This document shows, in pieces, positions 1 to 53,268 of a DNA stretch of 53,268 nucleotides (positions are counted from its first letter, which is position 1; each line of letters starts with the position of its first letter). The translations under genes were made by a program, and so were the position numbers. The notes beneath the pieces were generated by a model, which was given only the letters and a program-made list of their open reading frames with translations, was not told where the DNA came from and ran no database searches. The stretch covers positions 1 to 53,268 of the IMG/VR virus record IMGVR_UViG_3300035698_004463; one strand, given 5' to 3'. Source of the DNA: a virus.

Positions 1-16
1 TGACTTGATTGAATAC

Positions 17-24
17 GATAAATA
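17..24 (+). promoter_or_regulatory. T4-type late promoter box GATAAATA
   Basis: Exact GATAAATA, 25 nt before the ATG of the tail-fibre gene. The downstream AG-T-GTTAA pattern recurs at several other late boxes in the window. In T4 the late sigma gp55 recognises TATAAATA; here the first base is usually G. Confidence 0.75.
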
Positions 25-49
25 GTGTTAATATACGTAGGGTTTATTC

Positions 50-2584
50 ATGGCAAAAAGAACAGTAATTGATTCAGATGAATCGCTAGTCATTAAAGGC
101 TCGCTTGTAATTGAAGGTAATGTTACACAGCGAGTAGTTATTAATGTAGTTAGTGTATTTGAGTCTGACACGGTTGAAATTAATTCCGACGGAACTGCAA
201 ATATAGCTTTATTAAAACTTACAAGCTTCGCTGATTCAGTAGGCATAAGTTATGATAGCAACGACCAAGTAGTAACTTTTACTAAACCCATTAATGCAGC
301 ATTAACAGGTACAGCTGAAACAGCAAATGCCTTTACTTCAGCTGTAACTGTGGCATTAAGTGGTGATGCAACCGGATCAAACACGTTCATCGCCGCCGGC
401 GACTTAACAACCATCCCATTAACATTAGTAACAGTTAACTCAAATGTTGGTACGTTTGGTAACACTGATTCAGCAGTAACATTTGCAGTAAATAATAAAG
501 GATTAATCACAGCAGTCCTAGATGCACCTATTGAAATTATTTCTGACCAAGTATCAAATTTTAATGCTGCTATTAGTGCTTACGTGCTGCCTGGTAATGG
601 TATAACAGAGTCAAATGGTAATATATCAATTGCAGACACAGCAGTGTCACCAAATCAATACGGCAAAAGTAACACACTTGTTTCGTTTACAGTAGACCAA
701 CAAGGAAGAATCACAACCGCCGCAGATACACTTATTGATATTACTTCTGATCAAGTATCAAATTTTAATACAAGCATTGATTCATATGTTAATGGTTCCG
801 ATGGCATTACTTACTCATTAGGGAATATTGCAGTTGATTCAAGCGTAGCAAGAGTAGCAGGTGACACATACACTGGTGATTTGTTACTAAATGGTGCTAA
901 CATATTACCACTAGCAAACAATACACAGGCTTTAGGTAATGCTAGTAGTCTCTTAAACCACATATATACAAATGAATTAACAGCACTTAATCTTAACGTG
1001 CCATCTACTGGCCTATCGTCAATTTATACCACATTTTATGTAGGCAACAATGGTGCTCTTAATTATCTTAGTAATGCCACAGGAGGATATTATAGCGTAG
1101 TAGCTGGCAGTGGTATTACTACACTTGCTAATACTGTAGCAGTTGATTCTTCTGTAATACGAACTATTGGTGACCAATCAATAGCTAATGTAAAAACATT
1201 TACTGGTACCCTTATAGTACCAACACCAATTCTTAGTACTCATGCAGCATCTAAGCAGTATGTTGATGATGAAATTAACGCATTAATTGATGGCGCACCT
1301 GGAGCATTAGACACACTGCGTGAAATTACAGATTCACTTGCAAACAATACGTCATTGTCTAGCACGTTAATTTCTAAAATATCCGGCGCAAACACAAATA
1401 TTAATACAAACAATGTTGCTATTACTACATTGCAAGAAATTAATTTTACAGCAGGAAATGGATTAATAGGTGGCGGTAACTTAATAACAAACCGTCAGTT
1501 TGATATAATTGGTGGCAGTGGTATTACTGTAAATCTTGCAAATATTACTGTTGATGACTCAGTTATTAGGACAACTGGTGAGCAAGCATTTACTAGTGGC
1601 AAAAAGATATTTATTGACAGCGTCAAATTAGCGTTTGGTACTAACAGTGATTTACAGTTATACCATAATGGCTCAAACTCTATTATTAATAACAGCGGAG
1701 CCGGCGCCGGTAACTTAATAATAGCTAGCAATGATTTACTCGTGCAAACTGCTGATTTTACTGAAACAATGATCACAGCTAAAGAAGGTGGCGCAGTAAA
1801 GTTATACTATGATAACGTTTTAAGAGTTGATACAACAAATGATGGTGCAAATATAACTGGTAATTTGGACGTAACTGGAAATGTAACCAGCACTGGTGCA
1901 TTTTTTAATGGTAATGTTAATATTACTGGTGAGTTAATAGTACCGGCAACACAATCAATGACTGAAGGTGCAATATATAGAGATGGATTTGAATATTTTG
2001 CATTCATAGGTGGCATTGAGAGAAGACTGACATCAAGTGATGTTGGTGATATTGAGGATGTTGGTGATACTGGATTAAATGTATATAGTGGAGCACGCGT
2101 TGAAGGTAATGTGTTATTTCATGGAATAAAATCAGTGGACAATGGTGTTTATACTATTTTATCAGAAGCAGCAAATGTTATTACAATTGAAGCAAATATT
2201 GAAGCAATAAGAACGCAATTTAGTGCAAGCAACATAAGCGGATTTGGTGGAGTAGTGTATGACAGCACATCAGGGGAACTTAGCTACACTGGTATAAGTA
2301 CTGCTGAGGTACGCTCGCAGATAAGCAGCTCAGGGCTAATTGGATACAACAATGCAACTGGAGTAATAACCACCACTGCTGACAATTATTTAAACTGGAA
2401 ATTTACAACTGATTCTGCAGGAAATGTTGACGTCAATAGCAGCGATCAAATAGCAATAGCAGGTGGTGACGGTATAATTGTAAGTCACACAGGAAACGTA
2501 ATAACAGTTACAAATAGTAGGCCTGACTTTGTTCCAGAGATAGACTCAATAACAGCCGCACTACTTTTAGGTGGGTGTTATTAA
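50..2584 (+). CDS. Tail-fibre-like virion protein (844 aa)
   Basis: Large Thr/Ser/Asn/Gly-rich protein with irregular beta-type repeats. Units such as AVDSSVxR and TVDDSVIRTTGEQ recur around residues 260-520. The segment SKQYVDDEIN followed by PGALDTLREI (about 400-430) is typical of phage fibre trimer regions. The C-terminal third carries further repeats of the type GGVVYDSTSGELSYTG. No enzymatic domain is visible. It is probably a trimeric host-contact fibre or baseplate-attached fibre on the outside of the virion. It is first behind a late promoter, with the bilin reductase gene 33 nt downstream. Assignment to a particular T4 fibre gene is not possible from sequence alone. Confidence 0.7.
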   Translation: MAKRTVIDSDESLVIKGSLVIEGNVTQRVVINVVSVFESDTVEINSDGTANIALLKLTSFADSVGISYDSNDQVVTFTKPINAALTGTAETANAFTSAVTVALSGDATGSNTFIAAGDLTTIPLTLVTVNSNVGTFGNTDSAVTFAVNNKGLITAVLDAPIEIISDQVSNFNAAISAYVLPGNGITESNGNISIADTAVSPNQYGKSNTLVSFTVDQQGRITTAADTLIDITSDQVSNFNTSIDSYVNGSDGITYSLGNIAVDSSVARVAGDTYTGDLLLNGANILPLANNTQALGNASSLLNHIYTNELTALNLNVPSTGLSSIYTTFYVGNNGALNYLSNATGGYYSVVAGSGITTLANTVAVDSSVIRTIGDQSIANVKTFTGTLIVPTPILSTHAASKQYVDDEINALIDGAPGALDTLREITDSLANNTSLSSTLISKISGANTNINTNNVAITTLQEINFTAGNGLIGGGNLITNRQFDIIGGSGITVNLANITVDDSVIRTTGEQAFTSGKKIFIDSVKLAFGTNSDLQLYHNGSNSIINNSGAGAGNLIIASNDLLVQTADFTETMITAKEGGAVKLYYDNVLRVDTTNDGANITGNLDVTGNVTSTGAFFNGNVNITGELIVPATQSMTEGAIYRDGFEYFAFIGGIERRLTSSDVGDIEDVGDTGLNVYSGARVEGNVLFHGIKSVDNGVYTILSEAANVITIEANIEAIRTQFSASNISGFGGVVYDSTSGELSYTGISTAEVRSQISSSGLIGYNNATGVITTTADNYLNWKFTTDSAGNVDVNSSDQIAIAGGDGIIVSHTGNVITVTNSRPDFVPEIDSITAALLLGGCY

Positions 2585-2617
2585 GGACAAACACAACACA
2601 AACAATGGAGATATAAA

Positions 2618-3313
2618 TTGAGTATTATTTGGAATCATTTAATTAAGTGCAAAGAAGAAATTATAGAAATTTTTGATCAACAAGCTATTGAAATATACGA
2701 ACCTGGCATGAGTCAATTTAATCAACCTGATTCAGGGTGGGTTAACCGGGTATGGGAAAACAAGCACATACGTAGAGCACATATTGATGTTGTTGATACA
2801 AGGGAATCAAAAGGGCTATGGATGATGCATGTTTGCTTATTTCCTGAATTAAGTAATGGTGGCCCAATCTATGGATTTGATGTGATTGCAGGAAAGAATA
2901 AAATGACCGGAGCATTTCATGATTTTAGTCCTAGCAGTGGCGGACCAACCCATCCAATGATAACACAATATAAAGAAAGTGTGGAAGGTTTTATCCCAAT
3001 TCGAGAACGAGAATTGCCACAGTGGGCCAAAAATATTTTTACTGATAAAATGTTGGCTGCAAGTAATGTTAATACTGAAGCTGAAACAATCGCAATTATT
3101 AATATAGCAATTAACAATTTAAAATTATTTTTTGAGCAAATTGGCAAATATAATAATACGTCTGAAACAATTAAAACAGTAAAATCACACAATTGGTATT
3201 GTGATAACCAAAGATTAAATCCCCATACACCAGCAGTAATGAAAAGCCTAGGACTAGACCCAGTACAGGTCGATACATTTTGCACTGAAATGCTGTTTCC
3301 AAAAATCAAATAA
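2618..3313 (+). CDS. Ferredoxin-dependent bilin reductase (PcyX/PebS/PcyA family)
   Basis: 231 aa, TTG start with GGAG 8 nt upstream. The family reduces biliverdin IXalpha to a phycobilin using ferredoxin. The family core is visible: MMHVCLFPE (69-77), then GGPIYGFDVIAG (81-92) with the conserved central Asp at D88, then MTGAFHDFSP (96-105). The C-terminal signature YCDNQRLNPHTPAVM (194-208) holds the second conserved Asp (D196). The length fits phage PebS and PcyX better than plant or cyanobacterial members. The heme oxygenase that would supply biliverdin is at 13410. No ferredoxin gene is in the window. Whether the product is phycoerythrobilin or phycocyanobilin cannot be read from sequence. 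The gene sits in a late fibre transcription unit, unusual for a metabolic gene. Confidence 0.88.
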   Translation: MSIIWNHLIKCKEEIIEIFDQQAIEIYEPGMSQFNQPDSGWVNRVWENKHIRRAHIDVVDTRESKGLWMMHVCLFPELSNGGPIYGFDVIAGKNKMTGAFHDFSPSSGGPTHPMITQYKESVEGFIPIRERELPQWAKNIFTDKMLAASNVNTEAETIAIINIAINNLKLFFEQIGKYNNTSETIKTVKSHNWYCDNQRLNPHTPAVMKSLGLDPVQVDTFCTEMLFPKIK

Positions 3314-3341
3314 TGGGCATATAAGCAAATACCATCTATAA

Positions 3342-3349
3342 GATAAATA
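3342..3349 (+). promoter_or_regulatory. T4-type late promoter box GATAAATA
   Basis: Exact GATAAATA followed by G-ATGTAATA, 44 nt before the ATG at 3394. It lies in the gap after the bilin reductase gene and would drive the spike and adhesin block. Confidence 0.7.
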
Positions 3350-3393
3350 GATGTAATATATAAATTTAAAACATTATTATTTGAGAATTAAGC

Positions 3394-3714
3394 ATGGCAA
3401 CGTCATTTACAAACGCAATCGCAAACAGTGTAGGCACTGCTGAAGTAGAAATATTTACAGCTACAGAAAAATCAGTAGTGATTGGCTGTAGTGTTAGTAA
3501 TCTACTAAAAAGCACAGTGCCTGTTACTATAAAAACGCGCAGAGCAGCAGTAGATACTAGTATATATACTGATTTCCGTATTGAAGCTGGAGATGCTATT
3601 ACTTTAATGAAAGCTGGTAGACTTGTGTTACTAATTGGTGACACATTAGTAGTATCTTCGCTAGTAGACGCAAGTATTGATGTAGTTTTTTCAATCATAC
3701 AAGGAGTAGCATAA
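3394..3714 (+). CDS. Small virion-type protein (106 aa), function unknown
   Basis: The protein is beta-rich by composition, with alternating Val/Thr/Ile strands and no charged tails. The N-terminus MATSFTNAIANSVG and the segment STVPVTIKTRR look like small T4-like virion or baseplate subunits. No catalytic motif is visible. Its stop codon overlaps the next start (TAATG), so it is translationally coupled to the 77-aa protein and the spike that follow. It may be an adaptor for the spike. Confidence 0.5.
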   Translation: MATSFTNAIANSVGTAEVEIFTATEKSVVIGCSVSNLLKSTVPVTIKTRRAAVDTSIYTDFRIEAGDAITLMKAGRLVLLIGDTLVVSSLVDASIDVVFSIIQGVA

Positions 3715-3947
3715 TGGGTGGATTTTTCACTGGCACTGATTTAGCCAATAAAGTGTTTTACGGGTTTAGGTTAAACGTGGATACTGGGCATTTAGACGTA
3801 GAAGTAATTGATGGCGACATACCAGTATCGTTACCACAGCCGGAAATACTAGATAAATATGACTACCAGCAATGGGTTTGGTCACAAGATACTATCCAGT
3901 TTGAATGGGGTGATGAAAACGGACACTTACTGATGAGGTTAATATAA
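3714..3947 (+). CDS. Small protein preceding the spike (77 aa), unknown
   Basis: The protein starts on the last base of the preceding stop codon and ends immediately before the spike ATG. It is rich in aromatic and acidic residues (YDYQQWVWSQ, QFEWGDENGH). I do not recognise a family. The tight packing between two virion-type genes suggests a small structural subunit or spike attachment factor. Confidence 0.5.
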   Translation: MGGFFTGTDLANKVFYGFRLNVDTGHLDVEVIDGDIPVSLPQPEILDKYDYQQWVWSQDTIQFEWGDENGHLLMRLI

Positions 3948-6900
3948 ATGAGTCAATTAATTGATTTAGGAAAATTACGGTTTTACTGGGCAGGCGATTA
4001 TATTGCTACAACTGCTTATGAATTAAATGACGTTGTTAGGTATGGTGGCAACGTATATGTATATATCAATGTTTTAAAAGAAATTGGAAATTTACCAACC
4101 AATGCAACGTATTGGGGATTGATGGTTGAAGGTATTAACTTTGACGGTATATGGGAAACTGGAACAAATTATATAATTGGTGATGCGGTTGCATATGGCT
4201 CAACTGTTTATGTAGCACTGGTTGATAACACTAATGTACAACCTGATACTGACCCAGCAACATGGTCACAATTTGTCGAAGGCATACAGTTTGAAGGACC
4301 ATACAGTGGCGTTACTACTTACCAAGCAAATGACGTTGTTACATATGGAGCAACTGCTTACATTGCTAAAGCAACAACAAATAATAACTTACCAACAAAC
4401 GATACGTTTTGGGATGTATTTGTACAAGGTATATCACTCGAAGGCGTTTACAATGGAGCCACAGTATATGTACCAGGTGACATTGTTGCCTATGGAGCAA
4501 ATTTATATACCGCAATAGATGACACAACAGGCAATCTTCCTACAAATACCACATTTTGGACATTGTTTGTTTCATCATTCCAAAATAGAGGAGCTTGGAC
4601 AACAAGTATACTTTATTACAAAAATGATTTAATACAATTTGGCGCTTATACTTATTCTTGCGAAATAGAACACACATCTACTGTATTTGCAACTGATTTA
4701 GCGGACAGTAACTGGTCTGTATTTTCTACAGGAATACGCTCACGTGGTGATTGGGCTACTGCTACATTATATTTGCCTTATGATATTGTTACGTACGGTG
4801 GCAATACATATGCTTGTTTATTACAGCATAATGCTGGTGTTTTTGCAACAGACGCAGCAGCAAGTAATTGGGAAATATTCAACGGCGGTGTTAGGTGGAG
4901 AGATCAATGGACATCAACACCAACTGAATATTTAGTTAATGACATTGTTCGAACCGTGGGATCGTCTTATATTGCAACAGTTGATCATACATCAAATGTT
5001 AACTTTACTGTTGACTTTGACGCAGGTCGTTGGGTGTTTTTTGTACAAGGTGCTGATGACGTTCTGCCAGTACTGCCAATTGACCCAGAAGGCAAGTCAT
5101 TAACTATTTCGAACGATGGATCGACGCTTGAATGGTTAAATGCTACAGGGTCTACTAATGTATTTTTTGTAACACCTGATGGTTCCGACGCAAATTCAGG
5201 AACAAGTCTTGCTTTACCATTCCTTACAATTAAGTATGCATGTGAACAGTCAGGACCAAATGCTACAATATTTGTTAGAACTGGCACATATATAGAAGAA
5301 TTACCAATCATAGTTCCAGAAAATACTGCAATTGTTGGTGACAACCAACGTACCGTAGTAGTTCAACCGGCAAACTCATTTGAAACAGGCACAATGTTTG
5401 AAATGTCAAACGGTGCTATTTTAAACAAAATGACGTTTAAAGGAATGACAGGTTGGTTGCCCGACGGCGGTGACGCTGACGATATTAGCTTAACTACACC
5501 TGTTGGTATTGGTGTAGCATTTAATGCATCGTCACCGGTTACTACAAAGTCGCCATATGTTTTAGAATGCGCATTTATTTCAGCAGGAGGAGTTGGCGCA
5601 TATATTGACGGCACACTTCATGGCAGCGGGAATAAAAGTATGATCTTTCATGGATATACTATTATTTCGGATGCCGGTGTTGGGTTTTGGGTAGACAACG
5701 GTGGACTTGCAGAATTAGTTTCAAACTTTACATATTATTGTTATTTTGGTTATAGTTGCACAGCAGGATCTAAGATCCGCGCATTAAACGGTAACTGTTC
5801 ATACGGTACATGGGGAGCAACATCACGTGGTTTTGATCCTGCTGAGACAGCGTTAATTGGTGCAATTGTTGGTGAAGAATTAAATGCAGTATATGTAAGC
5901 GGCACTGTTGCAGTGGGCGATACAATAACTGACGATGTTACTGGCGCATTTGCAACAATAATAAACGTGCAAATCTCGGCGGACAAGGTTTATATTGATG
6001 CTAGAACAGGATCATTTGGTGACGGTAATAACTTATCAACTAGTGGCGGCGCCACATTGGTAGCAGGCCTAGGAGCCGACCAAGATGTTCGTGGTTTCAT
6101 ATTAATGGTGGATGGCTTAAGTACAGAACCAAAGCCTGGTGGTAGTATTTCTTTAGCTGACGATACTATTGCGTATGTAATACAAAGCGTATCTGGTACG
6201 TATGTTGATAGTACATCACGAATGATTATTGTCTTGTCTCAAGATAAACCAACAGGTTCTCCTGACAACACTGTAATTACTATTAGATATAATTATTCAC
6301 AAGTTAGATTAACAGGCCATGACTTCTTGTCAATTGGTACCGGTGGAGTTGTTACGACGAACCATCCTGATGAACCAACACAGCCACCCGCACAGGGAAA
6401 CGAAATTCAAGAAACATTTCCAGGGCGAGTGTATTATGTTTCAACCGACCAAAACGGTAACTTCAGGGTTGGCGAATTTTTTAAGATTGATCAAGCAACT
6501 GGTACTGCAACACTAAATGCAAATGCGTTTAACCTTGCAGGACTAACAAGCTTACGTCTTGGTTCAATTGGTGCGCAACTAGGCGAATCAATTAATGAAT
6601 TTTCAGCAGATGGTACATTGTCCGGAAATTCAAATGTAGCTGTACCTACAGAGCAATCTACTAAGACGTATGTTGATACAAATATGGACGGTGGATCTGC
6701 TACTAAATTAGCAACTGATGCTGGTTTGCGTGGTTATGATGGTAGCAGTTTAACATTTGACGTTGTTGGTACTGGTACATTAACTGATAATGAAACTGAA
6801 ACAGTATATGACGGAATATCACCAAACGGTTCATTTACTACTAGTACAGACCACACTGTTAATGGTGACATTACACTTAGTGATGGCACAGTTATAACCA

Positions 6901-7697
6901 TAAATGCAATTGATGAAGCAACACAGCTAATAATAAATGCACAAGATGAAGCATCATACAATAATACAGGAAATTTAGGAACGTTTGTAGCCGGCACGGG
7001 ACATACAGTAGCTGATATTATTACACTTAGTGATGGTACATTAATAACAGTTGATGGTGAAGCTAGCGGTGCTGTGACTGAATTTACAGTAGACGTTACG
7101 TCCTCAACAGCAGGAACGGTAACTGGTGATGTTTTGACATTCGTGTCATCAACTGGTAATGGTATAGACTTTACATTAACACCAGAGAGCGATAACATTA
7201 TAGGCAGTATTGATGAATTTACAGTAGATGCATCATCTTCAACATTCCCAACTGCTGCTGGAACAACATTAACTTTTGTATCAACAACTGGCATTGGTAC
7301 AGATTTTACTTTGACTCCTGGTGATATTAACATTATTAACATAACTGGAGATGGTACATTGCTTGCAGCAGTATTTAATGAATATGCATATGCGTTAACA
7401 TACAAAATAGTAACCTTTTTGCTTGATATAGCAGCAGCTGAAGCCGCAGCGGCGGCTTCAGCTGGTCCAGCTAAAGACAATGAGGACTTTATTGTAGGGT
7501 TTGATGCGTGGATGGCATCAACAGGCATTACTCCTTATCTTGATATCAATGATTTTGCAGCAGCCTATGGTGATATAACTATAAAGGTTATTGATACTGT
7601 TCAAGAAACAAATACGTTAACAAGCAGTGTGGCATTGTATACTTTGAATTATAATGCAACATTAGAGATCATCTCTATTGTAAGAACAGACTCTTAA
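3948..7697 (+). CDS. Multidomain tail spike with sugar-binding repeats and beta-helix
   Basis: 1249 aa. Residues 1 to about 370 hold seven related units of 45-50 aa. Each has the pattern T-x-Y-x-x-x-D-x-V-x-Y-G-x-x-Y, then a W or F and a G, like carbohydrate-binding repeats of chitinases and phage fibres. Residues about 405-640 begin FFVTPDGSDANSGTS and continue with a Pro/Gly/Asn-rich right-handed beta-helix pattern (pectin-lyase-like). A segment near 820 (FPGRVYYVSTDQNGNFRVG) is of a type seen in marine T4-like virion proteins. The C-terminus (about 950-1140) has repeated LSDGTxIT and TLTFVS-TGxGxDFTLTP units. It probably binds or degrades host surface polysaccharide. No catalytic residues can be assigned with confidence. 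Confidence 0.7.
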   Translation: MSQLIDLGKLRFYWAGDYIATTAYELNDVVRYGGNVYVYINVLKEIGNLPTNATYWGLMVEGINFDGIWETGTNYIIGDAVAYGSTVYVALVDNTNVQPDTDPATWSQFVEGIQFEGPYSGVTTYQANDVVTYGATAYIAKATTNNNLPTNDTFWDVFVQGISLEGVYNGATVYVPGDIVAYGANLYTAIDDTTGNLPTNTTFWTLFVSSFQNRGAWTTSILYYKNDLIQFGAYTYSCEIEHTSTVFATDLADSNWSVFSTGIRSRGDWATATLYLPYDIVTYGGNTYACLLQHNAGVFATDAAASNWEIFNGGVRWRDQWTSTPTEYLVNDIVRTVGSSYIATVDHTSNVNFTVDFDAGRWVFFVQGADDVLPVLPIDPEGKSLTISNDGSTLEWLNATGSTNVFFVTPDGSDANSGTSLALPFLTIKYACEQSGPNATIFVRTGTYIEELPIIVPENTAIVGDNQRTVVVQPANSFETGTMFEMSNGAILNKMTFKGMTGWLPDGGDADDISLTTPVGIGVAFNASSPVTTKSPYVLECAFISAGGVGAYIDGTLHGSGNKSMIFHGYTIISDAGVGFWVDNGGLAELVSNFTYYCYFGYSCTAGSKIRALNGNCSYGTWGATSRGFDPAETALIGAIVGEELNAVYVSGTVAVGDTITDDVTGAFATIINVQISADKVYIDARTGSFGDGNNLSTSGGATLVAGLGADQDVRGFILMVDGLSTEPKPGGSISLADDTIAYVIQSVSGTYVDSTSRMIIVLSQDKPTGSPDNTVITIRYNYSQVRLTGHDFLSIGTGGVVTTNHPDEPTQPPAQGNEIQETFPGRVYYVSTDQNGNFRVGEFFKIDQATGTATLNANAFNLAGLTSLRLGSIGAQLGESINEFSADGTLSGNSNVAVPTEQSTKTYVDTNMDGGSATKLATDAGLRGYDGSSLTFDVVGTGTLTDNETETVYDGISPNGSFTTSTDHTVNGDITLSDGTVITINAIDEATQLIINAQDEASYNNTGNLGTFVAGTGHTVADIITLSDGTLITVDGEASGAVTEFTVDVTSSTAGTVTGDVLTFVSSTGNGIDFTLTPESDNIIGSIDEFTVDASSSTFPTAAGTTLTFVSTTGIGTDFTLTPGDINIINITGDGTLLAAVFNEYAYALTYKIVTFLLDIAAAEAAAAASAGPAKDNEDFIVGFDAWMASTGITPYLDINDFAAAYGDITIKVIDTVQETNTLTSSVALYTLNYNATLEIISIVRTDS

Positions 7698-7711
7698 AGG
7701 AAAATAATTAA

Positions 7712-8734
7712 ATGTTAAATATTATTGATTTAAACAAAAACTTGCGTGAAATCGGTGAAGAAGCTGCTAATACAGCTAGTGTAGCCTTTAGTCAAGCAAC
7801 TATAGGTGCATACACTGACACATTGGCAGAAATAAAAACCCATTTGGAATGCTTTGCTTGCAAGTCTGCATGCTGGGTGTGTATATTCCCTCAATTAACT
7901 GCGTGTACTGGTACTGTGTGTGTTTATGATGCATCTGGTAATTTTCGATGCCAAAGTAGTTGTACGTGGGTTGTGCCAGCTAATGTAACTACCGCCAAAT
8001 TTGAAGTTTGGGGACCTGGTGCTTTATCGGGGGGCGGGCGGTGCTGTGGTGGTTCTGATTTTGGTCCAACAGGCGCATATGGTACATTGGTTATACCAGT
8101 AACAGAAGGAGACACATATCAATTATGCAGCGGATGTTCAATTTGTTGTAATATAGGTGCTTGTTCTCATACTACTGGACAAGGTACCCCATCGTATGCT
8201 ACTGGGCCTGGGCTTACTAACTTCTGTGCAGCCGGTGGTTGCCACAACCTAATAAGAAGAATGTGTTGTCAACGTTTTACTTGCGGTGGCACAACTGCTG
8301 CTTGCTGCAGGATGCAAAATCCAGCAAATACAACACAAGGGAATGGTGGTTGTCTTTGCGGAACATCAAGGTATTGCCAACCTAGCAGCAGTGCCACCTG
8401 CGGAATCATACCTGTATTTAGTGACAACATAGTGACTTATTATGGTACGCCATTTGGTCACAACAGCATGCATGGTGCATCTTGCTGGGGCACTAGTCAT
8501 TATGGATACAATATTCATCCACCAATGGTCAGTATTGTTGACGGTAGTCTTGCTGCCGGCTGCATATGTGATACATGGACCTCGAACATTCTTTGCGGTG
8601 CCACCCGTAATGCATGTTGTGGATTTAGTTGCCAGCCAGGCTCAGGTGGTTATCCAAGCCACGCAATGGGCGGCGCAACAGCTGTATGCGGTGGTAGTGG
8701 TCGAATGGGCATGGCAAAGGTTAGTTATTGTTAA
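7712..8734 (+). CDS. Cysteine-rich, glycine-rich adhesin 1
   Basis: 340 aa with 35 cysteines. After an N-terminal anchor of about 80 aa comes the phage Gly-rich-domain signature WVVPANVTTAKFEVWGPG (88-105), then clusters of Gly and Cys (GGGRCCGG, SGCSICC). It ends GGSGRMGMAKVSYC. The Gly-rich loops recall tail-fibre tip adhesins, and many paired Cys suggest disulphides formed in the virion outside the host. It is paralogous to the next gene, which has the same length and domain order. No enzymatic motif is visible. Late transcription is expected from upstream. Confidence 0.65.
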   Translation: MLNIIDLNKNLREIGEEAANTASVAFSQATIGAYTDTLAEIKTHLECFACKSACWVCIFPQLTACTGTVCVYDASGNFRCQSSCTWVVPANVTTAKFEVWGPGALSGGGRCCGGSDFGPTGAYGTLVIPVTEGDTYQLCSGCSICCNIGACSHTTGQGTPSYATGPGLTNFCAAGGCHNLIRRMCCQRFTCGGTTAACCRMQNPANTTQGNGGCLCGTSRYCQPSSSATCGIIPVFSDNIVTYYGTPFGHNSMHGASCWGTSHYGYNIHPPMVSIVDGSLAAGCICDTWTSNILCGATRNACCGFSCQPGSGGYPSHAMGGATAVCGGSGRMGMAKVSYC

Positions 8735-8772
8735 CCTAAGATAAACGAAAAATAAACAAGGAGATACAGTAA

Positions 8773-9795
8773 GTGTCAAAAATTAATGATATTTTAGAAC
8801 TAGCAATAAAGAAAACCATAAGAGTTGAAAGTCCTGATAATTTAGGTGATCCTGTTTTAAACGAACTTCAGGAAAGAATAAATCTGTTGGCTATAAGCGC
8901 CAGTAATGGGAGTGTAATGACTCCGTTTTATGAAGGGACAACAGTACCAGCACGAGCATCATTAATGACTGACGAATTAGGCGTAGTTGATGTTGGTTCT
9001 GGTCCGCCATGGACTTCGTCAGCAGGAAACTGCTGCTCATGGACAGTACCAGCAGACACAACAAAAGCCCAATTTCAAATATGGGGTGCTGGAGGAAATG
9101 GCAGTTCTTGTAATCCTACAGTATGTTGCGCCTTTTATCCAAGTGGTGGTAATGGAGAGTACACTTACGTATTAATGTCAGTAACACCTGGTGATGTTTA
9201 TCTGTTATGCGCAGGCGGCGGCGATGCTACGACAAACCACAATTGTTATAGCACATGCGCATGCAATGGATGTAATTCCTTTGTGTGTGGTACTAATGCA
9301 ACATCCATAGTAAGCTGTGGCGGAGAGAAAGGATACGCGTCATTCACTAATCGTTGCCTTTACCCAACTGCAATGCACCCAATTGCCAGTGCTACGTCAA
9401 CAAGCTACCACTCAACAGTTACCGATGCATGCTCAGGCATCCATAGAGGAAATCCGGCCTATAGGTATGCAGGGAGTTGCACTGGTTGTGTTAGTTCAAA
9501 TAATGCAATAGCAGTATTAGCAAAAATACCATCCATTACTTGGGGAACAAAGGCATGTGGTAACAATATTTGTTATATGTGTCAATGGATACCAACAATT
9601 GATGAAAACCACACAGTATGCATGTTATCATGCGGCTTTAATGGCGGCCAATTTTCCGGATGTTGTTCACCGGGGGCCTTTCCACTATCAAGACAGCCAG
9701 GCGTTGCAGGAACAGGTCCCAACCACAGTTGCACACACGCAGGAAATTATGGTGGATGCTCATCCTCAGGCCGCATTTTAGTAAAATATAAATAA
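8773..9795 (+). CDS. Cysteine-rich, glycine-rich adhesin 2
   Basis: 340 aa, GTG start with AAGGAG 6 nt upstream, 25 cysteines. The N-terminal 75 residues differ from adhesin 1. Then the same Gly-rich signature appears (WTVPADTTKAQFQIWGAGG, from about residue 94). The tail ends GGCSSSGRILVKYK. Its C-terminal 95 residues, from VLAKIPSITWGTKACG onward, are duplicated as a damaged cassette at 10203-10483. It probably forms the receptor-binding tip with, or as an alternative to, adhesin 1. Confidence 0.65.
   Translation: MSKINDILELAIKKTIRVESPDNLGDPVLNELQERINLLAISASNGSVMTPFYEGTTVPARASLMTDELGVVDVGSGPPWTSSAGNCCSWTVPADTTKAQFQIWGAGGNGSSCNPTVCCAFYPSGGNGEYTYVLMSVTPGDVYLLCAGGGDATTNHNCYSTCACNGCNSFVCGTNATSIVSCGGEKGYASFTNRCLYPTAMHPIASATSTSYHSTVTDACSGIHRGNPAYRYAGSCTGCVSSNNAIAVLAKIPSITWGTKACGNNICYMCQWIPTIDENHTVCMLSCGFNGGQFSGCCSPGAFPLSRQPGVAGTGPNHSCTHAGNYGGCSSSGRILVKYK
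9510..9629 (+). repeat. Direct repeat, intact copy in adhesin 2
   Basis: 120 nt starting AGCAGTATTAGC and ending CATGTTATC, matched at 10203-10321 with a one-base deletion and a few substitutions. This copy is in frame within adhesin 2. Confidence 0.9.
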
Positions 9796-9805
9796 GGAAT
9801 TTAAA

Positions 9806-10213
9806 ATGTTAAATATTAGCTACAATATCGATGAAGAAGAAAAAAGCTTATCTGTTGAATTACCAGAAACAATATACTGTCGTTTAGATTGGAATAAATA
9901 TTCGCTGTGCGAGGCTTCATTGGATGCAAAGCACCATGAAGCCCATCCAGTTGACCAATACCATTATTCCGAATTTTTATGTGAAGATATTCCGTTATTT
10001 TCTTTTATGGTTGCATACAAGTATGAGTTAATTGAGCATAGTGCAGAGCTAGATGCAATATACTATGAACTTGATACTTATTATACACCAATTGTATATA
10101 AAAACGAAAATAATAACAAGGTAGTCTGTGGAGTAGAATACCATAGCTTAGTACTGCCGCCATCTGACGTTGAATATGTTGAGCCAATTGATGAAGATGA
10201 AGAGCAGTATTAG
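9806..10213 (+). CDS. Acidic 135-aa protein between adhesin and its duplicate, unknown
   Basis: AAGGA lies 7 nt before the ATG. The product is strongly acidic and aromatic (many Tyr, Glu and Asp), ending PIDEDEEQY. Its last three codons and stop (GAG CAG TAT TAG) lie on the left edge of the duplicated adhesin segment, so the present C-terminus was made or altered by that recombination. I do not recognise a family. Position suggests an adhesin-associated subunit or fibre-assembly chaperone; this is inference. Confidence 0.5.
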   Translation: MLNISYNIDEEEKSLSVELPETIYCRLDWNKYSLCEASLDAKHHEAHPVDQYHYSEFLCEDIPLFSFMVAYKYELIEHSAELDAIYYELDTYYTPIVYKNENNNKVVCGVEYHSLVLPPSDVEYVEPIDEDEEQY

Positions 10214-10483
10214 CAAAAATACCATCCATTACTTGGGGAACAAGGCATGTGGTAGCGGTATTTGTTATATGTGTCAATGGATACCAACAATTGATGAAAA
10301 CCACACAGTATGCATGTTATCTCCTGGCTTTATCGGCGCTTCATGTAGTGGTTGTTGGTCGGGTCTTTCCAGCAGCAAGATGCCAACCTGGCCTTGGGGC
10401 GGTGGGGCTGTCGCAGCATGCACATTAAAGCCTCACATGGAAATTGTAGTAATTCCGGCCGCATACTCGTTAAATATAAATAA
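10203..10483 (+). pseudogene. Displaced, frameshifted duplicate of adhesin 2 C-terminus
   Basis: The first 119 nt match 9510-9629 except for one deleted A in GGAACAAAGGC and clustered substitutions (TAACAAT against TAGCGGT). Downstream similarity weakens, but the end is again recognisable as GNCSNSGRILVKYK plus stop in a different frame. The full C-terminal module of about 93 residues is therefore present, broken by at least two frame changes and without its own N-terminus. A reading frame starting at 10170 runs through part of it (CYMCQWIPTIDENHTVCML) but is probably not a native gene. It looks like a reservoir or relic of adhesin-tip exchange. Confidence 0.75.
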
Positions 10484-10491
10484 GAAATTCA

Positions 10492-10548
10492 TACTTTCCT
10501 TTCACTATTATATATAAATAGACATTATACAATATTAAAAGGAAAGTA
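10492..10548 (+). promoter_or_regulatory. Inverted repeat sequestering the SD, with late promoter in its loop
   Basis: Arms TACTTTCCTTT (10492-10502) and AAAGGAAAGTA (10538-10548) are perfectly complementary over 11 nt. The right arm contains the SD of the gene at 10551. Read-through RNA would hide the SD. RNA starting at the loop promoter (about 10526) lacks the left arm and leaves it free. T4 gene e uses this arrangement. Confidence 0.7.
10513..10520 (+). promoter_or_regulatory. T4-type late promoter box TATAAATA
   Basis: Perfect T4 late consensus, 30 nt before the ATG at 10551. It sits inside the loop of the inverted repeat 10492-10548. Confidence 0.75.
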
Positions 10549-10550
10549 CG

Positions 10551-11576
10551 ATGAAAAAAGCATTTTTTATAAACGGTGGAGTTGGGCGTGTGCTGTGTGC
10601 TATACCTGCATTAGAATGGTATAAAGAAAATATAGATCAAGAAGTAGTTATTGTGGCTGAAGGTTGGACAGATCTTTTTATGGCAAGCCCGGCATTACGT
10701 AACAACGTATGGCCACATGGACATAAGGGCTTATTTGAGGAAAAACTCAAAGATCGAAATATTATATCACCAGAACCGTATCGGCTAAACGCATTCTTCA
10801 ATCAACAGTGTAATTTAATTCAAGCATTTGATATGCTTATTAATGATTTACAAGAAATACCCAAAACCAAAGTTATTAATATTGATATTAATAAAATTGA
10901 CCAACTTTATGGTTACAACATGGTGACCCAAATAAAGCAGCAATTAGGTAAGGATAAAGTTGTAGTGTTTCAACCATTTGGCTCAACTGCGAACAAAGAA
11001 GGTAATATAATTATTGATCCTTCCGGTAGAAGTTTTGAGGTTAGGGATATAATCACAATAGTAGAAGAATTAAGTAAGCACTACGGTGTTATAATAATGT
11101 CAGAAATCCAGATTCCAGTTGAAAATGAAATGGGAGCTGCTATCCCCCAAGCAAATCTGTTACAATGGATGGGTATAATACATGCAGCGGATTATTTCCT
11201 AGGATGTGATTCAATGGGCCAACATTATGCTCATGCTTTAGAAAAACCAGCAACAGTAGTAACAGGCGCAACATTTCCAGAAAACATATCCTATCCAGAT
11301 GATAAGAATTTTAAAATTATAGATAATGGTAAACAAAATAGGCTTTATAGTCCCATACGCATAACTAATGACTATGTTTCTGATAGAGTAAATGAAAACT
11401 TAATGGTACTAGATAACGATACTATTTCTACTGTAATAAAGAGTATAACTGATACGTTAGGGAAAACAAAAAATAACAAACAACCAGCGATTGCTCATGA
11501 GCATACTGCAAACTGCCAGCATGGAACCCAGCCACAACTAATTACTCCACCGTTTAGCAAAAAGAAAAAAACATAA
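10551..11576 (+). CDS. Glycosyltransferase, GT9 (heptosyltransferase-like)
   Basis: 341 aa. The family transfers sugars from nucleotide donors to lipopolysaccharide cores or similar acceptors. Visible pattern: N-terminal INGGVGRVLCAIPALEW (short Rossmann start), a central FQPFGST strand-loop (about 143-149), and C-terminal GCDSMGQHYAHAL (about 222-234), matching the GT9 D-S/T-G-x-x-H-x-A motif. The C-terminal tail from about 310 is low complexity and basic (HEHTANCQHG, KKKKT). It is first of a three-gene late operon with carbamoyltransferase and heme oxygenase. It may modify host envelope or virion glycans. Donor and acceptor are unknown. Confidence 0.65.
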   Translation: MKKAFFINGGVGRVLCAIPALEWYKENIDQEVVIVAEGWTDLFMASPALRNNVWPHGHKGLFEEKLKDRNIISPEPYRLNAFFNQQCNLIQAFDMLINDLQEIPKTKVINIDINKIDQLYGYNMVTQIKQQLGKDKVVVFQPFGSTANKEGNIIIDPSGRSFEVRDIITIVEELSKHYGVIIMSEIQIPVENEMGAAIPQANLLQWMGIIHAADYFLGCDSMGQHYAHALEKPATVVTGATFPENISYPDDKNFKIIDNGKQNRLYSPIRITNDYVSDRVNENLMVLDNDTISTVIKSITDTLGKTKNNKQPAIAHEHTANCQHGTQPQLITPPFSKKKKT

Positions 11577-11594
11577 TAATTTAAGAGGTTTATT

Positions 11595-13397
11595 TTGATC
11601 AAACACACAGGCTACATTTTAGGACTCGCTCGCGGACACAACGCCGGCGCCTGCTTACTTAAGGATGGAGAAATAATATTTTCTTTAGAAGAGGAACGAC
11701 TTACTAGGCAAAAATATGATGGTGGTCCTTACGCTACAATGCTTAAGGTATTAGAATATACTAGTAAACTGGATTATATCTTTATATCACACACACAATC
11801 ATTAGAGCAAACTGCAGGCAAGGTAGATTATAGTGGCGAGGACGTATATACGGGATTGGCGCGAAAGTTAGGATTGATTGACAGAAATGTTGACTTGCGA
11901 CATCATCCTCAAGTTGTTGATTTATCTTCGCAGCATCATAAAATACATGCAGCCTGTGCATTTTATAGATCAGGATTTGATACAGCAGTGGCAGTTGTTA
12001 TTGATGGAGCTGGTACTGTATTTAGTGGCACAATGAATGGAGATCAAATATCTCCATGGGAAACTGAAACCGTGCTAGAGTGTGCATATCCTTCAAATTT
12101 TAAAACATTATACAAGCATTCAGGCTGTAGGGAAACTATTGTTTCTGGTATAAACACAAAATCCTCATCTGAACATTTAAATGAAGAAGGAACACATTAT
12201 TCGTTCTTAACAAACAATGCCGGTATTACTAAAGTTTACGAAGCAGTAACTGAATATTGTGGCTTTTCGGCAATAGAAGCTGGTAAAACTATGGGACTGT
12301 TTCCTTATGGAAATGACAATGAATCCATACCTAAGTTGTTTAACCATTCTCAAGATTTACCAATATCAGATAGAAATGTAGTTGTTCCACTATATCCAAA
12401 TGGTGCAATTATTAATGCATCTGTATATGCTTCATTATCTGATAATGGAAAGCCAGATCAAGACTTAACATTAATGCAAAACCGTAGAGATTTGGCATAT
12501 GCGTGCCAAACACAAACGCAAGAAATGGCATTAAATTTAATAATTAAGGCATCTGAAATGTCTGGTAAGAAACAAGTTGTTCTTTCTGGTGGATATGCCC
12601 TTAATTGTGTTGCTAATTATTATTTTTTAAATCAATTAAATAAAGAGGGAATTGAATTATTTGTTGAACCAATATCAAATGATGGAGGTACAGCAATAGG
12701 TGTGGCTCTTTGGGGATTTCATGAAACTACACAATCAACAATGAAACATTTACGTGAAATATACCTTGGTCCTGTGTATAATTACACAAGTAATTACATA
12801 AAGGATTTAGTTAAGGGATACAATGGTGTTGTGGAAGACGCAGACGATGAAAAAATTATTGAAATAATGCGCAATAAAAACATAGTAGCACTATTTCAAG
12901 GAAGATCAGAAAATGGTCCCCGCGCACTTGGCAATCGTACCTTAATGTTTGATCCAACTTTTAAAGATGGTAAGGACTTTGTTAATGAAATTAAACACCG
13001 TGAATATTTTCGACCATTTGCCGGTTCAATTTTGGTTGAAGATGTTCATGAATGGTTTGACTTGCGAGGAATGAAAGATTCTCCTCATATGATGTATGCA
13101 GTTTCATGCAAGGATGGAGTTGAAGAGAAAATTCCTTCTATTATACATGTTGATGGTTCATGCCGTATACAAACAGTGTCCAAGGAAGACAACCCAATAT
13201 ACCACAGAATTATTTCTAAGTTTAAAGAGCAAACAGGAGTACCTATTGTGTTTAATACGTCATTTAACCTTGGCGGTGAACCGCTAGTTGAAACATTAGA
13301 AGATTGCTTGTGGACTTTACAGCAAAGCCAAATACAATATCTTTACTTGCCTGAGTATGGTAAACTAATCACAGTGCCTAACGTAAAAATTATTTAA
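11595..13397 (+). CDS. O-carbamoyltransferase, NodU/CmcH/TobZ family
   Basis: 600 aa, TTG start with AAGAGG 6 nt upstream. The family uses carbamoyl phosphate and ATP to O-carbamoylate sugars or antibiotics. N-terminal Kae1-like domain: ILGLARGHNAGACLL (8-22), EEERLTRQK (32-40), metal-site SSQHHKIHAACAF (111-123), VIDGAG (135-140), later LSGGYALNCVANYY and EPISNDGGTAIGVAL. C-terminal YrdC-like domain: FQGRSENGPRALGNRT, EYFRPFAGSI, PIVFNTSFN. All hallmark motifs are present and length is normal. Together with the adjacent glycosyltransferase it suggests tailoring of a surface or virion glycan. Homologues are known in marine T4-like phages. Confidence 0.9.
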   Translation: MIKHTGYILGLARGHNAGACLLKDGEIIFSLEEERLTRQKYDGGPYATMLKVLEYTSKLDYIFISHTQSLEQTAGKVDYSGEDVYTGLARKLGLIDRNVDLRHHPQVVDLSSQHHKIHAACAFYRSGFDTAVAVVIDGAGTVFSGTMNGDQISPWETETVLECAYPSNFKTLYKHSGCRETIVSGINTKSSSEHLNEEGTHYSFLTNNAGITKVYEAVTEYCGFSAIEAGKTMGLFPYGNDNESIPKLFNHSQDLPISDRNVVVPLYPNGAIINASVYASLSDNGKPDQDLTLMQNRRDLAYACQTQTQEMALNLIIKASEMSGKKQVVLSGGYALNCVANYYFLNQLNKEGIELFVEPISNDGGTAIGVALWGFHETTQSTMKHLREIYLGPVYNYTSNYIKDLVKGYNGVVEDADDEKIIEIMRNKNIVALFQGRSENGPRALGNRTLMFDPTFKDGKDFVNEIKHREYFRPFAGSILVEDVHEWFDLRGMKDSPHMMYAVSCKDGVEEKIPSIIHVDGSCRIQTVSKEDNPIYHRIISKFKEQTGVPIVFNTSFNLGGEPLVETLEDCLWTLQQSQIQYLYLPEYGKLITVPNVKII

Positions 13398-13409
13398 CAA
13401 GAGATTACA

Positions 13410-13955
13410 ATGACATTAAAAGATGCAACATATGACTTACACAAACAAGCAGAAAAGAATCCATTTGCACAGCTACTCCTTTCAGGCAATATTACAGAAA
13501 CTGAGTATGCTAAATACCTAGTTAACTTAATGCCTATATACCATGTTATAGAAAATGTAGCTGGCAGTAATGGGCATTTAGTTGGAGTAGAGGATATTCA
13601 ACGAAATGGATTAATTCATAATGACATAAAGGAGCTTGAACAGCTTGGAGCTGACTTGTTTGAATACGAAGTCTTGCCATCAACCGTTGAATACGTTGAT
13701 TATCTGTATACTCTTTCAGACAGTAACATACTAGCACACCTATATACACGGCACTTTGGCGACTTATATGGTGGGCAAATTTTAAAATCAAGAGTTCCTG
13801 GATCAGGAAGTATGTATGAGTTCAATGACCGAAAAGGTTTAATTGAAAAAACTAGGACATTGCTCAGTGATGATCTTGGGCCTGAGGCTCGAATAGCCTT
13901 TAGTCATGCAATCTCACTGTTCAATGATTTGTCTAATGAGCTAAATCTAAAGTAG
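13410..13955 (+). CDS. ho: Heme oxygenase
   Basis: 181 aa, all-helical family that opens heme to biliverdin, CO and iron using reduced ferredoxin. The proximal heme ligand is H11 in DLHKQAEKNPF. The distal helix signature HFGDLYGGQILK (115-126) matches the family G-D-L-x-G-G-Q. It is shorter than cyanobacterial HO1 (about 240 aa) and lacks a C-terminal anchor. GAGAT lies 5 nt before the ATG. It is third in the 10551 late operon. Biliverdin would feed the bilin reductase at 2618, so both steps are encoded but in different transcription units. Its stop directly abuts the convergent gene at 13956. Confidence 0.9.
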   Translation: MTLKDATYDLHKQAEKNPFAQLLLSGNITETEYAKYLVNLMPIYHVIENVAGSNGHLVGVEDIQRNGLIHNDIKELEQLGADLFEYEVLPSTVEYVDYLYTLSDSNILAHLYTRHFGDLYGGQILKSRVPGSGSMYEFNDRKGLIEKTRTLLSDDLGPEARIAFSHAISLFNDLSNELNLK

Positions 13956-14588
13956 TTACTCGTCAAACCCTTCTATATCAAACATCATAAATGTTTCACG
14001 GTAAAGTTTAAAATCATTAATCATTTGCTTAACGTGAAACATTTCTAATGATATGCCTTTAGTATGTAATGCTAATGGCTTTTGAAATAGTTTAACTAAT
14101 TTTAACAATTTTCTAATATCCTTATCTAATGCGTCAATAACAATCCGCTTATAAGTATTATCCGTAAGTATACCGACTATCCATTGGTGATCTGGATTTT
14201 CAGAATTATATCTTTTTGACACTTCTCTAACTTCATAATACAGCGCTCTTAATGGATTCAGTCCTGGTCTATACTTTTCCTCTATAAAATTAAATCTAAA
14301 ACTTTTATGTTCGGATGCCAAATTGTTCATTAAATGCAAGTAATCATTACTTAGCTTAAACTTCATATCAATCATTGTTGCACTAACAATATTTTTGTAG
14401 TCTGCAATTAGTAAATCTGCTAATTCTTGATGTTTAGCAGACAACTTCACATAATGTAGATTTAAAAGATCTTCTATATTATGTCTGCCGTCTAAAAATA
14501 TGTGTGGTAATGAATTGGTACGCTGGAAGTATTCAAGCTCATTCTGTATACGAAGTATTTCGAAGTCTATTATTACTCCTCTTCTCAT
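13956..14588 (-). CDS. Conserved-type protein of unknown function (210 aa)
   Basis: The protein is helical, rich in Leu, Ile and Lys, with no signal peptide or catalytic motif that I recognise. It begins MRRGVIIDFEILRIQNELEY and has YRPGLNPLRALYYEVREVSKRY in the middle. No SD is present. AATAAATA on the minus strand (14594-14601) is exactly 5 nt before the ATG and overlaps the upstream Nudix stop, so this gene belongs to the predicted leaderless set. Confidence 0.6.
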   Translation of the reverse strand: MRRGVIIDFEILRIQNELEYFQRTNSLPHIFLDGRHNIEDLLNLHYVKLSAKHQELADLLIADYKNIVSATMIDMKFKLSNDYLHLMNNLASEHKSFRFNFIEEKYRPGLNPLRALYYEVREVSKRYNSENPDHQWIVGILTDNTYKRIVIDALDKDIRKLLKLVKLFQKPLALHTKGISLEMFHVKQMINDFKLYRETFMMFDIEGFDE

Positions 14589-14593
14589 ACATG

Positions 14594-14601
14594 TATTTAT
14601 T
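14594..14601 (-). promoter_or_regulatory. Late-box variant AATAAATA, 5 nt from start codon
   Basis: One mismatch from T4 TATAAATA. With the T4 geometry (box at -13 to -6) transcription would begin on the A of the ATG at 14588. Confidence 0.45.
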
Positions 14602-15025
14602 CCTGATTGATTGATAAAATAGTATGTAGTTTAGTAGTACCTTTGTTTCGAATAAGAGTAGTTTTGGCACCTGCGTGCAAGGGCTGCGGCCACCATCCAA
14701 TGTCTACCCATGCATATCCCGCGCTCTCTGAGTTTAGGCTGGGCGTAAACTCTGATTCCACTACATACACAAAGCTATAGTAATAAAATTGCTTATCGGC
14801 GCTCTGAAACACGTCTATGGGGTTTAATTTAGTAAGCTCTGGTACAAAACCAATTTCTTCAGTTAACTCCCGTTGAATGGCAGCATATGGTGTTTCACCC
14901 TGCTCTAATGTGCCACCAAAAAAACCCCAAGTATTTTTGAATCGCTTTTCAGCTTTGCGAAGTTGCAACATGCAACGGCCAGTATTTCGAGCTAAAAAAA
15001 GTACACCTGCGGCTATAGTAGTCAT
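14597..15025 (-). CDS. Nudix hydrolase
   Basis: 142 aa. A perfect Nudix box runs from G38 to G59: G-x5-E44-x7-REL-x-EE57-x-G (GGTLEQGE, then QRELTEEIGF). Such enzymes cleave nucleoside diphosphates linked to another group, such as oxidised dNTPs, NAD, dinucleoside polyphosphates or capped RNA ends. Substrate cannot be deduced. It lies upstream of the unknown gene at 14588 on the minus strand. There is no SD; a weak late-type box GATAATTA is 5 nt upstream. T4 has NudE, but this sequence is not clearly its orthologue. Confidence 0.88.
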   Translation of the reverse strand: MTTIAAGVLFLARNTGRCMLQLRKAEKRFKNTWGFFGGTLEQGETPYAAIQRELTEEIGFVPELTKLNPIDVFQSADKQFYYYSFVYVVESEFTPSLNSESAGYAWVDIGWWPQPLHAGAKTTLIRNKGTTKLHTILSINQE

Positions 15026-15030
15026 ACTAA

Positions 15031-15038
15031 TAATTATC
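15031..15038 (-). promoter_or_regulatory. Weak late-box variant GATAATTA, 5 nt from Nudix start
   Basis: One mismatch from the local consensus GATAAATA at the same 5-nt spacing seen at six other starts. On its own it would be weak evidence. Confidence 0.35.
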
Positions 15039-15090
15039 TAATTTTAGTATCTTGTCCTAAGATTACAGGATCAGTATCCAGGCTTATAAT

Positions 15091-15098
15091 GATAAATA
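15091..15098 (+). promoter_or_regulatory. Late promoter box GATAAATA before homing endonuclease
   Basis: Exact box directly after a TATAAT (15085-15090), which may itself be a host-type -10 with a poor -35 (ATTACA, 17 nt upstream). The leader to the ATG at 15159 is about 55 nt with AAGGAG. Confidence 0.6.
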
Positions 15099-15158
15099 AA
15101 GATGTAGATCGCGTATTACTAGTACCATCTACTCTAACGCTAATAAGGAGCACCAGCA

Positions 15159-15860
15159 ATGATATTTATCAATAACAAATATACTAGTCTATATTATTCA
15201 ATCATAAAAGCAGCAAAAGAAAATCCACATACAGGTTATACTGAAGAACATCACATCGTTCCGAAATCAATCGGTGGTGGAAACGAAAACGACAATTTAA
15301 TACGATTATCTGCAAGAGAACATTTTATTTGTCATCGTCTTTTAACTAAAATGGCAACTGGTGATGATAAACGTAAAATGGTATTTGCTATGAACGGTAT
15401 GTTACGAAGAGGTAATAATCAAGACCGTTATGTACCGAATGCAAGAACATATCAAAAAGTTAAAGAGGATTTTCATAAAGTTAACCATTTTAACGATCCG
15501 GCGTGGCAGAAAAACAATAAAGGTGCAAAAGGACATAAGCATACTGAAGAAACAAAGAAAAAGATGTCAAAGGCTTGGACTTGGCAGAGACGATTACAAG
15601 CTAGAGTCCGTGGTAGAACCCATTCTGAAGAAACTAGGAAGAAAATAAGTGAAACGTTGAAGGGGAAAATGGTCGGTGAGAACAATTCTTTTTATGGAAA
15701 ATCACATAGTGATACTACACGCGCTATTATGAAAGAGAAAAAGAAAGGTTTCCGTCCAGATTTCGCAGATAAGCGGTTAACATGCGAGCATTGTTTACGA
15801 GAATTCAATCCTGGAAATTATTCACAGTATCACGGTGATAAATGCAAATTAAAGAACTAG
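15159..15860 (+). CDS. Free-standing HNH homing endonuclease with NUMOD3-type motifs
   Basis: 233 aa, AAGGAG 9 nt before ATG. The HNH core is EEHHIVPKSIGGGNENDNLI followed by REHFICHRLL (H31/H32, N43-N46, H55, H59). Two helix-type DNA-binding repeats follow: HTEETKKKMSKAW (about 127-139) and THSEETRKKISETLKGK (about 155-171), plus GENNSFYGKSHS. A C-terminal Cys/His finger has CEHC, then HGDKC. The protein is basic throughout. It is inserted on the plus strand between minus-strand Nudix and gp15 genes, and its last codons overlap the convergent gp15 end by 12 nt. It probably cuts related phage genomes lacking it, promoting its own spread and that of its flanks. Confidence 0.85.
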   Translation: MIFINNKYTSLYYSIIKAAKENPHTGYTEEHHIVPKSIGGGNENDNLIRLSAREHFICHRLLTKMATGDDKRKMVFAMNGMLRRGNNQDRYVPNARTYQKVKEDFHKVNHFNDPAWQKNNKGAKGHKHTEETKKKMSKAWTWQRRLQARVRGRTHSEETRKKISETLKGKMVGENNSFYGKSHSDTTRAIMKEKKKGFRPDFADKRLTCEHCLREFNPGNYSQYHGDKCKLKN

Positions 15861-17189
15861 GCGAAAATATCCCGGATTGTAAACACCTTCCCAACTGCTT
15901 ATCCAAGCACCGTCAACCCATTTGTATTGTGAATTTGTATTGGTGTTAGTTACATACTCTATTGTGAGTGTAATTGATGCAGCAAAAACAACTACCCAAA
16001 CTGTTCCATTATATTGAATGATATCGTTCGCACCTGCGTCCACACCCCAATTTATTTGTCCACTGGAAGATATGGCTTCAGTTATTAGGTAACGTTGATT
16101 AAGTGTTGCACTTGGTAATCCTGATCCAGGAAAGTTTGCTCGAGCATCAATAATCATGTCTACAGCAGTTAAGGTGTTTGATGGTAAAGTATCAGTATCT
16201 AAGTTAAAAATTAACATAGTGTCGTCGCCTGGATTAGCAACAACCGATCCAACTATTGCTGATGTTTCATCATCAGTATTGTTTGTAACGTTTAACTTTA
16301 ATAAACTAGATGCAGTTAACACCCCTTGCATTTCAATTAATAAAGGCCAAGATTGTCCATTTCCATTTAAATCCAGCAGTGTTGCACTTGATCCATTTAT
16401 TTGCAATTTATAATCATTTGGAGTAATAACTATCTCAGCAGTATCTTCAATTGATCCGAAAAAATCTGCATATTCACTGCTGAACCCTAAATCAGCAATG
16501 CTCTTTGTACTATGTATGTCTGCAATAATACGTTGGATAATAGTTTGTCTCTTGACTTTTGCTGGTGGGGAAATCCAAATGCCAGTAGTAAACGTCATAG
16601 ATGCAATATCCAATGATTCGTCTACTCCTTGTGGTATGTTTCTACTAGTCCAATTAATGTCTGTCATTTCCATCTCAAATACGTTTACCCAGTTAAGAGG
16701 ATTAGAATCAGATTGCAGTTGTATACCAGGATTAAACAATATCATTATTTGTTCTAATAATTGTAATTTTGTATCAGTGTTAGTGGTCCAGATATCAACT
16801 TTAAAAGTTAATTCATAAGGTATAGGCATATAGCGTTTAGTCGTGTATAAATTTCCTTTCTTTGCAGAATAACTGTTTGTTTCTGGGTCCCACGCCCGCT
16901 CTGCAACTTGTTGAGTGTCAACATTAGTTGGGTCTTGCATTCTGTTTCTTGCAATCCTTAAACTATTAACAGTTATAGCAATTAATGGCGCTGATGCTAT
17001 TATATTTTCTGAATTATTACGCAATATACTTGAAACCATTCTACTACTATCGCCATATTGGACAGGTACACGATTAAATTTTGCCTCTCCGTTAGAGTAT
17101 TCTCTTACCTGGAAGTGAGAAAACACCCTAATAATTTGTTGCAGGTATCGCTTAATTTGTTCATCGTAAAAAAAGTCCATATTTGACAT
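15849..17189 (-). CDS. 15: Tail completion / sheath stabiliser, T4 gp15-like
   Basis: 446 aa. The N-terminal part follows the T4 gp15 pattern: FFYDEQIKRYLQQIIRVFSHFQV, then KFNRVPVQYGD, NSENIIASAPLIAITV, PIPYELTFKVDIWT, LEQIMILFNPG, and FTTGIWISPPAKVKRQ around residue 210. In T4, gp15 caps the tail tube and sheath and joins the tail to the neck. The C-terminal 200 residues are an extra beta-rich region absent from the 272-aa T4 protein. Translation starts 2 nt after the gp14 stop, so the two are coupled. The order gp14-gp15 is conserved but the pair is inverted relative to gp13. Confidence 0.7.
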   Translation of the reverse strand: MSNMDFFYDEQIKRYLQQIIRVFSHFQVREYSNGEAKFNRVPVQYGDSSRMVSSILRNNSENIIASAPLIAITVNSLRIARNRMQDPTNVDTQQVAERAWDPETNSYSAKKGNLYTTKRYMPIPYELTFKVDIWTTNTDTKLQLLEQIMILFNPGIQLQSDSNPLNWVNVFEMEMTDINWTSRNIPQGVDESLDIASMTFTTGIWISPPAKVKRQTIIQRIIADIHSTKSIADLGFSSEYADFFGSIEDTAEIVITPNDYKLQINGSSATLLDLNGNGQSWPLLIEMQGVLTASSLLKLNVTNNTDDETSAIVGSVVANPGDDTMLIFNLDTDTLPSNTLTAVDMIIDARANFPGSGLPSATLNQRYLITEAISSSGQINWGVDAGANDIIQYNGTVWVVVFAASITLTIEYVTNTNTNSQYKWVDGAWISSWEGVYNPGYFRLVL

Positions 17190-17191
17190 GT

Positions 17192-18256
17192 TTAATTATC
17201 CGTCCTAGGCTTAACAACAGCTGATAAATTAGTTTTCTCAGGAACAGTTTGTCCTGTTTGGTCATCTGTGCGTGTTTCGTCATTATTAACAAACGTAGTA
17301 AGTATCTTATTGGCGGCTGCCCATGTTCCTCGAGAATCAGTGCCTACATTCGTCCATCGTGTTCCAGTTTTCTTAAACAGTCTATTAGGTGAAAAATCAG
17401 TACGCAAGAAAAAATTCCCGTCTGTTACTCCAATAGTTGGAAATGTTTCTCCACTGCCAATTAAGCTAACCCCATTTGGAGGAAGACCGTCTTGTCCACC
17501 AAAGTCAATAATTGGCTTATCAGGAACATCAGGATCAAAATACAAGTGCGCAGTATCTCGGTATTGTGGATCAAAGCCAACATCGTTGGTTGCTTCTGTT
17601 ACTATAGCGTCGTTTATTGCAATAGAGTTTGAGTATGTACTAATAAGGTTACGTAAATCTCCAGCTTCTTCACCAGTTCCAAGAATATCTCTATATTCTT
17701 GACTGTCTGTTATGGGTCCTAATTTAACTCTCCATAAATGAGGCCACCAGTTTGGGTCAAACCCTTCTGCCGGCCTACTACCGTCAGTAACAACATGAAA
17801 CCTGTTGATTGCGTCATCACTGCCAAGTAATAAATCATCACGCATATGTGGAAGCTCAATCACGTCACCTGGCATAAGCTTTCTACCAATTGACTCAACC
17901 ATACTTTCGATATGGAAATTCATAAATACTGTACCGTTAGCCAACAACAAGCCAAATTGTGTTAAGTCATATGCATCGCCATCTGCTATATTGTATTGTC
18001 CACGAAGTTCATAAATATTATCGTCATATTTTCTATCTCTGTTTTCTAAAAACAGCAAATCTTGAATAAATGTTTGATCTTCAATACCAGCACTAGCTGG
18101 TCTAGTTGCATCTCCATTATTAGGAGTTTCGTGAATTCCAAGATACTTGTGTATGTACACACCAGTACCACCAGCATGCAAATGTTCACCTACGATTCGA
18201 TCGATAAAGCTAAAATCGTTTCCTTTGACGGGTTTCCACAAACTTAAACGTGGCAT
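17192..18256 (-). CDS. 14: Neck protein, T4 gp14-like
   Basis: 354 aa, GAGGA SD, late box 29 nt upstream. Features seen: RLSLWKPVKGNDFSFIDR, GGTGVYIHKYLG, FIQDLLFLENRDRKYD, NIYELRGQYN and IGRKLMPGDVIELPHMRDD. The last two resemble the gp14 stretch where a PREGDLLYFP-like motif follows the YYIPRE region. In T4, gp13 and gp14 form the neck that seals the filled head and accepts the tail. The identification rests on pattern, on coupling to the gp15-like gene, and on gp13 lying only 1.7 kb away. Longer than T4 gp14 (256 aa). Confidence 0.6.
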   Translation of the reverse strand: MPRLSLWKPVKGNDFSFIDRIVGEHLHAGGTGVYIHKYLGIHETPNNGDATRPASAGIEDQTFIQDLLFLENRDRKYDDNIYELRGQYNIADGDAYDLTQFGLLLANGTVFMNFHIESMVESIGRKLMPGDVIELPHMRDDLLLGSDDAINRFHVVTDGSRPAEGFDPNWWPHLWRVKLGPITDSQEYRDILGTGEEAGDLRNLISTYSNSIAINDAIVTEATNDVGFDPQYRDTAHLYFDPDVPDKPIIDFGGQDGLPPNGVSLIGSGETFPTIGVTDGNFFLRTDFSPNRLFKKTGTRWTNVGTDSRGTWAAANKILTTFVNNDETRTDDQTGQTVPEKTNLSAVVKPRTDN

Positions 18257-18285
18257 TTATGTTATCCTCACATTAATCATAACAC

Positions 18286-18293
18286 TATTTATC
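18286..18293 (-). promoter_or_regulatory. Late promoter box GATAAATA, minus strand, for gp14-gp15
   Basis: Exact box, followed by G-TGTTATGATTAA and an SD. It lies in a 144-nt divergent region shared with the plus-strand sigma-70 promoter 18346-18373. Confidence 0.75.
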
Positions 18294-18345
18294 ATTATAT
18301 GTGCAGCAAAAACAATCGTATCGACTAAATACATTACAACAATAC

Positions 18346-18373
18346 TTGACAACACTGTAAACTCGTGTATAAT
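18346..18373 (+). promoter_or_regulatory. Sigma-70 promoter (TTGACA-16-TATAAT)
   Basis: Both hexamers are perfect consensus. It drives three small or unknown genes from 18401, which should therefore be early. Confidence 0.85.
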
Positions 18374-18400
18374 CCATCGTGTTTACTAAAAGGTAAGATT

Positions 18401-18607
18401 ATGGAATTATTTGAGATTGGAATTATTGCGCTAGTAGGAATAAGCAGTTATTTTTCATATAAAACAGGCAGGTCAACTGGCACTGTTACTGCTATTGTTT
18501 TTTTAAAAGAAGCTAAATGCTTGAAACCAATAGACAGTATAAAAGGTACAGAAGATTGGCCCGATTATTTAAAATCTATGTATGATAACCCAAGGAAATA
18601 CTTATAA
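18401..18607 (+). CDS. Small early membrane-type protein (68 aa)
   Basis: Start set at the ATG with AAAGGTAAG upstream, because it follows directly on a consensus host promoter; an in-frame upstream start would precede the transcript. One N-terminal hydrophobic segment (IGIIALVGISSYFSY, about 6-20), then a polar tail ending DNPRKYL. Possible inner-membrane early protein affecting the host; function unknown. TAA overlaps the next ATG. Confidence 0.6.
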   Translation: MELFEIGIIALVGISSYFSYKTGRSTGTVTAIVFLKEAKCLKPIDSIKGTEDWPDYLKSMYDNPRKYL

Positions 18608-18777
18608 TGGTTAAATCCTTTTGGGAGCCAAACAAAATTATAAAATTAAGTCCTTCAGAAATAACACAACAGGAAAAGGACGCCATCGTTAGTACTTTAG
18701 CATTAATGTTGCAGTTAGAAGATCTTGATCATCAAGTACAAGCAGGTTGGAGGAAAGATAATGGCAGTAAAACGTAA
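18607..18777 (+). CDS. Small early protein (56 aa), unknown
   Basis: MVKSFWEPNKIIKLSPSEI, then a helical stretch (EKDAIVSTLALMLQLEDLDHQV), ending DNGSKT. Its start overlaps the preceding stop (TAATG) and its end overlaps the next gene by 17 nt, so the three are coupled. No family recognised. Confidence 0.55.
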   Translation: MVKSFWEPNKIIKLSPSEITQQEKDAIVSTLALMLQLEDLDHQVQAGWRKDNGSKT

Positions 18778-19900
18778 AAAAGAAATATATCTTACAAAAG
18801 AACCAGATTGGACAAAGTTAAGTAAGGAAACAGCACAAGACAAACAACTAATTGCATTTAAGTATGCTGATTTTTTTGTACATTACGAAATTGACAATAA
18901 ATCCAAAGCTTCTGCGCTAAAATTATGGCTCAAAGATGATAGCGGTTGGGATATTGATGAAATAAAGAAAGTTGGTAAACTGCCGGATTATTATTTTAGT
19001 ACAGCTGGCAAGATTGCATTTATAGCAAAAAGGCTAGGGTACATACCTGAGTATCATTTGTCTCATATTCATGATCAACGATTGTTTTGGATAAAATCAA
19101 GTGAAAATCTTAAAGAAGAAGTTGAAGACACTGTTGCTCTTGCAAAGACTCAACCTAAACTTAGCATTCAAGCTAGAATGGCTGAGCAAGTAGGACCATT
19201 ATGTGGCGAATGGGAAGCTATATTAGATTTAATAACAGGTGGTGGATTTGATGTAACTAAATTTGACCCTTATGGTGATATGCAAACCTTTGAGGGTGGT
19301 TTGATTAAACCAAACCATGCAAAAATTATTAAAAATTCATATAATAATGACTATATTGAGTCATTAGATGTAGTTAAATGGAAAGATGAAGAAATTAAGG
19401 AAGCATTTAGTCACCTTACTGCAAAAACACGCAAGGCATACTTGGCATTTTATGAAAAAATTAATACAGCATGTGATACATATATTGTAACAGGCAAAGC
19501 GCAACGAAAAACAAGAAAGCCTAAAGCAGTTTCAAAAGAAAGATTGGTTACTAAGCTAAAGTATAAATTAAATGATAGTGTTCTCGGTATAGCAAGTATT
19601 AATCCTATAGAATTAATTGATGCACAAGAAGTTTGGGTATATAACACTAAAACTAGGAAGCTCGGCGTGTTTTATAAGGATAATTTTTCTACAGGCATAA
19701 CAGTTAAGGGTACGTCGTTAGTTGGTTATGATGAAGTAACAAGCAGACAGCGCACGCTGAGAAAGCCAGTAGAGCAACTGAAGGATTTTAAAGGCAATGC
19801 TAGAACCAAGTACAAGAAAGCATACAATGCACTGACAACTTCTGACATTAAGCTGAAAGGGCGCCTAAGTGAACACATTATTATATTAAAAACATTCTAA
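18761..19900 (+). CDS. Conserved T4-like phage protein of unknown function (379 aa)
   Basis: Start chosen at the ATG 6 nt after GGAGGAAAG... (GGAGG 18748-18752) rather than an in-frame upstream start. Highly charged N-terminus (MAVKRKKEIYLTKEPDWTKL). The C-terminal half contains VWVYNTKTRKLGVFYKDN and KGTSLVGYDEVTSRQRTLRKP, followed by a basic KGNARTKYKKAYNAL and GRLSEHIIILKTF; this pattern recalls a conserved hypothetical of marine T4-like phages. Expressed from the early promoter at 18346. Basic content suggests nucleic-acid contact, but no fold is recognised. Confidence 0.6.
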   Translation: MAVKRKKEIYLTKEPDWTKLSKETAQDKQLIAFKYADFFVHYEIDNKSKASALKLWLKDDSGWDIDEIKKVGKLPDYYFSTAGKIAFIAKRLGYIPEYHLSHIHDQRLFWIKSSENLKEEVEDTVALAKTQPKLSIQARMAEQVGPLCGEWEAILDLITGGGFDVTKFDPYGDMQTFEGGLIKPNHAKIIKNSYNNDYIESLDVVKWKDEEIKEAFSHLTAKTRKAYLAFYEKINTACDTYIVTGKAQRKTRKPKAVSKERLVTKLKYKLNDSVLGIASINPIELIDAQEVWVYNTKTRKLGVFYKDNFSTGITVKGTSLVGYDEVTSRQRTLRKPVEQLKDFKGNARTKYKKAYNALTTSDIKLKGRLSEHIIILKTF

Positions 19901-19915
19901 TATTTGTGGCATATA

Positions 19916-19923
19916 GATAAATA
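19916..19923 (+). promoter_or_regulatory. Late box GATAAATA, 5 nt from gp13 start (leaderless)
   Basis: Exact box, spacer ACGGT, then ATG. With T4 geometry +1 is the A of the start codon. No SD is present. Confidence 0.75.
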
Positions 19924-19928
19924 ACGGT

Positions 19929-20687
19929 ATGCCACAAAATCAAATCGGATATTTAAGTAGAGAAGAAGTTATCACAGAGATACAATTGCGTTTAGCTGAT
20001 GGTATGGTTGACGTTGAGCTTGATCGTGAACATTATGATGTTGCAATTAATAAAGCCATTTCAATTTATAGACAAATGAGCTCTAACAGTGTCGAAGAAA
20101 GTATAATATTTTTTAACACTGAAAGTGGTGTTAATGATTACACAATGCCAGATGAAGTTGTAGAAGTACAGCGCATGTACAGGCGAGGAATTGGATCAAA
20201 TGGTTCCGGTAGTAACTTTGATCCATTTGACGTAGCATTTAATAATATGTATATGTTGCAAGCTGGGTCAATTGGCGGATTAGCAGTATATGATGCATTT
20301 TCCCAATATAAAGAAACAATTAATAAGATTTTTGGTGGTGAATACAATTTTATATGGAATAGAAATTCACATGTTCTTAAAGTTTTAAGAAATATCAAGA
20401 ATATAGAAGAAATAGCAGTAACAGTGTATAACTTTGTACCGGAAAGTATATTATTACGTGATCTATATGCAAGTCCATGGATATCTGACATGTCGCTTTC
20501 CCAAAGTAAATTAATGTTAGGCGAAGCCAGAGGCAAATATACTACAGGTCTTCCTGGTGCCGGTGGTGCAATCATATTGAACGGTGAAAATTTAAAAGCT
20601 GATGCTAAAGTAGAAATAGAAGAATTACGCATGCAAATACAAAACATGGAAGAGGGCTCGGCGCCGCTGGGGTTTATAATAGGATGA
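19929..20687 (+). CDS. 13: Neck protein, T4 gp13-like
   Basis: 252 aa. Diagnostic segments: DREHYDVAINKAISIYRQMSSNSVEESI (36-63), DYTMPDEVVEVQRMYRRG, FDPFDVAFNNMYML, FGGEYNFIWNRNSHVLKVLR, and LSQSKLMLGEARGKYTTGLPGAGGAIILNGENLKADA near the C-terminus. These match the neck protein of marine T4-like phages. With gp14 it closes the packaged head. Start at 19929 keeps the conserved N-terminus, although there is no ribosome-binding site and the late box ends only 5 nt upstream. Confidence 0.75.
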   Translation: MPQNQIGYLSREEVITEIQLRLADGMVDVELDREHYDVAINKAISIYRQMSSNSVEESIIFFNTESGVNDYTMPDEVVEVQRMYRRGIGSNGSGSNFDPFDVAFNNMYMLQAGSIGGLAVYDAFSQYKETINKIFGGEYNFIWNRNSHVLKVLRNIKNIEEIAVTVYNFVPESILLRDLYASPWISDMSLSQSKLMLGEARGKYTTGLPGAGGAIILNGENLKADAKVEIEELRMQIQNMEEGSAPLGFIIG

Positions 20688-20691
20688 TAAG

Positions 20692-20874
20692 TTACTTATC
20701 ATTAGGATAACATCCTTCTGCATGCCTTTCAGTTATTTTATTGCTTATATTAGTCCGACTTTCTTTAGATTTATTTCTTTTGATTATCTGTTCTTTATGT
20801 GATTCTGACATTGTGCGCCCTGACCTAAGGTATGAAATTTTAACATCGCCATCTTTCAATTTGTAATTTTTCAC
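20692..20874 (-). pseudogene. Possible homing-endonuclease remnant (60 aa, NUMOD-type helix)
   Basis: GTG start. The text SGRTMSESHKEQIIKRNK and SRTNISNKITERHAEGC resembles the DNA-binding helix repeats of GIY-YIG and HNH homing endonucleases, as in the intact enzyme at 15159. No nuclease domain remains. A minus-strand late box at 20904-20911 is 29 nt upstream, so it may still be transcribed. It could also be a small intact DNA-binding protein. Confidence 0.4.
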
Positions 20875-20903
20875 ACCATCTGTGTACCACCGCGGTACAT
20901 GCT

Positions 20904-20911
20904 TATTTATC
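20904..20911 (-). promoter_or_regulatory. Late promoter box GATAAATA, minus strand
   Basis: Exact box before the small minus-strand ORF at 20874. It faces away from the promoters of the dNMP kinase gene. Confidence 0.5.
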
Positions 20912-20943
20912 TAAAAATCGATCCTTTAGGATTCGTTATTGGA

Positions 20944-20972
20944 TTGACACTTCCGGGTATATATGTTATACT
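20944..20972 (+). promoter_or_regulatory. Sigma-70 promoter (TTGACA-17-TATACT) for dNMP kinase
   Basis: Consensus -35, one mismatch in -10, optimal spacer. A late box follows at once (20977-20984), so this gene can be read early and late. Confidence 0.8.
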
Positions 20973-20976
20973 AATA

Positions 20977-20984
20977 GATAAATA
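20977..20984 (+). promoter_or_regulatory. Late promoter box GATAAATA for dNMP kinase
   Basis: Exact box 19 nt before the ATG at 21004, stacked directly behind the sigma-70 promoter. Confidence 0.65.
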
Positions 20985-21003
20985 AAAATAAAGGATTCGG
21001 TAC

Positions 21004-21663
21004 ATGGCACAATTAATCGGACTTGTTGGATTAATAGGAAGCGGAAAGGGCACCGTTGCAAACTTATTTGCAGAAGACAGTAACTATGTTATTGATAGTT
21101 TTGCAGCACCTCTTAAGGATTTGACTTCATCCATTTTTGGATGGCCACGTCACATGCTTGAAGGAGATACGGCTGTGAGTAGAGAATTCAGAAATACTCC
21201 CGATATGTTTTGGAGTAGAAAACTTAATATACCCAATTTTACTCCAAGATTGGCATTCCAGCTAATTGGCACTGACGTATTGCGTGGTCATTTCCATGAC
21301 AGTCTTTGGATAAACAGTTTAGAATACCGATTAATGCAACATTCAGACAACGTAAACATACTGGTAAGTGATGCTAGATTTAGGAATGAACTAGATCTTA
21401 TTAGACGAATGAATGGAACAGTTATATGGGTTCAGCGTGGTGTATTACCTGAATGGTGGGCAACTGCTGAAAATGCACATGACGACGCAATGTCTAGGAA
21501 AATAATGCAAACTAAATACAAAGACATTCATGAAAGTGAATGGAATTGGGCAGGATATGCAGTAGATTACATTATAAAAAATGACGGTTCAATGGAACAG
21601 TTATCACAAAAAGTTGCAGAAATTCAAAACACAATAACCTCCCCTAATCTTAAAATAGTATAA
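21004..21663 (+). CDS. 1: Deoxynucleoside monophosphate kinase, T4 gp1-like
   Basis: 219 aa. P-loop GLIGSGKGT (9-17) at the N-terminus. DSFAAPLKDLTSSIFGWPRHMLEGD, then RLAFQLIGTDVLRGHFHDSLWI match the dNMP-binding part, and LVSDARFRNELDLIRRMNGTVIWV is the Walker B/sensor region. The family phosphorylates dGMP, dTMP and hydroxymethyl-dCMP to diphosphates for phage DNA synthesis. Double promoter (sigma-70 and late). Confidence 0.85.
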   Translation: MAQLIGLVGLIGSGKGTVANLFAEDSNYVIDSFAAPLKDLTSSIFGWPRHMLEGDTAVSREFRNTPDMFWSRKLNIPNFTPRLAFQLIGTDVLRGHFHDSLWINSLEYRLMQHSDNVNILVSDARFRNELDLIRRMNGTVIWVQRGVLPEWWATAENAHDDAMSRKIMQTKYKDIHESEWNWAGYAVDYIIKNDGSMEQLSQKVAEIQNTITSPNLKIV

Positions 21664-21721
21664 TACTGCACAATATTCCCTAATATTCTCTAATATTACA
21701 GTTACGGTCTAAGACACTAAA

Positions 21722-21766
21722 TCTCCTTGTATTTTGATAAATATAGTTAATCTACACATTAGGAGA
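21722..21766 (+). promoter_or_regulatory. Inverted repeat covering the gp18 SD, late promoter in loop
   Basis: TCTCCT (21722-21727) pairs with AGGAGA (21761-21766), the SD of the sheath gene. The late box 21736-21743 lies between. Read-through RNA from the kinase promoter could be translationally silent, and late RNA active. The stem is only 6 bp. Confidence 0.45.
21736..21743 (+). promoter_or_regulatory. Late promoter box GATAAATA for tail sheath
   Basis: Exact box followed by TAGTTAAT, 29 nt before the ATG at 21773. Confidence 0.8.
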
Positions 21767-21772
21767 AAAAGA

Positions 21773-24577
21773 ATGGCAACATTAGATTCACCAGGAGTAA
21801 GTATTTCTGTTTCCGATGAGAGCTTTTATGCACCAGCTGGTGCAGGTACAGTGCCTTTAATTGTTATTGCAACAGCGCAAAACAAAACAGCACCGGACGG
21901 TTCATCAACAGCTGGATTTACTACACTCGCTGAAGCAGGCAAACTAAAACTAATTACAAGTCAAAGAGAACTCTTACAGAGCTTTGGCAACCCTTCATTT
22001 AAAGTTAGTGGTGGTACACCAATCCACGGCGACGAAACAAACGAATACGGATTAATGGCAGCATACAGCTTTTTGGGTCTCTCAAACAGGGCATATGTAT
22101 TACGCGCCAACATAGATTTAAGTGACCTAGAAGCAAGAGCAACAGCGCCATCTGGTGCACCTGACCATGGTACGTATTGGATTGATACTGTAAACACCAT
22201 TTGGGGCTTGAAGCAATGGGACGGCACAAAATGGGTATCAAAAAGTAAAGAAATCAAACAACCATCAGCAACTGACTTGTCAGGAACTAATCGACCACTA
22301 GGGTCATATGGCGTCAATGGTAATTTTGCGGTACTTTATGTAAACCAAGATGGATCTATTCCAAGTACTATTAGGTTTTATGAAAAAGTAGCAGGCATTT
22401 GGTATCAAATTGGAGAGCCAGATTGGGTAACTAACTGGGTCAATGGCGGATTAACAGCAACCTCGCCAGATTATCAAACGGCATCGCATACCTCTATTCC
22501 TACATTACAAGCAAATGGTAGCCCACTTGTTGAAGGTGACGTGTATATGCAAACTACTGCCCCTAACGAAGGTTCAACTTTTGTTATTAAAGAATACAAC
22601 TCAACTACTGGTCAATTTATTGAAGAGAATCCTCACATTAGCATAAATTCTGACACAGCATATGCTACATATAATATTCTTGGTACACTAACTGAAGGTG
22701 TAACATGGGGAAAATTGGATAATGAAGCAGTGGCTGGATTAAAGCCTACGGCCTGGAATGGAGCATCAACACTTACAGTTGCATCTTCATCTGCGGTAGT
22801 TGATGCTGACATAACTGGTGCATCAAATGCAGCAGCAACAGTATTTACAATTTTTGCCAACCATTCATCAGTTGGCATCACTGTATTTAATATAACAAGT
22901 GGCTCTGTTGAAGGTGTGTTGCAAGATATAGCCTCTGCTTTATCAAGTGCTTCAGCTGCATCACTTAAAGATCAAATTGTTGTTTCAAATGTGTCAGGCA
23001 TTATTAACATTGTTAATACAGCAGGTAACGACATTACATTGGTTGATGGTAACTCCACTGTTTTATTAGCTAACCTTAATTTGGTTGCTGGTACTACTTC
23101 AAACTTTAAAGTTATTGACTATATTCCTAGTGCCACTGTACCAACTGGCGACACAGTTGATGGTAAACTTTGGTATGATGCAGATATTAGTACAACTAAT
23201 GTTGATATTTTAGAACATAACGGCACAACATGGGTAGATTTACCTACAGACTTACAGACTAAAGCAACAACACCTGTAGTGCAAAGTGATGGTGTTTCTG
23301 CACTAGTAACTGGCGACGTTTGGATTAATAGCAGTGATACTGAAAATATTACTATTCATAGATATAGTACTTTACTATCATTGTGGGTATTGGTTGACAA
23401 TACAGATCAAAGTTCACCAGGTGGTATATTGTTTAGTGATTTTAGACAAGTAGCTGGCGGCAGCTTAGATGCAGACGCACCAGATGCAACTTTCTTTCCA
23501 GCAGGCATGTTAGCATGGAATTACAGAGCAAGTGGCGGTAATATTAAGCAATGGAATATTAACTACACACCAAATGGAATTAATATTGGTAATGTTTGGG
23601 TTAATTTTAGCGGAAACAAAGTAGACGGTTCTCCAAATTTACTAAGAAAGGCGCAACGGAAAGCTGCTGTTAGAGCAATGCAGTCAGTAGTAACATCTAA
23701 TGATGCTATTAGGAATGAAACTAACAGATTTAATCTTATGGCAGTTCCTGGTTATCCAGAGCTTGCGGATGAAATGTTGGCACTAGGAACTGATAGGAAA
23801 AATACAGTATTTTCACTTATTGACACTCCTTTAAGACTTGCTAGTGATGCAACGAGTATCCAAGCTTGGGCGACTAATGGCAATAATGCAGTAGAAAATG
23901 GCGAGGATGGATTGTTAAGTTCATCTTCTGAAGCTGCAACATATTACCCAAGTGGCTTAACTACTAACTTAGACGGAACCAATGCAATGGTGCCATCGTC
24001 ACACATGGTATTGCGTACTTTTGCTTACAACGACCAAGTTTCATTCCCATGGTTTGCACCAGCAGGCTTTCAGCGTGGACTGGTTAACAATGTAACAAGT
24101 GTTGGCTTTCTTGATTCAGCAGAAAATGAGTACGTACCAGTTAGTTTAAATGAAGGGCAAAGAGATACATTGTACTTAAACAAAGTAAATCCAATTGCTA
24201 CATTCCCTGGACGTGGTATTACTGTTTTTGGACAAAAAACATTAAATCCAGTACCTAGTGCGTTAGATAGGGTAAATGTTTCAAGACTAGTGATCTACGT
24301 TCGCGAACAATTAGATGATGCAGTTAAACCATTTTTGTTCCAACCAAATGACGAAATTACACAGGCTAATGCCAAGGTAGTAATTGATAGGTTGCTTGGT
24401 GAGCTAGTTTCACAACGTGGTTTGTTTGATTTTGTTGTTGTTGTTGATTCATCAAATAACACACCTGCAAGAATAGACAGAAACGAATTGCATATTGATA
24501 TTGCAATACAACCTGTTAAGGCGATAGAGTTTATCTTTATACCAATTAGAATCCAAAACACTTTGGGTACTTCTTAA
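21773..24577 (+). CDS. 18: Tail sheath protein, T4 gp18-like
   Basis: 934 aa from the ATG preceded by AGGAG; an in-frame upstream start has no SD. N-terminus ATLDSPGVSISVSDESFYAPAGAGTVPLIVIATAQNK is typical for contractile sheaths. The C-terminal domain is conserved: VYVREQLDDAVKPFLFQPNDE, then LVSQRGLFDFVVVVD and DIAIQPVKAIEFIFI. Hundreds of polymerised copies contract to drive the tube through the envelope. It is longer than T4 gp18 (659 aa); the extra residues form surface insertions around 120-570, with repeated GDVYM/GDVWI-type units and Thr/Ser-rich stretches, likely exposed on the sheath exterior. Followed by a strong terminator. Confidence 0.9.
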   Translation: MATLDSPGVSISVSDESFYAPAGAGTVPLIVIATAQNKTAPDGSSTAGFTTLAEAGKLKLITSQRELLQSFGNPSFKVSGGTPIHGDETNEYGLMAAYSFLGLSNRAYVLRANIDLSDLEARATAPSGAPDHGTYWIDTVNTIWGLKQWDGTKWVSKSKEIKQPSATDLSGTNRPLGSYGVNGNFAVLYVNQDGSIPSTIRFYEKVAGIWYQIGEPDWVTNWVNGGLTATSPDYQTASHTSIPTLQANGSPLVEGDVYMQTTAPNEGSTFVIKEYNSTTGQFIEENPHISINSDTAYATYNILGTLTEGVTWGKLDNEAVAGLKPTAWNGASTLTVASSSAVVDADITGASNAAATVFTIFANHSSVGITVFNITSGSVEGVLQDIASALSSASAASLKDQIVVSNVSGIINIVNTAGNDITLVDGNSTVLLANLNLVAGTTSNFKVIDYIPSATVPTGDTVDGKLWYDADISTTNVDILEHNGTTWVDLPTDLQTKATTPVVQSDGVSALVTGDVWINSSDTENITIHRYSTLLSLWVLVDNTDQSSPGGILFSDFRQVAGGSLDADAPDATFFPAGMLAWNYRASGGNIKQWNINYTPNGINIGNVWVNFSGNKVDGSPNLLRKAQRKAAVRAMQSVVTSNDAIRNETNRFNLMAVPGYPELADEMLALGTDRKNTVFSLIDTPLRLASDATSIQAWATNGNNAVENGEDGLLSSSSEAATYYPSGLTTNLDGTNAMVPSSHMVLRTFAYNDQVSFPWFAPAGFQRGLVNNVTSVGFLDSAENEYVPVSLNEGQRDTLYLNKVNPIATFPGRGITVFGQKTLNPVPSALDRVNVSRLVIYVREQLDDAVKPFLFQPNDEITQANAKVVIDRLLGELVSQRGLFDFVVVVDSSNNTPARIDRNELHIDIAIQPVKAIEFIFIPIRIQNTLGTS

Positions 24578-24601
24578 AGAATCCACTACCTTAGGATCGA
24601 A

Positions 24602-24615
24602 CTAGCGTAAGCTAG
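24602..24615 (+). other. Small hairpin with GUAA tetraloop before terminator
   Basis: CTAGC-GTAA-GCTAG, 5-bp stem capped by a GNRA-class loop, between the sheath stop and the terminator. A similar AGCTA-GTA-TAGCT hairpin precedes the other strong terminator (48817-48829). Confidence 0.6.
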
Positions 24616-24624
24616 GGGAACATC

Positions 24625-24657
24625 AAAAAGTCCGGAGTCGTGCCCGGACTTTTTTTT
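24625..24657 (+). terminator. Strong intrinsic terminator after tail sheath
   Basis: Stem AAAAAGTCCGG / CCGGACTTTTT (11 bp, 8-nt loop) running into eight T. It isolates the sheath transcript from the tube gene. Confidence 0.92.
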
Positions 24658-24698
24658 GATTGGATTAACACTGGAGTTAACCGTTTTACAGTCGTTCT

Positions 24699-24706
24699 GA
24701 TAAATA
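24699..24706 (+). promoter_or_regulatory. Late promoter box GATAAATA for tail tube
   Basis: Exact box 33 nt before the ATG at 24740, just beyond the sheath terminator. Confidence 0.8.
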
Positions 24707-24739
24707 ACCGTATAGACAAAGAGTTCATAGGAGAACATA

Positions 24740-25381
24740 ATGGCAGTATCAAGCGCAACTACAGAAACCAAGTCACGATTTGGTGTACCAATTACAGGAG
24801 CAACCGGTTCTGGTATTATAATGCCAAAACTAAAATATCGCTTCCGTGTAAGCTTCCTAAATAATTTTGGTGGCTCAGCAGAAACAACTACTTTGACACA
24901 AAATATACAAAATGTTAATCGACCAAAAGTAGCATATGAAGAAATTGAAGTACATAGCTATAACAGTCGGGTATACGTGCAAGGTAAGCATAAATGGGAC
25001 CCAATTACGGTAGGAATACGTGACGACATTACTAACAGTGTAACCAAACTTATTGGCGCACAACAACAGCGCCAAGTTAATCACTTTCAGCAAACAACAA
25101 CAGCATCAGCAAATGATTTTAAATTTGACATGCAGATTGAAGTATTAGATGGTGGTGGTGCAGGTGCTAGTGAAGTATGGTTCTTAGAAGGTTGTTTTTT
25201 AACTGACGTAACTTACGGTGATCACGATTATACTACATCTACAGAATTTCAGAAAATTGAATTAACTGTAAGATTTGATAATGCTTCACATTTTGAAGGT
25301 GACAACGATGTTGCTGGACGTGTTTCAGGTGGCGATCCATTCCCAGTAGCAGTAGCTACCGGTATTAACACAACTGCTTAA
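24740..25381 (+). CDS. 19: Tail tube protein, T4 gp19-like
   Basis: 213 aa, AGGAG SD. Pattern of phage tube proteins: KLKYRFRVSFLNNFGG, NVNRPKVAYEEIEVHSYNSRVYVQGKHKWDPITVGIRDD, then WFLEGCFLTDVTYGDHDYTTSTEFQKIELTVRFDNA. Hexamer rings of this protein stack inside the sheath as the DNA conduit. Slightly longer than T4 gp19 (163 aa). Position directly after gp18 is as in T4. Heads an operon with the tube-like gene at 25400. Confidence 0.88.
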   Translation: MAVSSATTETKSRFGVPITGATGSGIIMPKLKYRFRVSFLNNFGGSAETTTLTQNIQNVNRPKVAYEEIEVHSYNSRVYVQGKHKWDPITVGIRDDITNSVTKLIGAQQQRQVNHFQQTTTASANDFKFDMQIEVLDGGGAGASEVWFLEGCFLTDVTYGDHDYTTSTEFQKIELTVRFDNASHFEGDNDVAGRVSGGDPFPVAVATGINTTA

Positions 25382-25399
25382 TAAGCAGCTGGAGTAATT

Positions 25400-26407
25400 A
25401 TGCCTAGCGGTGGTTTATATCCAAGATTTTATTTTCGTGATTGGCGGAATGCGGATAAATTTAAGCCTAATGCAACACCGCCTAGGCAGGACTTTCAAGG
25501 GTTCGTGGATTTTTCCTTTAACCCTGATGTCTTATCTATAATAGACGGTTCAGAATTACGGGCACAGGTTAGCAGTTTAGTACAAACTGCTGATTTGCCA
25601 TCTGTTAGTTTTAGAACTGAACAAAAAAACCAATATAATATAAAAAGAATTGCACAAACGGGTATTGATTTTTCTGATGTTAAGATAGAAGTGTTAGATA
25701 CTGTTGACAATGCATGGCTTATTGTATTTATGAAATATTTTGCATTCCATTATGCGCAGCCAAGAAATAGAACTTCTCGTGGAAATGGCACAGTTAGAGA
25801 TCGTGTTGCAACTGGGTACGAGAGCAATCAGTCTACCTTAACTAAATCTTCCACCTTTATGGGCGAATCATTTGATAGTACAGCAGCAGGTTTGGATATT
25901 GGTGCAACCGGTCAATTTATTAATCAGTTATCATTAGTAACATACCATGGAGGTAAAGGTGTAGAATATATTTTATTTAATCCAATTATAAAAGATTTTA
26001 CCCCAGGCAGTATTGACTATAGTAGTAGTGGTGTACGTAAATTTTCGATGACTTTTGAATACGAAAACTTTACAATAAATGAGAAAGTAAATTTTACATT
26101 AGACGGTGCCGATAGAGCAAGATGGGAAGATGCAAATATTGAATTTGGATTTGATGGTAACGACGCTGCAATGAAAGACAGGGTAGTACAACAAAGAGAT
26201 CAAGACTTTTTAGGAACATCTGATAGAGAAGGTAAACTACTTAGAAAAGCACAACCGTCAAGGCACTCCCAATCTTCCAGTGATGGTTTAAATTCTCCAG
26301 CTACTCCTGCAGAACAGGATAAACCAGGCCAAACAGAATTTGCAACGCAAGGTGAATTTAACATTGCTGCAATACAATCAATTACAGACTTACCAAGGCA
26401 ACCATAA
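25400..26407 (+). CDS. Tube-like baseplate protein (gp54/gp48-type candidate)
   Basis: 335 aa. The central region resembles a tube fold: QTADLPSVSFRTEQKNQYNIKRIAQTGIDFSDVKIEVLDTVDNAWLIVFMKY, and later SIDYSSSGVRKFSMTFEYENFTI echoes the C-terminal strand of gp19. The last 70 residues are polar and disordered (SRHSQSSSDGLNSPATPAEQ). A second tube-fold protein next to the tube suits a baseplate tube initiator, but assignment to gp54 or gp48 is inference. The stop overlaps the next start. Confidence 0.5.
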   Translation: MPSGGLYPRFYFRDWRNADKFKPNATPPRQDFQGFVDFSFNPDVLSIIDGSELRAQVSSLVQTADLPSVSFRTEQKNQYNIKRIAQTGIDFSDVKIEVLDTVDNAWLIVFMKYFAFHYAQPRNRTSRGNGTVRDRVATGYESNQSTLTKSSTFMGESFDSTAAGLDIGATGQFINQLSLVTYHGGKGVEYILFNPIIKDFTPGSIDYSSSGVRKFSMTFEYENFTINEKVNFTLDGADRARWEDANIEFGFDGNDAAMKDRVVQQRDQDFLGTSDREGKLLRKAQPSRHSQSSSDGLNSPATPAEQDKPGQTEFATQGEFNIAAIQSITDLPRQP

Positions 26408-26841
26408 TGAGTTCTTCACTATATGATACTTTTGGCAACGAAACAAAAAATGAATTATCTGGTGGCACGTTGATAGCATTTTTAAAAGACGCAACTATTA
26501 ATTTTCCACTGCCAGAAGCATCGGCGGCATTTTTAGAAAAATTAGGGGTTTCATCATTAGCATCGTTTGATCCAGCAAAGACTGCTATGATTAATTCTAA
26601 GCTAATTAAGATAGGATTTAGCAAAGCAAATGCAACTGCATTGACTCCTGTGTTGATGCAAGTATCCAAGTCTCAGGGTATTGATCCTTTAGATTTTTTT
26701 GAAATAAACCAAAACGCACTAAACTTGACACTGGATACTTACAAGGCAATCAATGTTATGCGACCAGTAGGAAGCAGGGTTAATATTTTAGCTCCTATAG
26801 TAAATGCTTCTAGCAAAATAGGATCATTGATTAAACCATAA
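26407..26841 (+). CDS. Unknown protein between tube-like gene and gp4 (144 aa)
   Basis: Helical, mostly hydrophobic and neutral, with Ala/Leu/Ser-rich segments (LPEASAAFLEKLGVSSLASF, ANATALTPVLMQVSKSQG) and INVMRPVGSRV near the end. No signal peptide or catalytic motif. Start and stop codons overlap both neighbours (ATGA, TAATG), so it is coupled to tail and head-completion genes. Possibly a tail assembly factor. Confidence 0.5.
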   Translation: MSSSLYDTFGNETKNELSGGTLIAFLKDATINFPLPEASAAFLEKLGVSSLASFDPAKTAMINSKLIKIGFSKANATALTPVLMQVSKSQGIDPLDFFEINQNALNLTLDTYKAINVMRPVGSRVNILAPIVNASSKIGSLIKP

Positions 26842-27326
26842 TGGCTGCATACTCTAAAGGAAAATACTTACCAAAAAATGCATCTAAATACGTAGGCGAT
26901 AAAATTCCAACATATAGAAGTTCTTGGGAAGCAAAGTTCATGGAATTTTGCGATGAACATCCTAACATTTTATCATGGGCAAGTGAAAACGTAAAAATAC
27001 CATATGTAAACCCGTTAACAGGCAATATATCAAATTACATTCCAGATTTTATGGTACAGTATATAGATGTAGCTGGAAACGAACACGTTGAGTTAATAGA
27101 AGTAAAGCCAGCAAGCCAATCAACCAACGAAGCAGCCCGCTCAGACAAAGATAAAATTGAAGTAGCAATAAACGCAGCTAAATGGGAAAGCGCAGCAGGT
27201 TGGGCGGCTCAGCGCGGCATACGGTTTAAAGTTATCAATGAAGACCAAATATTTAAAGGCAAACCACCACGTAACAAAAAGGCAAGAGTAACCCGCTCAA
27301 AGAAAAAACCACGCAAACTTAAATAG
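26841..27326 (+). CDS. 4: Head completion protein, T4 gp4-like (PD-(D/E)xK fold)
   Basis: 161 aa. SKYVGDKIPTYRSSWEAKFMEFCDEHPNILSWASE (15-49), VKIPYVNPLTG, YIPDF (66-70) and LIEVKP (85-90) match phage gp4. The nuclease-type residues E30, D69 and E87-x-K89 are all present. In T4, gp4 (also called 50) is needed before tails can join filled heads. Basic C-terminal tail (NKKARVTRSKKKPRKLK). Ends the tube operon. Confidence 0.82.
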   Translation: MAAYSKGKYLPKNASKYVGDKIPTYRSSWEAKFMEFCDEHPNILSWASENVKIPYVNPLTGNISNYIPDFMVQYIDVAGNEHVELIEVKPASQSTNEAARSDKDKIEVAINAAKWESAAGWAAQRGIRFKVINEDQIFKGKPPRNKKARVTRSKKKPRKLK

Positions 27327-27340
27327 CAGATAGATATATT

Positions 27341-27436
27341 ATGCGATCTTACGAATTATTAGAAGACAAACAGGCTCAGAATAGATCAAATCTATTTAAT
27401 ATATCGCTGAATATTGCTAAATACTATTATGACTAA
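27341..27436 (+). CDS. Possible 31-aa ORF
   Basis: MRSYELLEDKQAQNR, ending IAKYYYD. Its N-terminus resembles the 15-aa ORF at 52990 (MRYYEL) and contains an L-L-E/D protease-like site. It overlaps the small-terminase start. No SD. Could be chance. Confidence 0.3.
   Translation: MRSYELLEDKQAQNRSNLFNISLNIAKYYYD
27416..27423 (+). promoter_or_regulatory. Late-box variant GCTAAATA, 5 nt from gp16 start (leaderless)
   Basis: Spacer CTATT, then ATG at 27429. The same GCTAAATA-N5-ATG occurs at 40922-40937. Confidence 0.65.
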
Positions 27437-27941
27437 AAAATTAGAAGAATTTTTTGATGTTCCTCCTATAGACAAAGCAACACCAATAACTAGTCCAATA
27501 GTGGACATTGCAAGTAATATTGCTAGCGATGTAGAAATAGTCGATAACGGACTATCAATATCAGAAAAAATTAACACAGCATTAAAACAAATAAAAAGCC
27601 AAGACGACCATTCTGCTGAAATGGACGACATATCAAAGAAAGCATTAGATAGTTATTCGCAACTTATGTCGTTAGGTATGAATGTGAGCGACATGGCAGC
27701 AGGCAAAATATTTGCAGAAGCTAGTACATTTTTAAAACTTGCGCTTGAATCAAGTGATGCAAAGGCACGAACTAGAGCAACCGAGTTAGACTTGATGCTT
27801 AAAAAGCTTAGGATTGATCGAATGAGTAGTCCTGGTGGTGATAATACTGAAGAGCTAGGGGCTACACAGGTATTTGATCGTAATGACTTGCTAAAAATCA
27901 TGAAAGCTACTCCTCCAGCCCTGCCTCCAAAAACCCCATAA
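27429..27941 (+). CDS. 16: Small terminase subunit, T4 gp16-like
   Basis: 170 aa from the ATG; an in-frame TTG 15 nt upstream would put its start inside the promoter. MTKKLEEFFDVPP, then the helical core DDISKKALDSYSQLMSLGMNVSDMAAGKIFAEASTFLKLALESSDAKARTRATELDLMLKKLRIDRM, like other T4-type small terminases. It forms a ring that recognises DNA and stimulates the large subunit. The large terminase lies 1.9 kb downstream with three probable core genes in between, an unusual separation. Confidence 0.68.
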   Translation: MTKKLEEFFDVPPIDKATPITSPIVDIASNIASDVEIVDNGLSISEKINTALKQIKSQDDHSAEMDDISKKALDSYSQLMSLGMNVSDMAAGKIFAEASTFLKLALESSDAKARTRATELDLMLKKLRIDRMSSPGGDNTEELGATQVFDRNDLLKIMKATPPALPPKTP

Positions 27942-27970
27942 CTATAGTACGTCCAATTTTATCATAAAAT

Positions 27971-27978
27971 GATAAATA
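27971..27978 (+). promoter_or_regulatory. Late promoter box GATAAATA
   Basis: Exact box followed by GTTGTTAA, 22 nt before ATG 28001. It overlaps a perfect palindrome TTTATCAT-AAA-ATGATAAA (27958-27976). Confidence 0.78.
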
Positions 27979-28000
27979 GTTGTTAACGACGGAGTTGAAT

Positions 28001-28693
28001 ATGGAACTTAAAGACTACATTACTGAATCATTTAATAGTGAATACGGGTATAGAATCAAAATTGCAGCAGACTGCAATGAAGAGTCTATGACTCGACTAG
28101 AGGCATGCTTGCAAAAATATGATCTTGTTAGTGCTACCAAATGGTCGCGCAGCCCAATTGAAGAAAACCCATCAGAATTTGTACGTAGAAAAGGCGTAAA
28201 TTTTGTAAGTGAAGTATGCACATCAGATGTTATTCTCAAATACCCAGTAAACGATAGAATTTTAGAAGTTTGGCTATCAGCCAATATGGGAGTAGAGTTT
28301 GATAGAGTTATTGCGTATGGAATTAAAGATCCACGCACAGCAGAAAGCGAACGCTCAGCTGAAAGAGTAAGAACTGATAAAGATCGTTACGTTACTCAGG
28401 ACGACGCATTGCTTAATGATGAAAATATGGAACACTATACAGCACAGCAAGAAGGCATTGAAGATATGCCTATGTTTGGAGAAGCACATACAAAGTTGTT
28501 TCTAGAAGAATTAGCAAAAATTAAAGCTGAAAAGGGCGCAGATTATTTTCGCAGATATCCGTCTAAAGGCGACATAATGGGCGATACGCACAGAGCATAT
28601 TGGGACTCGTTACATAACGGTGTTAACATGGGCAAAGGCGCAGAAGGCGCTAAAGAAGTCGACGTTATATCACAATCAAGCAGGAGAAACTAA
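28001..28693 (+). CDS. Probable head-associated protein with capsid-targeting-like N-terminus (230 aa)
   Basis: The ATG with GGAG upstream is taken as start. N-terminus MELKDYITES resembles T4 capsid-targeting sequences (short amphipathic start followed by a gp21-type I/L-x-E site: I-T-E at 7-9). Rest: ATKWSRSPIEENPSEF, VWLSANMGVEFDRVIAYG, and a charged C-terminal half (MEHYTAQQEGIEDMPMFGEAH, YFRRYPSKGDIMG). No enzyme motif. It lies between small and large terminase genes and is coupled to the next gene (TAATG), suiting a prohead core role. Confidence 0.5.
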   Translation: MELKDYITESFNSEYGYRIKIAADCNEESMTRLEACLQKYDLVSATKWSRSPIEENPSEFVRRKGVNFVSEVCTSDVILKYPVNDRILEVWLSANMGVEFDRVIAYGIKDPRTAESERSAERVRTDKDRYVTQDDALLNDENMEHYTAQQEGIEDMPMFGEAHTKLFLEELAKIKAEKGADYFRRYPSKGDIMGDTHRAYWDSLHNGVNMGKGAEGAKEVDVISQSSRRN

Positions 28694-28998
28694 TGTCATA
28701 TACTATGCCATCATTTAGAGAATTACAAGAAACATTAGCTAGATTACAAGAAGCTAAAATATGCGCCCAGTGTGGAATGGCCGATTGTCCTTGCCCTGAA
28801 GGTGAATGCACATGTGAAGAGCCAGTTGATGAAGCAGCTAAACCAGATTTTTTGGATGTTGATAGCGATGGTGACGAAAAGGAACCAATGAAGAAAGCAA
28901 TCAAAGATAAGAAAAAGAAAACAAAAACGAACGAAAGTATAGACGTTGATGTAGCAAAAGCAATTAAGCAATTAGCAATATTAACTGAAGGTAAATAA
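28693..28998 (+). CDS. Small core-type protein with CPCPEGECTC module (101 aa)
   Basis: MSYTMPSFRELQETLARLQE gives two L-Q-E protease-like sites at 11-13 and 18-20. The second is followed at once by a Cys module CAQCGMADCPCPEGECTCEE (24-43), likely metal-binding. Nearly the same module occurs in the protein at 31483. Then an acidic DVDSDGDEKEPMKKA segment (partly like an EF-hand or dockerin loop), a Lys-rich stretch (KDKKKKTKTN), and I-L-T-E near the end. Confidence 0.55.
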   Translation: MSYTMPSFRELQETLARLQEAKICAQCGMADCPCPEGECTCEEPVDEAAKPDFLDVDSDGDEKEPMKKAIKDKKKKTKTNESIDVDVAKAIKQLAILTEGK

Positions 28999-28999
28999 A

Positions 29000-29863
29000 A
29001 TGTCTGACATGCACAAGCTGTTAAGAATAATGCGCGAACACGATATCCGAGAAAAAAAGATAGAAGAGGGCATTACTGATGGGCCAACAGAAACCTGTCC
29101 TGGGTGCGGCGGCGAAGGCAACGTTGCTATGCAGCGATGTGGTGTATGTGGTGGCTCTGGTGCAGTAGTTGATCTTGAAGAAGATGGAGTAGATGATCGC
29201 CAAAACAGAGATGCATTGTATGACTATATGGAAAATGACAAGTCGCTTGCAGGCTTGGATGAAGAAGAGTTCCATGACCTTGTAGACGAAATTGCCAACA
29301 TAGCTAATCCAGAATTATTGTTTAGTCCTGACTATGCAACAGATACTGGTGCAACTATCGATATTAACGATGAATACTACGCCAAGCTTAAACAAAAAGT
29401 AGAAAGTGGCGCGGCAGGTTATGAAGATGATGGGCAGCCTACAGAGTACGAAGAATATCAAGATTTCATGGGTGGAGATGACTGGGATCACGGACAGTAT
29501 GACGAAAGCCTAGAAGAATCTCCTAGTCGTGTGGAAGCTGAACCCAAAGATAAAAATAAAGTAAAAGAAAACTATGGGTGTACGTCTAGTGATGGTAGTA
29601 TGGCCGAAGAACACGTAACATATACCCAAACAAAACGACAAGGTGATGCAAGTATAACAGTTACCGCAAATGCAACAAATATGGAAGAACTGCATGCCAT
29701 GCTTAAATTAGCAGGCATTGATAGTAATGAGTCAAGTCAAACTTCAGACCCAACTGTTATAATAGCACAAGAAGAACCAGAACACAACAATGACCAAGGT
29801 GATGCAAAAGCAGCACTCATTAACAAATTACAGCAAAGCCTTAATCAAAAGTTTAATCTATAG
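29000..29863 (+). CDS. Core-type protein with DnaJ-like CxxCxGxG repeats (287 aa)
   Basis: Starts 1 nt after the preceding stop. The N-terminal helix MHKLLRIMREHDIREKKIEE ends in an I-E-E/G protease-like site (21-24). Then two CxxCGGxG modules follow (CPGCGGEG 33-40 and CGVCGGSG 47-54), the pattern of a DnaJ zinc centre but with only two of four repeats. The remainder is very acidic (EDGVDDRQNRD, YEDDGQPTEYEEYQDFMGGDDWD) with a C-terminal QQSLNQKFNL. Probably a head-core or internal protein; function unknown. Confidence 0.5.
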   Translation: MSDMHKLLRIMREHDIREKKIEEGITDGPTETCPGCGGEGNVAMQRCGVCGGSGAVVDLEEDGVDDRQNRDALYDYMENDKSLAGLDEEEFHDLVDEIANIANPELLFSPDYATDTGATIDINDEYYAKLKQKVESGAAGYEDDGQPTEYEEYQDFMGGDDWDHGQYDESLEESPSRVEAEPKDKNKVKENYGCTSSDGSMAEEHVTYTQTKRQGDASITVTANATNMEELHAMLKLAGIDSNESSQTSDPTVIIAQEEPEHNNDQGDAKAALINKLQQSLNQKFNL

Positions 29864-31465
<1,602 letters not shown>

Positions 31466-31469
31466 AATA

Positions 31470-31477
31470 GATAAATA
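31470..31477 (+). promoter_or_regulatory. Late box GATAAATA, 5 nt from start codon (leaderless)
   Basis: Spacer AGAGT then ATG 31483. Identical geometry to the gp13 gene. Confidence 0.72.
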
Positions 31478-31482
31478 AGAGT

Positions 31483-33273
31483 ATGAGCATAAACATTGGA
31501 TTAGTAGCAGAACGAACATATAATTTACTTAAAGGGTTTGGTTACATTGTACAAAGCCATAACTTACAAGGTGAGGTTGTTATTGACCCTAGTGAGGCAA
31601 CGCGTTTTATGGTTGATTCTCCAAACATTTTAGTTAGAATAGACCCATCAGACAAATCACTTACTCTTAACACAAGCGAAGATTTAAGTGATCCTCAATT
31701 ACGCAAGTTACACAAAATGCTTAAACACTTAGCTCAGGATTATTTACTAAATTTTGATTACAATGTATTTGGCAGAACAATTAAACCACATGGCGAACGC
31801 CAAAACATAGCAAAAAACGCGGAGAAAGACATGGCTGATGTAATGGAAGCATTTAACAAAATGTTGAAACTTGCGGGCCTTGCTGAAGCAGATTTTGCCT
31901 TAGACGGTACAATGTCTCAAGGGAACGTAATAGATAGAAAAATCAAACCACAAGGCGAAAGCCAAAACATAGCGCAAAGCGCGGAGAAAGATATGGCAGA
32001 TGCTATTGGGGAAATGAGACAGCTGGCTGGACTTCCGCCACTTAACGAACAAGAATCAACTGTCGATGAAGCAGCAGTTCAATCGGATATTAAAAAGGAC
32101 AGCAAAATAAAAGTTACTGGAGTTAAGGGAATGAAATCCTCTCCATTCACTAAGAAATTTAAAAATATGGCAGCATATGACAAATGGTCAGAGTCAGATG
32201 CCGCAGATGATTTTTCTGTATCCCATGTTGAGAATCTAGATGAAAGCGTAATAGCAGAAGCTAAAGTTTGTGCTAAATGCGGCAAAGAAGATTGTCCGTG
32301 TCCAGAAGGTGAATGTACTTGTGAAGAAGAATCAGTTGAAGAAGGGAATAACATGGCAGATGTAATGGAAGCAAGCCTCAGTAAGATGACTGGCAGTGCA
32401 AAAACTAGCAAGCAACAATTAGAAAATGTTAAAATTGTAGTTAAGCATAAAAATGCAGTTAACGAAGAATCACGCGGTAGCAGAAGTCGAAACATCCATA
32501 GCATTTTTATAGAACGAGCAGGTGAGCGGTTTAAGATGCAAGAAAATAATTTGCAAGCAGCGCGGGCAATGGCCCGACACATATCAATGGGTGGTGAAAT
32601 GCATGACTCTGTTGGCGTGGCTATTAACGAGATGGCTACAGAAAGTAAAAAAATGAAAGAATTTGTCCGTTACGTAAGTGTATCCAAACTAATCAACGAA
32701 GACAATGCAGCATATATGCAACTTGCTGTAGACCATATTAGTGAAATTAAAGGAAAATTTAAAAAATTAAGTGGCAGTAACACTTATAAGCAAATGGCTG
32801 AAAATATTCAAAATATAGAACCAAGCCCAATTTTAGAAGATAATGACGATATAGAATACATGTTTACTGAAACGCATTTTGATTCTAAAGTAGCAAATGT
32901 TATGAGTAATTTAACATCATTAAGCTATAAGAAAAAAGCATTTGAAACTTATATCAATACAGCTATTAAAAAGGAAAGCTTTGATAACTTAGCAACAACA
33001 CTTCAGGAAAATGATGCTATTGAATTCACAACACCACATGCCCAACTTAGCCACCAAGTTTCACAACTAGGACACTCAGCAGTAGATGAACAGTTAGGTG
33101 CATACTTGCACAATGTAAGCTCTAAAATAAACAATGGCGGTGGGTTATCACAACACGAATATAGCACCATTAAAAGTTGCTTATCGGTAGCAAGTGGTAA
33201 GACAGGTGCACCGGAACCAATACAAAGTGTGACAGAGTCATATGAGGCATTTTTTGCCCAATATGATTGTTAA
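31483..33273 (+). CDS. Large repeat-containing core-type protein with CPCPEGECTC module (596 aa)
   Basis: N-terminal 95 residues form a compact alpha/beta domain (AERTYNLLKGFGYIVQSH, IRIDPSDKSLTLN-like). Two tandem repeats follow: IKPHGERQNIAKNAEKDMADVMEAF...LAGLAEA (100-136) and IKPQGESQNIAQSAEKDMADAIGEM...LAGLPPLNE (154-189), each ending in an L-x-E site. MADVMEA occurs a third time at 291-297. The Cys module (263-280) is preceded by I-A-E/A. The C-terminal half is helical. Sites and repeats suggest a head-core protein cut into peptides during maturation; this is inference. Confidence 0.5.
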   Translation: MSINIGLVAERTYNLLKGFGYIVQSHNLQGEVVIDPSEATRFMVDSPNILVRIDPSDKSLTLNTSEDLSDPQLRKLHKMLKHLAQDYLLNFDYNVFGRTIKPHGERQNIAKNAEKDMADVMEAFNKMLKLAGLAEADFALDGTMSQGNVIDRKIKPQGESQNIAQSAEKDMADAIGEMRQLAGLPPLNEQESTVDEAAVQSDIKKDSKIKVTGVKGMKSSPFTKKFKNMAAYDKWSESDAADDFSVSHVENLDESVIAEAKVCAKCGKEDCPCPEGECTCEEESVEEGNNMADVMEASLSKMTGSAKTSKQQLENVKIVVKHKNAVNEESRGSRSRNIHSIFIERAGERFKMQENNLQAARAMARHISMGGEMHDSVGVAINEMATESKKMKEFVRYVSVSKLINEDNAAYMQLAVDHISEIKGKFKKLSGSNTYKQMAENIQNIEPSPILEDNDDIEYMFTETHFDSKVANVMSNLTSLSYKKKAFETYINTAIKKESFDNLATTLQENDAIEFTTPHAQLSHQVSQLGHSAVDEQLGAYLHNVSSKINNGGGLSQHEYSTIKSCLSVASGKTGAPEPIQSVTESYEAFFAQYDC

Positions 33274-33287
33274 AATAGTACAGAAAA

Positions 33288-33295
33288 GATAAATA
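33288..33295 (+). promoter_or_regulatory. Late promoter box GATAAATA upstream of gp32
   Basis: Exact box 140 nt before the gp32 start, followed by an inverted repeat and then the sigma-70 promoter. A late gp32 transcript would carry a longer leader than the early one. Confidence 0.65.
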
Positions 33296-33298
33296 AAA

Positions 33299-33329
33299 TT
33301 GTTAGAAGATGATTGACATTTTCTAACAA
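33299..33329 (+). promoter_or_regulatory. Inverted repeat around the -35 of the gp32 early promoter
   Basis: TTGTTAGAA (33299-33307) and TTCTAACAA (33321-33329), 9 nt perfect, with TTGACA in the 13-nt loop. Could be an operator for a repressor, or a hairpin at the 5' end of the late transcript. Confidence 0.6.
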
Positions 33330-33341
33330 TAGTAGTATAAT
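33313..33341 (+). promoter_or_regulatory. Sigma-70 promoter (TTGACA-17-TATAAT) for gp32-uvsX-uvsY
   Basis: Fully consensus with ideal spacing. Predicted start near 33348, immediately before a hairpin. Confidence 0.92.
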
Positions 33342-33348
33342 AGGCACA

Positions 33349-33435
33349 GTGATAAAGTTATTGATTTAACGGTTATCACAAAACATGGCATAACAAAAAA
33401 AACAAATAATAATAATAATATGGAGCAGTACAAAC
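33349..33435 (+). promoter_or_regulatory. gp32 mRNA leader: 5' hairpin plus AU-rich tract (autoregulatory candidate)
   Basis: GTGATAA (33349-33355) pairs with TTATCAC (33373-33379), with an inner GTTA/TAAC stem, right at the predicted 5' end. Then comes an unstructured A/U-only stretch (33392-33420, AATAAT repeats) up to the SD GGAG. In T4, gp32 represses its own mRNA by binding from a 5' structure across an A/U-rich leader to the SD; the layout here is the same, with a hairpin in place of the pseudoknot. Confidence 0.6.
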
Positions 33436-34452
33436 ATGGCATCTTTAGCAGAAATGCGAGCAAAACTCGCAGCAATGGAACCACAGAAAGGTGGTGACAA
33501 AAAAGGCAATACCCAAGACAACGCAATATATCCGTTCTGGAATATAGACGACGAAACAACTGATACAATCCGATTCCTTCCCGATTTAGACACAGAAAAT
33601 ACATTTTTCTGGGCTCCTCGTGAAATGATTAGACTTACCTTTGCAGGAGTTAAAGGCGCAGACGAACATAAACCGGTTACAGTACAAGTTCCTTGTATGG
33701 AAATGTGGCCTGGTGAAACTTGTCCAGTGCATGCCGAAATACGTCCTTGGTTTGATGATCCTTCTATGGAAGAAAAGGCACGCAGTTACTGGAAAAAACG
33801 TTCGTATATATTTCAAGGTTTTGTAACAGACAGCAACTTGAAAGAAGATGCTCCTGAAAATCCAATCCGCCGTTTTGTTATCGGTCCTCAGATTTTTAAT
33901 ATCATTAAACGTGCTATTATGGATCCTGATATGGAAAACTCACCAACTGATTACTTAGCTGGTACAGATTTCAAATTAGCAAAAACCTCAAAAGGTAAAT
34001 ACTCTGATTATACATCTAGCTCGTGGGCTCGTAGAGAAACCTCACTTAGCGAAGACCAAGTTGCTGCTATACAAAAGTATAACTTAAATAATTTAAGTGA
34101 TTATTTACCTGCTAAGCCAACACCTGACGGCGTTCGAGCAATTGCTGAAATGTTTGAAGCAAGCGTGGATGGTGAACTTTATGACGTAGAAAAGTGGGGA
34201 CAGTTTTTCCGCCCATGGGGTGTAGATAAGCCTCAAGGACAAGCTGCAACCAGAACGCCTGTACAAGAGTCAGTAGCTGCAAGTATACCTGTTACAGCAA
34301 CATCTACTGCTACTGTAGCAGATGCGAGCTCTAGCAATATACCCTTTGGTGACGATGTTAAGACAGCAGAGGCAGCTACTACGCCAAAAGATGATACTGA
34401 TAAACATGCAGCTATCATGGATCTAATAAAAAACCGCCAAGCTAACTCATAA
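33436..34452 (+). CDS. 32: Single-stranded DNA-binding protein, T4 gp32-like
   Basis: 338 aa. N-terminal cooperativity segment MASLAEMRAKLAAME. Core: DTIRFLPD, Zn-type C87-x8-C96-PVH99 (VPCMEMWPGETCPVHAEI) with H78 as possible fourth ligand, then ARSYWKKRSYIFQGFV (counterpart of the T4 KRKTSYWANILVV strand), FVIGPQIFNIIKRAIMDPDME and GTDFKLAKTSKGKYSDYTSSSW. The C-terminal tail from about 270 is Ala/Thr-rich then acidic, as in gp32 where it contacts replication partners. It coats ssDNA in replication and recombination. First gene of the gp32-uvsX-uvsY operon. Confidence 0.92.
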   Translation: MASLAEMRAKLAAMEPQKGGDKKGNTQDNAIYPFWNIDDETTDTIRFLPDLDTENTFFWAPREMIRLTFAGVKGADEHKPVTVQVPCMEMWPGETCPVHAEIRPWFDDPSMEEKARSYWKKRSYIFQGFVTDSNLKEDAPENPIRRFVIGPQIFNIIKRAIMDPDMENSPTDYLAGTDFKLAKTSKGKYSDYTSSSWARRETSLSEDQVAAIQKYNLNNLSDYLPAKPTPDGVRAIAEMFEASVDGELYDVEKWGQFFRPWGVDKPQGQAATRTPVQESVAASIPVTATSTATVADASSSNIPFGDDVKTAEAATTPKDDTDKHAAIMDLIKNRQANS

Positions 34453-34461
34453 GGATACAAT

Positions 34462-35562
34462 ATGAAACCTTATGATTTAACAAAGTTCAGAACTGGTTTG
34501 ACTAAGAGCATCCAAGGTATTAGTGCTGGATTTCATGACCCTAAAGATTGGATTAGCACTGGAAATTATACACTTAATTACTTAATTAGTGGCGACTTCT
34601 ATAAAGGAATTCCCATGGGTAAGGTTAGTGTGTTCGCTGGCGAATCAGGTTCTGGAAAGAGCTTTATTTGTTCCGGTAACATCATTAAGAATGCACAAGA
34701 TTTAGGCTGTCAAGTAGTATTATTTGATAGTGAAAATGCATTAGATGAAAATTGGCTGCACGCGCTTGGTGTAGATACTACACCAGAAAAACTGTTGAAA
34801 ATTAATGTTAGTATGATTGATGACGTAGCTAAAACTATGGCAGATTTTACTAAAGAATATAAAGCAGCATACGGTGAATTGGCATATGAGGACATGCCAA
34901 AGATGGTATTTGTGGTTGATAGCTTAGGTATGTTATTGACTCCTACAGACGAGGCACAGTTTGAAAGAGGTGACATGAAGGGCGATATGGGACGTAAACC
35001 AAAGGCATTAACTGCTTTAGTTCGCAACACTGTTAACCGCATTGCACCGTATCCAATTGCGCTAATTGCAACAAATCACACATACGCATCACAAGACATG
35101 TTCGACCCAGACGATAAAATCTCGGGTGGACAAGGATTTATATATGCATCAAGTATTGTGGTTGCAATGCAAAAGCGTAAACTTAAGTTAGACGCTGATG
35201 GTAACAAAGTATCAACAGTACAAGGTATTCGAGCTGCATGTAAAGTAATGAAAACACGATACAGTAAGCCGTTTGAATCAGTAGAGGTACAAATACCATA
35301 CGAGTCAGGCATGAGTCCATACAGTGGACTAATTGATATGTTTGAGAAGCGTGGCGTTCTTACTAAATCTGGAAATAGCCTTGAATACGTGTCGCCTGTA
35401 ACTGGTGAAGTTATTAAAGCGTTTAGGAAAAAATGGACTGATGAAAGACTTGATGTAGTAATGTCAGAATGGAATCATGTTCCTGAAGTTGTAGATGAAG
35501 AGTTAGTTGACCCAATTGAAGTTGATACTGATGAAGTATTGGAGGAAAATGACGATGAATAA
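34462..35562 (+). CDS. uvsX: UvsX recombinase
   Basis: 366 aa, RecA/RAD51-type strand-exchange protein. Walker A GESGSGKS (60-67), FDSENALDE, Walker B VFVVDSLGML (about 149-158), L2-region segment PIALIATNHTYASQ and a basic KMLK-free region TRYSKPFESVEVQIPY. The acidic C-tail (EELVDPIEVDTDEVLEENDDE) is typical. It promotes recombination-dependent replication with gp32 and UvsY, both adjacent. SD AAGGA upstream. The end overlaps the next gene by 8 nt. Confidence 0.94.
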   Translation: MKPYDLTKFRTGLTKSIQGISAGFHDPKDWISTGNYTLNYLISGDFYKGIPMGKVSVFAGESGSGKSFICSGNIIKNAQDLGCQVVLFDSENALDENWLHALGVDTTPEKLLKINVSMIDDVAKTMADFTKEYKAAYGELAYEDMPKMVFVVDSLGMLLTPTDEAQFERGDMKGDMGRKPKALTALVRNTVNRIAPYPIALIATNHTYASQDMFDPDDKISGGQGFIYASSIVVAMQKRKLKLDADGNKVSTVQGIRAACKVMKTRYSKPFESVEVQIPYESGMSPYSGLIDMFEKRGVLTKSGNSLEYVSPVTGEVIKAFRKKWTDERLDVVMSEWNHVPEVVDEELVDPIEVDTDEVLEENDDE

Positions 35563-35800
35563 TGATATAGCATTTCTACATGATACTTGGGACAGTGTTA
35601 AGCCATTTGTTTCCAAGAAAGAACGGCTTAGTGCTGCTGAAGCAATAGTGCGCGTATTTGATGAAAACATCGATATTAGTTCTGCAGAAGACCACATAAA
35701 TGAATTTGACACGCAGCTTAAGGCCGCACTTGTTAGTCATTTGGATATTGGGTTTGATGAAGACGACGAAGAAGATGATAATGAATACGCGGAGTACTAA
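35555..35800 (+). CDS. Small acidic protein between uvsX and uvsY (81 aa)
   Basis: Start at the second of two nearby ATGs, 9 nt after GGAGG; the alternative is 35549. Helical, with a strongly acidic tail (DEDDEEDDNEYAEY). No family recognised. Coupled to uvsX by overlap, so probably a recombination or replication accessory. Confidence 0.6.
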   Translation: MNNDIAFLHDTWDSVKPFVSKKERLSAAEAIVRVFDENIDISSAEDHINEFDTQLKAALVSHLDIGFDEDDEEDDNEYAEY

Positions 35801-35802
35801 CT

Positions 35803-36264
35803 ATGAGGTCTTGGTATAGCAGGGTTGTAGATGATGTTACAAACATTATCGACTGTGTGGCTCATTTTGAAAATGAGTTATTAGATGCCAAGAGTGAAGT
35901 CAAGATAAAGGGCAGCCTGGAAAAAGCCAGTGCTGCCCTTCCTGGCATTACTGAGCACCGATTTAACCAATTACAAGAAGTTGAAGCGATTCTTGAACAT
36001 TTAAATATTGACCTACGCCAAGAACGAAGTAAAACTTTTAGGAAGTTCCTTGAGCATTACAACAGACAGCTATCAAGCAGAGATGCAGAAAAGTATGTTG
36101 ACGGTGAGGCTAGTGTTATTAGTCTTACACGATTAACAAATCAATTCAGTTTACTACGTAACCAATATCTTGGAATACTTAAGGGCTTAGACGTAAAACA
36201 ATGGCAAATTGGTCATATTACTAAACTTCGAACAGCTGGAATGGAAGACATTATAATAGATTGA
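35803..36264 (+). CDS. uvsY: UvsY recombination mediator
   Basis: 153 aa. C-terminal signature FSLLRNQYLGILKGLDVKQWQIGHITKLRTAGMED corresponds to T4 UvsY SLQYWGILLDFCSGALDAIKSRGFAIKHIQDMRAFE. The N-terminal part is coiled-coil prone (HFENELLDAKSEVKIKGSLEKASAAL). UvsY loads UvsX onto gp32-covered ssDNA. Location between uvsX and uvsW fits. About the T4 length (137 aa). Confidence 0.8.
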   Translation: MRSWYSRVVDDVTNIIDCVAHFENELLDAKSEVKIKGSLEKASAALPGITEHRFNQLQEVEAILEHLNIDLRQERSKTFRKFLEHYNRQLSSRDAEKYVDGEASVISLTRLTNQFSLLRNQYLGILKGLDVKQWQIGHITKLRTAGMEDIIID

Positions 36265-36269
36265 TTTCA

Positions 36270-36297
36270 TTGACAAAATTAGATATTACTGTATAAT
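36270..36297 (+). promoter_or_regulatory. Sigma-70 promoter (TTGACA-16-TATAAT) for uvsW
   Basis: Both hexamers perfect. Predicted start near 36304 leaves a leader of only about 7 A-rich nt and no SD before ATG 36311. Confidence 0.9.
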
Positions 36298-36310
36298 AAA
36301 AATAAAAAAT

Positions 36311-37873
36311 ATGAAAGCAACATTAGAAATTCGTGACGAAGTTAATATCAAGTTTATTGGCTTAGACGTACACACAAGAAGAAAAATATCTGACAAACTA
36401 AAATTCTTCCTTCCTCAAGCAACACACATGCCAGCGTTTAAATTAGGACGCTGGGATGGGTGTGTCCGATTTTGTGACCTTGCAGGAAGGTCCTATTTGA
36501 ATTTGTTAGATCGTATCTTGCCTATCATAACAAATGCAGGATATGAAATTGAAATAGACGATCATAGACATCCTTGGAACTTTAACTTTACAGAAGTCAG
36601 TGCTGATTTATTTAAAGGAAAGACTTGGCCTAAAGGGCACCGGTTTGAAGGCGACCCTGTTGTCTTGCGTGATTATCAGGTTGAAATAATAAACAAATTT
36701 ATCACTGATCCACAGTGCATACAACAAATTGCAACTGGTGCCGGTAAAACACTTATAACTGCTGCACTTAGTTATATGTGTGAATCTTATGGTCGAACTA
36801 TTGTAATAGTGCCGAACAAAGATTTGGTGGTGCAAACAGAGGAAGACTATGTAAATCTTGGATTAGATGTTGGCGTTTACTATGGTGACAGAAAGGAGTA
36901 TAACAAAACTCACACTATTTGTACTTGGCAAAGCCTGTCAATTTTAGAGAAAGCATCTAAACAATATTTAGCGGCAATATCTGAACTAGACGACACAGCG
37001 CAAGCTGAAATAAAACTGTCTGGTTATTGTTGGTGCTGTGAGCAAGAGTTACCAACACATAAACATAATTGTGTTGTTGGTAATGGCGACATACATGCAT
37101 TTATTAAAGATGTGGTTTGTATAATGGTAGATGAAGTACATAAAGCAAAGGCTGATGTACTTCGAGACATGTTAGGCGGTATATTTAGTAACTGTCCTAT
37201 ACGATGGGGACTAACAGGCACTGTTCCGAAAGATCCACATGAGGAAGCAGCATGCATATCATGTATCGGGCCAGTAACTGGACAGTTAAGTAGTAAGGAG
37301 CTTCAAGACATGGGCATCTTAGCTGACTTAGATATTGATATATTCCAAATGCAGGATGGCGAAATGGGCTTTAAGAGTTACGCACAGGAGCTTAAATGGT
37401 TAGTTACTGATGAAAAACGAATAAAGCACATTAGCACCATTATTGCTGGATTGGCTGAGCATGGCAACACTTTGGTATTGATTGATAGAATTGCTACGGG
37501 TGAATTACTAGCAGAACTAAATGAGGAATGGGTGTTTGTATCAGGAGCAACGAAGCAAGCTAAAAGAAAAGCTGAATATGACCAAATTGCAGAAACTGAT
37601 AATAAAGTTGTCGTAGCAACTTATGGCGTAGCAGCAGTTGGTTTAAATATACCTAGAATATTTAACTTAGTATTAATTGAGCCAGGTAAAAGTTTTGTTC
37701 GAGTAATACAAAGTATAGGGCGTGGAGTAAGAAAAGCAAACGACAAAGATTACCTTCATGTTGTGGACTTAACAAGTAATTTGAAGTACAGTAAGAAGCA
37801 TTTAACAACGAGAAAACAGTATTATAAAGAACAAGAATTTAGACATAAAGTAACAAAAATAAAATATAAATAA
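36311..37873 (+). CDS. uvsW: UvsW DNA/RNA helicase
   Basis: 520 aa superfamily 2 helicase. N-terminal T4-UvsW-type domain (LPQATHMPAFKLGRWDGCVRFCD), Q-like LRDYQVEII, Walker A ATGAGKT (141-147), VPNKDLVVQ, motif II DEVH (274-277), motif III GLTGT, motif V VATYGVAAVGLNI and motif VI QSIGRGVRK. It dissociates R-loops and branched DNA and shuts off origin initiation in T4. An insert before motif II (240-254, CWCCEQELPTHKHNC) is Cys/His-rich and may bind zinc; it is not in T4 UvsW as I know it. Confidence 0.93.
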   Translation: MKATLEIRDEVNIKFIGLDVHTRRKISDKLKFFLPQATHMPAFKLGRWDGCVRFCDLAGRSYLNLLDRILPIITNAGYEIEIDDHRHPWNFNFTEVSADLFKGKTWPKGHRFEGDPVVLRDYQVEIINKFITDPQCIQQIATGAGKTLITAALSYMCESYGRTIVIVPNKDLVVQTEEDYVNLGLDVGVYYGDRKEYNKTHTICTWQSLSILEKASKQYLAAISELDDTAQAEIKLSGYCWCCEQELPTHKHNCVVGNGDIHAFIKDVVCIMVDEVHKAKADVLRDMLGGIFSNCPIRWGLTGTVPKDPHEEAACISCIGPVTGQLSSKELQDMGILADLDIDIFQMQDGEMGFKSYAQELKWLVTDEKRIKHISTIIAGLAEHGNTLVLIDRIATGELLAELNEEWVFVSGATKQAKRKAEYDQIAETDNKVVVATYGVAAVGLNIPRIFNLVLIEPGKSFVRVIQSIGRGVRKANDKDYLHVVDLTSNLKYSKKHLTTRKQYYKEQEFRHKVTKIKYK

Positions 37874-37882
37874 GGAAAGAAA

Positions 37883-38095
37883 ATGCCAACAATAACAATA
37901 AGCAAAGATCTTGCAGAAAGAATAGAACAAAAAAGCTCAGGGTACAATATCAATGATCGACAATATAATAATCTTCGTTATGGTGATAGCGAAACTTGGT
38001 GGGAGGAGATGCTTGACGCTCACAATGCACTTGTGGCTATAAACCTAGATATTAAAGCAGGATTAAAAGCAGCATTAAAGGAAACAATTGATTAA
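37883..38095 (+). CDS. Small protein downstream of uvsW (70 aa)
   Basis: AAGGAAAG SD. Begins MPTITISKDLAERIEQ like a ribbon-helix-helix or antitoxin-type start, then NINDRQYNNLRYGDSETWWEEMLDAHNALVAINLDIKAGL. I do not recognise a family. Coupled to the next gene (TTAATGA). T4 has small genes after uvsW, but homology cannot be claimed. Confidence 0.5.
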   Translation: MPTITISKDLAERIEQKSSGYNINDRQYNNLRYGDSETWWEEMLDAHNALVAINLDIKAGLKAALKETID

Positions 38096-38592
38096 TGAAA
38101 ATTTTAACAGTTAATAACGACGTGTATGACTTAGACTCAGTTCCTAATGAAATAGACGACATAAGATACTGTGTCTTTGACGCTGGTGATCCTACTTATA
38201 TGGATTATTACTTTTTACCCCTTATATTTTTAGAAAGTTTCCACTCACCTGCTATATGTTTAACTATTGGCGAATATAAAATTCAAATGCCAATGGATTG
38301 GAGTATCGTAACAAGTGATGAAGATTTCAGCACAATTGAAGTATTGCCACTAGCAAGCTTAAATAATAGAGGCTTTATAGCGCCATTGTTTAACCCTCTT
38401 CGCAATGCGATACCTGATGCTGCTGAATTACAAATTACAAACATTTACCAAGATGTAAAATGGTACTTTCCTAAACTTAAAAATGGCCATGTATTAGTTG
38501 TGCCATTAGAAGACAAACCAGAACCAAAGTGTGCCTTGTTTGTTAAAGATCTTAATAAAGTAAAAGACATAGATTTCGCAGACTTATTATAG
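38095..38592 (+). CDS. Conserved-type protein of unknown function (165 aa)
   Basis: Mixed alpha/beta. Distinctive stretches are DYYFLPLIFLESF, YKIQMPMDWSIVTSD, EVLPLASLNNRGFIAPLFNPL and KNGHVLVVPLEDKPEPKCALFVKD. No catalytic pattern. It sits among replication genes, 8 nt before the next gene, so an accessory role in replication or late transcription is possible. Confidence 0.5.
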   Translation: MKILTVNNDVYDLDSVPNEIDDIRYCVFDAGDPTYMDYYFLPLIFLESFHSPAICLTIGEYKIQMPMDWSIVTSDEDFSTIEVLPLASLNNRGFIAPLFNPLRNAIPDAAELQITNIYQDVKWYFPKLKNGHVLVVPLEDKPEPKCALFVKDLNKVKDIDFADLL

Positions 38593-38600
38593 GAACACAC

Positions 38601-39077
38601 ATGGCTAAAAAAATACCAGCAATTGCACTAAAAGACATAATGTATGCAATTGACAAAAAAGACAAAAAGTATTATAGTAAGCTGACTGATGAACAAAAGA
38701 AAGCATTTAGCGCATGGATGATGATGCGTTATGCGAGTAGTGTACAAGGTGAAGCACAAGTAAAAAGTCATTACATTTATATGGTAAACGAACTTGTTAA
38801 CAAGCACTTTTCCGATGTCTCTGGGCATCCTGAATTGCAATGGTTATTACTAAGTGTATGTGGTATTGGTAGCATGCAATACCACCCATTCGTAAAACCA
38901 CCCAATGCACGCAAAAAGAAAAACAAAGTAGGCGAATTCATAAGTAAAATATATCCACATTACAAGCAAGACGAGCTAGACTTAATTATGGAACTTAATA
39001 GTAAAGATGATTTAAAACAACTAGCAATTGATACTGGTTACTCCGACAAAGAAATTAAGGATATATTTGGAAAATGA
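38601..39077 (+). CDS. Replication-cluster protein, possibly clamp-loader small subunit (158 aa)
   Basis: Basic, helical: DIMYAIDKKDKKYYSKL, FSAWMMMRYASSVQG, HYIYMVNELVNKHF, then PFVKPPNARKKKNKVGEFI and DDLKQLAIDTGYSDKEIKDIFGK. The order (a Trp/aromatic helix, a Met/Asn helix, then a basic loop) loosely recalls T4 gp62 (YxxFMVENALSQF...NLIGSG...GKRYGKW). I cannot confirm this by eye. No gp44 or gp45 is present in the window. Confidence 0.4.
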   Translation: MAKKIPAIALKDIMYAIDKKDKKYYSKLTDEQKKAFSAWMMMRYASSVQGEAQVKSHYIYMVNELVNKHFSDVSGHPELQWLLLSVCGIGSMQYHPFVKPPNARKKKNKVGEFISKIYPHYKQDELDLIMELNSKDDLKQLAIDTGYSDKEIKDIFGK

Positions 39078-39265
39078 AACCATATACATTACCATCTGGA
39101 AAAGCAGCAGTTAACTTTGGTGATTGGGATGGAAAGGAATATACATATCCACAAAAGCGAAAAGATTTGGAAAAAGCTTTAATGGAATCTTTAGATTTAC
39201 TAGCAATACTCACTGAGAAATCAGAAAATGAAACCAAAGCTATCCATGAAAAAAATGATAGATAA
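39074..39265 (+). CDS. Small protein (63 aa), unknown
   Basis: Starts inside the preceding stop (AAATGAAACC). MKPYTLPSGKAAVNFGDWDGKEY, then a helix DLEKALMESLDLLAILTEKSENETK. No family. The last 38 nt overlap the next ORF. Confidence 0.45.
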   Translation: MKPYTLPSGKAAVNFGDWDGKEYTYPQKRKDLEKALMESLDLLAILTEKSENETKAIHEKNDR

Positions 39266-39938
39266 TTCAAACAAGTGCAAGTGGTGTTTAAAATCGTTTC
39301 AATCTGAACGAACCATGAGCGTGCATATGTGCCCCAAGAAACGTAGGTGGGCAGATAAAGATATAAAACACATACAACTTGGTTATCGTGTATTTCAAAA
39401 ATTTTATGAAATAAATACTATGGCATCAAAGCCAAAGACACTAGAAGATTTTATACGTAGCAATTATTATGAAGGGTTTATTAAATTTGGTAGGGCATGT
39501 ATTCGCAATGAATACTTAGCACCAGATTTATTTGCTGAATGGTTAATTAGGAATGCTAAAAAATTAGCCGATTGGCACAAGGATGCATTATATGATGAAT
39601 TTTTATTAGGGTATGTTAGAAAGGAATCTGGTATACGTGCGCTAGAACGCGGTATTCTTTATCTTAGTGAGTGGGCAGAGGAAACAGGTAACCCGTGGGA
39701 TGAGTATTTTATAAAGGTAACAACACCAAGAGCAATACATGATATCCGCGCAGCGAAAATATCTCCATGGTTGTTATATTTAAGTGTAACTGGTGATGAA
39801 TTACTTACTAGGTTAGGCGATGAGCAGGTTAATATGATACAACACGTAATCGATGCTAAATTTTGGATGGCGCTATTTTCTAAAAATAAAGAAGAAGTAC
39901 GGGAAGTTAAAATGATATTGGCAGCAGCCGGACTATGA
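39228..39938 (+). CDS. Zinc-finger protein of the replication cluster (236 aa)
   Basis: C2HC-like finger near the N-terminus: CKWCLKSFQSERTMSVHMC (about 17-35), followed by PKKRRW and a helical body (FQKFYEINTMASKPKTLEDFIRSNYYEGFIKFGRAC, LFAEWLIRNAKKLADWHKDALYDEFL, ALERGILYLSEWAEETG, ISPWLLYLSV). In-frame ATGs at 39246 and 39255 are alternative starts. It looks like a conserved phage protein seen near primase and helicase genes. A helicase-loader role (T4 gp59) was considered but not supported. Confidence 0.5.
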   Translation: MKPKLSMKKMIDNSNKCKWCLKSFQSERTMSVHMCPKKRRWADKDIKHIQLGYRVFQKFYEINTMASKPKTLEDFIRSNYYEGFIKFGRACIRNEYLAPDLFAEWLIRNAKKLADWHKDALYDEFLLGYVRKESGIRALERGILYLSEWAEETGNPWDEYFIKVTTPRAIHDIRAAKISPWLLYLSVTGDELLTRLGDEQVNMIQHVIDAKFWMALFSKNKEEVREVKMILAAAGL

Positions 39939-40543
39939 AAATTAATTTTGATGTAGACATTGATATGGCTAACAGGGACGATTTTTTAAAATTAATAAAC
40001 CATACACCTGCTAGTATTGAAAAAGATGAAAGACTTACAAAACACAACACTGGTGTGTATTTCCAAGACGTACCATTCCTACCCATGGAAGGATATAGCA
40101 GTATTGGGCACAAAGAAGCTGAAAAAGATGAATGGTTTAAGGTAGACTTTTTAAATAACACAGTATATCAAGATGTTAAAAATGAAGCCCACTTGGATAA
40201 ATTAATTAGTATTGAACCAATGTGGTCATTATTGGACTATGAGGATATCGTAGAGCAATTGTACCACATTAATGGTCATTTTGAAATTGTTACACAATAT
40301 AAGCCAACAAGTATTGAAGAATTAGCAATGGTCTTAGCTGTAATCAGACCAGGAAAACGACACTTATTGGGCCGTACTTTTACTGAAATGGCTGATAGTA
40401 TATGGACTGCTACTTTAGACGGTAGCTATTATTTTAAACACAGCCATGCAATAGCATATGCATCAGTTATTGTTGTACAGTTAAATTTACTTTTAGAACA
40501 ATCTACAATACCTTCCGTATTAGCTGAAACCCACGCCTCTTAA
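39935..40543 (+). CDS. Miniature DnaE-like protein (PolIII alpha palm/finger fragment)
   Basis: 202 aa. Three segments are collinear with bacterial DnaE: WFKVDFLNNTVYQDV (67-81) with the KFDFLGLRTLT strand; YKPTSIEELAMVLAVIRPG (122-140) with CFEDMIALVALFRPG; and GSYYFKHSHAIAYASVIVVQLNLLLE (163-188) with [23 protein letters not shown]. The region between (YQEQVM and the following helices), the PHP domain and the clamp-binding tail are missing. It cannot be a full polymerase. It may bind DNA, nucleotide or a replication partner. Start overlaps the preceding stop. The 3' end overlaps the convergent gene by 41 nt. Confidence 0.6.
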   Translation: MKINFDVDIDMANRDDFLKLINHTPASIEKDERLTKHNTGVYFQDVPFLPMEGYSSIGHKEAEKDEWFKVDFLNNTVYQDVKNEAHLDKLISIEPMWSLLDYEDIVEQLYHINGHFEIVTQYKPTSIEELAMVLAVIRPGKRHLLGRTFTEMADSIWTATLDGSYYFKHSHAIAYASVIVVQLNLLLEQSTIPSVLAETHAS

Positions 40544-40868
40544 TCCGTTTTTTCAACATGTCCTGCATTGTAGTCATTGGACCAAATAAGTGTTCTACAT
40601 TTTTCATCATAAATGTTGACTGGAACTTCTTAAATAGCTGCATCTCATGATGTAAAAAGATATCAATTGGCATAAGCCTATTGCTTTCATTCCACCATAA
40701 GTCACCAAGTGAAATCAGCTCTTCTCTCATTCCAGGAGTTGGTATTTTTTCCAAATCATAAAATGTAAGTATTGTTTTGTCGTAGTTTATAACTATGCCG
40801 TAGTGTGTTGACTCGCTATAATTGAGTCCTGTAATAAATGGAAATTGTTCTTGGTTTATTTCATGCAT
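40503..40868 (-). CDS. Conserved-type protein of unknown function (121 aa)
   Basis: The start is put at the ATG at 40868, because TATAAATA (40874-40881, minus strand) is exactly 5 nt upstream; a longer frame from 40898 would start before the promoter. Sequence: MHEINQEQFPFITGLNY, YDLEKIPTPGMREELISLGDLWWNESNRLMPIDIFL, then VEHLFGPMTTMQDMLKKRIKRRGFQLIR. The basic C-terminus suggests nucleic-acid binding. Family not recognised. Confidence 0.6.
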   Translation of the reverse strand: MHEINQEQFPFITGLNYSESTHYGIVINYDKTILTFYDLEKIPTPGMREELISLGDLWWNESNRLMPIDIFLHHEMQLFKKFQSTFMMKNVEHLFGPMTTMQDMLKKRIKRRGFQLIRKVL

Positions 40869-40873
40869 AGTGT

Positions 40874-40881
40874 TATTTATA
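40874..40881 (-). promoter_or_regulatory. Late box TATAAATA, 5 nt from start codon (leaderless, minus strand)
   Basis: Perfect T4 consensus, spacer ACACT, then ATG (40868). It is the clearest case of the fixed 5-nt geometry. Confidence 0.75.
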
Positions 40882-40921
40882 ACGATACATAAACACACCA
40901 GTTAGATTTATGGTGATTTCT

Positions 40922-40929
40922 GCTAAATA
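40922..40929 (+). promoter_or_regulatory. Late-box variant GCTAAATA, 5 nt from start codon (leaderless)
   Basis: Spacer GTAGT, then ATG 40935. It is divergent from the minus-strand box 40 nt away. Confidence 0.65.
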
Positions 40930-40934
40930 GTAGT

Positions 40935-41720
40935 ATGCAAACCGGTGATACTAGATTATTTTTATACGACAATACTGTGGAACTTGTTATTACAACAACC
41001 AGCCTAAGCGTGAGCAACCTACCTATGAATCATAGAAAATTACAGGCCCACAAGGGCTTAACCAATACAATCATATTTAATATTAGAAATCGAGATAGGA
41101 ATTTACAGAATGTGTTTACTGACGTATTAACTGCATACTTTATAAACCCCACTACTAAGACACGTTTATTTACTAAATTATTAGAACATACAAGTGACAT
41201 AGGAATCTCCAAATTGGTACTAGAAACTGGAGATATACAAAATATTGACCCAGGACTGTATCGCATGTACGTAGCTCGCACTGGGATAGATGGAAATGAG
41301 TCACCAGTTTACTCAAATCAAAATAATGGTGTAGCATTTGATATAGAAATAAGTGAAGAAGCAGAGTATGAACCAATTGCAACACAAGAGGATAGCACAT
41401 TTACTAATGTTGGTGCAAATGTTAATTCTTCATCAGCTCTTTTTGGTAATCTTGATCGTAATTTTACTAACGCACAACATACTTTAGGAATTTATACAAC
41501 AACATATACCGGTAATATAATAGTGCAAGGTAGTTGTGTGGAAAATACACCAAATTTAGACGATGCAAGTGTTGACTGGTTTGTTATTGAAACTATTCCA
41601 CTTGCAAACGTGTCTGGCATTACACATCTTACGTTCCAAATGAATCTAAACTGGGTCCGAATACTTGAATATCCTGACAACAATAATAGCATTGTTAGTA
41701 ATTTCATGCTCCGTAATTAA
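40935..41720 (+). CDS. Virion-type beta-rich protein (261 aa)
   Basis: Pattern of alternating strands (DTRLFLYDNTVELVITTTSLSVSNLPMNHRKLQAHKGLTNTIIFNIRNRDR) like an Ig or baseplate-upper-type domain (1-140). An acidic linker (EISEEAEYEP) leads to a C-terminal domain with NWVRILEYPDNNNSIVSNFMLRN. Similar two-domain proteins occur as virion components of marine T4-like phages. Likely a baseplate or fibre-network subunit. It is late-expressed in the middle of replication genes. Confidence 0.5.
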   Translation: MQTGDTRLFLYDNTVELVITTTSLSVSNLPMNHRKLQAHKGLTNTIIFNIRNRDRNLQNVFTDVLTAYFINPTTKTRLFTKLLEHTSDIGISKLVLETGDIQNIDPGLYRMYVARTGIDGNESPVYSNQNNGVAFDIEISEEAEYEPIATQEDSTFTNVGANVNSSSALFGNLDRNFTNAQHTLGIYTTTYTGNIIVQGSCVENTPNLDDASVDWFVIETIPLANVSGITHLTFQMNLNWVRILEYPDNNNSIVSNFMLRN

Positions 41721-41748
41721 TTGACAAATAATAGAAATGCTGTATAAT
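41721..41748 (+). promoter_or_regulatory. Sigma-70 promoter (TTGACA-16-TATAAT) for primase-helicase
   Basis: Consensus hexamers. TATAAT ends 5 nt before ATG 41754, so the early primase mRNA should be leaderless or nearly so. Confidence 0.88.
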
Positions 41749-41753
41749 GTAGC

Positions 41754-42749
41754 ATGTCTATAGAATCCATTGTTGAACATACCCACAGGCTGTTACTTGA
41801 TAACCTTCCGGCTAGAACAAAGCATACTCCTAGCGGTTGGGCTATCTTTAATTGCCCTATCTGTTCAGATAAACGCCAACGTGCAGGCATTATAAAAAGC
41901 AGTGCAAAGATTAGTTTTAATTGTTTTAATTGTCATTTTAAAACTGGTTGGGCACCAGGACCAGTATTAGGCGACAAATACCGAGTTCTTGCACTAGCCT
42001 TAGGCGCAACAGATGCTGACGTACACGCCGTAAAAATAGAACTGTTAAAAGAGTCTGATATATTTGAAAATGATTTTCCAACTAATAAGGAATATGTATT
42101 TAAGTCTTCCAAGTTTAAAATTTTAGACTTACCAGAAAACACATCAATGATAGAAGACTTGCCAGACAACCACGCTGTCAAGCAATATGCAATAGAAAGG
42201 GGAATATTAGGGTTATATCCATTATTGCATGTGAATGATGTAAAGAATAGAAAACGAGTAACAGTACCTTATACTTATAATGGCGAGTTAGTAGGGTGGA
42301 CTGGTAGACACGTTAGTCCACCAAATAAAGAAACAGCAAAATACATACAAAGTGTACAAACAGGATATGTATTTAATATGGACAGGTTCGACAACCACAA
42401 GCGCCAAATAGTAATAGTGGTGGAAGGAGTATTTGATGCTATTCTGATTGATGGTGTTAGTGTGTTAGGAAACACAATGTCTCCTGAACAAATACACATG
42501 ATTAATAAATTAGACAAACGGGTAATCTTATGCCCAGATAGAGATAAAGCAGGTAAATCCCTAATAGAACAAGCAGCTGAAGCAGACTGGGAAGTTAGCT
42601 TTCCGCCATGGCATAGCAAGTGTAAAGATGCAGCTGATGCTGTTGCCAGATATGGAAGAATGCTAACAATTGAATCGATAATTAAGTATGCAACGGCAAA
42701 TAAAACAAAAATAAAAGTAAAAACAAGGATGATGGATATTGGGAACTGA
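41754..42749 (+). CDS. 61: DNA primase, T4 gp61-like
   Basis: 331 aa. N-terminal zinc ribbon C34-x2-C37 and C57-x2-C60 (NCPICSDK, FNCFNC). TOPRIM domain: IVVEGVFDAIL with E224, then LCPDRDKAGKSL with D262 and D264. Synthesises RNA primers at the fork with the gp41 helicase, whose gene overlaps the 3' end by 11 nt. No SD, consistent with the promoter lying 5 nt from the ATG. Confidence 0.92.
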   Translation: MSIESIVEHTHRLLLDNLPARTKHTPSGWAIFNCPICSDKRQRAGIIKSSAKISFNCFNCHFKTGWAPGPVLGDKYRVLALALGATDADVHAVKIELLKESDIFENDFPTNKEYVFKSSKFKILDLPENTSMIEDLPDNHAVKQYAIERGILGLYPLLHVNDVKNRKRVTVPYTYNGELVGWTGRHVSPPNKETAKYIQSVQTGYVFNMDRFDNHKRQIVIVVEGVFDAILIDGVSVLGNTMSPEQIHMINKLDKRVILCPDRDKAGKSLIEQAAEADWEVSFPPWHSKCKDAADAVARYGRMLTIESIIKYATANKTKIKVKTRMMDIGN

Positions 42750-44130
42750 AACAGATATAAAAGATTATACGAACGAAGTGCAGGAGTTATTTTTAAGATT
42801 TTTAATAAGTGATCCTGGACTATTTGCTAGGGTACAAAATATTGTTGAGCCTGAATATTTTAATAGGAAATATCAAAGTGCAGTAACTCTGCTTAATAAC
42901 CACAGTACAAATCATAATGCAATTCCTACCCCTGAGCAAATAAAAGCAACAACAGGTATAGAATTAATCCCAATACCAAACATTACACCAGACCACCATA
43001 ATTGGTTTTTAAACGAATTTGAAACATTTTGTAGACATAAAGCCCTTGCGGCAGCAGTAGTAGTAAGTACTGATTTACTTGAAACCCAAGATTATGGCGC
43101 GATTGAAGACATTATTAAAGCTGCCAGTCAAATTGGACTAGTAAAAGACTTAGGCATAGATTATTTTGAAAATCCTAAAGAACGATTAGAATGGATTAAG
43201 TCACAAGCAGGTGGCGTTAGTACTGGCTGGAAAGCAATAGATCATAAGCTGTATGGTGGATTAAATCGAGGAGAGCTTACGATATTTTGTGGTGGTTCTG
43301 GTGCTGGTAAAAGTTTGTTTTTACAAAACTTTGCAGTCAATTGGGCACTTGCAGGAATGAATGTTGTATACATTAGTTTAGAATTAAGTGAACAACTAAT
43401 TTCTCTTAGATTGGATTCTATGATTAGTGAGTATAGCACCAAGGAAGTTATGCGTAACATTGATGACGTTGACTTAAAGGTTAGAATGAAAGCTAAAGGG
43501 TCGGGCAAATTGCGTGTTAAACAAATGCCAAATGGCATAACTGCAAACGACATAAGAGTCTTTTTGCGGGAATACGAAATTCAAATAGGTGAAAAGGTAG
43601 ATTGCTTATTGGTAGATTACTTAGACTTAATGAGTCCAATTAATTCTAAAGTTTCTCCTAGTGACTTGTATATTAAAGACAAATACGTATCAGAAGAACT
43701 ACGAAATTTATCCATTGAACGTAACTTGTTATTTGTAACAGCATCACAGTTAAACAGAGGAGCAGTAGAAGAAGTTGAATTCGACCATAGTCACATTGCT
43801 GGTGGTTTAAGTAAAATACAAACCGCTGATAATGTGATAGGTATTTTTACAAGTAATGCAATGCGTGAACGTGGTAGATACCAAATACAATTTATGAAAA
43901 CCCGTAGTAGTGCTGGTGTAGGGTCAAAAGTAGATTTAAAATTTAATCCTGATACGTTACGTATTATGGATCTTGACGAAAATGATGAAGATGCACTAAC
44001 AGTAACAACTAATAGTTTAGTTGATCAATTAAAGCGCAATGGGTCTATTAAGACAGAATCACCAGAAGCTGCTGATACAGTTAAAGCAGCACTAAACATG
44101 CGAGATTTCTTGAAAAAGACTGACTTTTGA
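42739..44130 (+). CDS. 41: Replicative DNA helicase, T4 gp41 (DnaB-type)
   Basis: 463 aa, TTG start with AAGGA upstream, inside the primase end. N-terminal helical domain, then STGWKAIDHKLYGGLNRGELTIFCGGSGAGKSLFLQNFA with Walker A 185-192, VVYISLELSEQLI (catalytic-Glu motif), CLLVDYLDLMSP (Walker B), LRNLSIERNLLFVTASQLNR and HIAGGLSKIQTADNVIGI. Hexameric 5'-3' helicase of the phage fork. Confidence 0.94.
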   Translation: MGTETDIKDYTNEVQELFLRFLISDPGLFARVQNIVEPEYFNRKYQSAVTLLNNHSTNHNAIPTPEQIKATTGIELIPIPNITPDHHNWFLNEFETFCRHKALAAAVVVSTDLLETQDYGAIEDIIKAASQIGLVKDLGIDYFENPKERLEWIKSQAGGVSTGWKAIDHKLYGGLNRGELTIFCGGSGAGKSLFLQNFAVNWALAGMNVVYISLELSEQLISLRLDSMISEYSTKEVMRNIDDVDLKVRMKAKGSGKLRVKQMPNGITANDIRVFLREYEIQIGEKVDCLLVDYLDLMSPINSKVSPSDLYIKDKYVSEELRNLSIERNLLFVTASQLNRGAVEEVEFDHSHIAGGLSKIQTADNVIGIFTSNAMRERGRYQIQFMKTRSSAGVGSKVDLKFNPDTLRIMDLDENDEDALTVTTNSLVDQLKRNGSIKTESPEAADTVKAALNMRDFLKKTDF

Positions 44131-44142
44131 TTAGTACTAAAC

Positions 44143-44150
44143 GATAAATA
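44143..44150 (+). promoter_or_regulatory. Late promoter box GATAAATA
   Basis: Exact box followed by GTATTAATA, 23 nt before GTG 44174. Drives the long operon 44174-48138. Confidence 0.8.
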
Positions 44151-44173
44151 GTATTAATATTTAGGAGCTTACT

Positions 44174-44440
44174 GTGCGCAAATCCCGTAGTATCATAGAG
44201 GAATTAAACCTCATTTCGGCCGATCGTGATCGCAATCATGTTGTAGGAAATCGAGGTGAACACTTAATACAGAGCATTATCCATTTGGTGGAAAATATTG
44301 AGAAATATTATGATGCAGACACAGCAAAAGACTTAACAAACAGAATAGTTAATAGCATTAGGGCTAAAGATCCACAAAAATTTAATCGAGGCATCCGCAA
44401 AGTTATAAAAGAATCATTAAAGGACCAAAATGAAGATTAA
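44174..44440 (+). CDS. Small basic helical protein (88 aa)
   Basis: GTG start, AGGAG 8 nt upstream. Amphipathic helices (RKSRSIIEELNLISADRDRN, HLIQSIIHLVENIEKYYDADTAKDLTNRIVNSIRAK). I-I-E at 7-9 may be a prohead protease site. First of the operon leading to the capsid-targeted enzymes. Function unknown; overlaps the next gene by 11 nt. Confidence 0.5.
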   Translation: MRKSRSIIEELNLISADRDRNHVVGNRGEHLIQSIIHLVENIEKYYDADTAKDLTNRIVNSIRAKDPQKFNRGIRKVIKESLKDQNED

Positions 44441-45053
44441 TGAAATTACTTCTCCAAAAGTACCCAAAGATGGTACATCTGTAAAGCCTAGCAATACAAT
44501 ATTTGTGTTCCGTGGGAATCAATGGATTAATAAACAAACAAAACAGCCAGCAGCTGGACTAGAACTAGTACAAGCTTGGGGAGAATACACCAATCCAGGA
44601 AGTAATGCATCAAAACAAAGCACAATGAGCAAACTTGGAAATAAGATTGCTGGAAAGTATGGCCAAGCTACGCGTAACGACCCAACTAAGTCAACCTTCC
44701 AGAAGATAGGTGGGACACTTGGGTCAGCAATTGGTGGTGCGATTGGCCGCAGAAAAGACAATAAAGCAACAGCAACCCAACCTCCAGCTCGACAGTCAAC
44801 AAAACCTAGTATAGACTATAGCACATCACCAAAATCTAGGGGTGTTACGCCAACAAGAAAGCAACCAACAGCCCCAGTGCGTCCGCCGAGCAATGACTGG
44901 GAAACCGGATATGGTGCTGATGGTACCGGATCTGCCCCACCAAAAGCAAGAGGCGGTAAAGTTGCAGGTAAACTTAGTACAACTAACAATGCAGTACGAA
45001 AAAGAAAAAATCGTGCTGATAAAAAGAATAAAGCAAAACTAGCAGAGCTATAA
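44430..45053 (+). CDS. Basic low-complexity protein with capsid-targeting-like N-terminus (207 aa)
   Basis: MKINEITSPKVPKDGTSVKPSNTIFVFRGNQWINKQTKQPA, then a Gly/Ala segment (FQKIGGTLGSAIGGAIGRRKDNKA) like an amphipathic membrane-active helix, and a long Pro/Thr/Lys-rich disordered tail ending KRKNRADKKNKAKLAEL. High net positive charge fits a DNA-packed internal head protein. Coupled to the NTase gene by TAATG. No catalytic motif. Confidence 0.5.
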   Translation: MKINEITSPKVPKDGTSVKPSNTIFVFRGNQWINKQTKQPAAGLELVQAWGEYTNPGSNASKQSTMSKLGNKIAGKYGQATRNDPTKSTFQKIGGTLGSAIGGAIGRRKDNKATATQPPARQSTKPSIDYSTSPKSRGVTPTRKQPTAPVRPPSNDWETGYGADGTGSAPPKARGGKVAGKLSTTNNAVRKRKNRADKKNKAKLAEL

Positions 45054-45901
45054 TGAAATTAAGTCAGTTTTTTAAATCAAAAGCATTGTATGAGGGCGGG
45101 GCAGCGACCGGCGCTGGCGCAATTCACATTGATGAAATTGATCCAACATTGGATTACTTAGAAAAGCTGCTACATGTTGACTTAAAGAACAACGTTCTAG
45201 GGTCAGTCGGAAAAAAGGAGTTTTCAGGCGATATGGATGTCGCACTTAATATTACTAAAGAAGAAATTCCGGCATTTATTGAAAAACTTAATACAATGCC
45301 AGAAATTTTAGATGTGGTACAAACATCAGTTATTATAACTAAGGTAAAAATTGCAAATTATGACAAATCGATTGAAACTGATAAGCCCAGAACTGGGTAT
45401 GTGCAGTTAGATTTTATGCCTGGTGACCCTTCTTGGTTAAAAACATATTTTCATTCACCAAGCGACACAGATAGTAAATATAAAGGGGTATACCGAAACA
45501 TACTATTAGCAGAAGTAGCAGCCCACTATGAAAGTGTATCCACTGGTGAAGAATTATCTGACGGTAGGCCTCAAAAATTAGAAAGATTTGTGTGGAGCCC
45601 AGTGCATGGATTAGTTCGTGTAGTAAGGACACCAGCATTAAGCAAGTCAGGTGATAAGTATCTTAAGAAAAACAATTCTGCAATAGTAGATGGTCCTTGG
45701 AAGTCACCAGAAGACATTATTAGAGTATTAAATTTGGGAGAAATTGCGGCACTAGACAGTTTTGAATCACTGTTATCAGCAATTGTTAGAAATTATGACC
45801 CTAGCTTAGTAGATGCAATATTAAGTAAAATGGCACATTCGTCCAATGTTAGAAAGATGGGCGTTCCTGATGAGTTAATACATTATATAACAGGTGAGTA
45901 A
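45053..45901 (+). CDS. Pol-beta-superfamily nucleotidyltransferase, capsid-targeting-like N-terminus
   Basis: 282 aa. N-terminus MKLSQFFKSKALYEGG: short amphipathic start with L-Y-E/G (12-15) as prohead-protease-type site. The NTase core is explicit: LGSVGKKEFSGDMDVAL (49-65), the G-S...D60-x-D62 metal motif of the superfamily, and third Asp D120 in YVQLDFMPGD. The family includes tRNA CCA-adding enzymes, poly(A) polymerases, kanamycin-type nucleotidyltransferases and CD-NTases. A basic region (YLKKNNS, GPWKSPEDIIRVL) and helical C-terminus follow. The substrate is unknown. Directly coupled to the KxDG gene (GTGAGTAATGA). Confidence 0.72.
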   Translation: MKLSQFFKSKALYEGGAATGAGAIHIDEIDPTLDYLEKLLHVDLKNNVLGSVGKKEFSGDMDVALNITKEEIPAFIEKLNTMPEILDVVQTSVIITKVKIANYDKSIETDKPRTGYVQLDFMPGDPSWLKTYFHSPSDTDSKYKGVYRNILLAEVAAHYESVSTGEELSDGRPQKLERFVWSPVHGLVRVVRTPALSKSGDKYLKKNNSAIVDGPWKSPEDIIRVLNLGEIAALDSFESLLSAIVRNYDPSLVDAILSKMAHSSNVRKMGVPDELIHYITGE

Positions 45902-47004
45902 TGAAATTACATGAATTTTATGTTAAGATTGTTGAATCTAAAGTTGGAAGAGAATACCAACACTTAGAAGACCTTGTTTTCGTAGACGGCAGTGCTGGCG
46001 CATTACGGGCAGCCGATGTATTAGACGGATTAGCAAATGATTCGAGTGATGTTGCTATCAAGTGGGATGGTAGTCCAACAATATATTGGGGGCGGGAACC
46101 AGACGGTACCTTTGTTTTAGTAGGAAAAAACGGTTGGGGTAAAAATATGAGTACTTCAGCACAGGACTTATCGTCATTCATACAAAATACAGGAAAGGGT
46201 GAAGATTGGCGAGCTCGTTTCGGTAAAGAAATGGGAATCGTGTTTGACATCATGGAATCTGCAACACCTAAAAACTTCCGAGGATACGTTTATGGCGATT
46301 TATTATTTCATCCTGGAAAGCCTCAAGCCATAATTGGTAATATTGTTAAATTTACACCAAATCATGTTACATATACTGTTAAAATTGATGGAAACAATAT
46401 AGGCACTAAAATGGCAGATGCGGAAGTATGTGTAGTAGTACATACAGTTCATGATGCATTTGGTAGCAAGGATGGAACGCCGTTATCTGACGTAACACTG
46501 TTCGACAGTCCAAATGTTGTAGTATTAGGGCAAACTTATGTACAACACCAGCCAAAATTACAAATAAATACATCAGCTGATATTAGAAAGTACATAGCCA
46601 TTCACGAAAAAGATATTGATGCGTTTTTAGCTCCGGTCAAGGGACTAAGCGACATGAAGAACATTATTTATACATACGTAAATCAATCCAGCAAAGCCAA
46701 AACACTTGATAACCTAGAGAATGGATTTTTTGACTGGTTAACAACATCCAAAGTAAGCACCAACAAACAAGCTAAAATAAAAATTATGCACGATGAGCTG
46801 CCAAATGCAATATCATCAATATTTTTATTAATCAAACAAATAATGAATGCAAAAAACGACATAATAGCACAACTAGATGCAGCAGAAGCAGATGTAACTG
46901 CAACAACTGGTAACGAAAGTGGAGGTGAAGGGTTTGTTGCCCAAAACTCCAAAATAAAATTGGTGCCTAGACACAGATGGCAACCAAATTGGACACCAAA
47001 CTAA
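45901..47004 (+). CDS. KxDG nucleotidyltransferase / RNA-ligase-like protein, capsid-targeting-like N-terminus
   Basis: 367 aa. MKLHEFYVKIVES with I-V-E/S (10-13). Motif I of covalent nucleotidyltransferases: VAIKWDGSPTIYWG, with K54 as candidate AMP-accepting lysine in K-W-D-G (54-57). FRGYVYGDLLFHPG (126-139) is a plausible motif III, with Asp in place of the usual Glu. Motifs IV and V are not clear (KIDGNN near 161 and the Lys-rich segment near 300 are candidates). It may ligate RNA or DNA, or only bind nucleotide. The C-terminal region is Ala-rich and helical. It lies between the Pol-beta NTase and the 2H phosphoesterase genes. Confidence 0.6.
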   Translation: MKLHEFYVKIVESKVGREYQHLEDLVFVDGSAGALRAADVLDGLANDSSDVAIKWDGSPTIYWGREPDGTFVLVGKNGWGKNMSTSAQDLSSFIQNTGKGEDWRARFGKEMGIVFDIMESATPKNFRGYVYGDLLFHPGKPQAIIGNIVKFTPNHVTYTVKIDGNNIGTKMADAEVCVVVHTVHDAFGSKDGTPLSDVTLFDSPNVVVLGQTYVQHQPKLQINTSADIRKYIAIHEKDIDAFLAPVKGLSDMKNIIYTYVNQSSKAKTLDNLENGFFDWLTTSKVSTNKQAKIKIMHDELPNAISSIFLLIKQIMNAKNDIIAQLDAAEADVTATTGNESGGEGFVAQNSKIKLVPRHRWQPNWTPN

Positions 47005-48138
47005 ATGGAATTACAATTAATTAATCAAGAAATATGTGAGTCTCGGTTATATCGCACTACTAATAGTTTAGCTAAACTTGACGGCAATGATGTTGCTAAT
47101 TTAACATATCTTAACACGTTAGCTATATATTTAATGTTACAAGACGACCAAACGTACGAATTTGCAAAGAATCATGCTAAAAAAACAACACAATACGGTT
47201 CATATAACAACTTTAAAACTGTAGGCACGGACTTATACATGCTGTGCTATATGTTGACTAACATTCATACTAACGAAGTCACGTTACGCAACCATACATC
47301 CAGTGTGAAGTTTTTGCGGACACTAAGTTTTGACTTCACCCGCCATTTAATTTTTATGCGTATAATGGGACGTAAGGAAGGCAAGAAGTCAATAGCAAGC
47401 AGTTTCTTTTTAAGACTTGAATCTCAGTTAAAAATTAAAGAGTCAAATTATAAACAATATAGACGAGACATTGCTGACTGGAGAAAACTAAACGATGCAT
47501 CTAAGCAGCGACTGCTCAATATGCTTATTATGGATATCAGGAAAATAGCAATGATTGGTGAAGTTATTAATCCACTTAATAGCTTATTACATCGTAGCAA
47601 ATTGTCTGAAGGAGCTGATAATATTGACCACACAAATGGTACTTATAGTTCAGCGTGGCTTTCTAGCGAGTCAACAACAGAAATTCAAAAATGGTGCAAG
47701 GAAAATGGTATTGCTATAAGTACTGAAGAACGTATGCACTGTACTATCATCTATAGTGAAAAACCAGTAACTAGTCTTGTAAAATTTAACAATAAGCGTA
47801 TAAATATTGTGGCTACTATTACCAAATGGGACATTTTTGGAGAGGATAATGATTATTTAGTATTAAAAGTTAAGCATCCCGAGTTAGATAAGTGGAATAG
47901 CTTAATGATGAATGCAGGGGCCATAAGTGATTACGACGAATACCAATCGCATGTAACGATCAATAATGAATATACTGGTAAACTGCCTGATACGCTCCCA
48001 AATTTTAAATTAACATTTGATACTATAGAAGTAACCCCGCTTGATGCTGACGATGACAATGACGATGATCTTGATGAAAGCAATACATCAGTTAGTCTAC
48101 AAAATATTACAGAATTTTGGTCTAAAACCGATAAATAA
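47005..48138 (+). CDS. Fusion: helical domain + protease-like site + 2H phosphoesterase (Acb1-like)
   Basis: 377 aa. Residues 1-195 are a charged helical domain, possibly RNA- or head-binding (FDFTRHLIFMRIMGRKEGKKS). At 200-203 L-S-E/G looks like a prohead-protease site. Residues about 212-325 form a 2H phosphoesterase: H245-C-T247 (MHCTIIYS) and H316-V-T318 (SHVTIN), with DYLVLKVKHPELDKWN between them. This layout resembles LigT/CPDase enzymes and the T4 anti-CBASS Acb1 type, which cleave 2',3'-cyclic or cyclic oligonucleotides. A tail of Asp repeats (DADDDNDDDLDE) ends it. It starts directly after the KxDG gene stop. Confidence 0.65.
   Translation: MELQLINQEICESRLYRTTNSLAKLDGNDVANLTYLNTLAIYLMLQDDQTYEFAKNHAKKTTQYGSYNNFKTVGTDLYMLCYMLTNIHTNEVTLRNHTSSVKFLRTLSFDFTRHLIFMRIMGRKEGKKSIASSFFLRLESQLKIKESNYKQYRRDIADWRKLNDASKQRLLNMLIMDIRKIAMIGEVINPLNSLLHRSKLSEGADNIDHTNGTYSSAWLSSESTTEIQKWCKENGIAISTEERMHCTIIYSEKPVTSLVKFNNKRINIVATITKWDIFGEDNDYLVLKVKHPELDKWNSLMMNAGAISDYDEYQSHVTINNEYTGKLPDTLPNFKLTFDTIEVTPLDADDDNDDDLDESNTSVSLQNITEFWSKTDK
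48130..48137 (+). promoter_or_regulatory. Late promoter box GATAAATA
   Basis: Exact box formed by the last codons (GAT AAA TA) of the preceding gene, 42 nt before ATG 48180. Confidence 0.6.
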
Positions 48139-48179
48139 GAGTAACTAGCACAGACGCTCAAACGATTTTGAAAATTTAA

Positions 48180-48359
48180 ATGACACAACAAAAAGAAAAC
48201 GGTGGTGGTATATACGCAATCGTGGATTCAGGTCAACTTGACGCAGCTTCATTACAAGCACAATTGCGCGCAAATGGCGTTGATACTGTTGGCAATGGCA
48301 ACGACTTTAGTGCAGCAACAGTAACGTTAGGAACATCAATAGTTAATATCTCAATTTAA
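48180..48359 (+). CDS. Small protein (59 aa), likely late
   Basis: MTQQKENGGGIYAIVDSGQLDAASLQAQLRANGVDTVGNG, ending TSIVNISI. No clear SD (AAATTTAA), but late promoter before and hairpin after give it a transcription unit of its own. The DSGQLDAASLQAQLRANGVD segment may form a helical hairpin. Unknown function; possibly a minor virion protein. Confidence 0.5.
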   Translation: MTQQKENGGGIYAIVDSGQLDAASLQAQLRANGVDTVGNGNDFSAATVTLGTSIVNISI

Positions 48360-48383
48360 TCATGATGTAATGTCATGATTTTT
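48358..48383 (+). terminator. AT-rich hairpin, probable terminator
   Basis: AATCATGA / TCATGATT stem of 8 bp, 7-nt loop, then TTT. Weak by GC content but placed between a stop codon and the next late promoter. Confidence 0.5.
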
Positions 48384-48392
48384 GATTGAAAT

Positions 48393-48400
48393 GATAAATA
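48393..48400 (+). promoter_or_regulatory. Late promoter box GATAAATA
   Basis: Exact box. The leader to ATG 48452 contains a hairpin AAGGC-TTAAGG-GCCTT near its 5' end and the SD TTAGGAG. Confidence 0.78.
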
Positions 48401-48451
48401 AGTGTAACAGAAAGGCTTAAGGGCCTTATACAGATTTAGGAGATTTAAATC

Positions 48452-48817
48452 ATGGCACAAGATAGAGTAAATGGTACGGTTGTTGCCGACGCCAATCAAG
48501 GATACCAACCAGTAGTAATTAAAGCAGCAGCAACAGGCGGATTTTTAGTTGACACAGTTGCAGGTGACGGCGAAATTGTTAAGAAAGGCTACTCAAAAGC
48601 AGTTGAAGTATTGCAAACATTTGGTTCAACTGTTTGGGTTGGCGGGCAAGATGACGATTCATTCACATGCATTGTTGACGGCGCAACGGTTAACCGTAGC
48701 ACAGCAGCAGATTTTGCAGAATTAGTAACCGCACTCCAAGGTGTAGTTGATGCTGGTACTGTAGAAGTAACTTCAAGTTCAACATTGAATGGTGATGGTA
48801 CGTTTACATACGCATAA
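48452..48817 (+). CDS. Probable abundant virion protein (121 aa)
   Basis: MAQDRVNGTVVADANQGYQPVVIKAAATGGFLVDTVAGDG begins a beta-rich protein without motif. It has its own late promoter, a structured leader, a strong SD and a strong terminator, the second of only two strong terminators in the window (the other follows the sheath). This isolated high-output unit suits a capsid decoration or other high-copy virion protein. Family not recognised. Confidence 0.55.
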   Translation: MAQDRVNGTVVADANQGYQPVVIKAAATGGFLVDTVAGDGEIVKKGYSKAVEVLQTFGSTVWVGGQDDDSFTCIVDGATVNRSTAADFAELVTALQGVVDAGTVEVTSSSTLNGDGTFTYA

Positions 48818-48829
48818 GCTAGTATAGCT
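48817..48829 (+). other. Small hairpin AGCTA-GTA-TAGCT before terminator
   Basis: Five-bp stem starting at the last base of the stop codon, placed just before the terminator as at 24602-24615. Confidence 0.5.
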
Positions 48830-48837
48830 AGTAAGAA

Positions 48838-48864
48838 GCCCGACTTTGTTGTCGGGTTTTTTTT
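48838..48864 (+). terminator. Strong intrinsic terminator
   Basis: GCCCGAC / GTCGGGT stem (7 pairs, one G-U), 6-nt loop, eight T. Followed by GATT, as is the sheath terminator. Confidence 0.92.
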
Positions 48865-48885
48865 GATTCCGTTTTCTATAATTCC

Positions 48886-48893
48886 GATAAATA
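48886..48893 (+). promoter_or_regulatory. Late promoter box GATAAATA
   Basis: Exact box followed by GTAATAAC, 25 nt before ATG 48919. Confidence 0.8.
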
Positions 48894-48918
48894 GTAATAA
48901 CGATTTAGAGATAACACC

Positions 48919-49329
48919 ATGACTATACCGAATAGAGCAGGCGCAATGGGTAGCACTGAAGTATTAACGGGAAATTTAGAATTTTTTACTTTATATACTA
49001 CATTGGATATTACTAGTACTGGAGATTATACAAACAATTCCCAGAAGGATTTTGAAGCAGTAGTTCAAGTAATTGGATTACGTGCTATGCCAGTATTGCA
49101 AAATGTGCCGGTTTTTTTAACTGGTGGAGCAGACGATGCATTAGAAATTTTTGGATCACCAACGTTAACGGGAGCAGGATGGATTTTTAAATTTGCCCTA
49201 GAACGTGCATTTGTTCACACAATTGATACACTTACTGCTGAATTAGACGGCATTGTTTTAAATGATGGAACTATACAAACTAGCAGTGGTGGCATAAACA
49301 TGGAATTCACTAAACAAGATTTACTTTAA
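48919..49329 (+). CDS. Virion-type protein (136 aa)
   Basis: MTIPNRAGAMGSTEVLTGNLEFFTLYTTLDIT is a start seen in small structural proteins of marine T4-like phages. The rest is beta-rich with VVQVIGLRAMPVLQNVPVFLTG. Late promoter and GAGATA before the start. No enzymatic motif. Exact role unknown. Confidence 0.55.
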   Translation: MTIPNRAGAMGSTEVLTGNLEFFTLYTTLDITSTGDYTNNSQKDFEAVVQVIGLRAMPVLQNVPVFLTGGADDALEIFGSPTLTGAGWIFKFALERAFVHTIDTLTAELDGIVLNDGTIQTSSGGINMEFTKQDLL

Positions 49330-49352
49330 TATACATCAAATAACACAAATAC

Positions 49353-49375
49353 TTTTGGCACTAATATTGCCAAAA
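49353..49375 (+). other. Hairpin in intergenic region
   Basis: TTTTGGC / GCCAAAA, 7 bp, 9-nt loop, no T run. It may protect or separate transcripts between 49329 and 49398. Confidence 0.35.
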
Positions 49376-49397
49376 ACAAAATAACGGGAATTAAATA

Positions 49398-49640
49398 ATG
49401 TCAACTTCAAAGATACCAAAAGAAATACCTAGACAAGAATTATATACTGACACAGTTGAAGCTCATATTATTGCCGATATGCTACGCATTGAAAGCATTA
49501 CAACTGAACTTAAAGAATTTAAAGTTGACACAAAGGATCGACTAAATAAAATTGAAGGTTGGATAATTGGAATTGTTGGCATAACAGTTACTACACTTTT
49601 AGCAACACTTGGGTCAATTTTATTTAAAGTAGTTTCGTGA
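49398..49640 (+). CDS. XhlA-like small membrane protein, lysis candidate (80 aa)
   Basis: A helical, charged N-terminal part (AHIIADMLRIESITTELKEFKVDTKDRLNKIEG) is followed by one C-terminal membrane segment (WIIGIVGITVTTLLATLGSILF, about 55-76). The topology and the KxxLNKIEGW lead-in are as in XhlA-type haemolysin/holin accessories. It could help holin-mediated lysis, or be a membrane-associated virion protein. No holin or endolysin is otherwise seen in the window. Stop overlaps the next GTG. Confidence 0.5.
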   Translation: MSTSKIPKEIPRQELYTDTVEAHIIADMLRIESITTELKEFKVDTKDRLNKIEGWIIGIVGITVTTLLATLGSILFKVVS

Positions 49641-49918
49641 AATTAGAAGATATATTTGAAGAACGAGTTACTGAAACCCGATTAGTTTGGAAAAAATCTG
49701 GAAATAAGGTGAAACGGGCATATAGATGTACTAGTGGTCCACGCAAAGGCCGAGTAGTTGGTTCAGCTGCTCAATGCAGTAAACCAATTGATATTAAGAA
49801 ACGATTTAATTTTAAAAAAACAAAGGCTAGACTTGGAAATAGAATGGTGCGCAAATCAAAACGTACGAAACGGATGAATCCTGCTAGCAAAAGATTAAGG
49901 ATGCTGAATAAGCGATAA
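49637..49918 (+). CDS. Very basic internal-protein candidate (93 aa)
   Basis: GTG start overlapping the previous stop. MKLEDIFEERVTETRLVW has I-F-E/E and a capsid-targeting-like start. The rest is strongly basic (KKSGNKVKRAYRCTSGPRKGRVVG, KKRFNFKKTKARLGNRMVRKSKRTKRMNPASKRLRMLNKR). After cleavage the product would bind DNA inside the head, like T4 internal proteins. RCTSGPRKGRVVGSAAQC may bind metal through its two Cys. Confidence 0.6.
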   Translation: MKLEDIFEERVTETRLVWKKSGNKVKRAYRCTSGPRKGRVVGSAAQCSKPIDIKKRFNFKKTKARLGNRMVRKSKRTKRMNPASKRLRMLNKR

Positions 49919-49923
49919 AGATT

Positions 49924-51744
49924 ATGAGAGTAACAGACCTAAATGAATATGGATTAACAAGTGGTGCTCCTACGCCTGTAGGACAACAGACACACGCCAC
50001 TACAGCAAAACAAACAGCATCAGCTCCCGTATTGCAGCCTGGCACCACTCCAGCACAAAAAGCTCCACCAGCAATAGATAAAACTCAACAACAAGCAAAG
50101 CCCACTATAGCAAAAGCTAAGGAGTTAGAGGTGGATTTTGAATTTCCTGATAAAAACGGCAATCTAATTAAGGTCGTAACACCAAGTACAGGAAATAAAA
50201 ATAAAGGTGTAGTTGTACAAAATCAAAAAACTAAGGAATTTTATACCTTAGAACCAAATGATAATGTTTTATTACCACAAGTAGAAATGGAAGAAGATGC
50301 TTTTTCAAATTCACTTAAGCATGTTACTGGTAAGCGAGGGAAAAAATTACGCACAAGTCGAAAAGGACATAGACATCTTAACTTTGGCCGGTCGTCAAAG
50401 AAAATGAAAAAATTAATGCGCAAAAAGAGACTAGGAAGCAATCCAATTTTTGAAATTACAGTGGATGACCCAAATGAAATGGAAGAAGTAATTAATCAAC
50501 CAATTTATTGTAGTTTTGAAGCTGAATTTATATGGCACGATCTTCCTGGATCAGAAAATTACGATGAAGAAATAGCTCAACGAGCTGTTGCAGAGGAAAT
50601 AAACAACTGGGTAATAGAGCATAGCATAGTTAAAAGCATAAAAGCCGGAGATTTTTATCAAGGAGACGTGGAACCTGATCAAAATTACTGGCGCGTCGAA
50701 GATGACCCATCATTGGAAAGCAACTCAGGAATAACCTCCGAAATTATATCACCAATGTATGCAACTCCAGCAACTATGATTGGAGAATTAGGAAGTTTAT
50801 TAGAATTCTTTGAAACTCATGGTGTTGAGACTAATAACTCTACCAGTCTGCACGTTACTATGAGCTGGGCCCGGGACACTGTGGCAGTTGATAAATTAAA
50901 AATGGGACTGTTATTAGGCGATCGATACTTTCTTAAGCAATTTGAGAATGAAGATCCTAAAAGAATTAAATACGTAGAGCGGGCATTAGCGGCATTATAT
51001 AAAAATATAAACAACCCACACGCATTGCATGCATTAGAAAAGGGATTATCTGACATAGCAGAGTCAGAAAAATTCAGTACTGTGCATTTTACAGGCAAAG
51101 AAAACGAGCTTAACAACCAACTAGTTGAATTCCGATTAGTTAGTGGTGACGATTACCATTTAAATTTTGGGAAAATAACAGATTTAATATCAAAATATTC
51201 TGTTGTTATTGCAGCAGGACACAATGATACTGCATATAATCAAGAATATATATTAGCAGTTGATGCAGCAATCCACGGCATACAAAAAGCAGCACCAATT
51301 GAAGTAGCAGCACCTAAGCGCCAACCACCTAAAGTTCCTAGTACATTTGATAACTTTAGTGATCGGCCTCTAGCAGAACAGTTGCGTATGTTAGATGGCA
51401 TTGACGATAACAAACTAGAAGAAGCCTATAATATTTCTAAAATGCCACCAAAACTGGCAAAAAAAGTTAAAGAGAAAAAAGCGCAAACAGCAGCAATGTA
51501 TGAAGGCGCCGTTCCAGACCTAACAACAGTACGACAAATTAAGAAAATTTTAGCATCCCCGTTATTGGGTGGTGACTTAAAAGGACAAATGGCTGCTTAT
51601 ATAGTAGTCCCAGATCCAACCATGGTTAAATCTTTTAGAGAAGCAATCGCAATGGGTGGAAAAAATTACGATTTACGTGACATATTTAAAGGCTTTGTAC
51701 GCAATAACGTTCATCCTGAAATACTAAAAAACCTCAATGCATGA
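49924..51744 (+). CDS. Amidoligase-like protein with capsid-targeting-like N-terminus (606 aa)
   Basis: MRVTDLNEYG has L-N-E/Y (6-9). Residues 10-110 are Ala/Pro/Thr/Gln-rich, and 135-172 are very basic (GKRGKKLRTSRKGHRHLNFGRSSKKMKK). The region about 195-405 follows the predicted amidoligase family (COOH-NH2 ligase, GS-like fold): YCSFEAEF (195-202), SEIISPMYATPATMIGELGSLLEFFE (272-297), NNSTSLHVTMSW (304-315) and LVEFRL (400-405). Such enzymes are predicted to form amide bonds using ATP. The substrate is unknown; peptidoglycan peptides or proteins are possible. The C-terminal 150 residues are helical. Confidence 0.55.
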   Translation: MRVTDLNEYGLTSGAPTPVGQQTHATTAKQTASAPVLQPGTTPAQKAPPAIDKTQQQAKPTIAKAKELEVDFEFPDKNGNLIKVVTPSTGNKNKGVVVQNQKTKEFYTLEPNDNVLLPQVEMEEDAFSNSLKHVTGKRGKKLRTSRKGHRHLNFGRSSKKMKKLMRKKRLGSNPIFEITVDDPNEMEEVINQPIYCSFEAEFIWHDLPGSENYDEEIAQRAVAEEINNWVIEHSIVKSIKAGDFYQGDVEPDQNYWRVEDDPSLESNSGITSEIISPMYATPATMIGELGSLLEFFETHGVETNNSTSLHVTMSWARDTVAVDKLKMGLLLGDRYFLKQFENEDPKRIKYVERALAALYKNINNPHALHALEKGLSDIAESEKFSTVHFTGKENELNNQLVEFRLVSGDDYHLNFGKITDLISKYSVVIAAGHNDTAYNQEYILAVDAAIHGIQKAAPIEVAAPKRQPPKVPSTFDNFSDRPLAEQLRMLDGIDDNKLEEAYNISKMPPKLAKKVKEKKAQTAAMYEGAVPDLTTVRQIKKILASPLLGGDLKGQMAAYIVVPDPTMVKSFREAIAMGGKNYDLRDIFKGFVRNNVHPEILKNLNA

Positions 51745-51756
51745 GAAGGAAAATAT

Positions 51757-52752
51757 ATGAAGATTAGTGAAATTTTAAACGAAATGGGAGTTGGCGGTGT
51801 TGCATCTGTAGCAATGCCAATGGGCGCAGTAGTACGTAGGGCTCCCGGTAGTCCGCCTAAACGAAAAAAGAAAAAGACACCTGAGGCAGAGCATGCAGGG
51901 TGTGCAACGTGCAACGGAAGTGGTATAGATAGTGCTGAAAATGCATGTAAAGCATGTGACGGTTCTGGACATAAACTTGAAGAGGCGACTGCATTTAAGG
52001 GTAAGTTAAATTTTACAGGTGACGATTTAAATCGCCTTGCTACAATTAGAGACTTAGGCGCCATGAAAGAAAAAGCAATGGCACTAATAGATAATCCTAA
52101 ATCAGACTATCCAATGAAACCGGAAAAGATTGAACATTTTAAAAACGCGATGGAACGAATGAATTCACCAGACAAAGTAATCAAGTTAATGTACGATTTA
52201 CTTTTAAGTGGAGAAGGCATGGGGGTAGTTGGCTCCAAAGGAAGTATGACCAAAAGCTCATACCGTGATAAGTTTGGTGAAGGCAAGGACAAGCCAAACT
52301 CAGTTAAGTTTAATCCTGTTGCAAAGCACATGAATACATTTAACAAAGCTTCTACAGAAACAGACAGGAAAAAAGCTTCTAAGCGTGGCGCAGTTAAACA
52401 TAAAGGCAAAAGTATGGAGGAAGACGCTGCAAAAAAGATGTCAGGTCCAGCAGCTAGCATGTCAAGATCCGAAACTCAAGCCAATAAACGCAATACGTCA
52501 AAAAAACGCAGACAGGATGGAAAAAAAGTTAGAAGCGTGGAAGAGGACAAGGGTCCATGTTGGGACGATTACAAGCAAATTGGCATGAAAAAGAAAAGTG
52601 GCAAACAAGTTCCAAATTGTGTACCAGAAGCAAAAACAAAAAGTGTTCCCCATGCTAAGGCAAGTACTAAAGCACCGGCTCCTAAAAAACATAAAAGCGG
52701 CAATACGTCACCACACCCGATGCGTGGTAAATTCGTAGGCGGTGGAATGTAA
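51757..52752 (+). CDS. Capsid-core-type protein with CxxCxGxG pair (331 aa)
   Basis: AGAAGG SD. MKISEILNEMG has L-N-E/M (7-10). PPKRKKKKTPEAE (33-45) is followed by DnaJ-like CATCNGSG (49-56) and CKACDGSG (64-71), then L-E-E/A (74-77). Central SYRDKFGEGKDKPNSVKFNP, a Lys-rich disordered region, and CWDDYKQIGMKKKSGKQVPNCVPEA (two Cys framing a basic loop, near 275-297). Ends HPMRGKFVGGGM. Probably an internal head protein cut into pieces on maturation. No enzymatic motif. Confidence 0.5.
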   Translation: MKISEILNEMGVGGVASVAMPMGAVVRRAPGSPPKRKKKKTPEAEHAGCATCNGSGIDSAENACKACDGSGHKLEEATAFKGKLNFTGDDLNRLATIRDLGAMKEKAMALIDNPKSDYPMKPEKIEHFKNAMERMNSPDKVIKLMYDLLLSGEGMGVVGSKGSMTKSSYRDKFGEGKDKPNSVKFNPVAKHMNTFNKASTETDRKKASKRGAVKHKGKSMEEDAAKKMSGPAASMSRSETQANKRNTSKKRRQDGKKVRSVEEDKGPCWDDYKQIGMKKKSGKQVPNCVPEAKTKSVPHAKASTKAPAPKKHKSGNTSPHPMRGKFVGGGM

Positions 52753-52931
52753 TGTCACAATACAGAATTACAGCAGCAGATGTTACTAAGGGTCCGGAAC
52801 CTGATGACTGTTTGTTGTCTGAATCAGACACAGAGTTGGTACGTTCATTGGCTGCACCAACAAGTCAAATAGCGTTCGATCCTGGTAATCCTAAAAAATC
52901 ACAATCAACCACTGAGGCTGAAGGTACATAA
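52752..52931 (+). CDS. Small protein (59 aa), unknown
   Basis: ATG overlaps the preceding stop (TAATG). MSQYRITAADVTKGPEPDDCLLSESDTELVRSL, then SQIAFDPGNPKKSQSTTEAEGT. Acidic, probably disordered. Part of a chain of coupled small ORFs. Confidence 0.45.
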   Translation: MSQYRITAADVTKGPEPDDCLLSESDTELVRSLAAPTSQIAFDPGNPKKSQSTTEAEGT

Positions 52932-52993
52932 TGATGAATCAAAAAGCTTACGTGCATATAGTAAGGTTAAGCATACTCGGAAATAACAAATGA
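52931..52993 (+). CDS. Tiny ORF (20 aa), coupled
   Basis: MMNQKAYVHIVRLSILGNNK. Start on the last base of the preceding stop; its stop overlaps the next ATG (ATGA). It may serve only to carry ribosomes forward. Confidence 0.3.
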   Translation: MMNQKAYVHIVRLSILGNNK

Positions 52994-53037
52994 GATATTA
53001 CGAATTAAACGCAAAACCAAGAACAGAGAAAACATAA
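52990..53037 (+). CDS. Tiny ORF (15 aa), coupled
   Basis: MRYYELNAKPRTEKT. The start resembles the ORF at 27341 (MRSYEL). It ends in TAATG with the next gene. Confidence 0.3.
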   Translation: MRYYELNAKPRTEKT

Positions 53038-53268
53038 TGAATGAAATGAGAAAGCTAATGGAAGCATTAGCTAAAATAGAAGAAATTGACGAAGCCGCAG
53101 TAGTAACAGAACTTGGCAATAACAATAATGTCCGTGTTAAACAATCTCAACCAAAGGCCAATGAGCAAGACTTCCATGGCTACAAAATACGTGTAGGAAA
53201 TCAACCAGACGCAAATGGTAATTATAGAGCAATTGCATATTTGCCTGGAAAGGGAAATAAAGTAATAA
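53037..53268 (+). CDS. Core-type protein, cut by window end (77 aa seen)
   Basis: MNEMRKLMEALAKIEEIDEAAVV contains L-M-E/A and I-E-E/I sites in a helical start, like the core proteins at 28693 and 29000. Then NNNNVRVKQSQPKANEQDFHGYKIRVGNQPDANGNYRAIAYLPGKGNK. The frame is open at the window end. Confidence 0.5.
   Translation, partial: MNEMRKLMEALAKIEEIDEAAVVTELGNNNNVRVKQSQPKANEQDFHGYKIRVGNQPDANGNYRAIAYLPGKGNKVI

Follow-up and report, generated by a model that had tools for sequence, protein, structure and literature searches.

The window analysed here, a complete IMG/VR record of 53,268 bases, covers part of the genome of a T4-type myovirus. Among its products are a neck protein, a tail sheath, a tail tube and a large terminase, together with UvsW-like and DnaB-like helicases, a primase and a single-strand binding protein. 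A Nol-like carbamoyltransferase (phrog_1601) is encoded at 11595–13397, and carbamoyltransferases are annotated in the cultured pelagiphage HTVC008M, too. A near-identity search with the window among known phages gave no match. Judged by the neck protein, Pseudomonas phage PA5oct and related phages (46%) come closest among cultured phages, followed by Agrobacterium phage Atu_ph07 (38%) and the jumbo phages of the GAP32/CBB type (about 37%). IMG/VR holds at least 194 relatives by neck protein, 80 of which (68–84% identical) were taken for analysis, and searching GTDB genomes with the same protein for host assignment brought up no relative.

The earlier note had drawn attention to seven genes in which exactly five nucleotides separate a late promoter box from the start codon (box-N5-ATG). 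All seven sites are present in the window sequence, and a T immediately precedes the ATG in every one of them. On the forward strand, the box GATAAATA at 19916–19923 is joined by acggt to ATG 19929 of the neck protein gene (head-tail adaptor Ad2, phrog_211; 19929–20687), a layout that recurs in 76 of 81 marine loci. The box GCTAAATA at 27416–27423 stands ctatt away from ATG 27429 of a conserved protein beginning MTKKLEE (27429–27941), with box-N5-ATG in 31 of 38 orthologous places. Only 4 nt past the stop codon of the terminase gene, a further GATAAATA (31470–31477) is followed by agagt and ATG 31483 of a virion structural protein gene (phrog_13484; 31483–33273), which in marine relatives has six predicted leaderless and two leadered, Shine-Dalgarno (SD)-bearing versions and in PA5oct is also leadered with an SD.

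On the reverse strand, AATAAATA (14594–14601), within which the TAA stop of the upstream gene sits, leads via catgt to ATG 14588 of the gene at 13956–14588; among its orthologous places, the spacing is N5 in seven and N6 in two. The box TATAAATA (40874–40881, reverse strand) precedes ATG 40868 of a phrog_11637 gene (40503–40868) by acact, with N5-ATG in three orthologous places and N5-GTG in four. Divergent from it, GCTAAATA at 40922–40929 (forward strand) precedes ATG 40935 of a virion structural protein gene (phrog_14467; 40935–41720) by gtagt; here, three places are predicted leaderless and five leadered (23–26 nt, mostly with an SD). The genes at 40868 and 40935 thus form a putative leaderless pair, back to back, with two late boxes within 66 bp. 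Both L089 and the 89-kb relative G002 retain the pair, and in other relatives one of the two genes has N5-GTG and the opposite one is leadered.

Six of these seven assignments are supported, their boxes being of types that peak at N5 in relatives. The exception is GATAATTA (15031–15038, reverse strand), which lies ttagt upstream of ATG 15025 of a Nudix hydrolase gene (14597–15025): ATAATTA is not enriched at N5 within the family and a box occurs in none of 10 orthologous places, leaving the leaderless status of this gene uncertain. The two gene starts that the earlier note had corrected, 27429 and 40868, were borne out, with orthologues aligning from the same first codon and carrying the box at N5. 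Elsewhere in the window, AATAAATA is found 2 nt 5′ of a possible in-frame start, ATG 39420 (39410–39420; MASKPKTLED...), which falls inside the longest frame beginning at 39228, so that this gene has two candidate starts.

Spacing and conservation of the N5 sites

To obtain a spectrum of spacings, ATGs opening at least 50 codons were counted by their distance from an exact box, NATAAATA or RCTAAATA. The window contains six such ATGs at N5 versus a mean of 0.31 at the other spacings from N0 to N13, a 250-kb relative 27 versus 0.23, and eight related contigs together 70 versus 1.46, with neighbouring counts of 0 at N4 and 8 at N6. Both box types contribute to the peak in relatives, with 60 ATGs at N5 versus 1.3 at other spacings for NATAAATA and 10 versus 0.6 for CTAAATA, and permuted-box controls gave no comparable N5 peak. 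The refuting outcome named in the earlier note, no genome-wide excess of N5 spacing, was thus looked for in the relatives and did not arise. Since the 70 ATGs of the eight contigs represent 42 gene families (71 ATGs in 43 orthologous groups if 15025 is included), the excess does not stem from one gene being counted repeatedly.

The arrangement is conserved across orthologues that are 40–84% identical. When GTAGT-ATG was used as a bait against the IMG/VR collection, 109 of the 116 ATGs among the matches listed opened at least 50 codons, versus 26 of 120 among the matches listed for an N6 bait, a comparison that is valid for what follows the ATG and not for total numbers. AUG is the preferred start codon, as N5 of ATAAATA is occupied by ATG in 60 cases and by GTG in three. 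Three changes of leader state fall on a tree of the neck gene, a pattern consistent with a leader having been gained twice, one gain nested within the other.

Spacings of N6 or N7 occur in the orthologues L126 10766(-), L121 5429, L132 11283 and L120 14266(-), hinting at either a shift of +1 by a base or two or working leaders of 1–2 nt. A conserved frame of 36 codons (M-S/T-KIKV...GEW-V/I-RP), situated directly after GCTAAATA and N5, was also encountered in L013 14774(-), L016 11064(-), L021 11586(-) and L027 9479(-); it constitutes a small predicted leaderless gene that lies under the usual gene-size cut-offs.

As for gene content, N5 promoters precede neck and virion protein genes in the window and terminase, baseplate wedge and structural protein genes in the 250-kb relative. 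A homologue of the late sigma factor gp55 (phrog_12791, E 5e-93) was found in this relative, the window being a 53-kb fragment.

Leadered late genes of the same phages

An ATAAATA (or CTAAATA) core is present at six sites of the window, and the profile of the late promoters from -25 to -14 reveals AT richness and no other conserved element. Besides the N5 genes, there are late genes with a leader, exemplified by GATAAATA at 17–24 (forward strand), followed by gtgtt, an A and, at N25, ATG 50, and by GATAAATA at 24699–24706 (forward strand), which lies N33 from ATG 24740 of the tail tube gene, with the SD aggag in between. The earlier note had placed all other late-promoted genes at 19 nt or more, and N19, N23, N25 (twice), N29, N30, N33 and further distances are indeed found in the window. 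Its claim of an empty range from N5 to N19 was inexact, as TATAAATA also occurs at N10 (before 37883) and N11 (before 9806). These two boxes (within 37865–37883 and 9787–9806) fall on stop-start junctions with AAGGA-type SDs and do not display the GATAAATA...T pattern; they are probably not late promoters.

The two classes differ in their ribosome binding sites and in how tightly they are packed. An SD motif of at least 4 nt accompanies 10% of the N5 genes, against a background of 17%, compared to 89% of the leadered late genes, a value somewhat favoured by the choice of leadered starts among candidate ATGs according to the best SD. The distance from box to start in the leadered class, searched from 12 nt upwards, is at minimum 16 nt. 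The median gap to an upstream gene on the same strand amounts to 17 nt for N5 genes versus 60 nt for leadered ones, and at 21 of 70 N5 genes the box overlaps or directly adjoins the stop codon of the upstream gene. Stop codons are available within the box itself (aTAAata), and a TAG is formed with a following G.

What the classes share is the promoter spacer: in the same contigs, leadered promoters exhibit an N5-like preference for G at -5, T at -4, A at -3, R (A/G) at -2 and T at -1, and their inferred +1 is A in 69% and G in 9% of cases. This common spacer, along with A/G at the inferred +1, suggests that N5 puts +1 on the start codon. At the neck locus of the relative L049, the order GATAAATA-GTAGT-ATCAATGGAGAATAGTTT-ATG combines this promoter spacer with an SD-bearing leader. 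Gene 18256(-), leadered in the window and predicted leaderless in most relatives, lies downstream of GATAAATA at 18286–18293 (reverse strand), which would place an AUG at +1 (18280). This AUG opens a 7-codon frame, MINVRIT (18257–18280), that runs directly up to the SD-led start 18256. A similar frame of seven codons (MIIMEFK) overlaps the start of the same gene in L049, making these frames leader-peptide-like in two relatives.

Proposed leaderless initiation and its alternatives

The promoter positions and the missing SDs can be read directly from the sequence. The best explanation for the N5 sites is very probably that a T4-type late promoter has been fused to the start codon, giving rise to leaderless late mRNAs. 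According to the earlier note, the A of the ATG coincides with +1 at N5 spacing, in agreement with the published T4 late boxes, which span -13 to -6 (PMC1524935); the same rule, carried over from T4, is used here. A gp55-like late sigma factor on the host RNA polymerase would read the box, and the late polymerase would initiate at the first nucleotide of the start codon. The resulting mRNA would have neither a 5′ leader nor an SD site, and the ribosome would initiate by recognising the 5′-terminal AUG (rarely GUG), a mode of translation suggested by T4 and by general knowledge of leaderless mRNAs. In the second late class of the same phages, an identical promoter spacer would be followed by an untranslated leader with an SD, the start lying at least 16 nt from the box. 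Intermediate spacings would be expected to be few because either mode works, whereas intermediate leaders would not. In the leaderless form, stop codon, promoter and start codon would share about 16–25 bp at gene junctions, and this merging of signals is likely to be an advantage. A preference of the host for leaderless mRNAs may play a part as well.

The leaderless interpretation, as put forward in the earlier note, gains from the N5 excess, the conservation among orthologues, the missing SDs, the common spacer and the case of HTVC008M described below, but other readings have to be weighed against these observations. The N5 ATG might be part of the initial transcribed sequence, with translation beginning at a later codon, as could be imagined from gene 18256(-) and L049, where the +1 ATG opens just seven codons before an SD-led start. 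We consider this very improbable, given that leadered promoters of the same phages are without an ATG at +1 to +3, that the N5 ATG opens a long frame in nearly all of the collection matches listed, and that orthologous proteins align from the N5 codon, with upstream SDs being absent. Equally remote is the idea that the boxes arose by chance or are relics, with longer read-through mRNAs serving as templates for translation of the genes. The proximity of many N5 genes to a same-strand gene would permit read-through in addition, but the spacing is exact to the base over the whole range of protein identity, the divergent pair 40868/40935 (in L089 as well) has no gene directly upstream on the same strand, and read-through mRNAs would offer the N5 genes no SD.

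It is also conceivable, though unlikely, that transcription starts one or a few bases off the assumed +1, which would yield leaders of 1–3 nt rather than strictly leaderless mRNAs. The N6 and N7 orthologues and the family count at N6 favour this reading; they would count against strictly leaderless mRNAs by implying a leader of 1–2 nt unless +1 shifts. Conversely, the sharp N5 peak, the N5-GTG orthologues and the A/G at the same position in leadered promoters argue that +1 is the codon's first base.

If the fused promoter and start codon operate as proposed, a widespread and mostly uncultured marine branch would express a subset of its virion genes from predicted leaderless mRNAs, and their start codons could be read from the promoter, which is of use for annotation. 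Furthermore, the N5 design suggests how compact genomes merge signals, and the N5 genes offer natural material for studying the conditions under which leaderless translation can compete.

Distribution and comparison with known systems

HTVC008M presents a second case. Its genome has 11 ATGs at N5 versus 0.31 at other spacings, all 11 being annotated CDS starts in the deposited record, and it encodes a gp55-like late sigma factor (phrog_234, E 3.5e-66). These start codons lie at 6280, 7562, 11972, 19456, 31132, 49760, 75559, 75830 and 142360 and, on the minus strand, at 18916 and 16007. As in the window, the design is box-N5-ATG, and the genes concerned include those for a baseplate wedge, a DNA end protector and a tail completion protein; unlike the window group, HTVC008M belongs to another T4-type lineage (Kyanoviridae in the record) and its box is mostly TATAAATA. 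A convincing N5 class was not seen in T4, KVP40, Aeh1, S-PM2, P-TIM68, Syn9, two single-cell marine viruses, PA5oct, GAP32, Atu_ph07 or Vibrio phage 2.275.O, indicating that T4-type phages do not share the design as a rule. It must thus have had more than one origin or have been passed on by exchange. Phage-encoded ribosomal protein S21, which HTVC008M possesses, was rejected as a cause; the 250-kb relative lacks it, and phages that have no N5 class carry it.

More tentatively, and with considerable doubt on our part, the fused stop-promoter-start element may have arisen at least twice in marine T4-type phages (in the uncultured family of the window and in HTVC008M), may move genes between the leaderless and the SD-led late class and may be adapted to hosts in which infection finds ribosomes with a preference for leaderless mRNAs. 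What appears to be new here is the predicted combination of two known elements, the T4 late promoter and the leaderless mRNA. In the literature searched, consisting mostly of sources other than subscription journals, no description was found of late genes of T4-type phages being leaderless, nor of leaderless genes in HTVC008M.

T4 late transcription is a textbook system, in which the promoters use gp55, gp33 and gp45 and the genes are generally taken as SD-led. The late promoters of T4 (TATAAATA) resemble those of the window group in their ATAAATA core at -13 to -6, the putative lack of a -35 element and the virion genes downstream, and T4, like the 250-kb relative, has a sigma factor of the gp55 family. 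However, T4 boxes stand at a distance from the genes, with no frame-opening N5 site in 50 kb and two chance-like N5 matches in the whole genome, whereas the family of the window mostly uses GATAAATA with a GTAGT-like spacer. In PA5oct and the CBB/GAP32-related jumbo phages, too, structural genes are preceded by ATAAATA boxes (PMC5259590). Unlike the window group, PA5oct and GAP32 show no N5 excess, and the PA5oct neck gene has kept its box, yet at 32 nt from the start codon. Leaderless mRNAs of bacteria and temperate phages, for their part, carry the start codon at the 5′ end, lack an SD and strongly prefer AUG, the cI case of lambda being that of a single gene. Compared to lambda, in which leaderless mRNA was first discovered (PMC3160421), the N5 sites would represent a late promoter class of a T4-type family, with the layout present in about 27 genes of one genome.

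Follow-up and report, generated by a model that had tools for sequence, protein, structure and literature searches.

What do three coupled genes of a viral genome do together, when their products resemble a nucleotidyltransferase (NTase), a ligase-like protein and a 2H phosphoesterase, and are these products carried into the host in the phage head? We addressed this in a window of 53,268 nucleotides, covering positions 1 to 53,268 of the IMG/VR record IMGVR_UViG_3300035698_004463. A sequence-only reading had described three abutting or overlapping genes here, and these were found as three coupled plus-strand ORFs (45053-48138). Their coordinates and those of neighboring features are collected in Table 1.

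Table 1. Features of the gene block, with predicted domains, propeptides and cleavage sites (↓, predicted cut).
Feature	Position	Strand	Remarks
88-aa protein heading the block	44174..44440	+	phrog_11854 'virion structural protein', PHROGs E 1e-18
207-aa low-complexity protein	44430..45053	+	leader-like start MKINEI; variable-gene position preceding NTase
ORF1	45053-45901	+	282 aa
ORF1 predicted capsid-targeting propeptide	45053..45094	+	MKLSQFFKSKALYE; cut after LYE
ORF2	45901-47004	+	367 aa; start codon overlaps ORF1 stop
ORF2 predicted propeptide	45901..45936	+	MKLHEFYVKIVE; cut after IVE
ORF3	47005-48138	+	377 aa; abuts ORF2 directly
ORF3 predicted propeptide	47005..47040	+	cut after ICE, MELQLINQEICE↓SR
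ORF3N	47041..47604	+	conserved all-alpha domain; homologues in 139 ORFs
Acb1-type 2H phosphoesterase domain	47611..48060	+	LSE↓G in front, 47602-47610
136-aa protein, same block	48919..49329	+	PA5oct homologue annotated as found by ESI-MS/MS
Three further genes	49637..52752	+	starts 49637, 49924, 51757; M[K/R] starts and early [LI]xE

Gene block, leaders and capsid delivery

From 44174 to about 52750, the genes of the block would encode core proteins, internal to the head, of a large T4-like myophage. The family of the 88-aa protein sits just upstream in most related loci, and its PA5oct homologue bears the annotation virion structural protein. The counterpart of the 207-aa protein, in the same position, is fused upstream of ORF1 and ORF2 in locus L026. 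An M[K/R] start together with an [LI]xE near the N-terminus was found in 7 genes of the 11-gene block (for this comparison, the window from 44174 on) and in 0 of the 40 others (Fisher p 3e-6). By the same features, the three further genes at the end of the block likely encode more head-internal proteins. Neither a capsid gene nor a prohead protease was recognised in the window, which is itself a fragment.

All three ORFs begin with a short predicted propeptide whose last residues are (L/I)xE. The sequence-only reading had seen the sites on ORF1 and ORF2 and the LSE↓G before the 2H domain, all of which stand, and had missed the leader of ORF3 itself. Against a background of 5-10%, an in-register (L/I)xE immediately preceded the mature core in 47 of 52 ORF1 relatives, in 85 of 89 distinct ORF2 relatives (just before the HxED core; background 10%) and in all 26 distinct relatives of ORF3N, 25 of which have it exactly 13 residues ahead of the core; given the shortness of the motif and the common ancestry of the sequences, these counts are not independent events. 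At the predicted cut ORF1 relatives keep [LI]xE↓GG or ↓SG, and the part upstream varies. Leaderless ORF1 homologues of the jumbo phages Atu_ph07, Phosso and PA5oct begin precisely at the cut (M-GG), as does a leaderless ORF2 homologue in P-HM2. The leader is also absent from some cyanophage DUF6267 proteins, the family to which ORF2 belongs. ORF1 and ORF2 were fused in 15 loci, and the fusions ORF2+ORF1 and ORF2+ORF3N were each seen in one locus, with the cut sites kept at the junctions.

In T4 such leaders and their removal are established (PMC9026906), and its internal proteins are injected to counter host defence (PMC3012670; PMC12373910). As a positive control we used the S-SM1 cytidylyltransferase (MKKFSAFLNE↓A), which adjoins a DUF6267 gene (T4-GC 71) and has been detected in virions (PMC3037559). 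A gp21-type S77 protease was present in all four complete relatives searched; none was seen in the related contig fragments, and the window genes scanned gave no PHROGs match to one. The PA5oct homologue of ORF1 is annotated in its record as a structural protein found by ESI-MS/MS, within a run of such genes. Judged from the in-register sites, the polyprotein fusions, the protease in complete relatives and the virion homologues with mass-spectrometry annotation, the proposed delivery of the three proteins in the capsid is well supported. For the source phage we infer packaging, cleavage and injection, as well as the substrates.

Domains of the three proteins

The ORF1 sequence, GSVGKKEFSGDMD, has G50, S51, D60, D62 and D120 all in place, and G59, D60, D62 and D120 were invariant across 51 relatives. 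The fold was taken from the AF2 model of a fused homologue, L138 (pLDDT 89). With this model Foldseek returned DNA polymerases beta and lambda as the top PDB matches (E 1e-4), and every PDB fold match listed was to these polymerases. In one relative a weak match to the Pol-beta thumb was detected (E 0.006). Profile searches of ORF1 against the PDB gave unrelated weak matches or nothing, PF14792 (Pol X palm) had no match in the genomes of four relatives at E up to 10, and RlaP was absent from the 25 Pfam families listed, of 28 in all, when 51 ORF1 members were scanned. The GS...DxD motif with its third Asp and the modelled palm fold identify ORF1 as a Pol-beta-fold nucleotidyltransferase, in agreement with the earlier assignment from G50, D60, D62 and D120.

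ORF2 matched Pfam PF19782 (DUF6267, E 4e-28), a family without assigned function that was not named in the literature searched. The KWDG motif on which it had been singled out was confirmed as K54-W-D-G57 (motif I, KxDG), invariant in 38 relatives. Putative motifs III, IV and V followed in order and were conserved (GDLL, EGxV, KLVxR), as was K353; motif III of DUF6267 has D instead of E, and motif V is without the second lysine. DUF6267 was linked by hhalign (96%, E 3.9e-9) to a jumbo-phage ligase-like family having motifs I-V, a result that needed the deeper version of the jumbo family, the three-sequence version reaching 22%. Members of that jumbo family gave weak matches to RNA_ligase PF09414, and UniProt calls one of them RNA ligase. 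Against single T4 ligases hhalign was not significant, no solved ligase was matched by DUF6267 in sequence, and the ORF2 profile search against the PDB gave unrelated weak matches or none. The fold matches of ORF2 were to predicted viral ligases and weak (best E 7e-3), the PDB list being filled by Pol beta. ORF2 stops 10 residues past R357 of motif V and has no C-terminal OB domain or motif VI. An OB domain and motif VI are usual in DNA ligases. From its motifs and profile link, ORF2 is placed in the covalent nucleotidyltransferase (ligase) superfamily as a divergent member, kin to the jumbo-phage ligase family.

In ORF3, residues 13-200 formed a separate conserved domain, ORF3N, which the sequence-only reading had not mentioned. 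Its AF2 model had pLDDT >90 across most of residues 20-195 and no PDB fold match. A HEPN/MNT toxin-antitoxin reading of ORF1 and ORF3N was considered, but inspection by eye showed no clear HEPN RxxxxH, and ORF3N had no fold match. The 2H phosphoesterase proposed from H245 and H316 was refined to the Acb1 type: residues 211-349 matched Pfam PF23474 Acb1 (E 7e-20, profile 1-140 of 144), and the HxT/HxT tetrad was present as H245-x-T247 and H316-x-T318, both histidines being invariant among six Acb1 domains. The C-terminus also matched the solved Acb1 and the Pam3 portal, and no close relatives of ORF3 or of the pv27 Acb1 appeared in the viral scans. The Acb1 part of the ORF3 AF2 model was poor because the alignment covered it by two rows only. 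By its family match and tetrad, the C-terminal domain is assigned as a true Acb1 family domain. Profile and structure checks bore out the NTase fold, the ligase superfamily and Acb1, and left ORF2 without a sequence match to a solved ligase.

Conserved unit and competing explanations

The gene order ORF1, ORF2, ORF3N recurs among about 270 loci. Acb1 was joined to it in 2 of these, ORF3 here and one other, independently. At 2 of about 270 loci, the three-enzyme 'RNA healing and sealing' unit that had been proposed is not what is conserved, and this distribution ruled out the 2H domain as an integral repair partner. Conservation instead marks ORF3N as the real third member of the cassette. A 5'-kinase-like gene lies beside DUF6267 in HTVC008M and was not found near the other loci.

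The best explanation, which we consider probable, is that ORF1, ORF2 and ORF3 are packed in the head, cut by a gp21-type protease and injected for end repair and anti-CBASS action. The short leaders would target the proteins into the prohead core, the phage protease would cut after (L/I)xE, and the mature enzymes would be ejected with the DNA. ORF1 would then add nucleotides to a broken polynucleotide end, and ORF2 would form a lysine-nucleotide adduct at K54 before sealing or capping that end. ORF3N may serve as a partner or in targeting. The Acb1 domain may be released from ORF3 by a second (L/I)xE cut, and the delivered Acb1 would be hydrolysing the cyclic oligonucleotides of CBASS already in the first minutes. 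As chemistry we infer polynucleotide end repair, on RNA or DNA, with an optional anti-CBASS domain.

As substrates of ORF1 and ORF2, RNA (e.g. tRNA that has been cleaved) and DNA (gaps in the genome on entry) have roughly the same likelihood; since the NTase model matches DNA polymerases beta and lambda best, repair of DNA gaps is no less open than that of tRNA. Each can be carried further. It is possible, though doubtful, that the proteins are specifically an RNA kit, in which ORF1 restores nucleotides, ORF2 rejoins tRNA or other RNA after cleavage by anticodon nucleases of the host and the 2H domain heals 2',3'-cyclic ends. The PF09414 matches and the UniProt name among the jumbo relatives are consistent with this, the NTase adjoins the ligase in nearly all jumbo-type loci having the jumbo ligase-like family, and RlaP with an RNA ligase is a described theme (PMC7824862); however, ORF1 relatives had no RlaP match among the families listed, and nearly all related loci are missing the 2H domain. 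A DNA kit resembling PgVPolX, with ORF1 as a reduced Pol X filling short gaps and ORF2 sealing nicks in the incoming genome, is likewise possible, though doubtful. The polymerase fold matches, the weak thumb match, the natural ORF1+ORF2 fusions and a known Pol-beta and ligase fusion that repairs gaps (PMC5537341) point towards it, whereas the unmatched Pol X palm in the relatives searched, the end of ORF2 at motif V and the PF09414 matches of its jumbo relatives point away.

Two further explanations dispense with an injected enzyme. Several T4 core proteins are structural (PMC5694885) and the block is rich in proteins detected by mass spectrometry in PA5oct, so that the three proteins could be building blocks of the prohead core that do nothing catalytic once injected; the catalytic residues are, however, invariant across diverse sequences (51 for ORF1, 38 for ORF2), and we regard this as improbable. 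That they are ordinary cytoplasmic late enzymes with coincidental (L/I)xE sites is very improbable. The motif is short and some cyanophage DUF6267 proteins have no leader, but the site frequencies (47/52, 85/89 and 26/26 against 5-10%), their retention at fusion junctions and the PA5oct annotation argue against coincidence.

Significance and comparison with known systems

We tentatively suggest that widespread T4-like phages may ship a processed repair kit (Pol-beta NTase, DUF6267 ligase and ORF3N) in the head, in some lineages as one polyprotein that the prohead protease cleaves, and that some of these and some Vibrio phages add Acb1, destroying CBASS signals before phage gene expression. If true, a phage could repair damage and silence defence from the first moment of infection. 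Injected T4 proteins block restriction enzymes and modify RNA polymerase; to our knowledge neither an injected polynucleotide repair kit nor an injected anti-CBASS enzyme has been described so far. The placement of DUF6267 in the ligase superfamily makes its function testable by one adenylation assay, and the leader rule, M[K/R/E]...(L/I)xE followed by a conserved core, offers a simple way to list head-delivered effectors of large marine phages.

The T4 internal proteins IPI-IPIII and Alt share with the present proteins the short M[K/E] leader and the (L/I)xE cut. The start of T4 Alt, MELITE↓, resembles the ORF3 leader, and that of IPI, MKTFKEF...ITE↓A, the other leaders. Unlike the T4 IPs, which are small restriction inhibitors, the cargo here comprises an NTase, a ligase-like enzyme and Acb1, and is sometimes synthesised as a single polyprotein that can be cleaved. 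T4 Acb1 (gp57B, PF23474) is matched over the whole domain, including the HxT/HxT tetrad, but is a protein on its own that becomes active about 15 min after infection (PMC9117128); in ORF3, Acb1 is joined to a core protein that has a leader. Polyvalent proteins with 2H fused to MuF or portal (PMC5512222) likewise place a 2H domain in a protein for which packaging and injection are predicted, and the portal fusion was seen again in Pam3 and RHph_TM3_3_3. In contrast to these, the predicted route of ORF3 is a T4-type leader and protease, and its partner is the ORF3N family. The RlaP NTases of jumbo phages also stand beside an RNA ligase; here RlaP is not among the Pfam matches listed, DUF6267 replaces the recognised RNA ligase, and leaders and a virion context are added. 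PgVPolX, finally, combines a Pol-beta fold with a ligase superfamily enzyme, as do the 15 fused loci here, but its ligase is NAD-dependent and it has lyase activity, whereas the phage proteins would be split apart by proteolysis.

Gene block and enzyme families

The window, 53,268 bases long, encodes tail sheath, terminase, UvsX and UvsY, and the phage is a large T4-like myophage. Immediately after the helicase gene begins a block of genes whose first product is 88 aa long and belongs to phrog_11854 ("virion structural protein"); ORF1, ORF2 and ORF3 lie tightly coupled inside this block. All catalytic residues listed by the sequence-only reading were found at their positions. Gene order was scanned in 267 records (266 loci and the window), the loci being fragments with some near-duplicates. 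The order ORF1>ORF2>ORF3N, with ORF3N denoting the N-terminal conserved domain of ORF3, was found in 47 of the 267, ORF1>ORF2 in 80 and ORF2>ORF3N in 79. ORF1 and ORF2 formed one ORF in 15 records, reducing to about nine distinct sequences; a reverse fusion (ORF2+ORF1, L180) and a fusion of ORF2 to ORF3N (L262) were also seen.

Features of the window and of compared loci (L-numbers, other phages or viral contigs)
Feature	Coordinates	Remark
ORF1	45053-45901 (+)	
ORF2	45901-47004 (+)	
ORF3	47005-48138 (+)	
DnaB-type helicase	42739-44130	homologues in Atu_ph07, Phosso and HTVC008M carry a helicase annotation
Protein with MKISEILNE start	51757-52752	
NUDIX hydrolase	14597-15025 (-)	
Nol-like carbamoyltransferase family gene	11595-13397	close to tail-fibre genes
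ORF3N proteins with glycine-rich tail	L023:4037-4861, L262:1152-3080	
Single-protein fusion with Acb1	L161:1989-4319 (-)	776 aa
Free-standing Acb1, Vibrio phages pv27, Va1, phiKT1024	L284:2941-3465, L288:541-1074, L289:541-1062	leader M[KN]PKSFREHLNQTSTDFITE↓A
T4 57B and ipI	L287:1592-2411	
S-SM1 cytidylyltransferase T4-GC 190	L293:20257-21420	
Atu_ph07 six-ORF run	L001:7549-12442	

ORF1 matched no Pfam or PHROGs family, and its relatives were found in jumbo phages and in viral contigs at 50-58% identity. A naturally occurring ORF1+ORF2 fusion (L138, 679 aa) was modelled with AlphaFold2 (pLDDT 89), and the model had DNA polymerases beta and lambda as its best PDB matches; 43 matches reached ≤1e-3, and all among the matches listed were Pol beta or lambda. 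G59, D60, D62 and D120 were invariant across 51 relatives. ORF1 is a Pol-beta-superfamily nucleotidyltransferase; no match to PF14792, the palm family of Pol X, turned up in the relatives searched.

ORF2 matched DUF6267 (PF19782, E 4e-28), of which no mention was found in the literature searched. In jumbo-type phages a ligase-like gene lies directly upstream of the nucleotidyltransferase gene in nearly all loci, with two genes between them in PA5oct. This ligase-like family carries motifs I (EKLDG), III, IV (EGVV) and V and matches RNA_ligase weakly (E 0.002). It was aligned to DUF6267 by hhalign (96%, E 3.9e-9, 63 columns around motif I), and its profile retrieved DUF6267 proteins out of 4,353 background ORFs. 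DUF6267 retains KWDG, GDLL, EGxV and KLVxR in order, and a structure search against viral models gave several RNA and DNA ligases as weak matches. We conclude that DUF6267, the family of ORF2, is probably a diverged covalent nucleotidyltransferase, which would now place the orphan family.

Residues 211-349 of ORF3 are an Acb1 domain (PF23474, E 7e-20) with the HxT/HxT tetrad described for T4 Acb1 (PMC9117128). Residues 13-200 form the separate ORF3N family, confidently modelled as all alpha, for which a PDB search gave no match. The 2H phosphoesterase had been read as a standing partner in the cassette, which did not hold: nearly all ORF3N proteins lack Acb1, and Acb1 was joined to the cassette twice, in the window and at L161, where DUF6267 and Acb1 share one protein with a HIGH-type cytidylyltransferase. 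Acb1 is therefore an optional load.

In place of the window's Acb1, some ORF3N proteins end in a tail rich in glycine (GTVAGAIAGKY...GTGIGAIAGYWASGRK) that may be membrane-related.

Leaders and proposed head delivery

T4 internal proteins reach the prohead core by means of leaders 10-19 residues long, which gp21 removes (PMC9026906). The cassette leaders vary in sequence, and the (L/I)xE site directly before the mature core is conserved, being present in 47 of 52 distinct ORF1 sequences (background 7%), 85 of 89 for ORF2 (10%) and 26 of 26 for ORF3N (5%). The P1' residue is G or S in ORF1, mostly A, G or S in ORF2, and S or A in ORF3N. In these loci, neither helicase nor primase ever combined M[K/R] with an early [LI]xE. 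Leaderless homologues start at the cut position itself, and fused ORFs keep the cut site at the junction, L262 retaining the entire ORF3N leader. Four complete relatives encode an S77 (gp21-type) protease. For PA5oct, the record marks both the ORF1 homologue and the homologue of window gene 48919 as detected by ESI-MS/MS. In cyanophages DUF6267 (T4-GC 71) is followed by cytidylyltransferase T4-GC 190, which in S-SM1 starts with MKKFSAFLNE↓A and was detected in virions by MS (PMC3037559). Combined, these lines argue strongly for the predicted capsid delivery in the window phage.

Free-standing Acb1 starts with MKPKSFREHLNQTSTDFITE↓A in Vibrio phages pv27 and phiKT1024 and with MNPKSFREHLNQTSTDFITE↓A in Va1, closely resembling the T4 IPI start MKTFKEFTSTTTPVSTITE↓A. 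This IPI-like leader suggests head-delivered Acb1 in isolated phages and is an independent hint of virion-borne Acb1. T4 Acb1, unlike the Vibrio-phage proteins, has no such leader; its gene 57B directly adjoins ipI, the gene of injected internal protein I. An Acb1-like domain is also found at the C-terminus of some portal proteins, and 2H domains joined to portals were described earlier (PMC5512222).

Other genes were observed as well. The window NUDIX hydrolase has a portal protein family among its PHROGs matches and is perhaps another enzyme fused to portals. The MKISEILNE protein, which has DUF7230 and a weak match to the DnaJ-type CxxCxGxG zinc motif, is probably a further head-internal protein. 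In Atu_ph07 six neighbouring ORFs all have an M[RK][WL]xQLxE↓ start; several seem related, with YRG-type motifs reminiscent of ADP-ribosyltransferases, and they are likely more head-delivered effectors.

Proposed action and substrate

The sequence shows a cassette of three enzymes or domains that are coupled, keep their active sites and carry leaders. ORF1, ORF2 and ORF3 would most likely be co-packaged in the prohead core, lose their leaders, be ejected together with the DNA and act ahead of early gene expression. ORF1 may restore nucleotides at a broken end and ORF2 activate or seal it, and Acb1 would clear CBASS signals immediately. A precedent for the proposed anti-defence purpose is given by T4 internal proteins, which are injected defence inhibitors (PMC3012670; PMC12373910). 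A capsid-delivered cassette for RNA-repair-like or nucleotide-signal functions had been put forward before; its observation stands, and its interpretation is kept in part and sharpened.

DNA and RNA are about equally probable as substrate of ORF1 and ORF2. The Pol-beta fold and the precedent of PgVPolX (PMC5537341) point to DNA; RNA is favoured by the RNA-ligase-like relatives, by the missing OB domain and by the RlaP theme (PMC7824862).

T4 Acb1 activity appears only ~15 min into infection, as CBASS killing begins (PMC9117128), so early delivery of Acb1 would be an added safety and no necessity. The delivery route is already known; what is new is the cargo.
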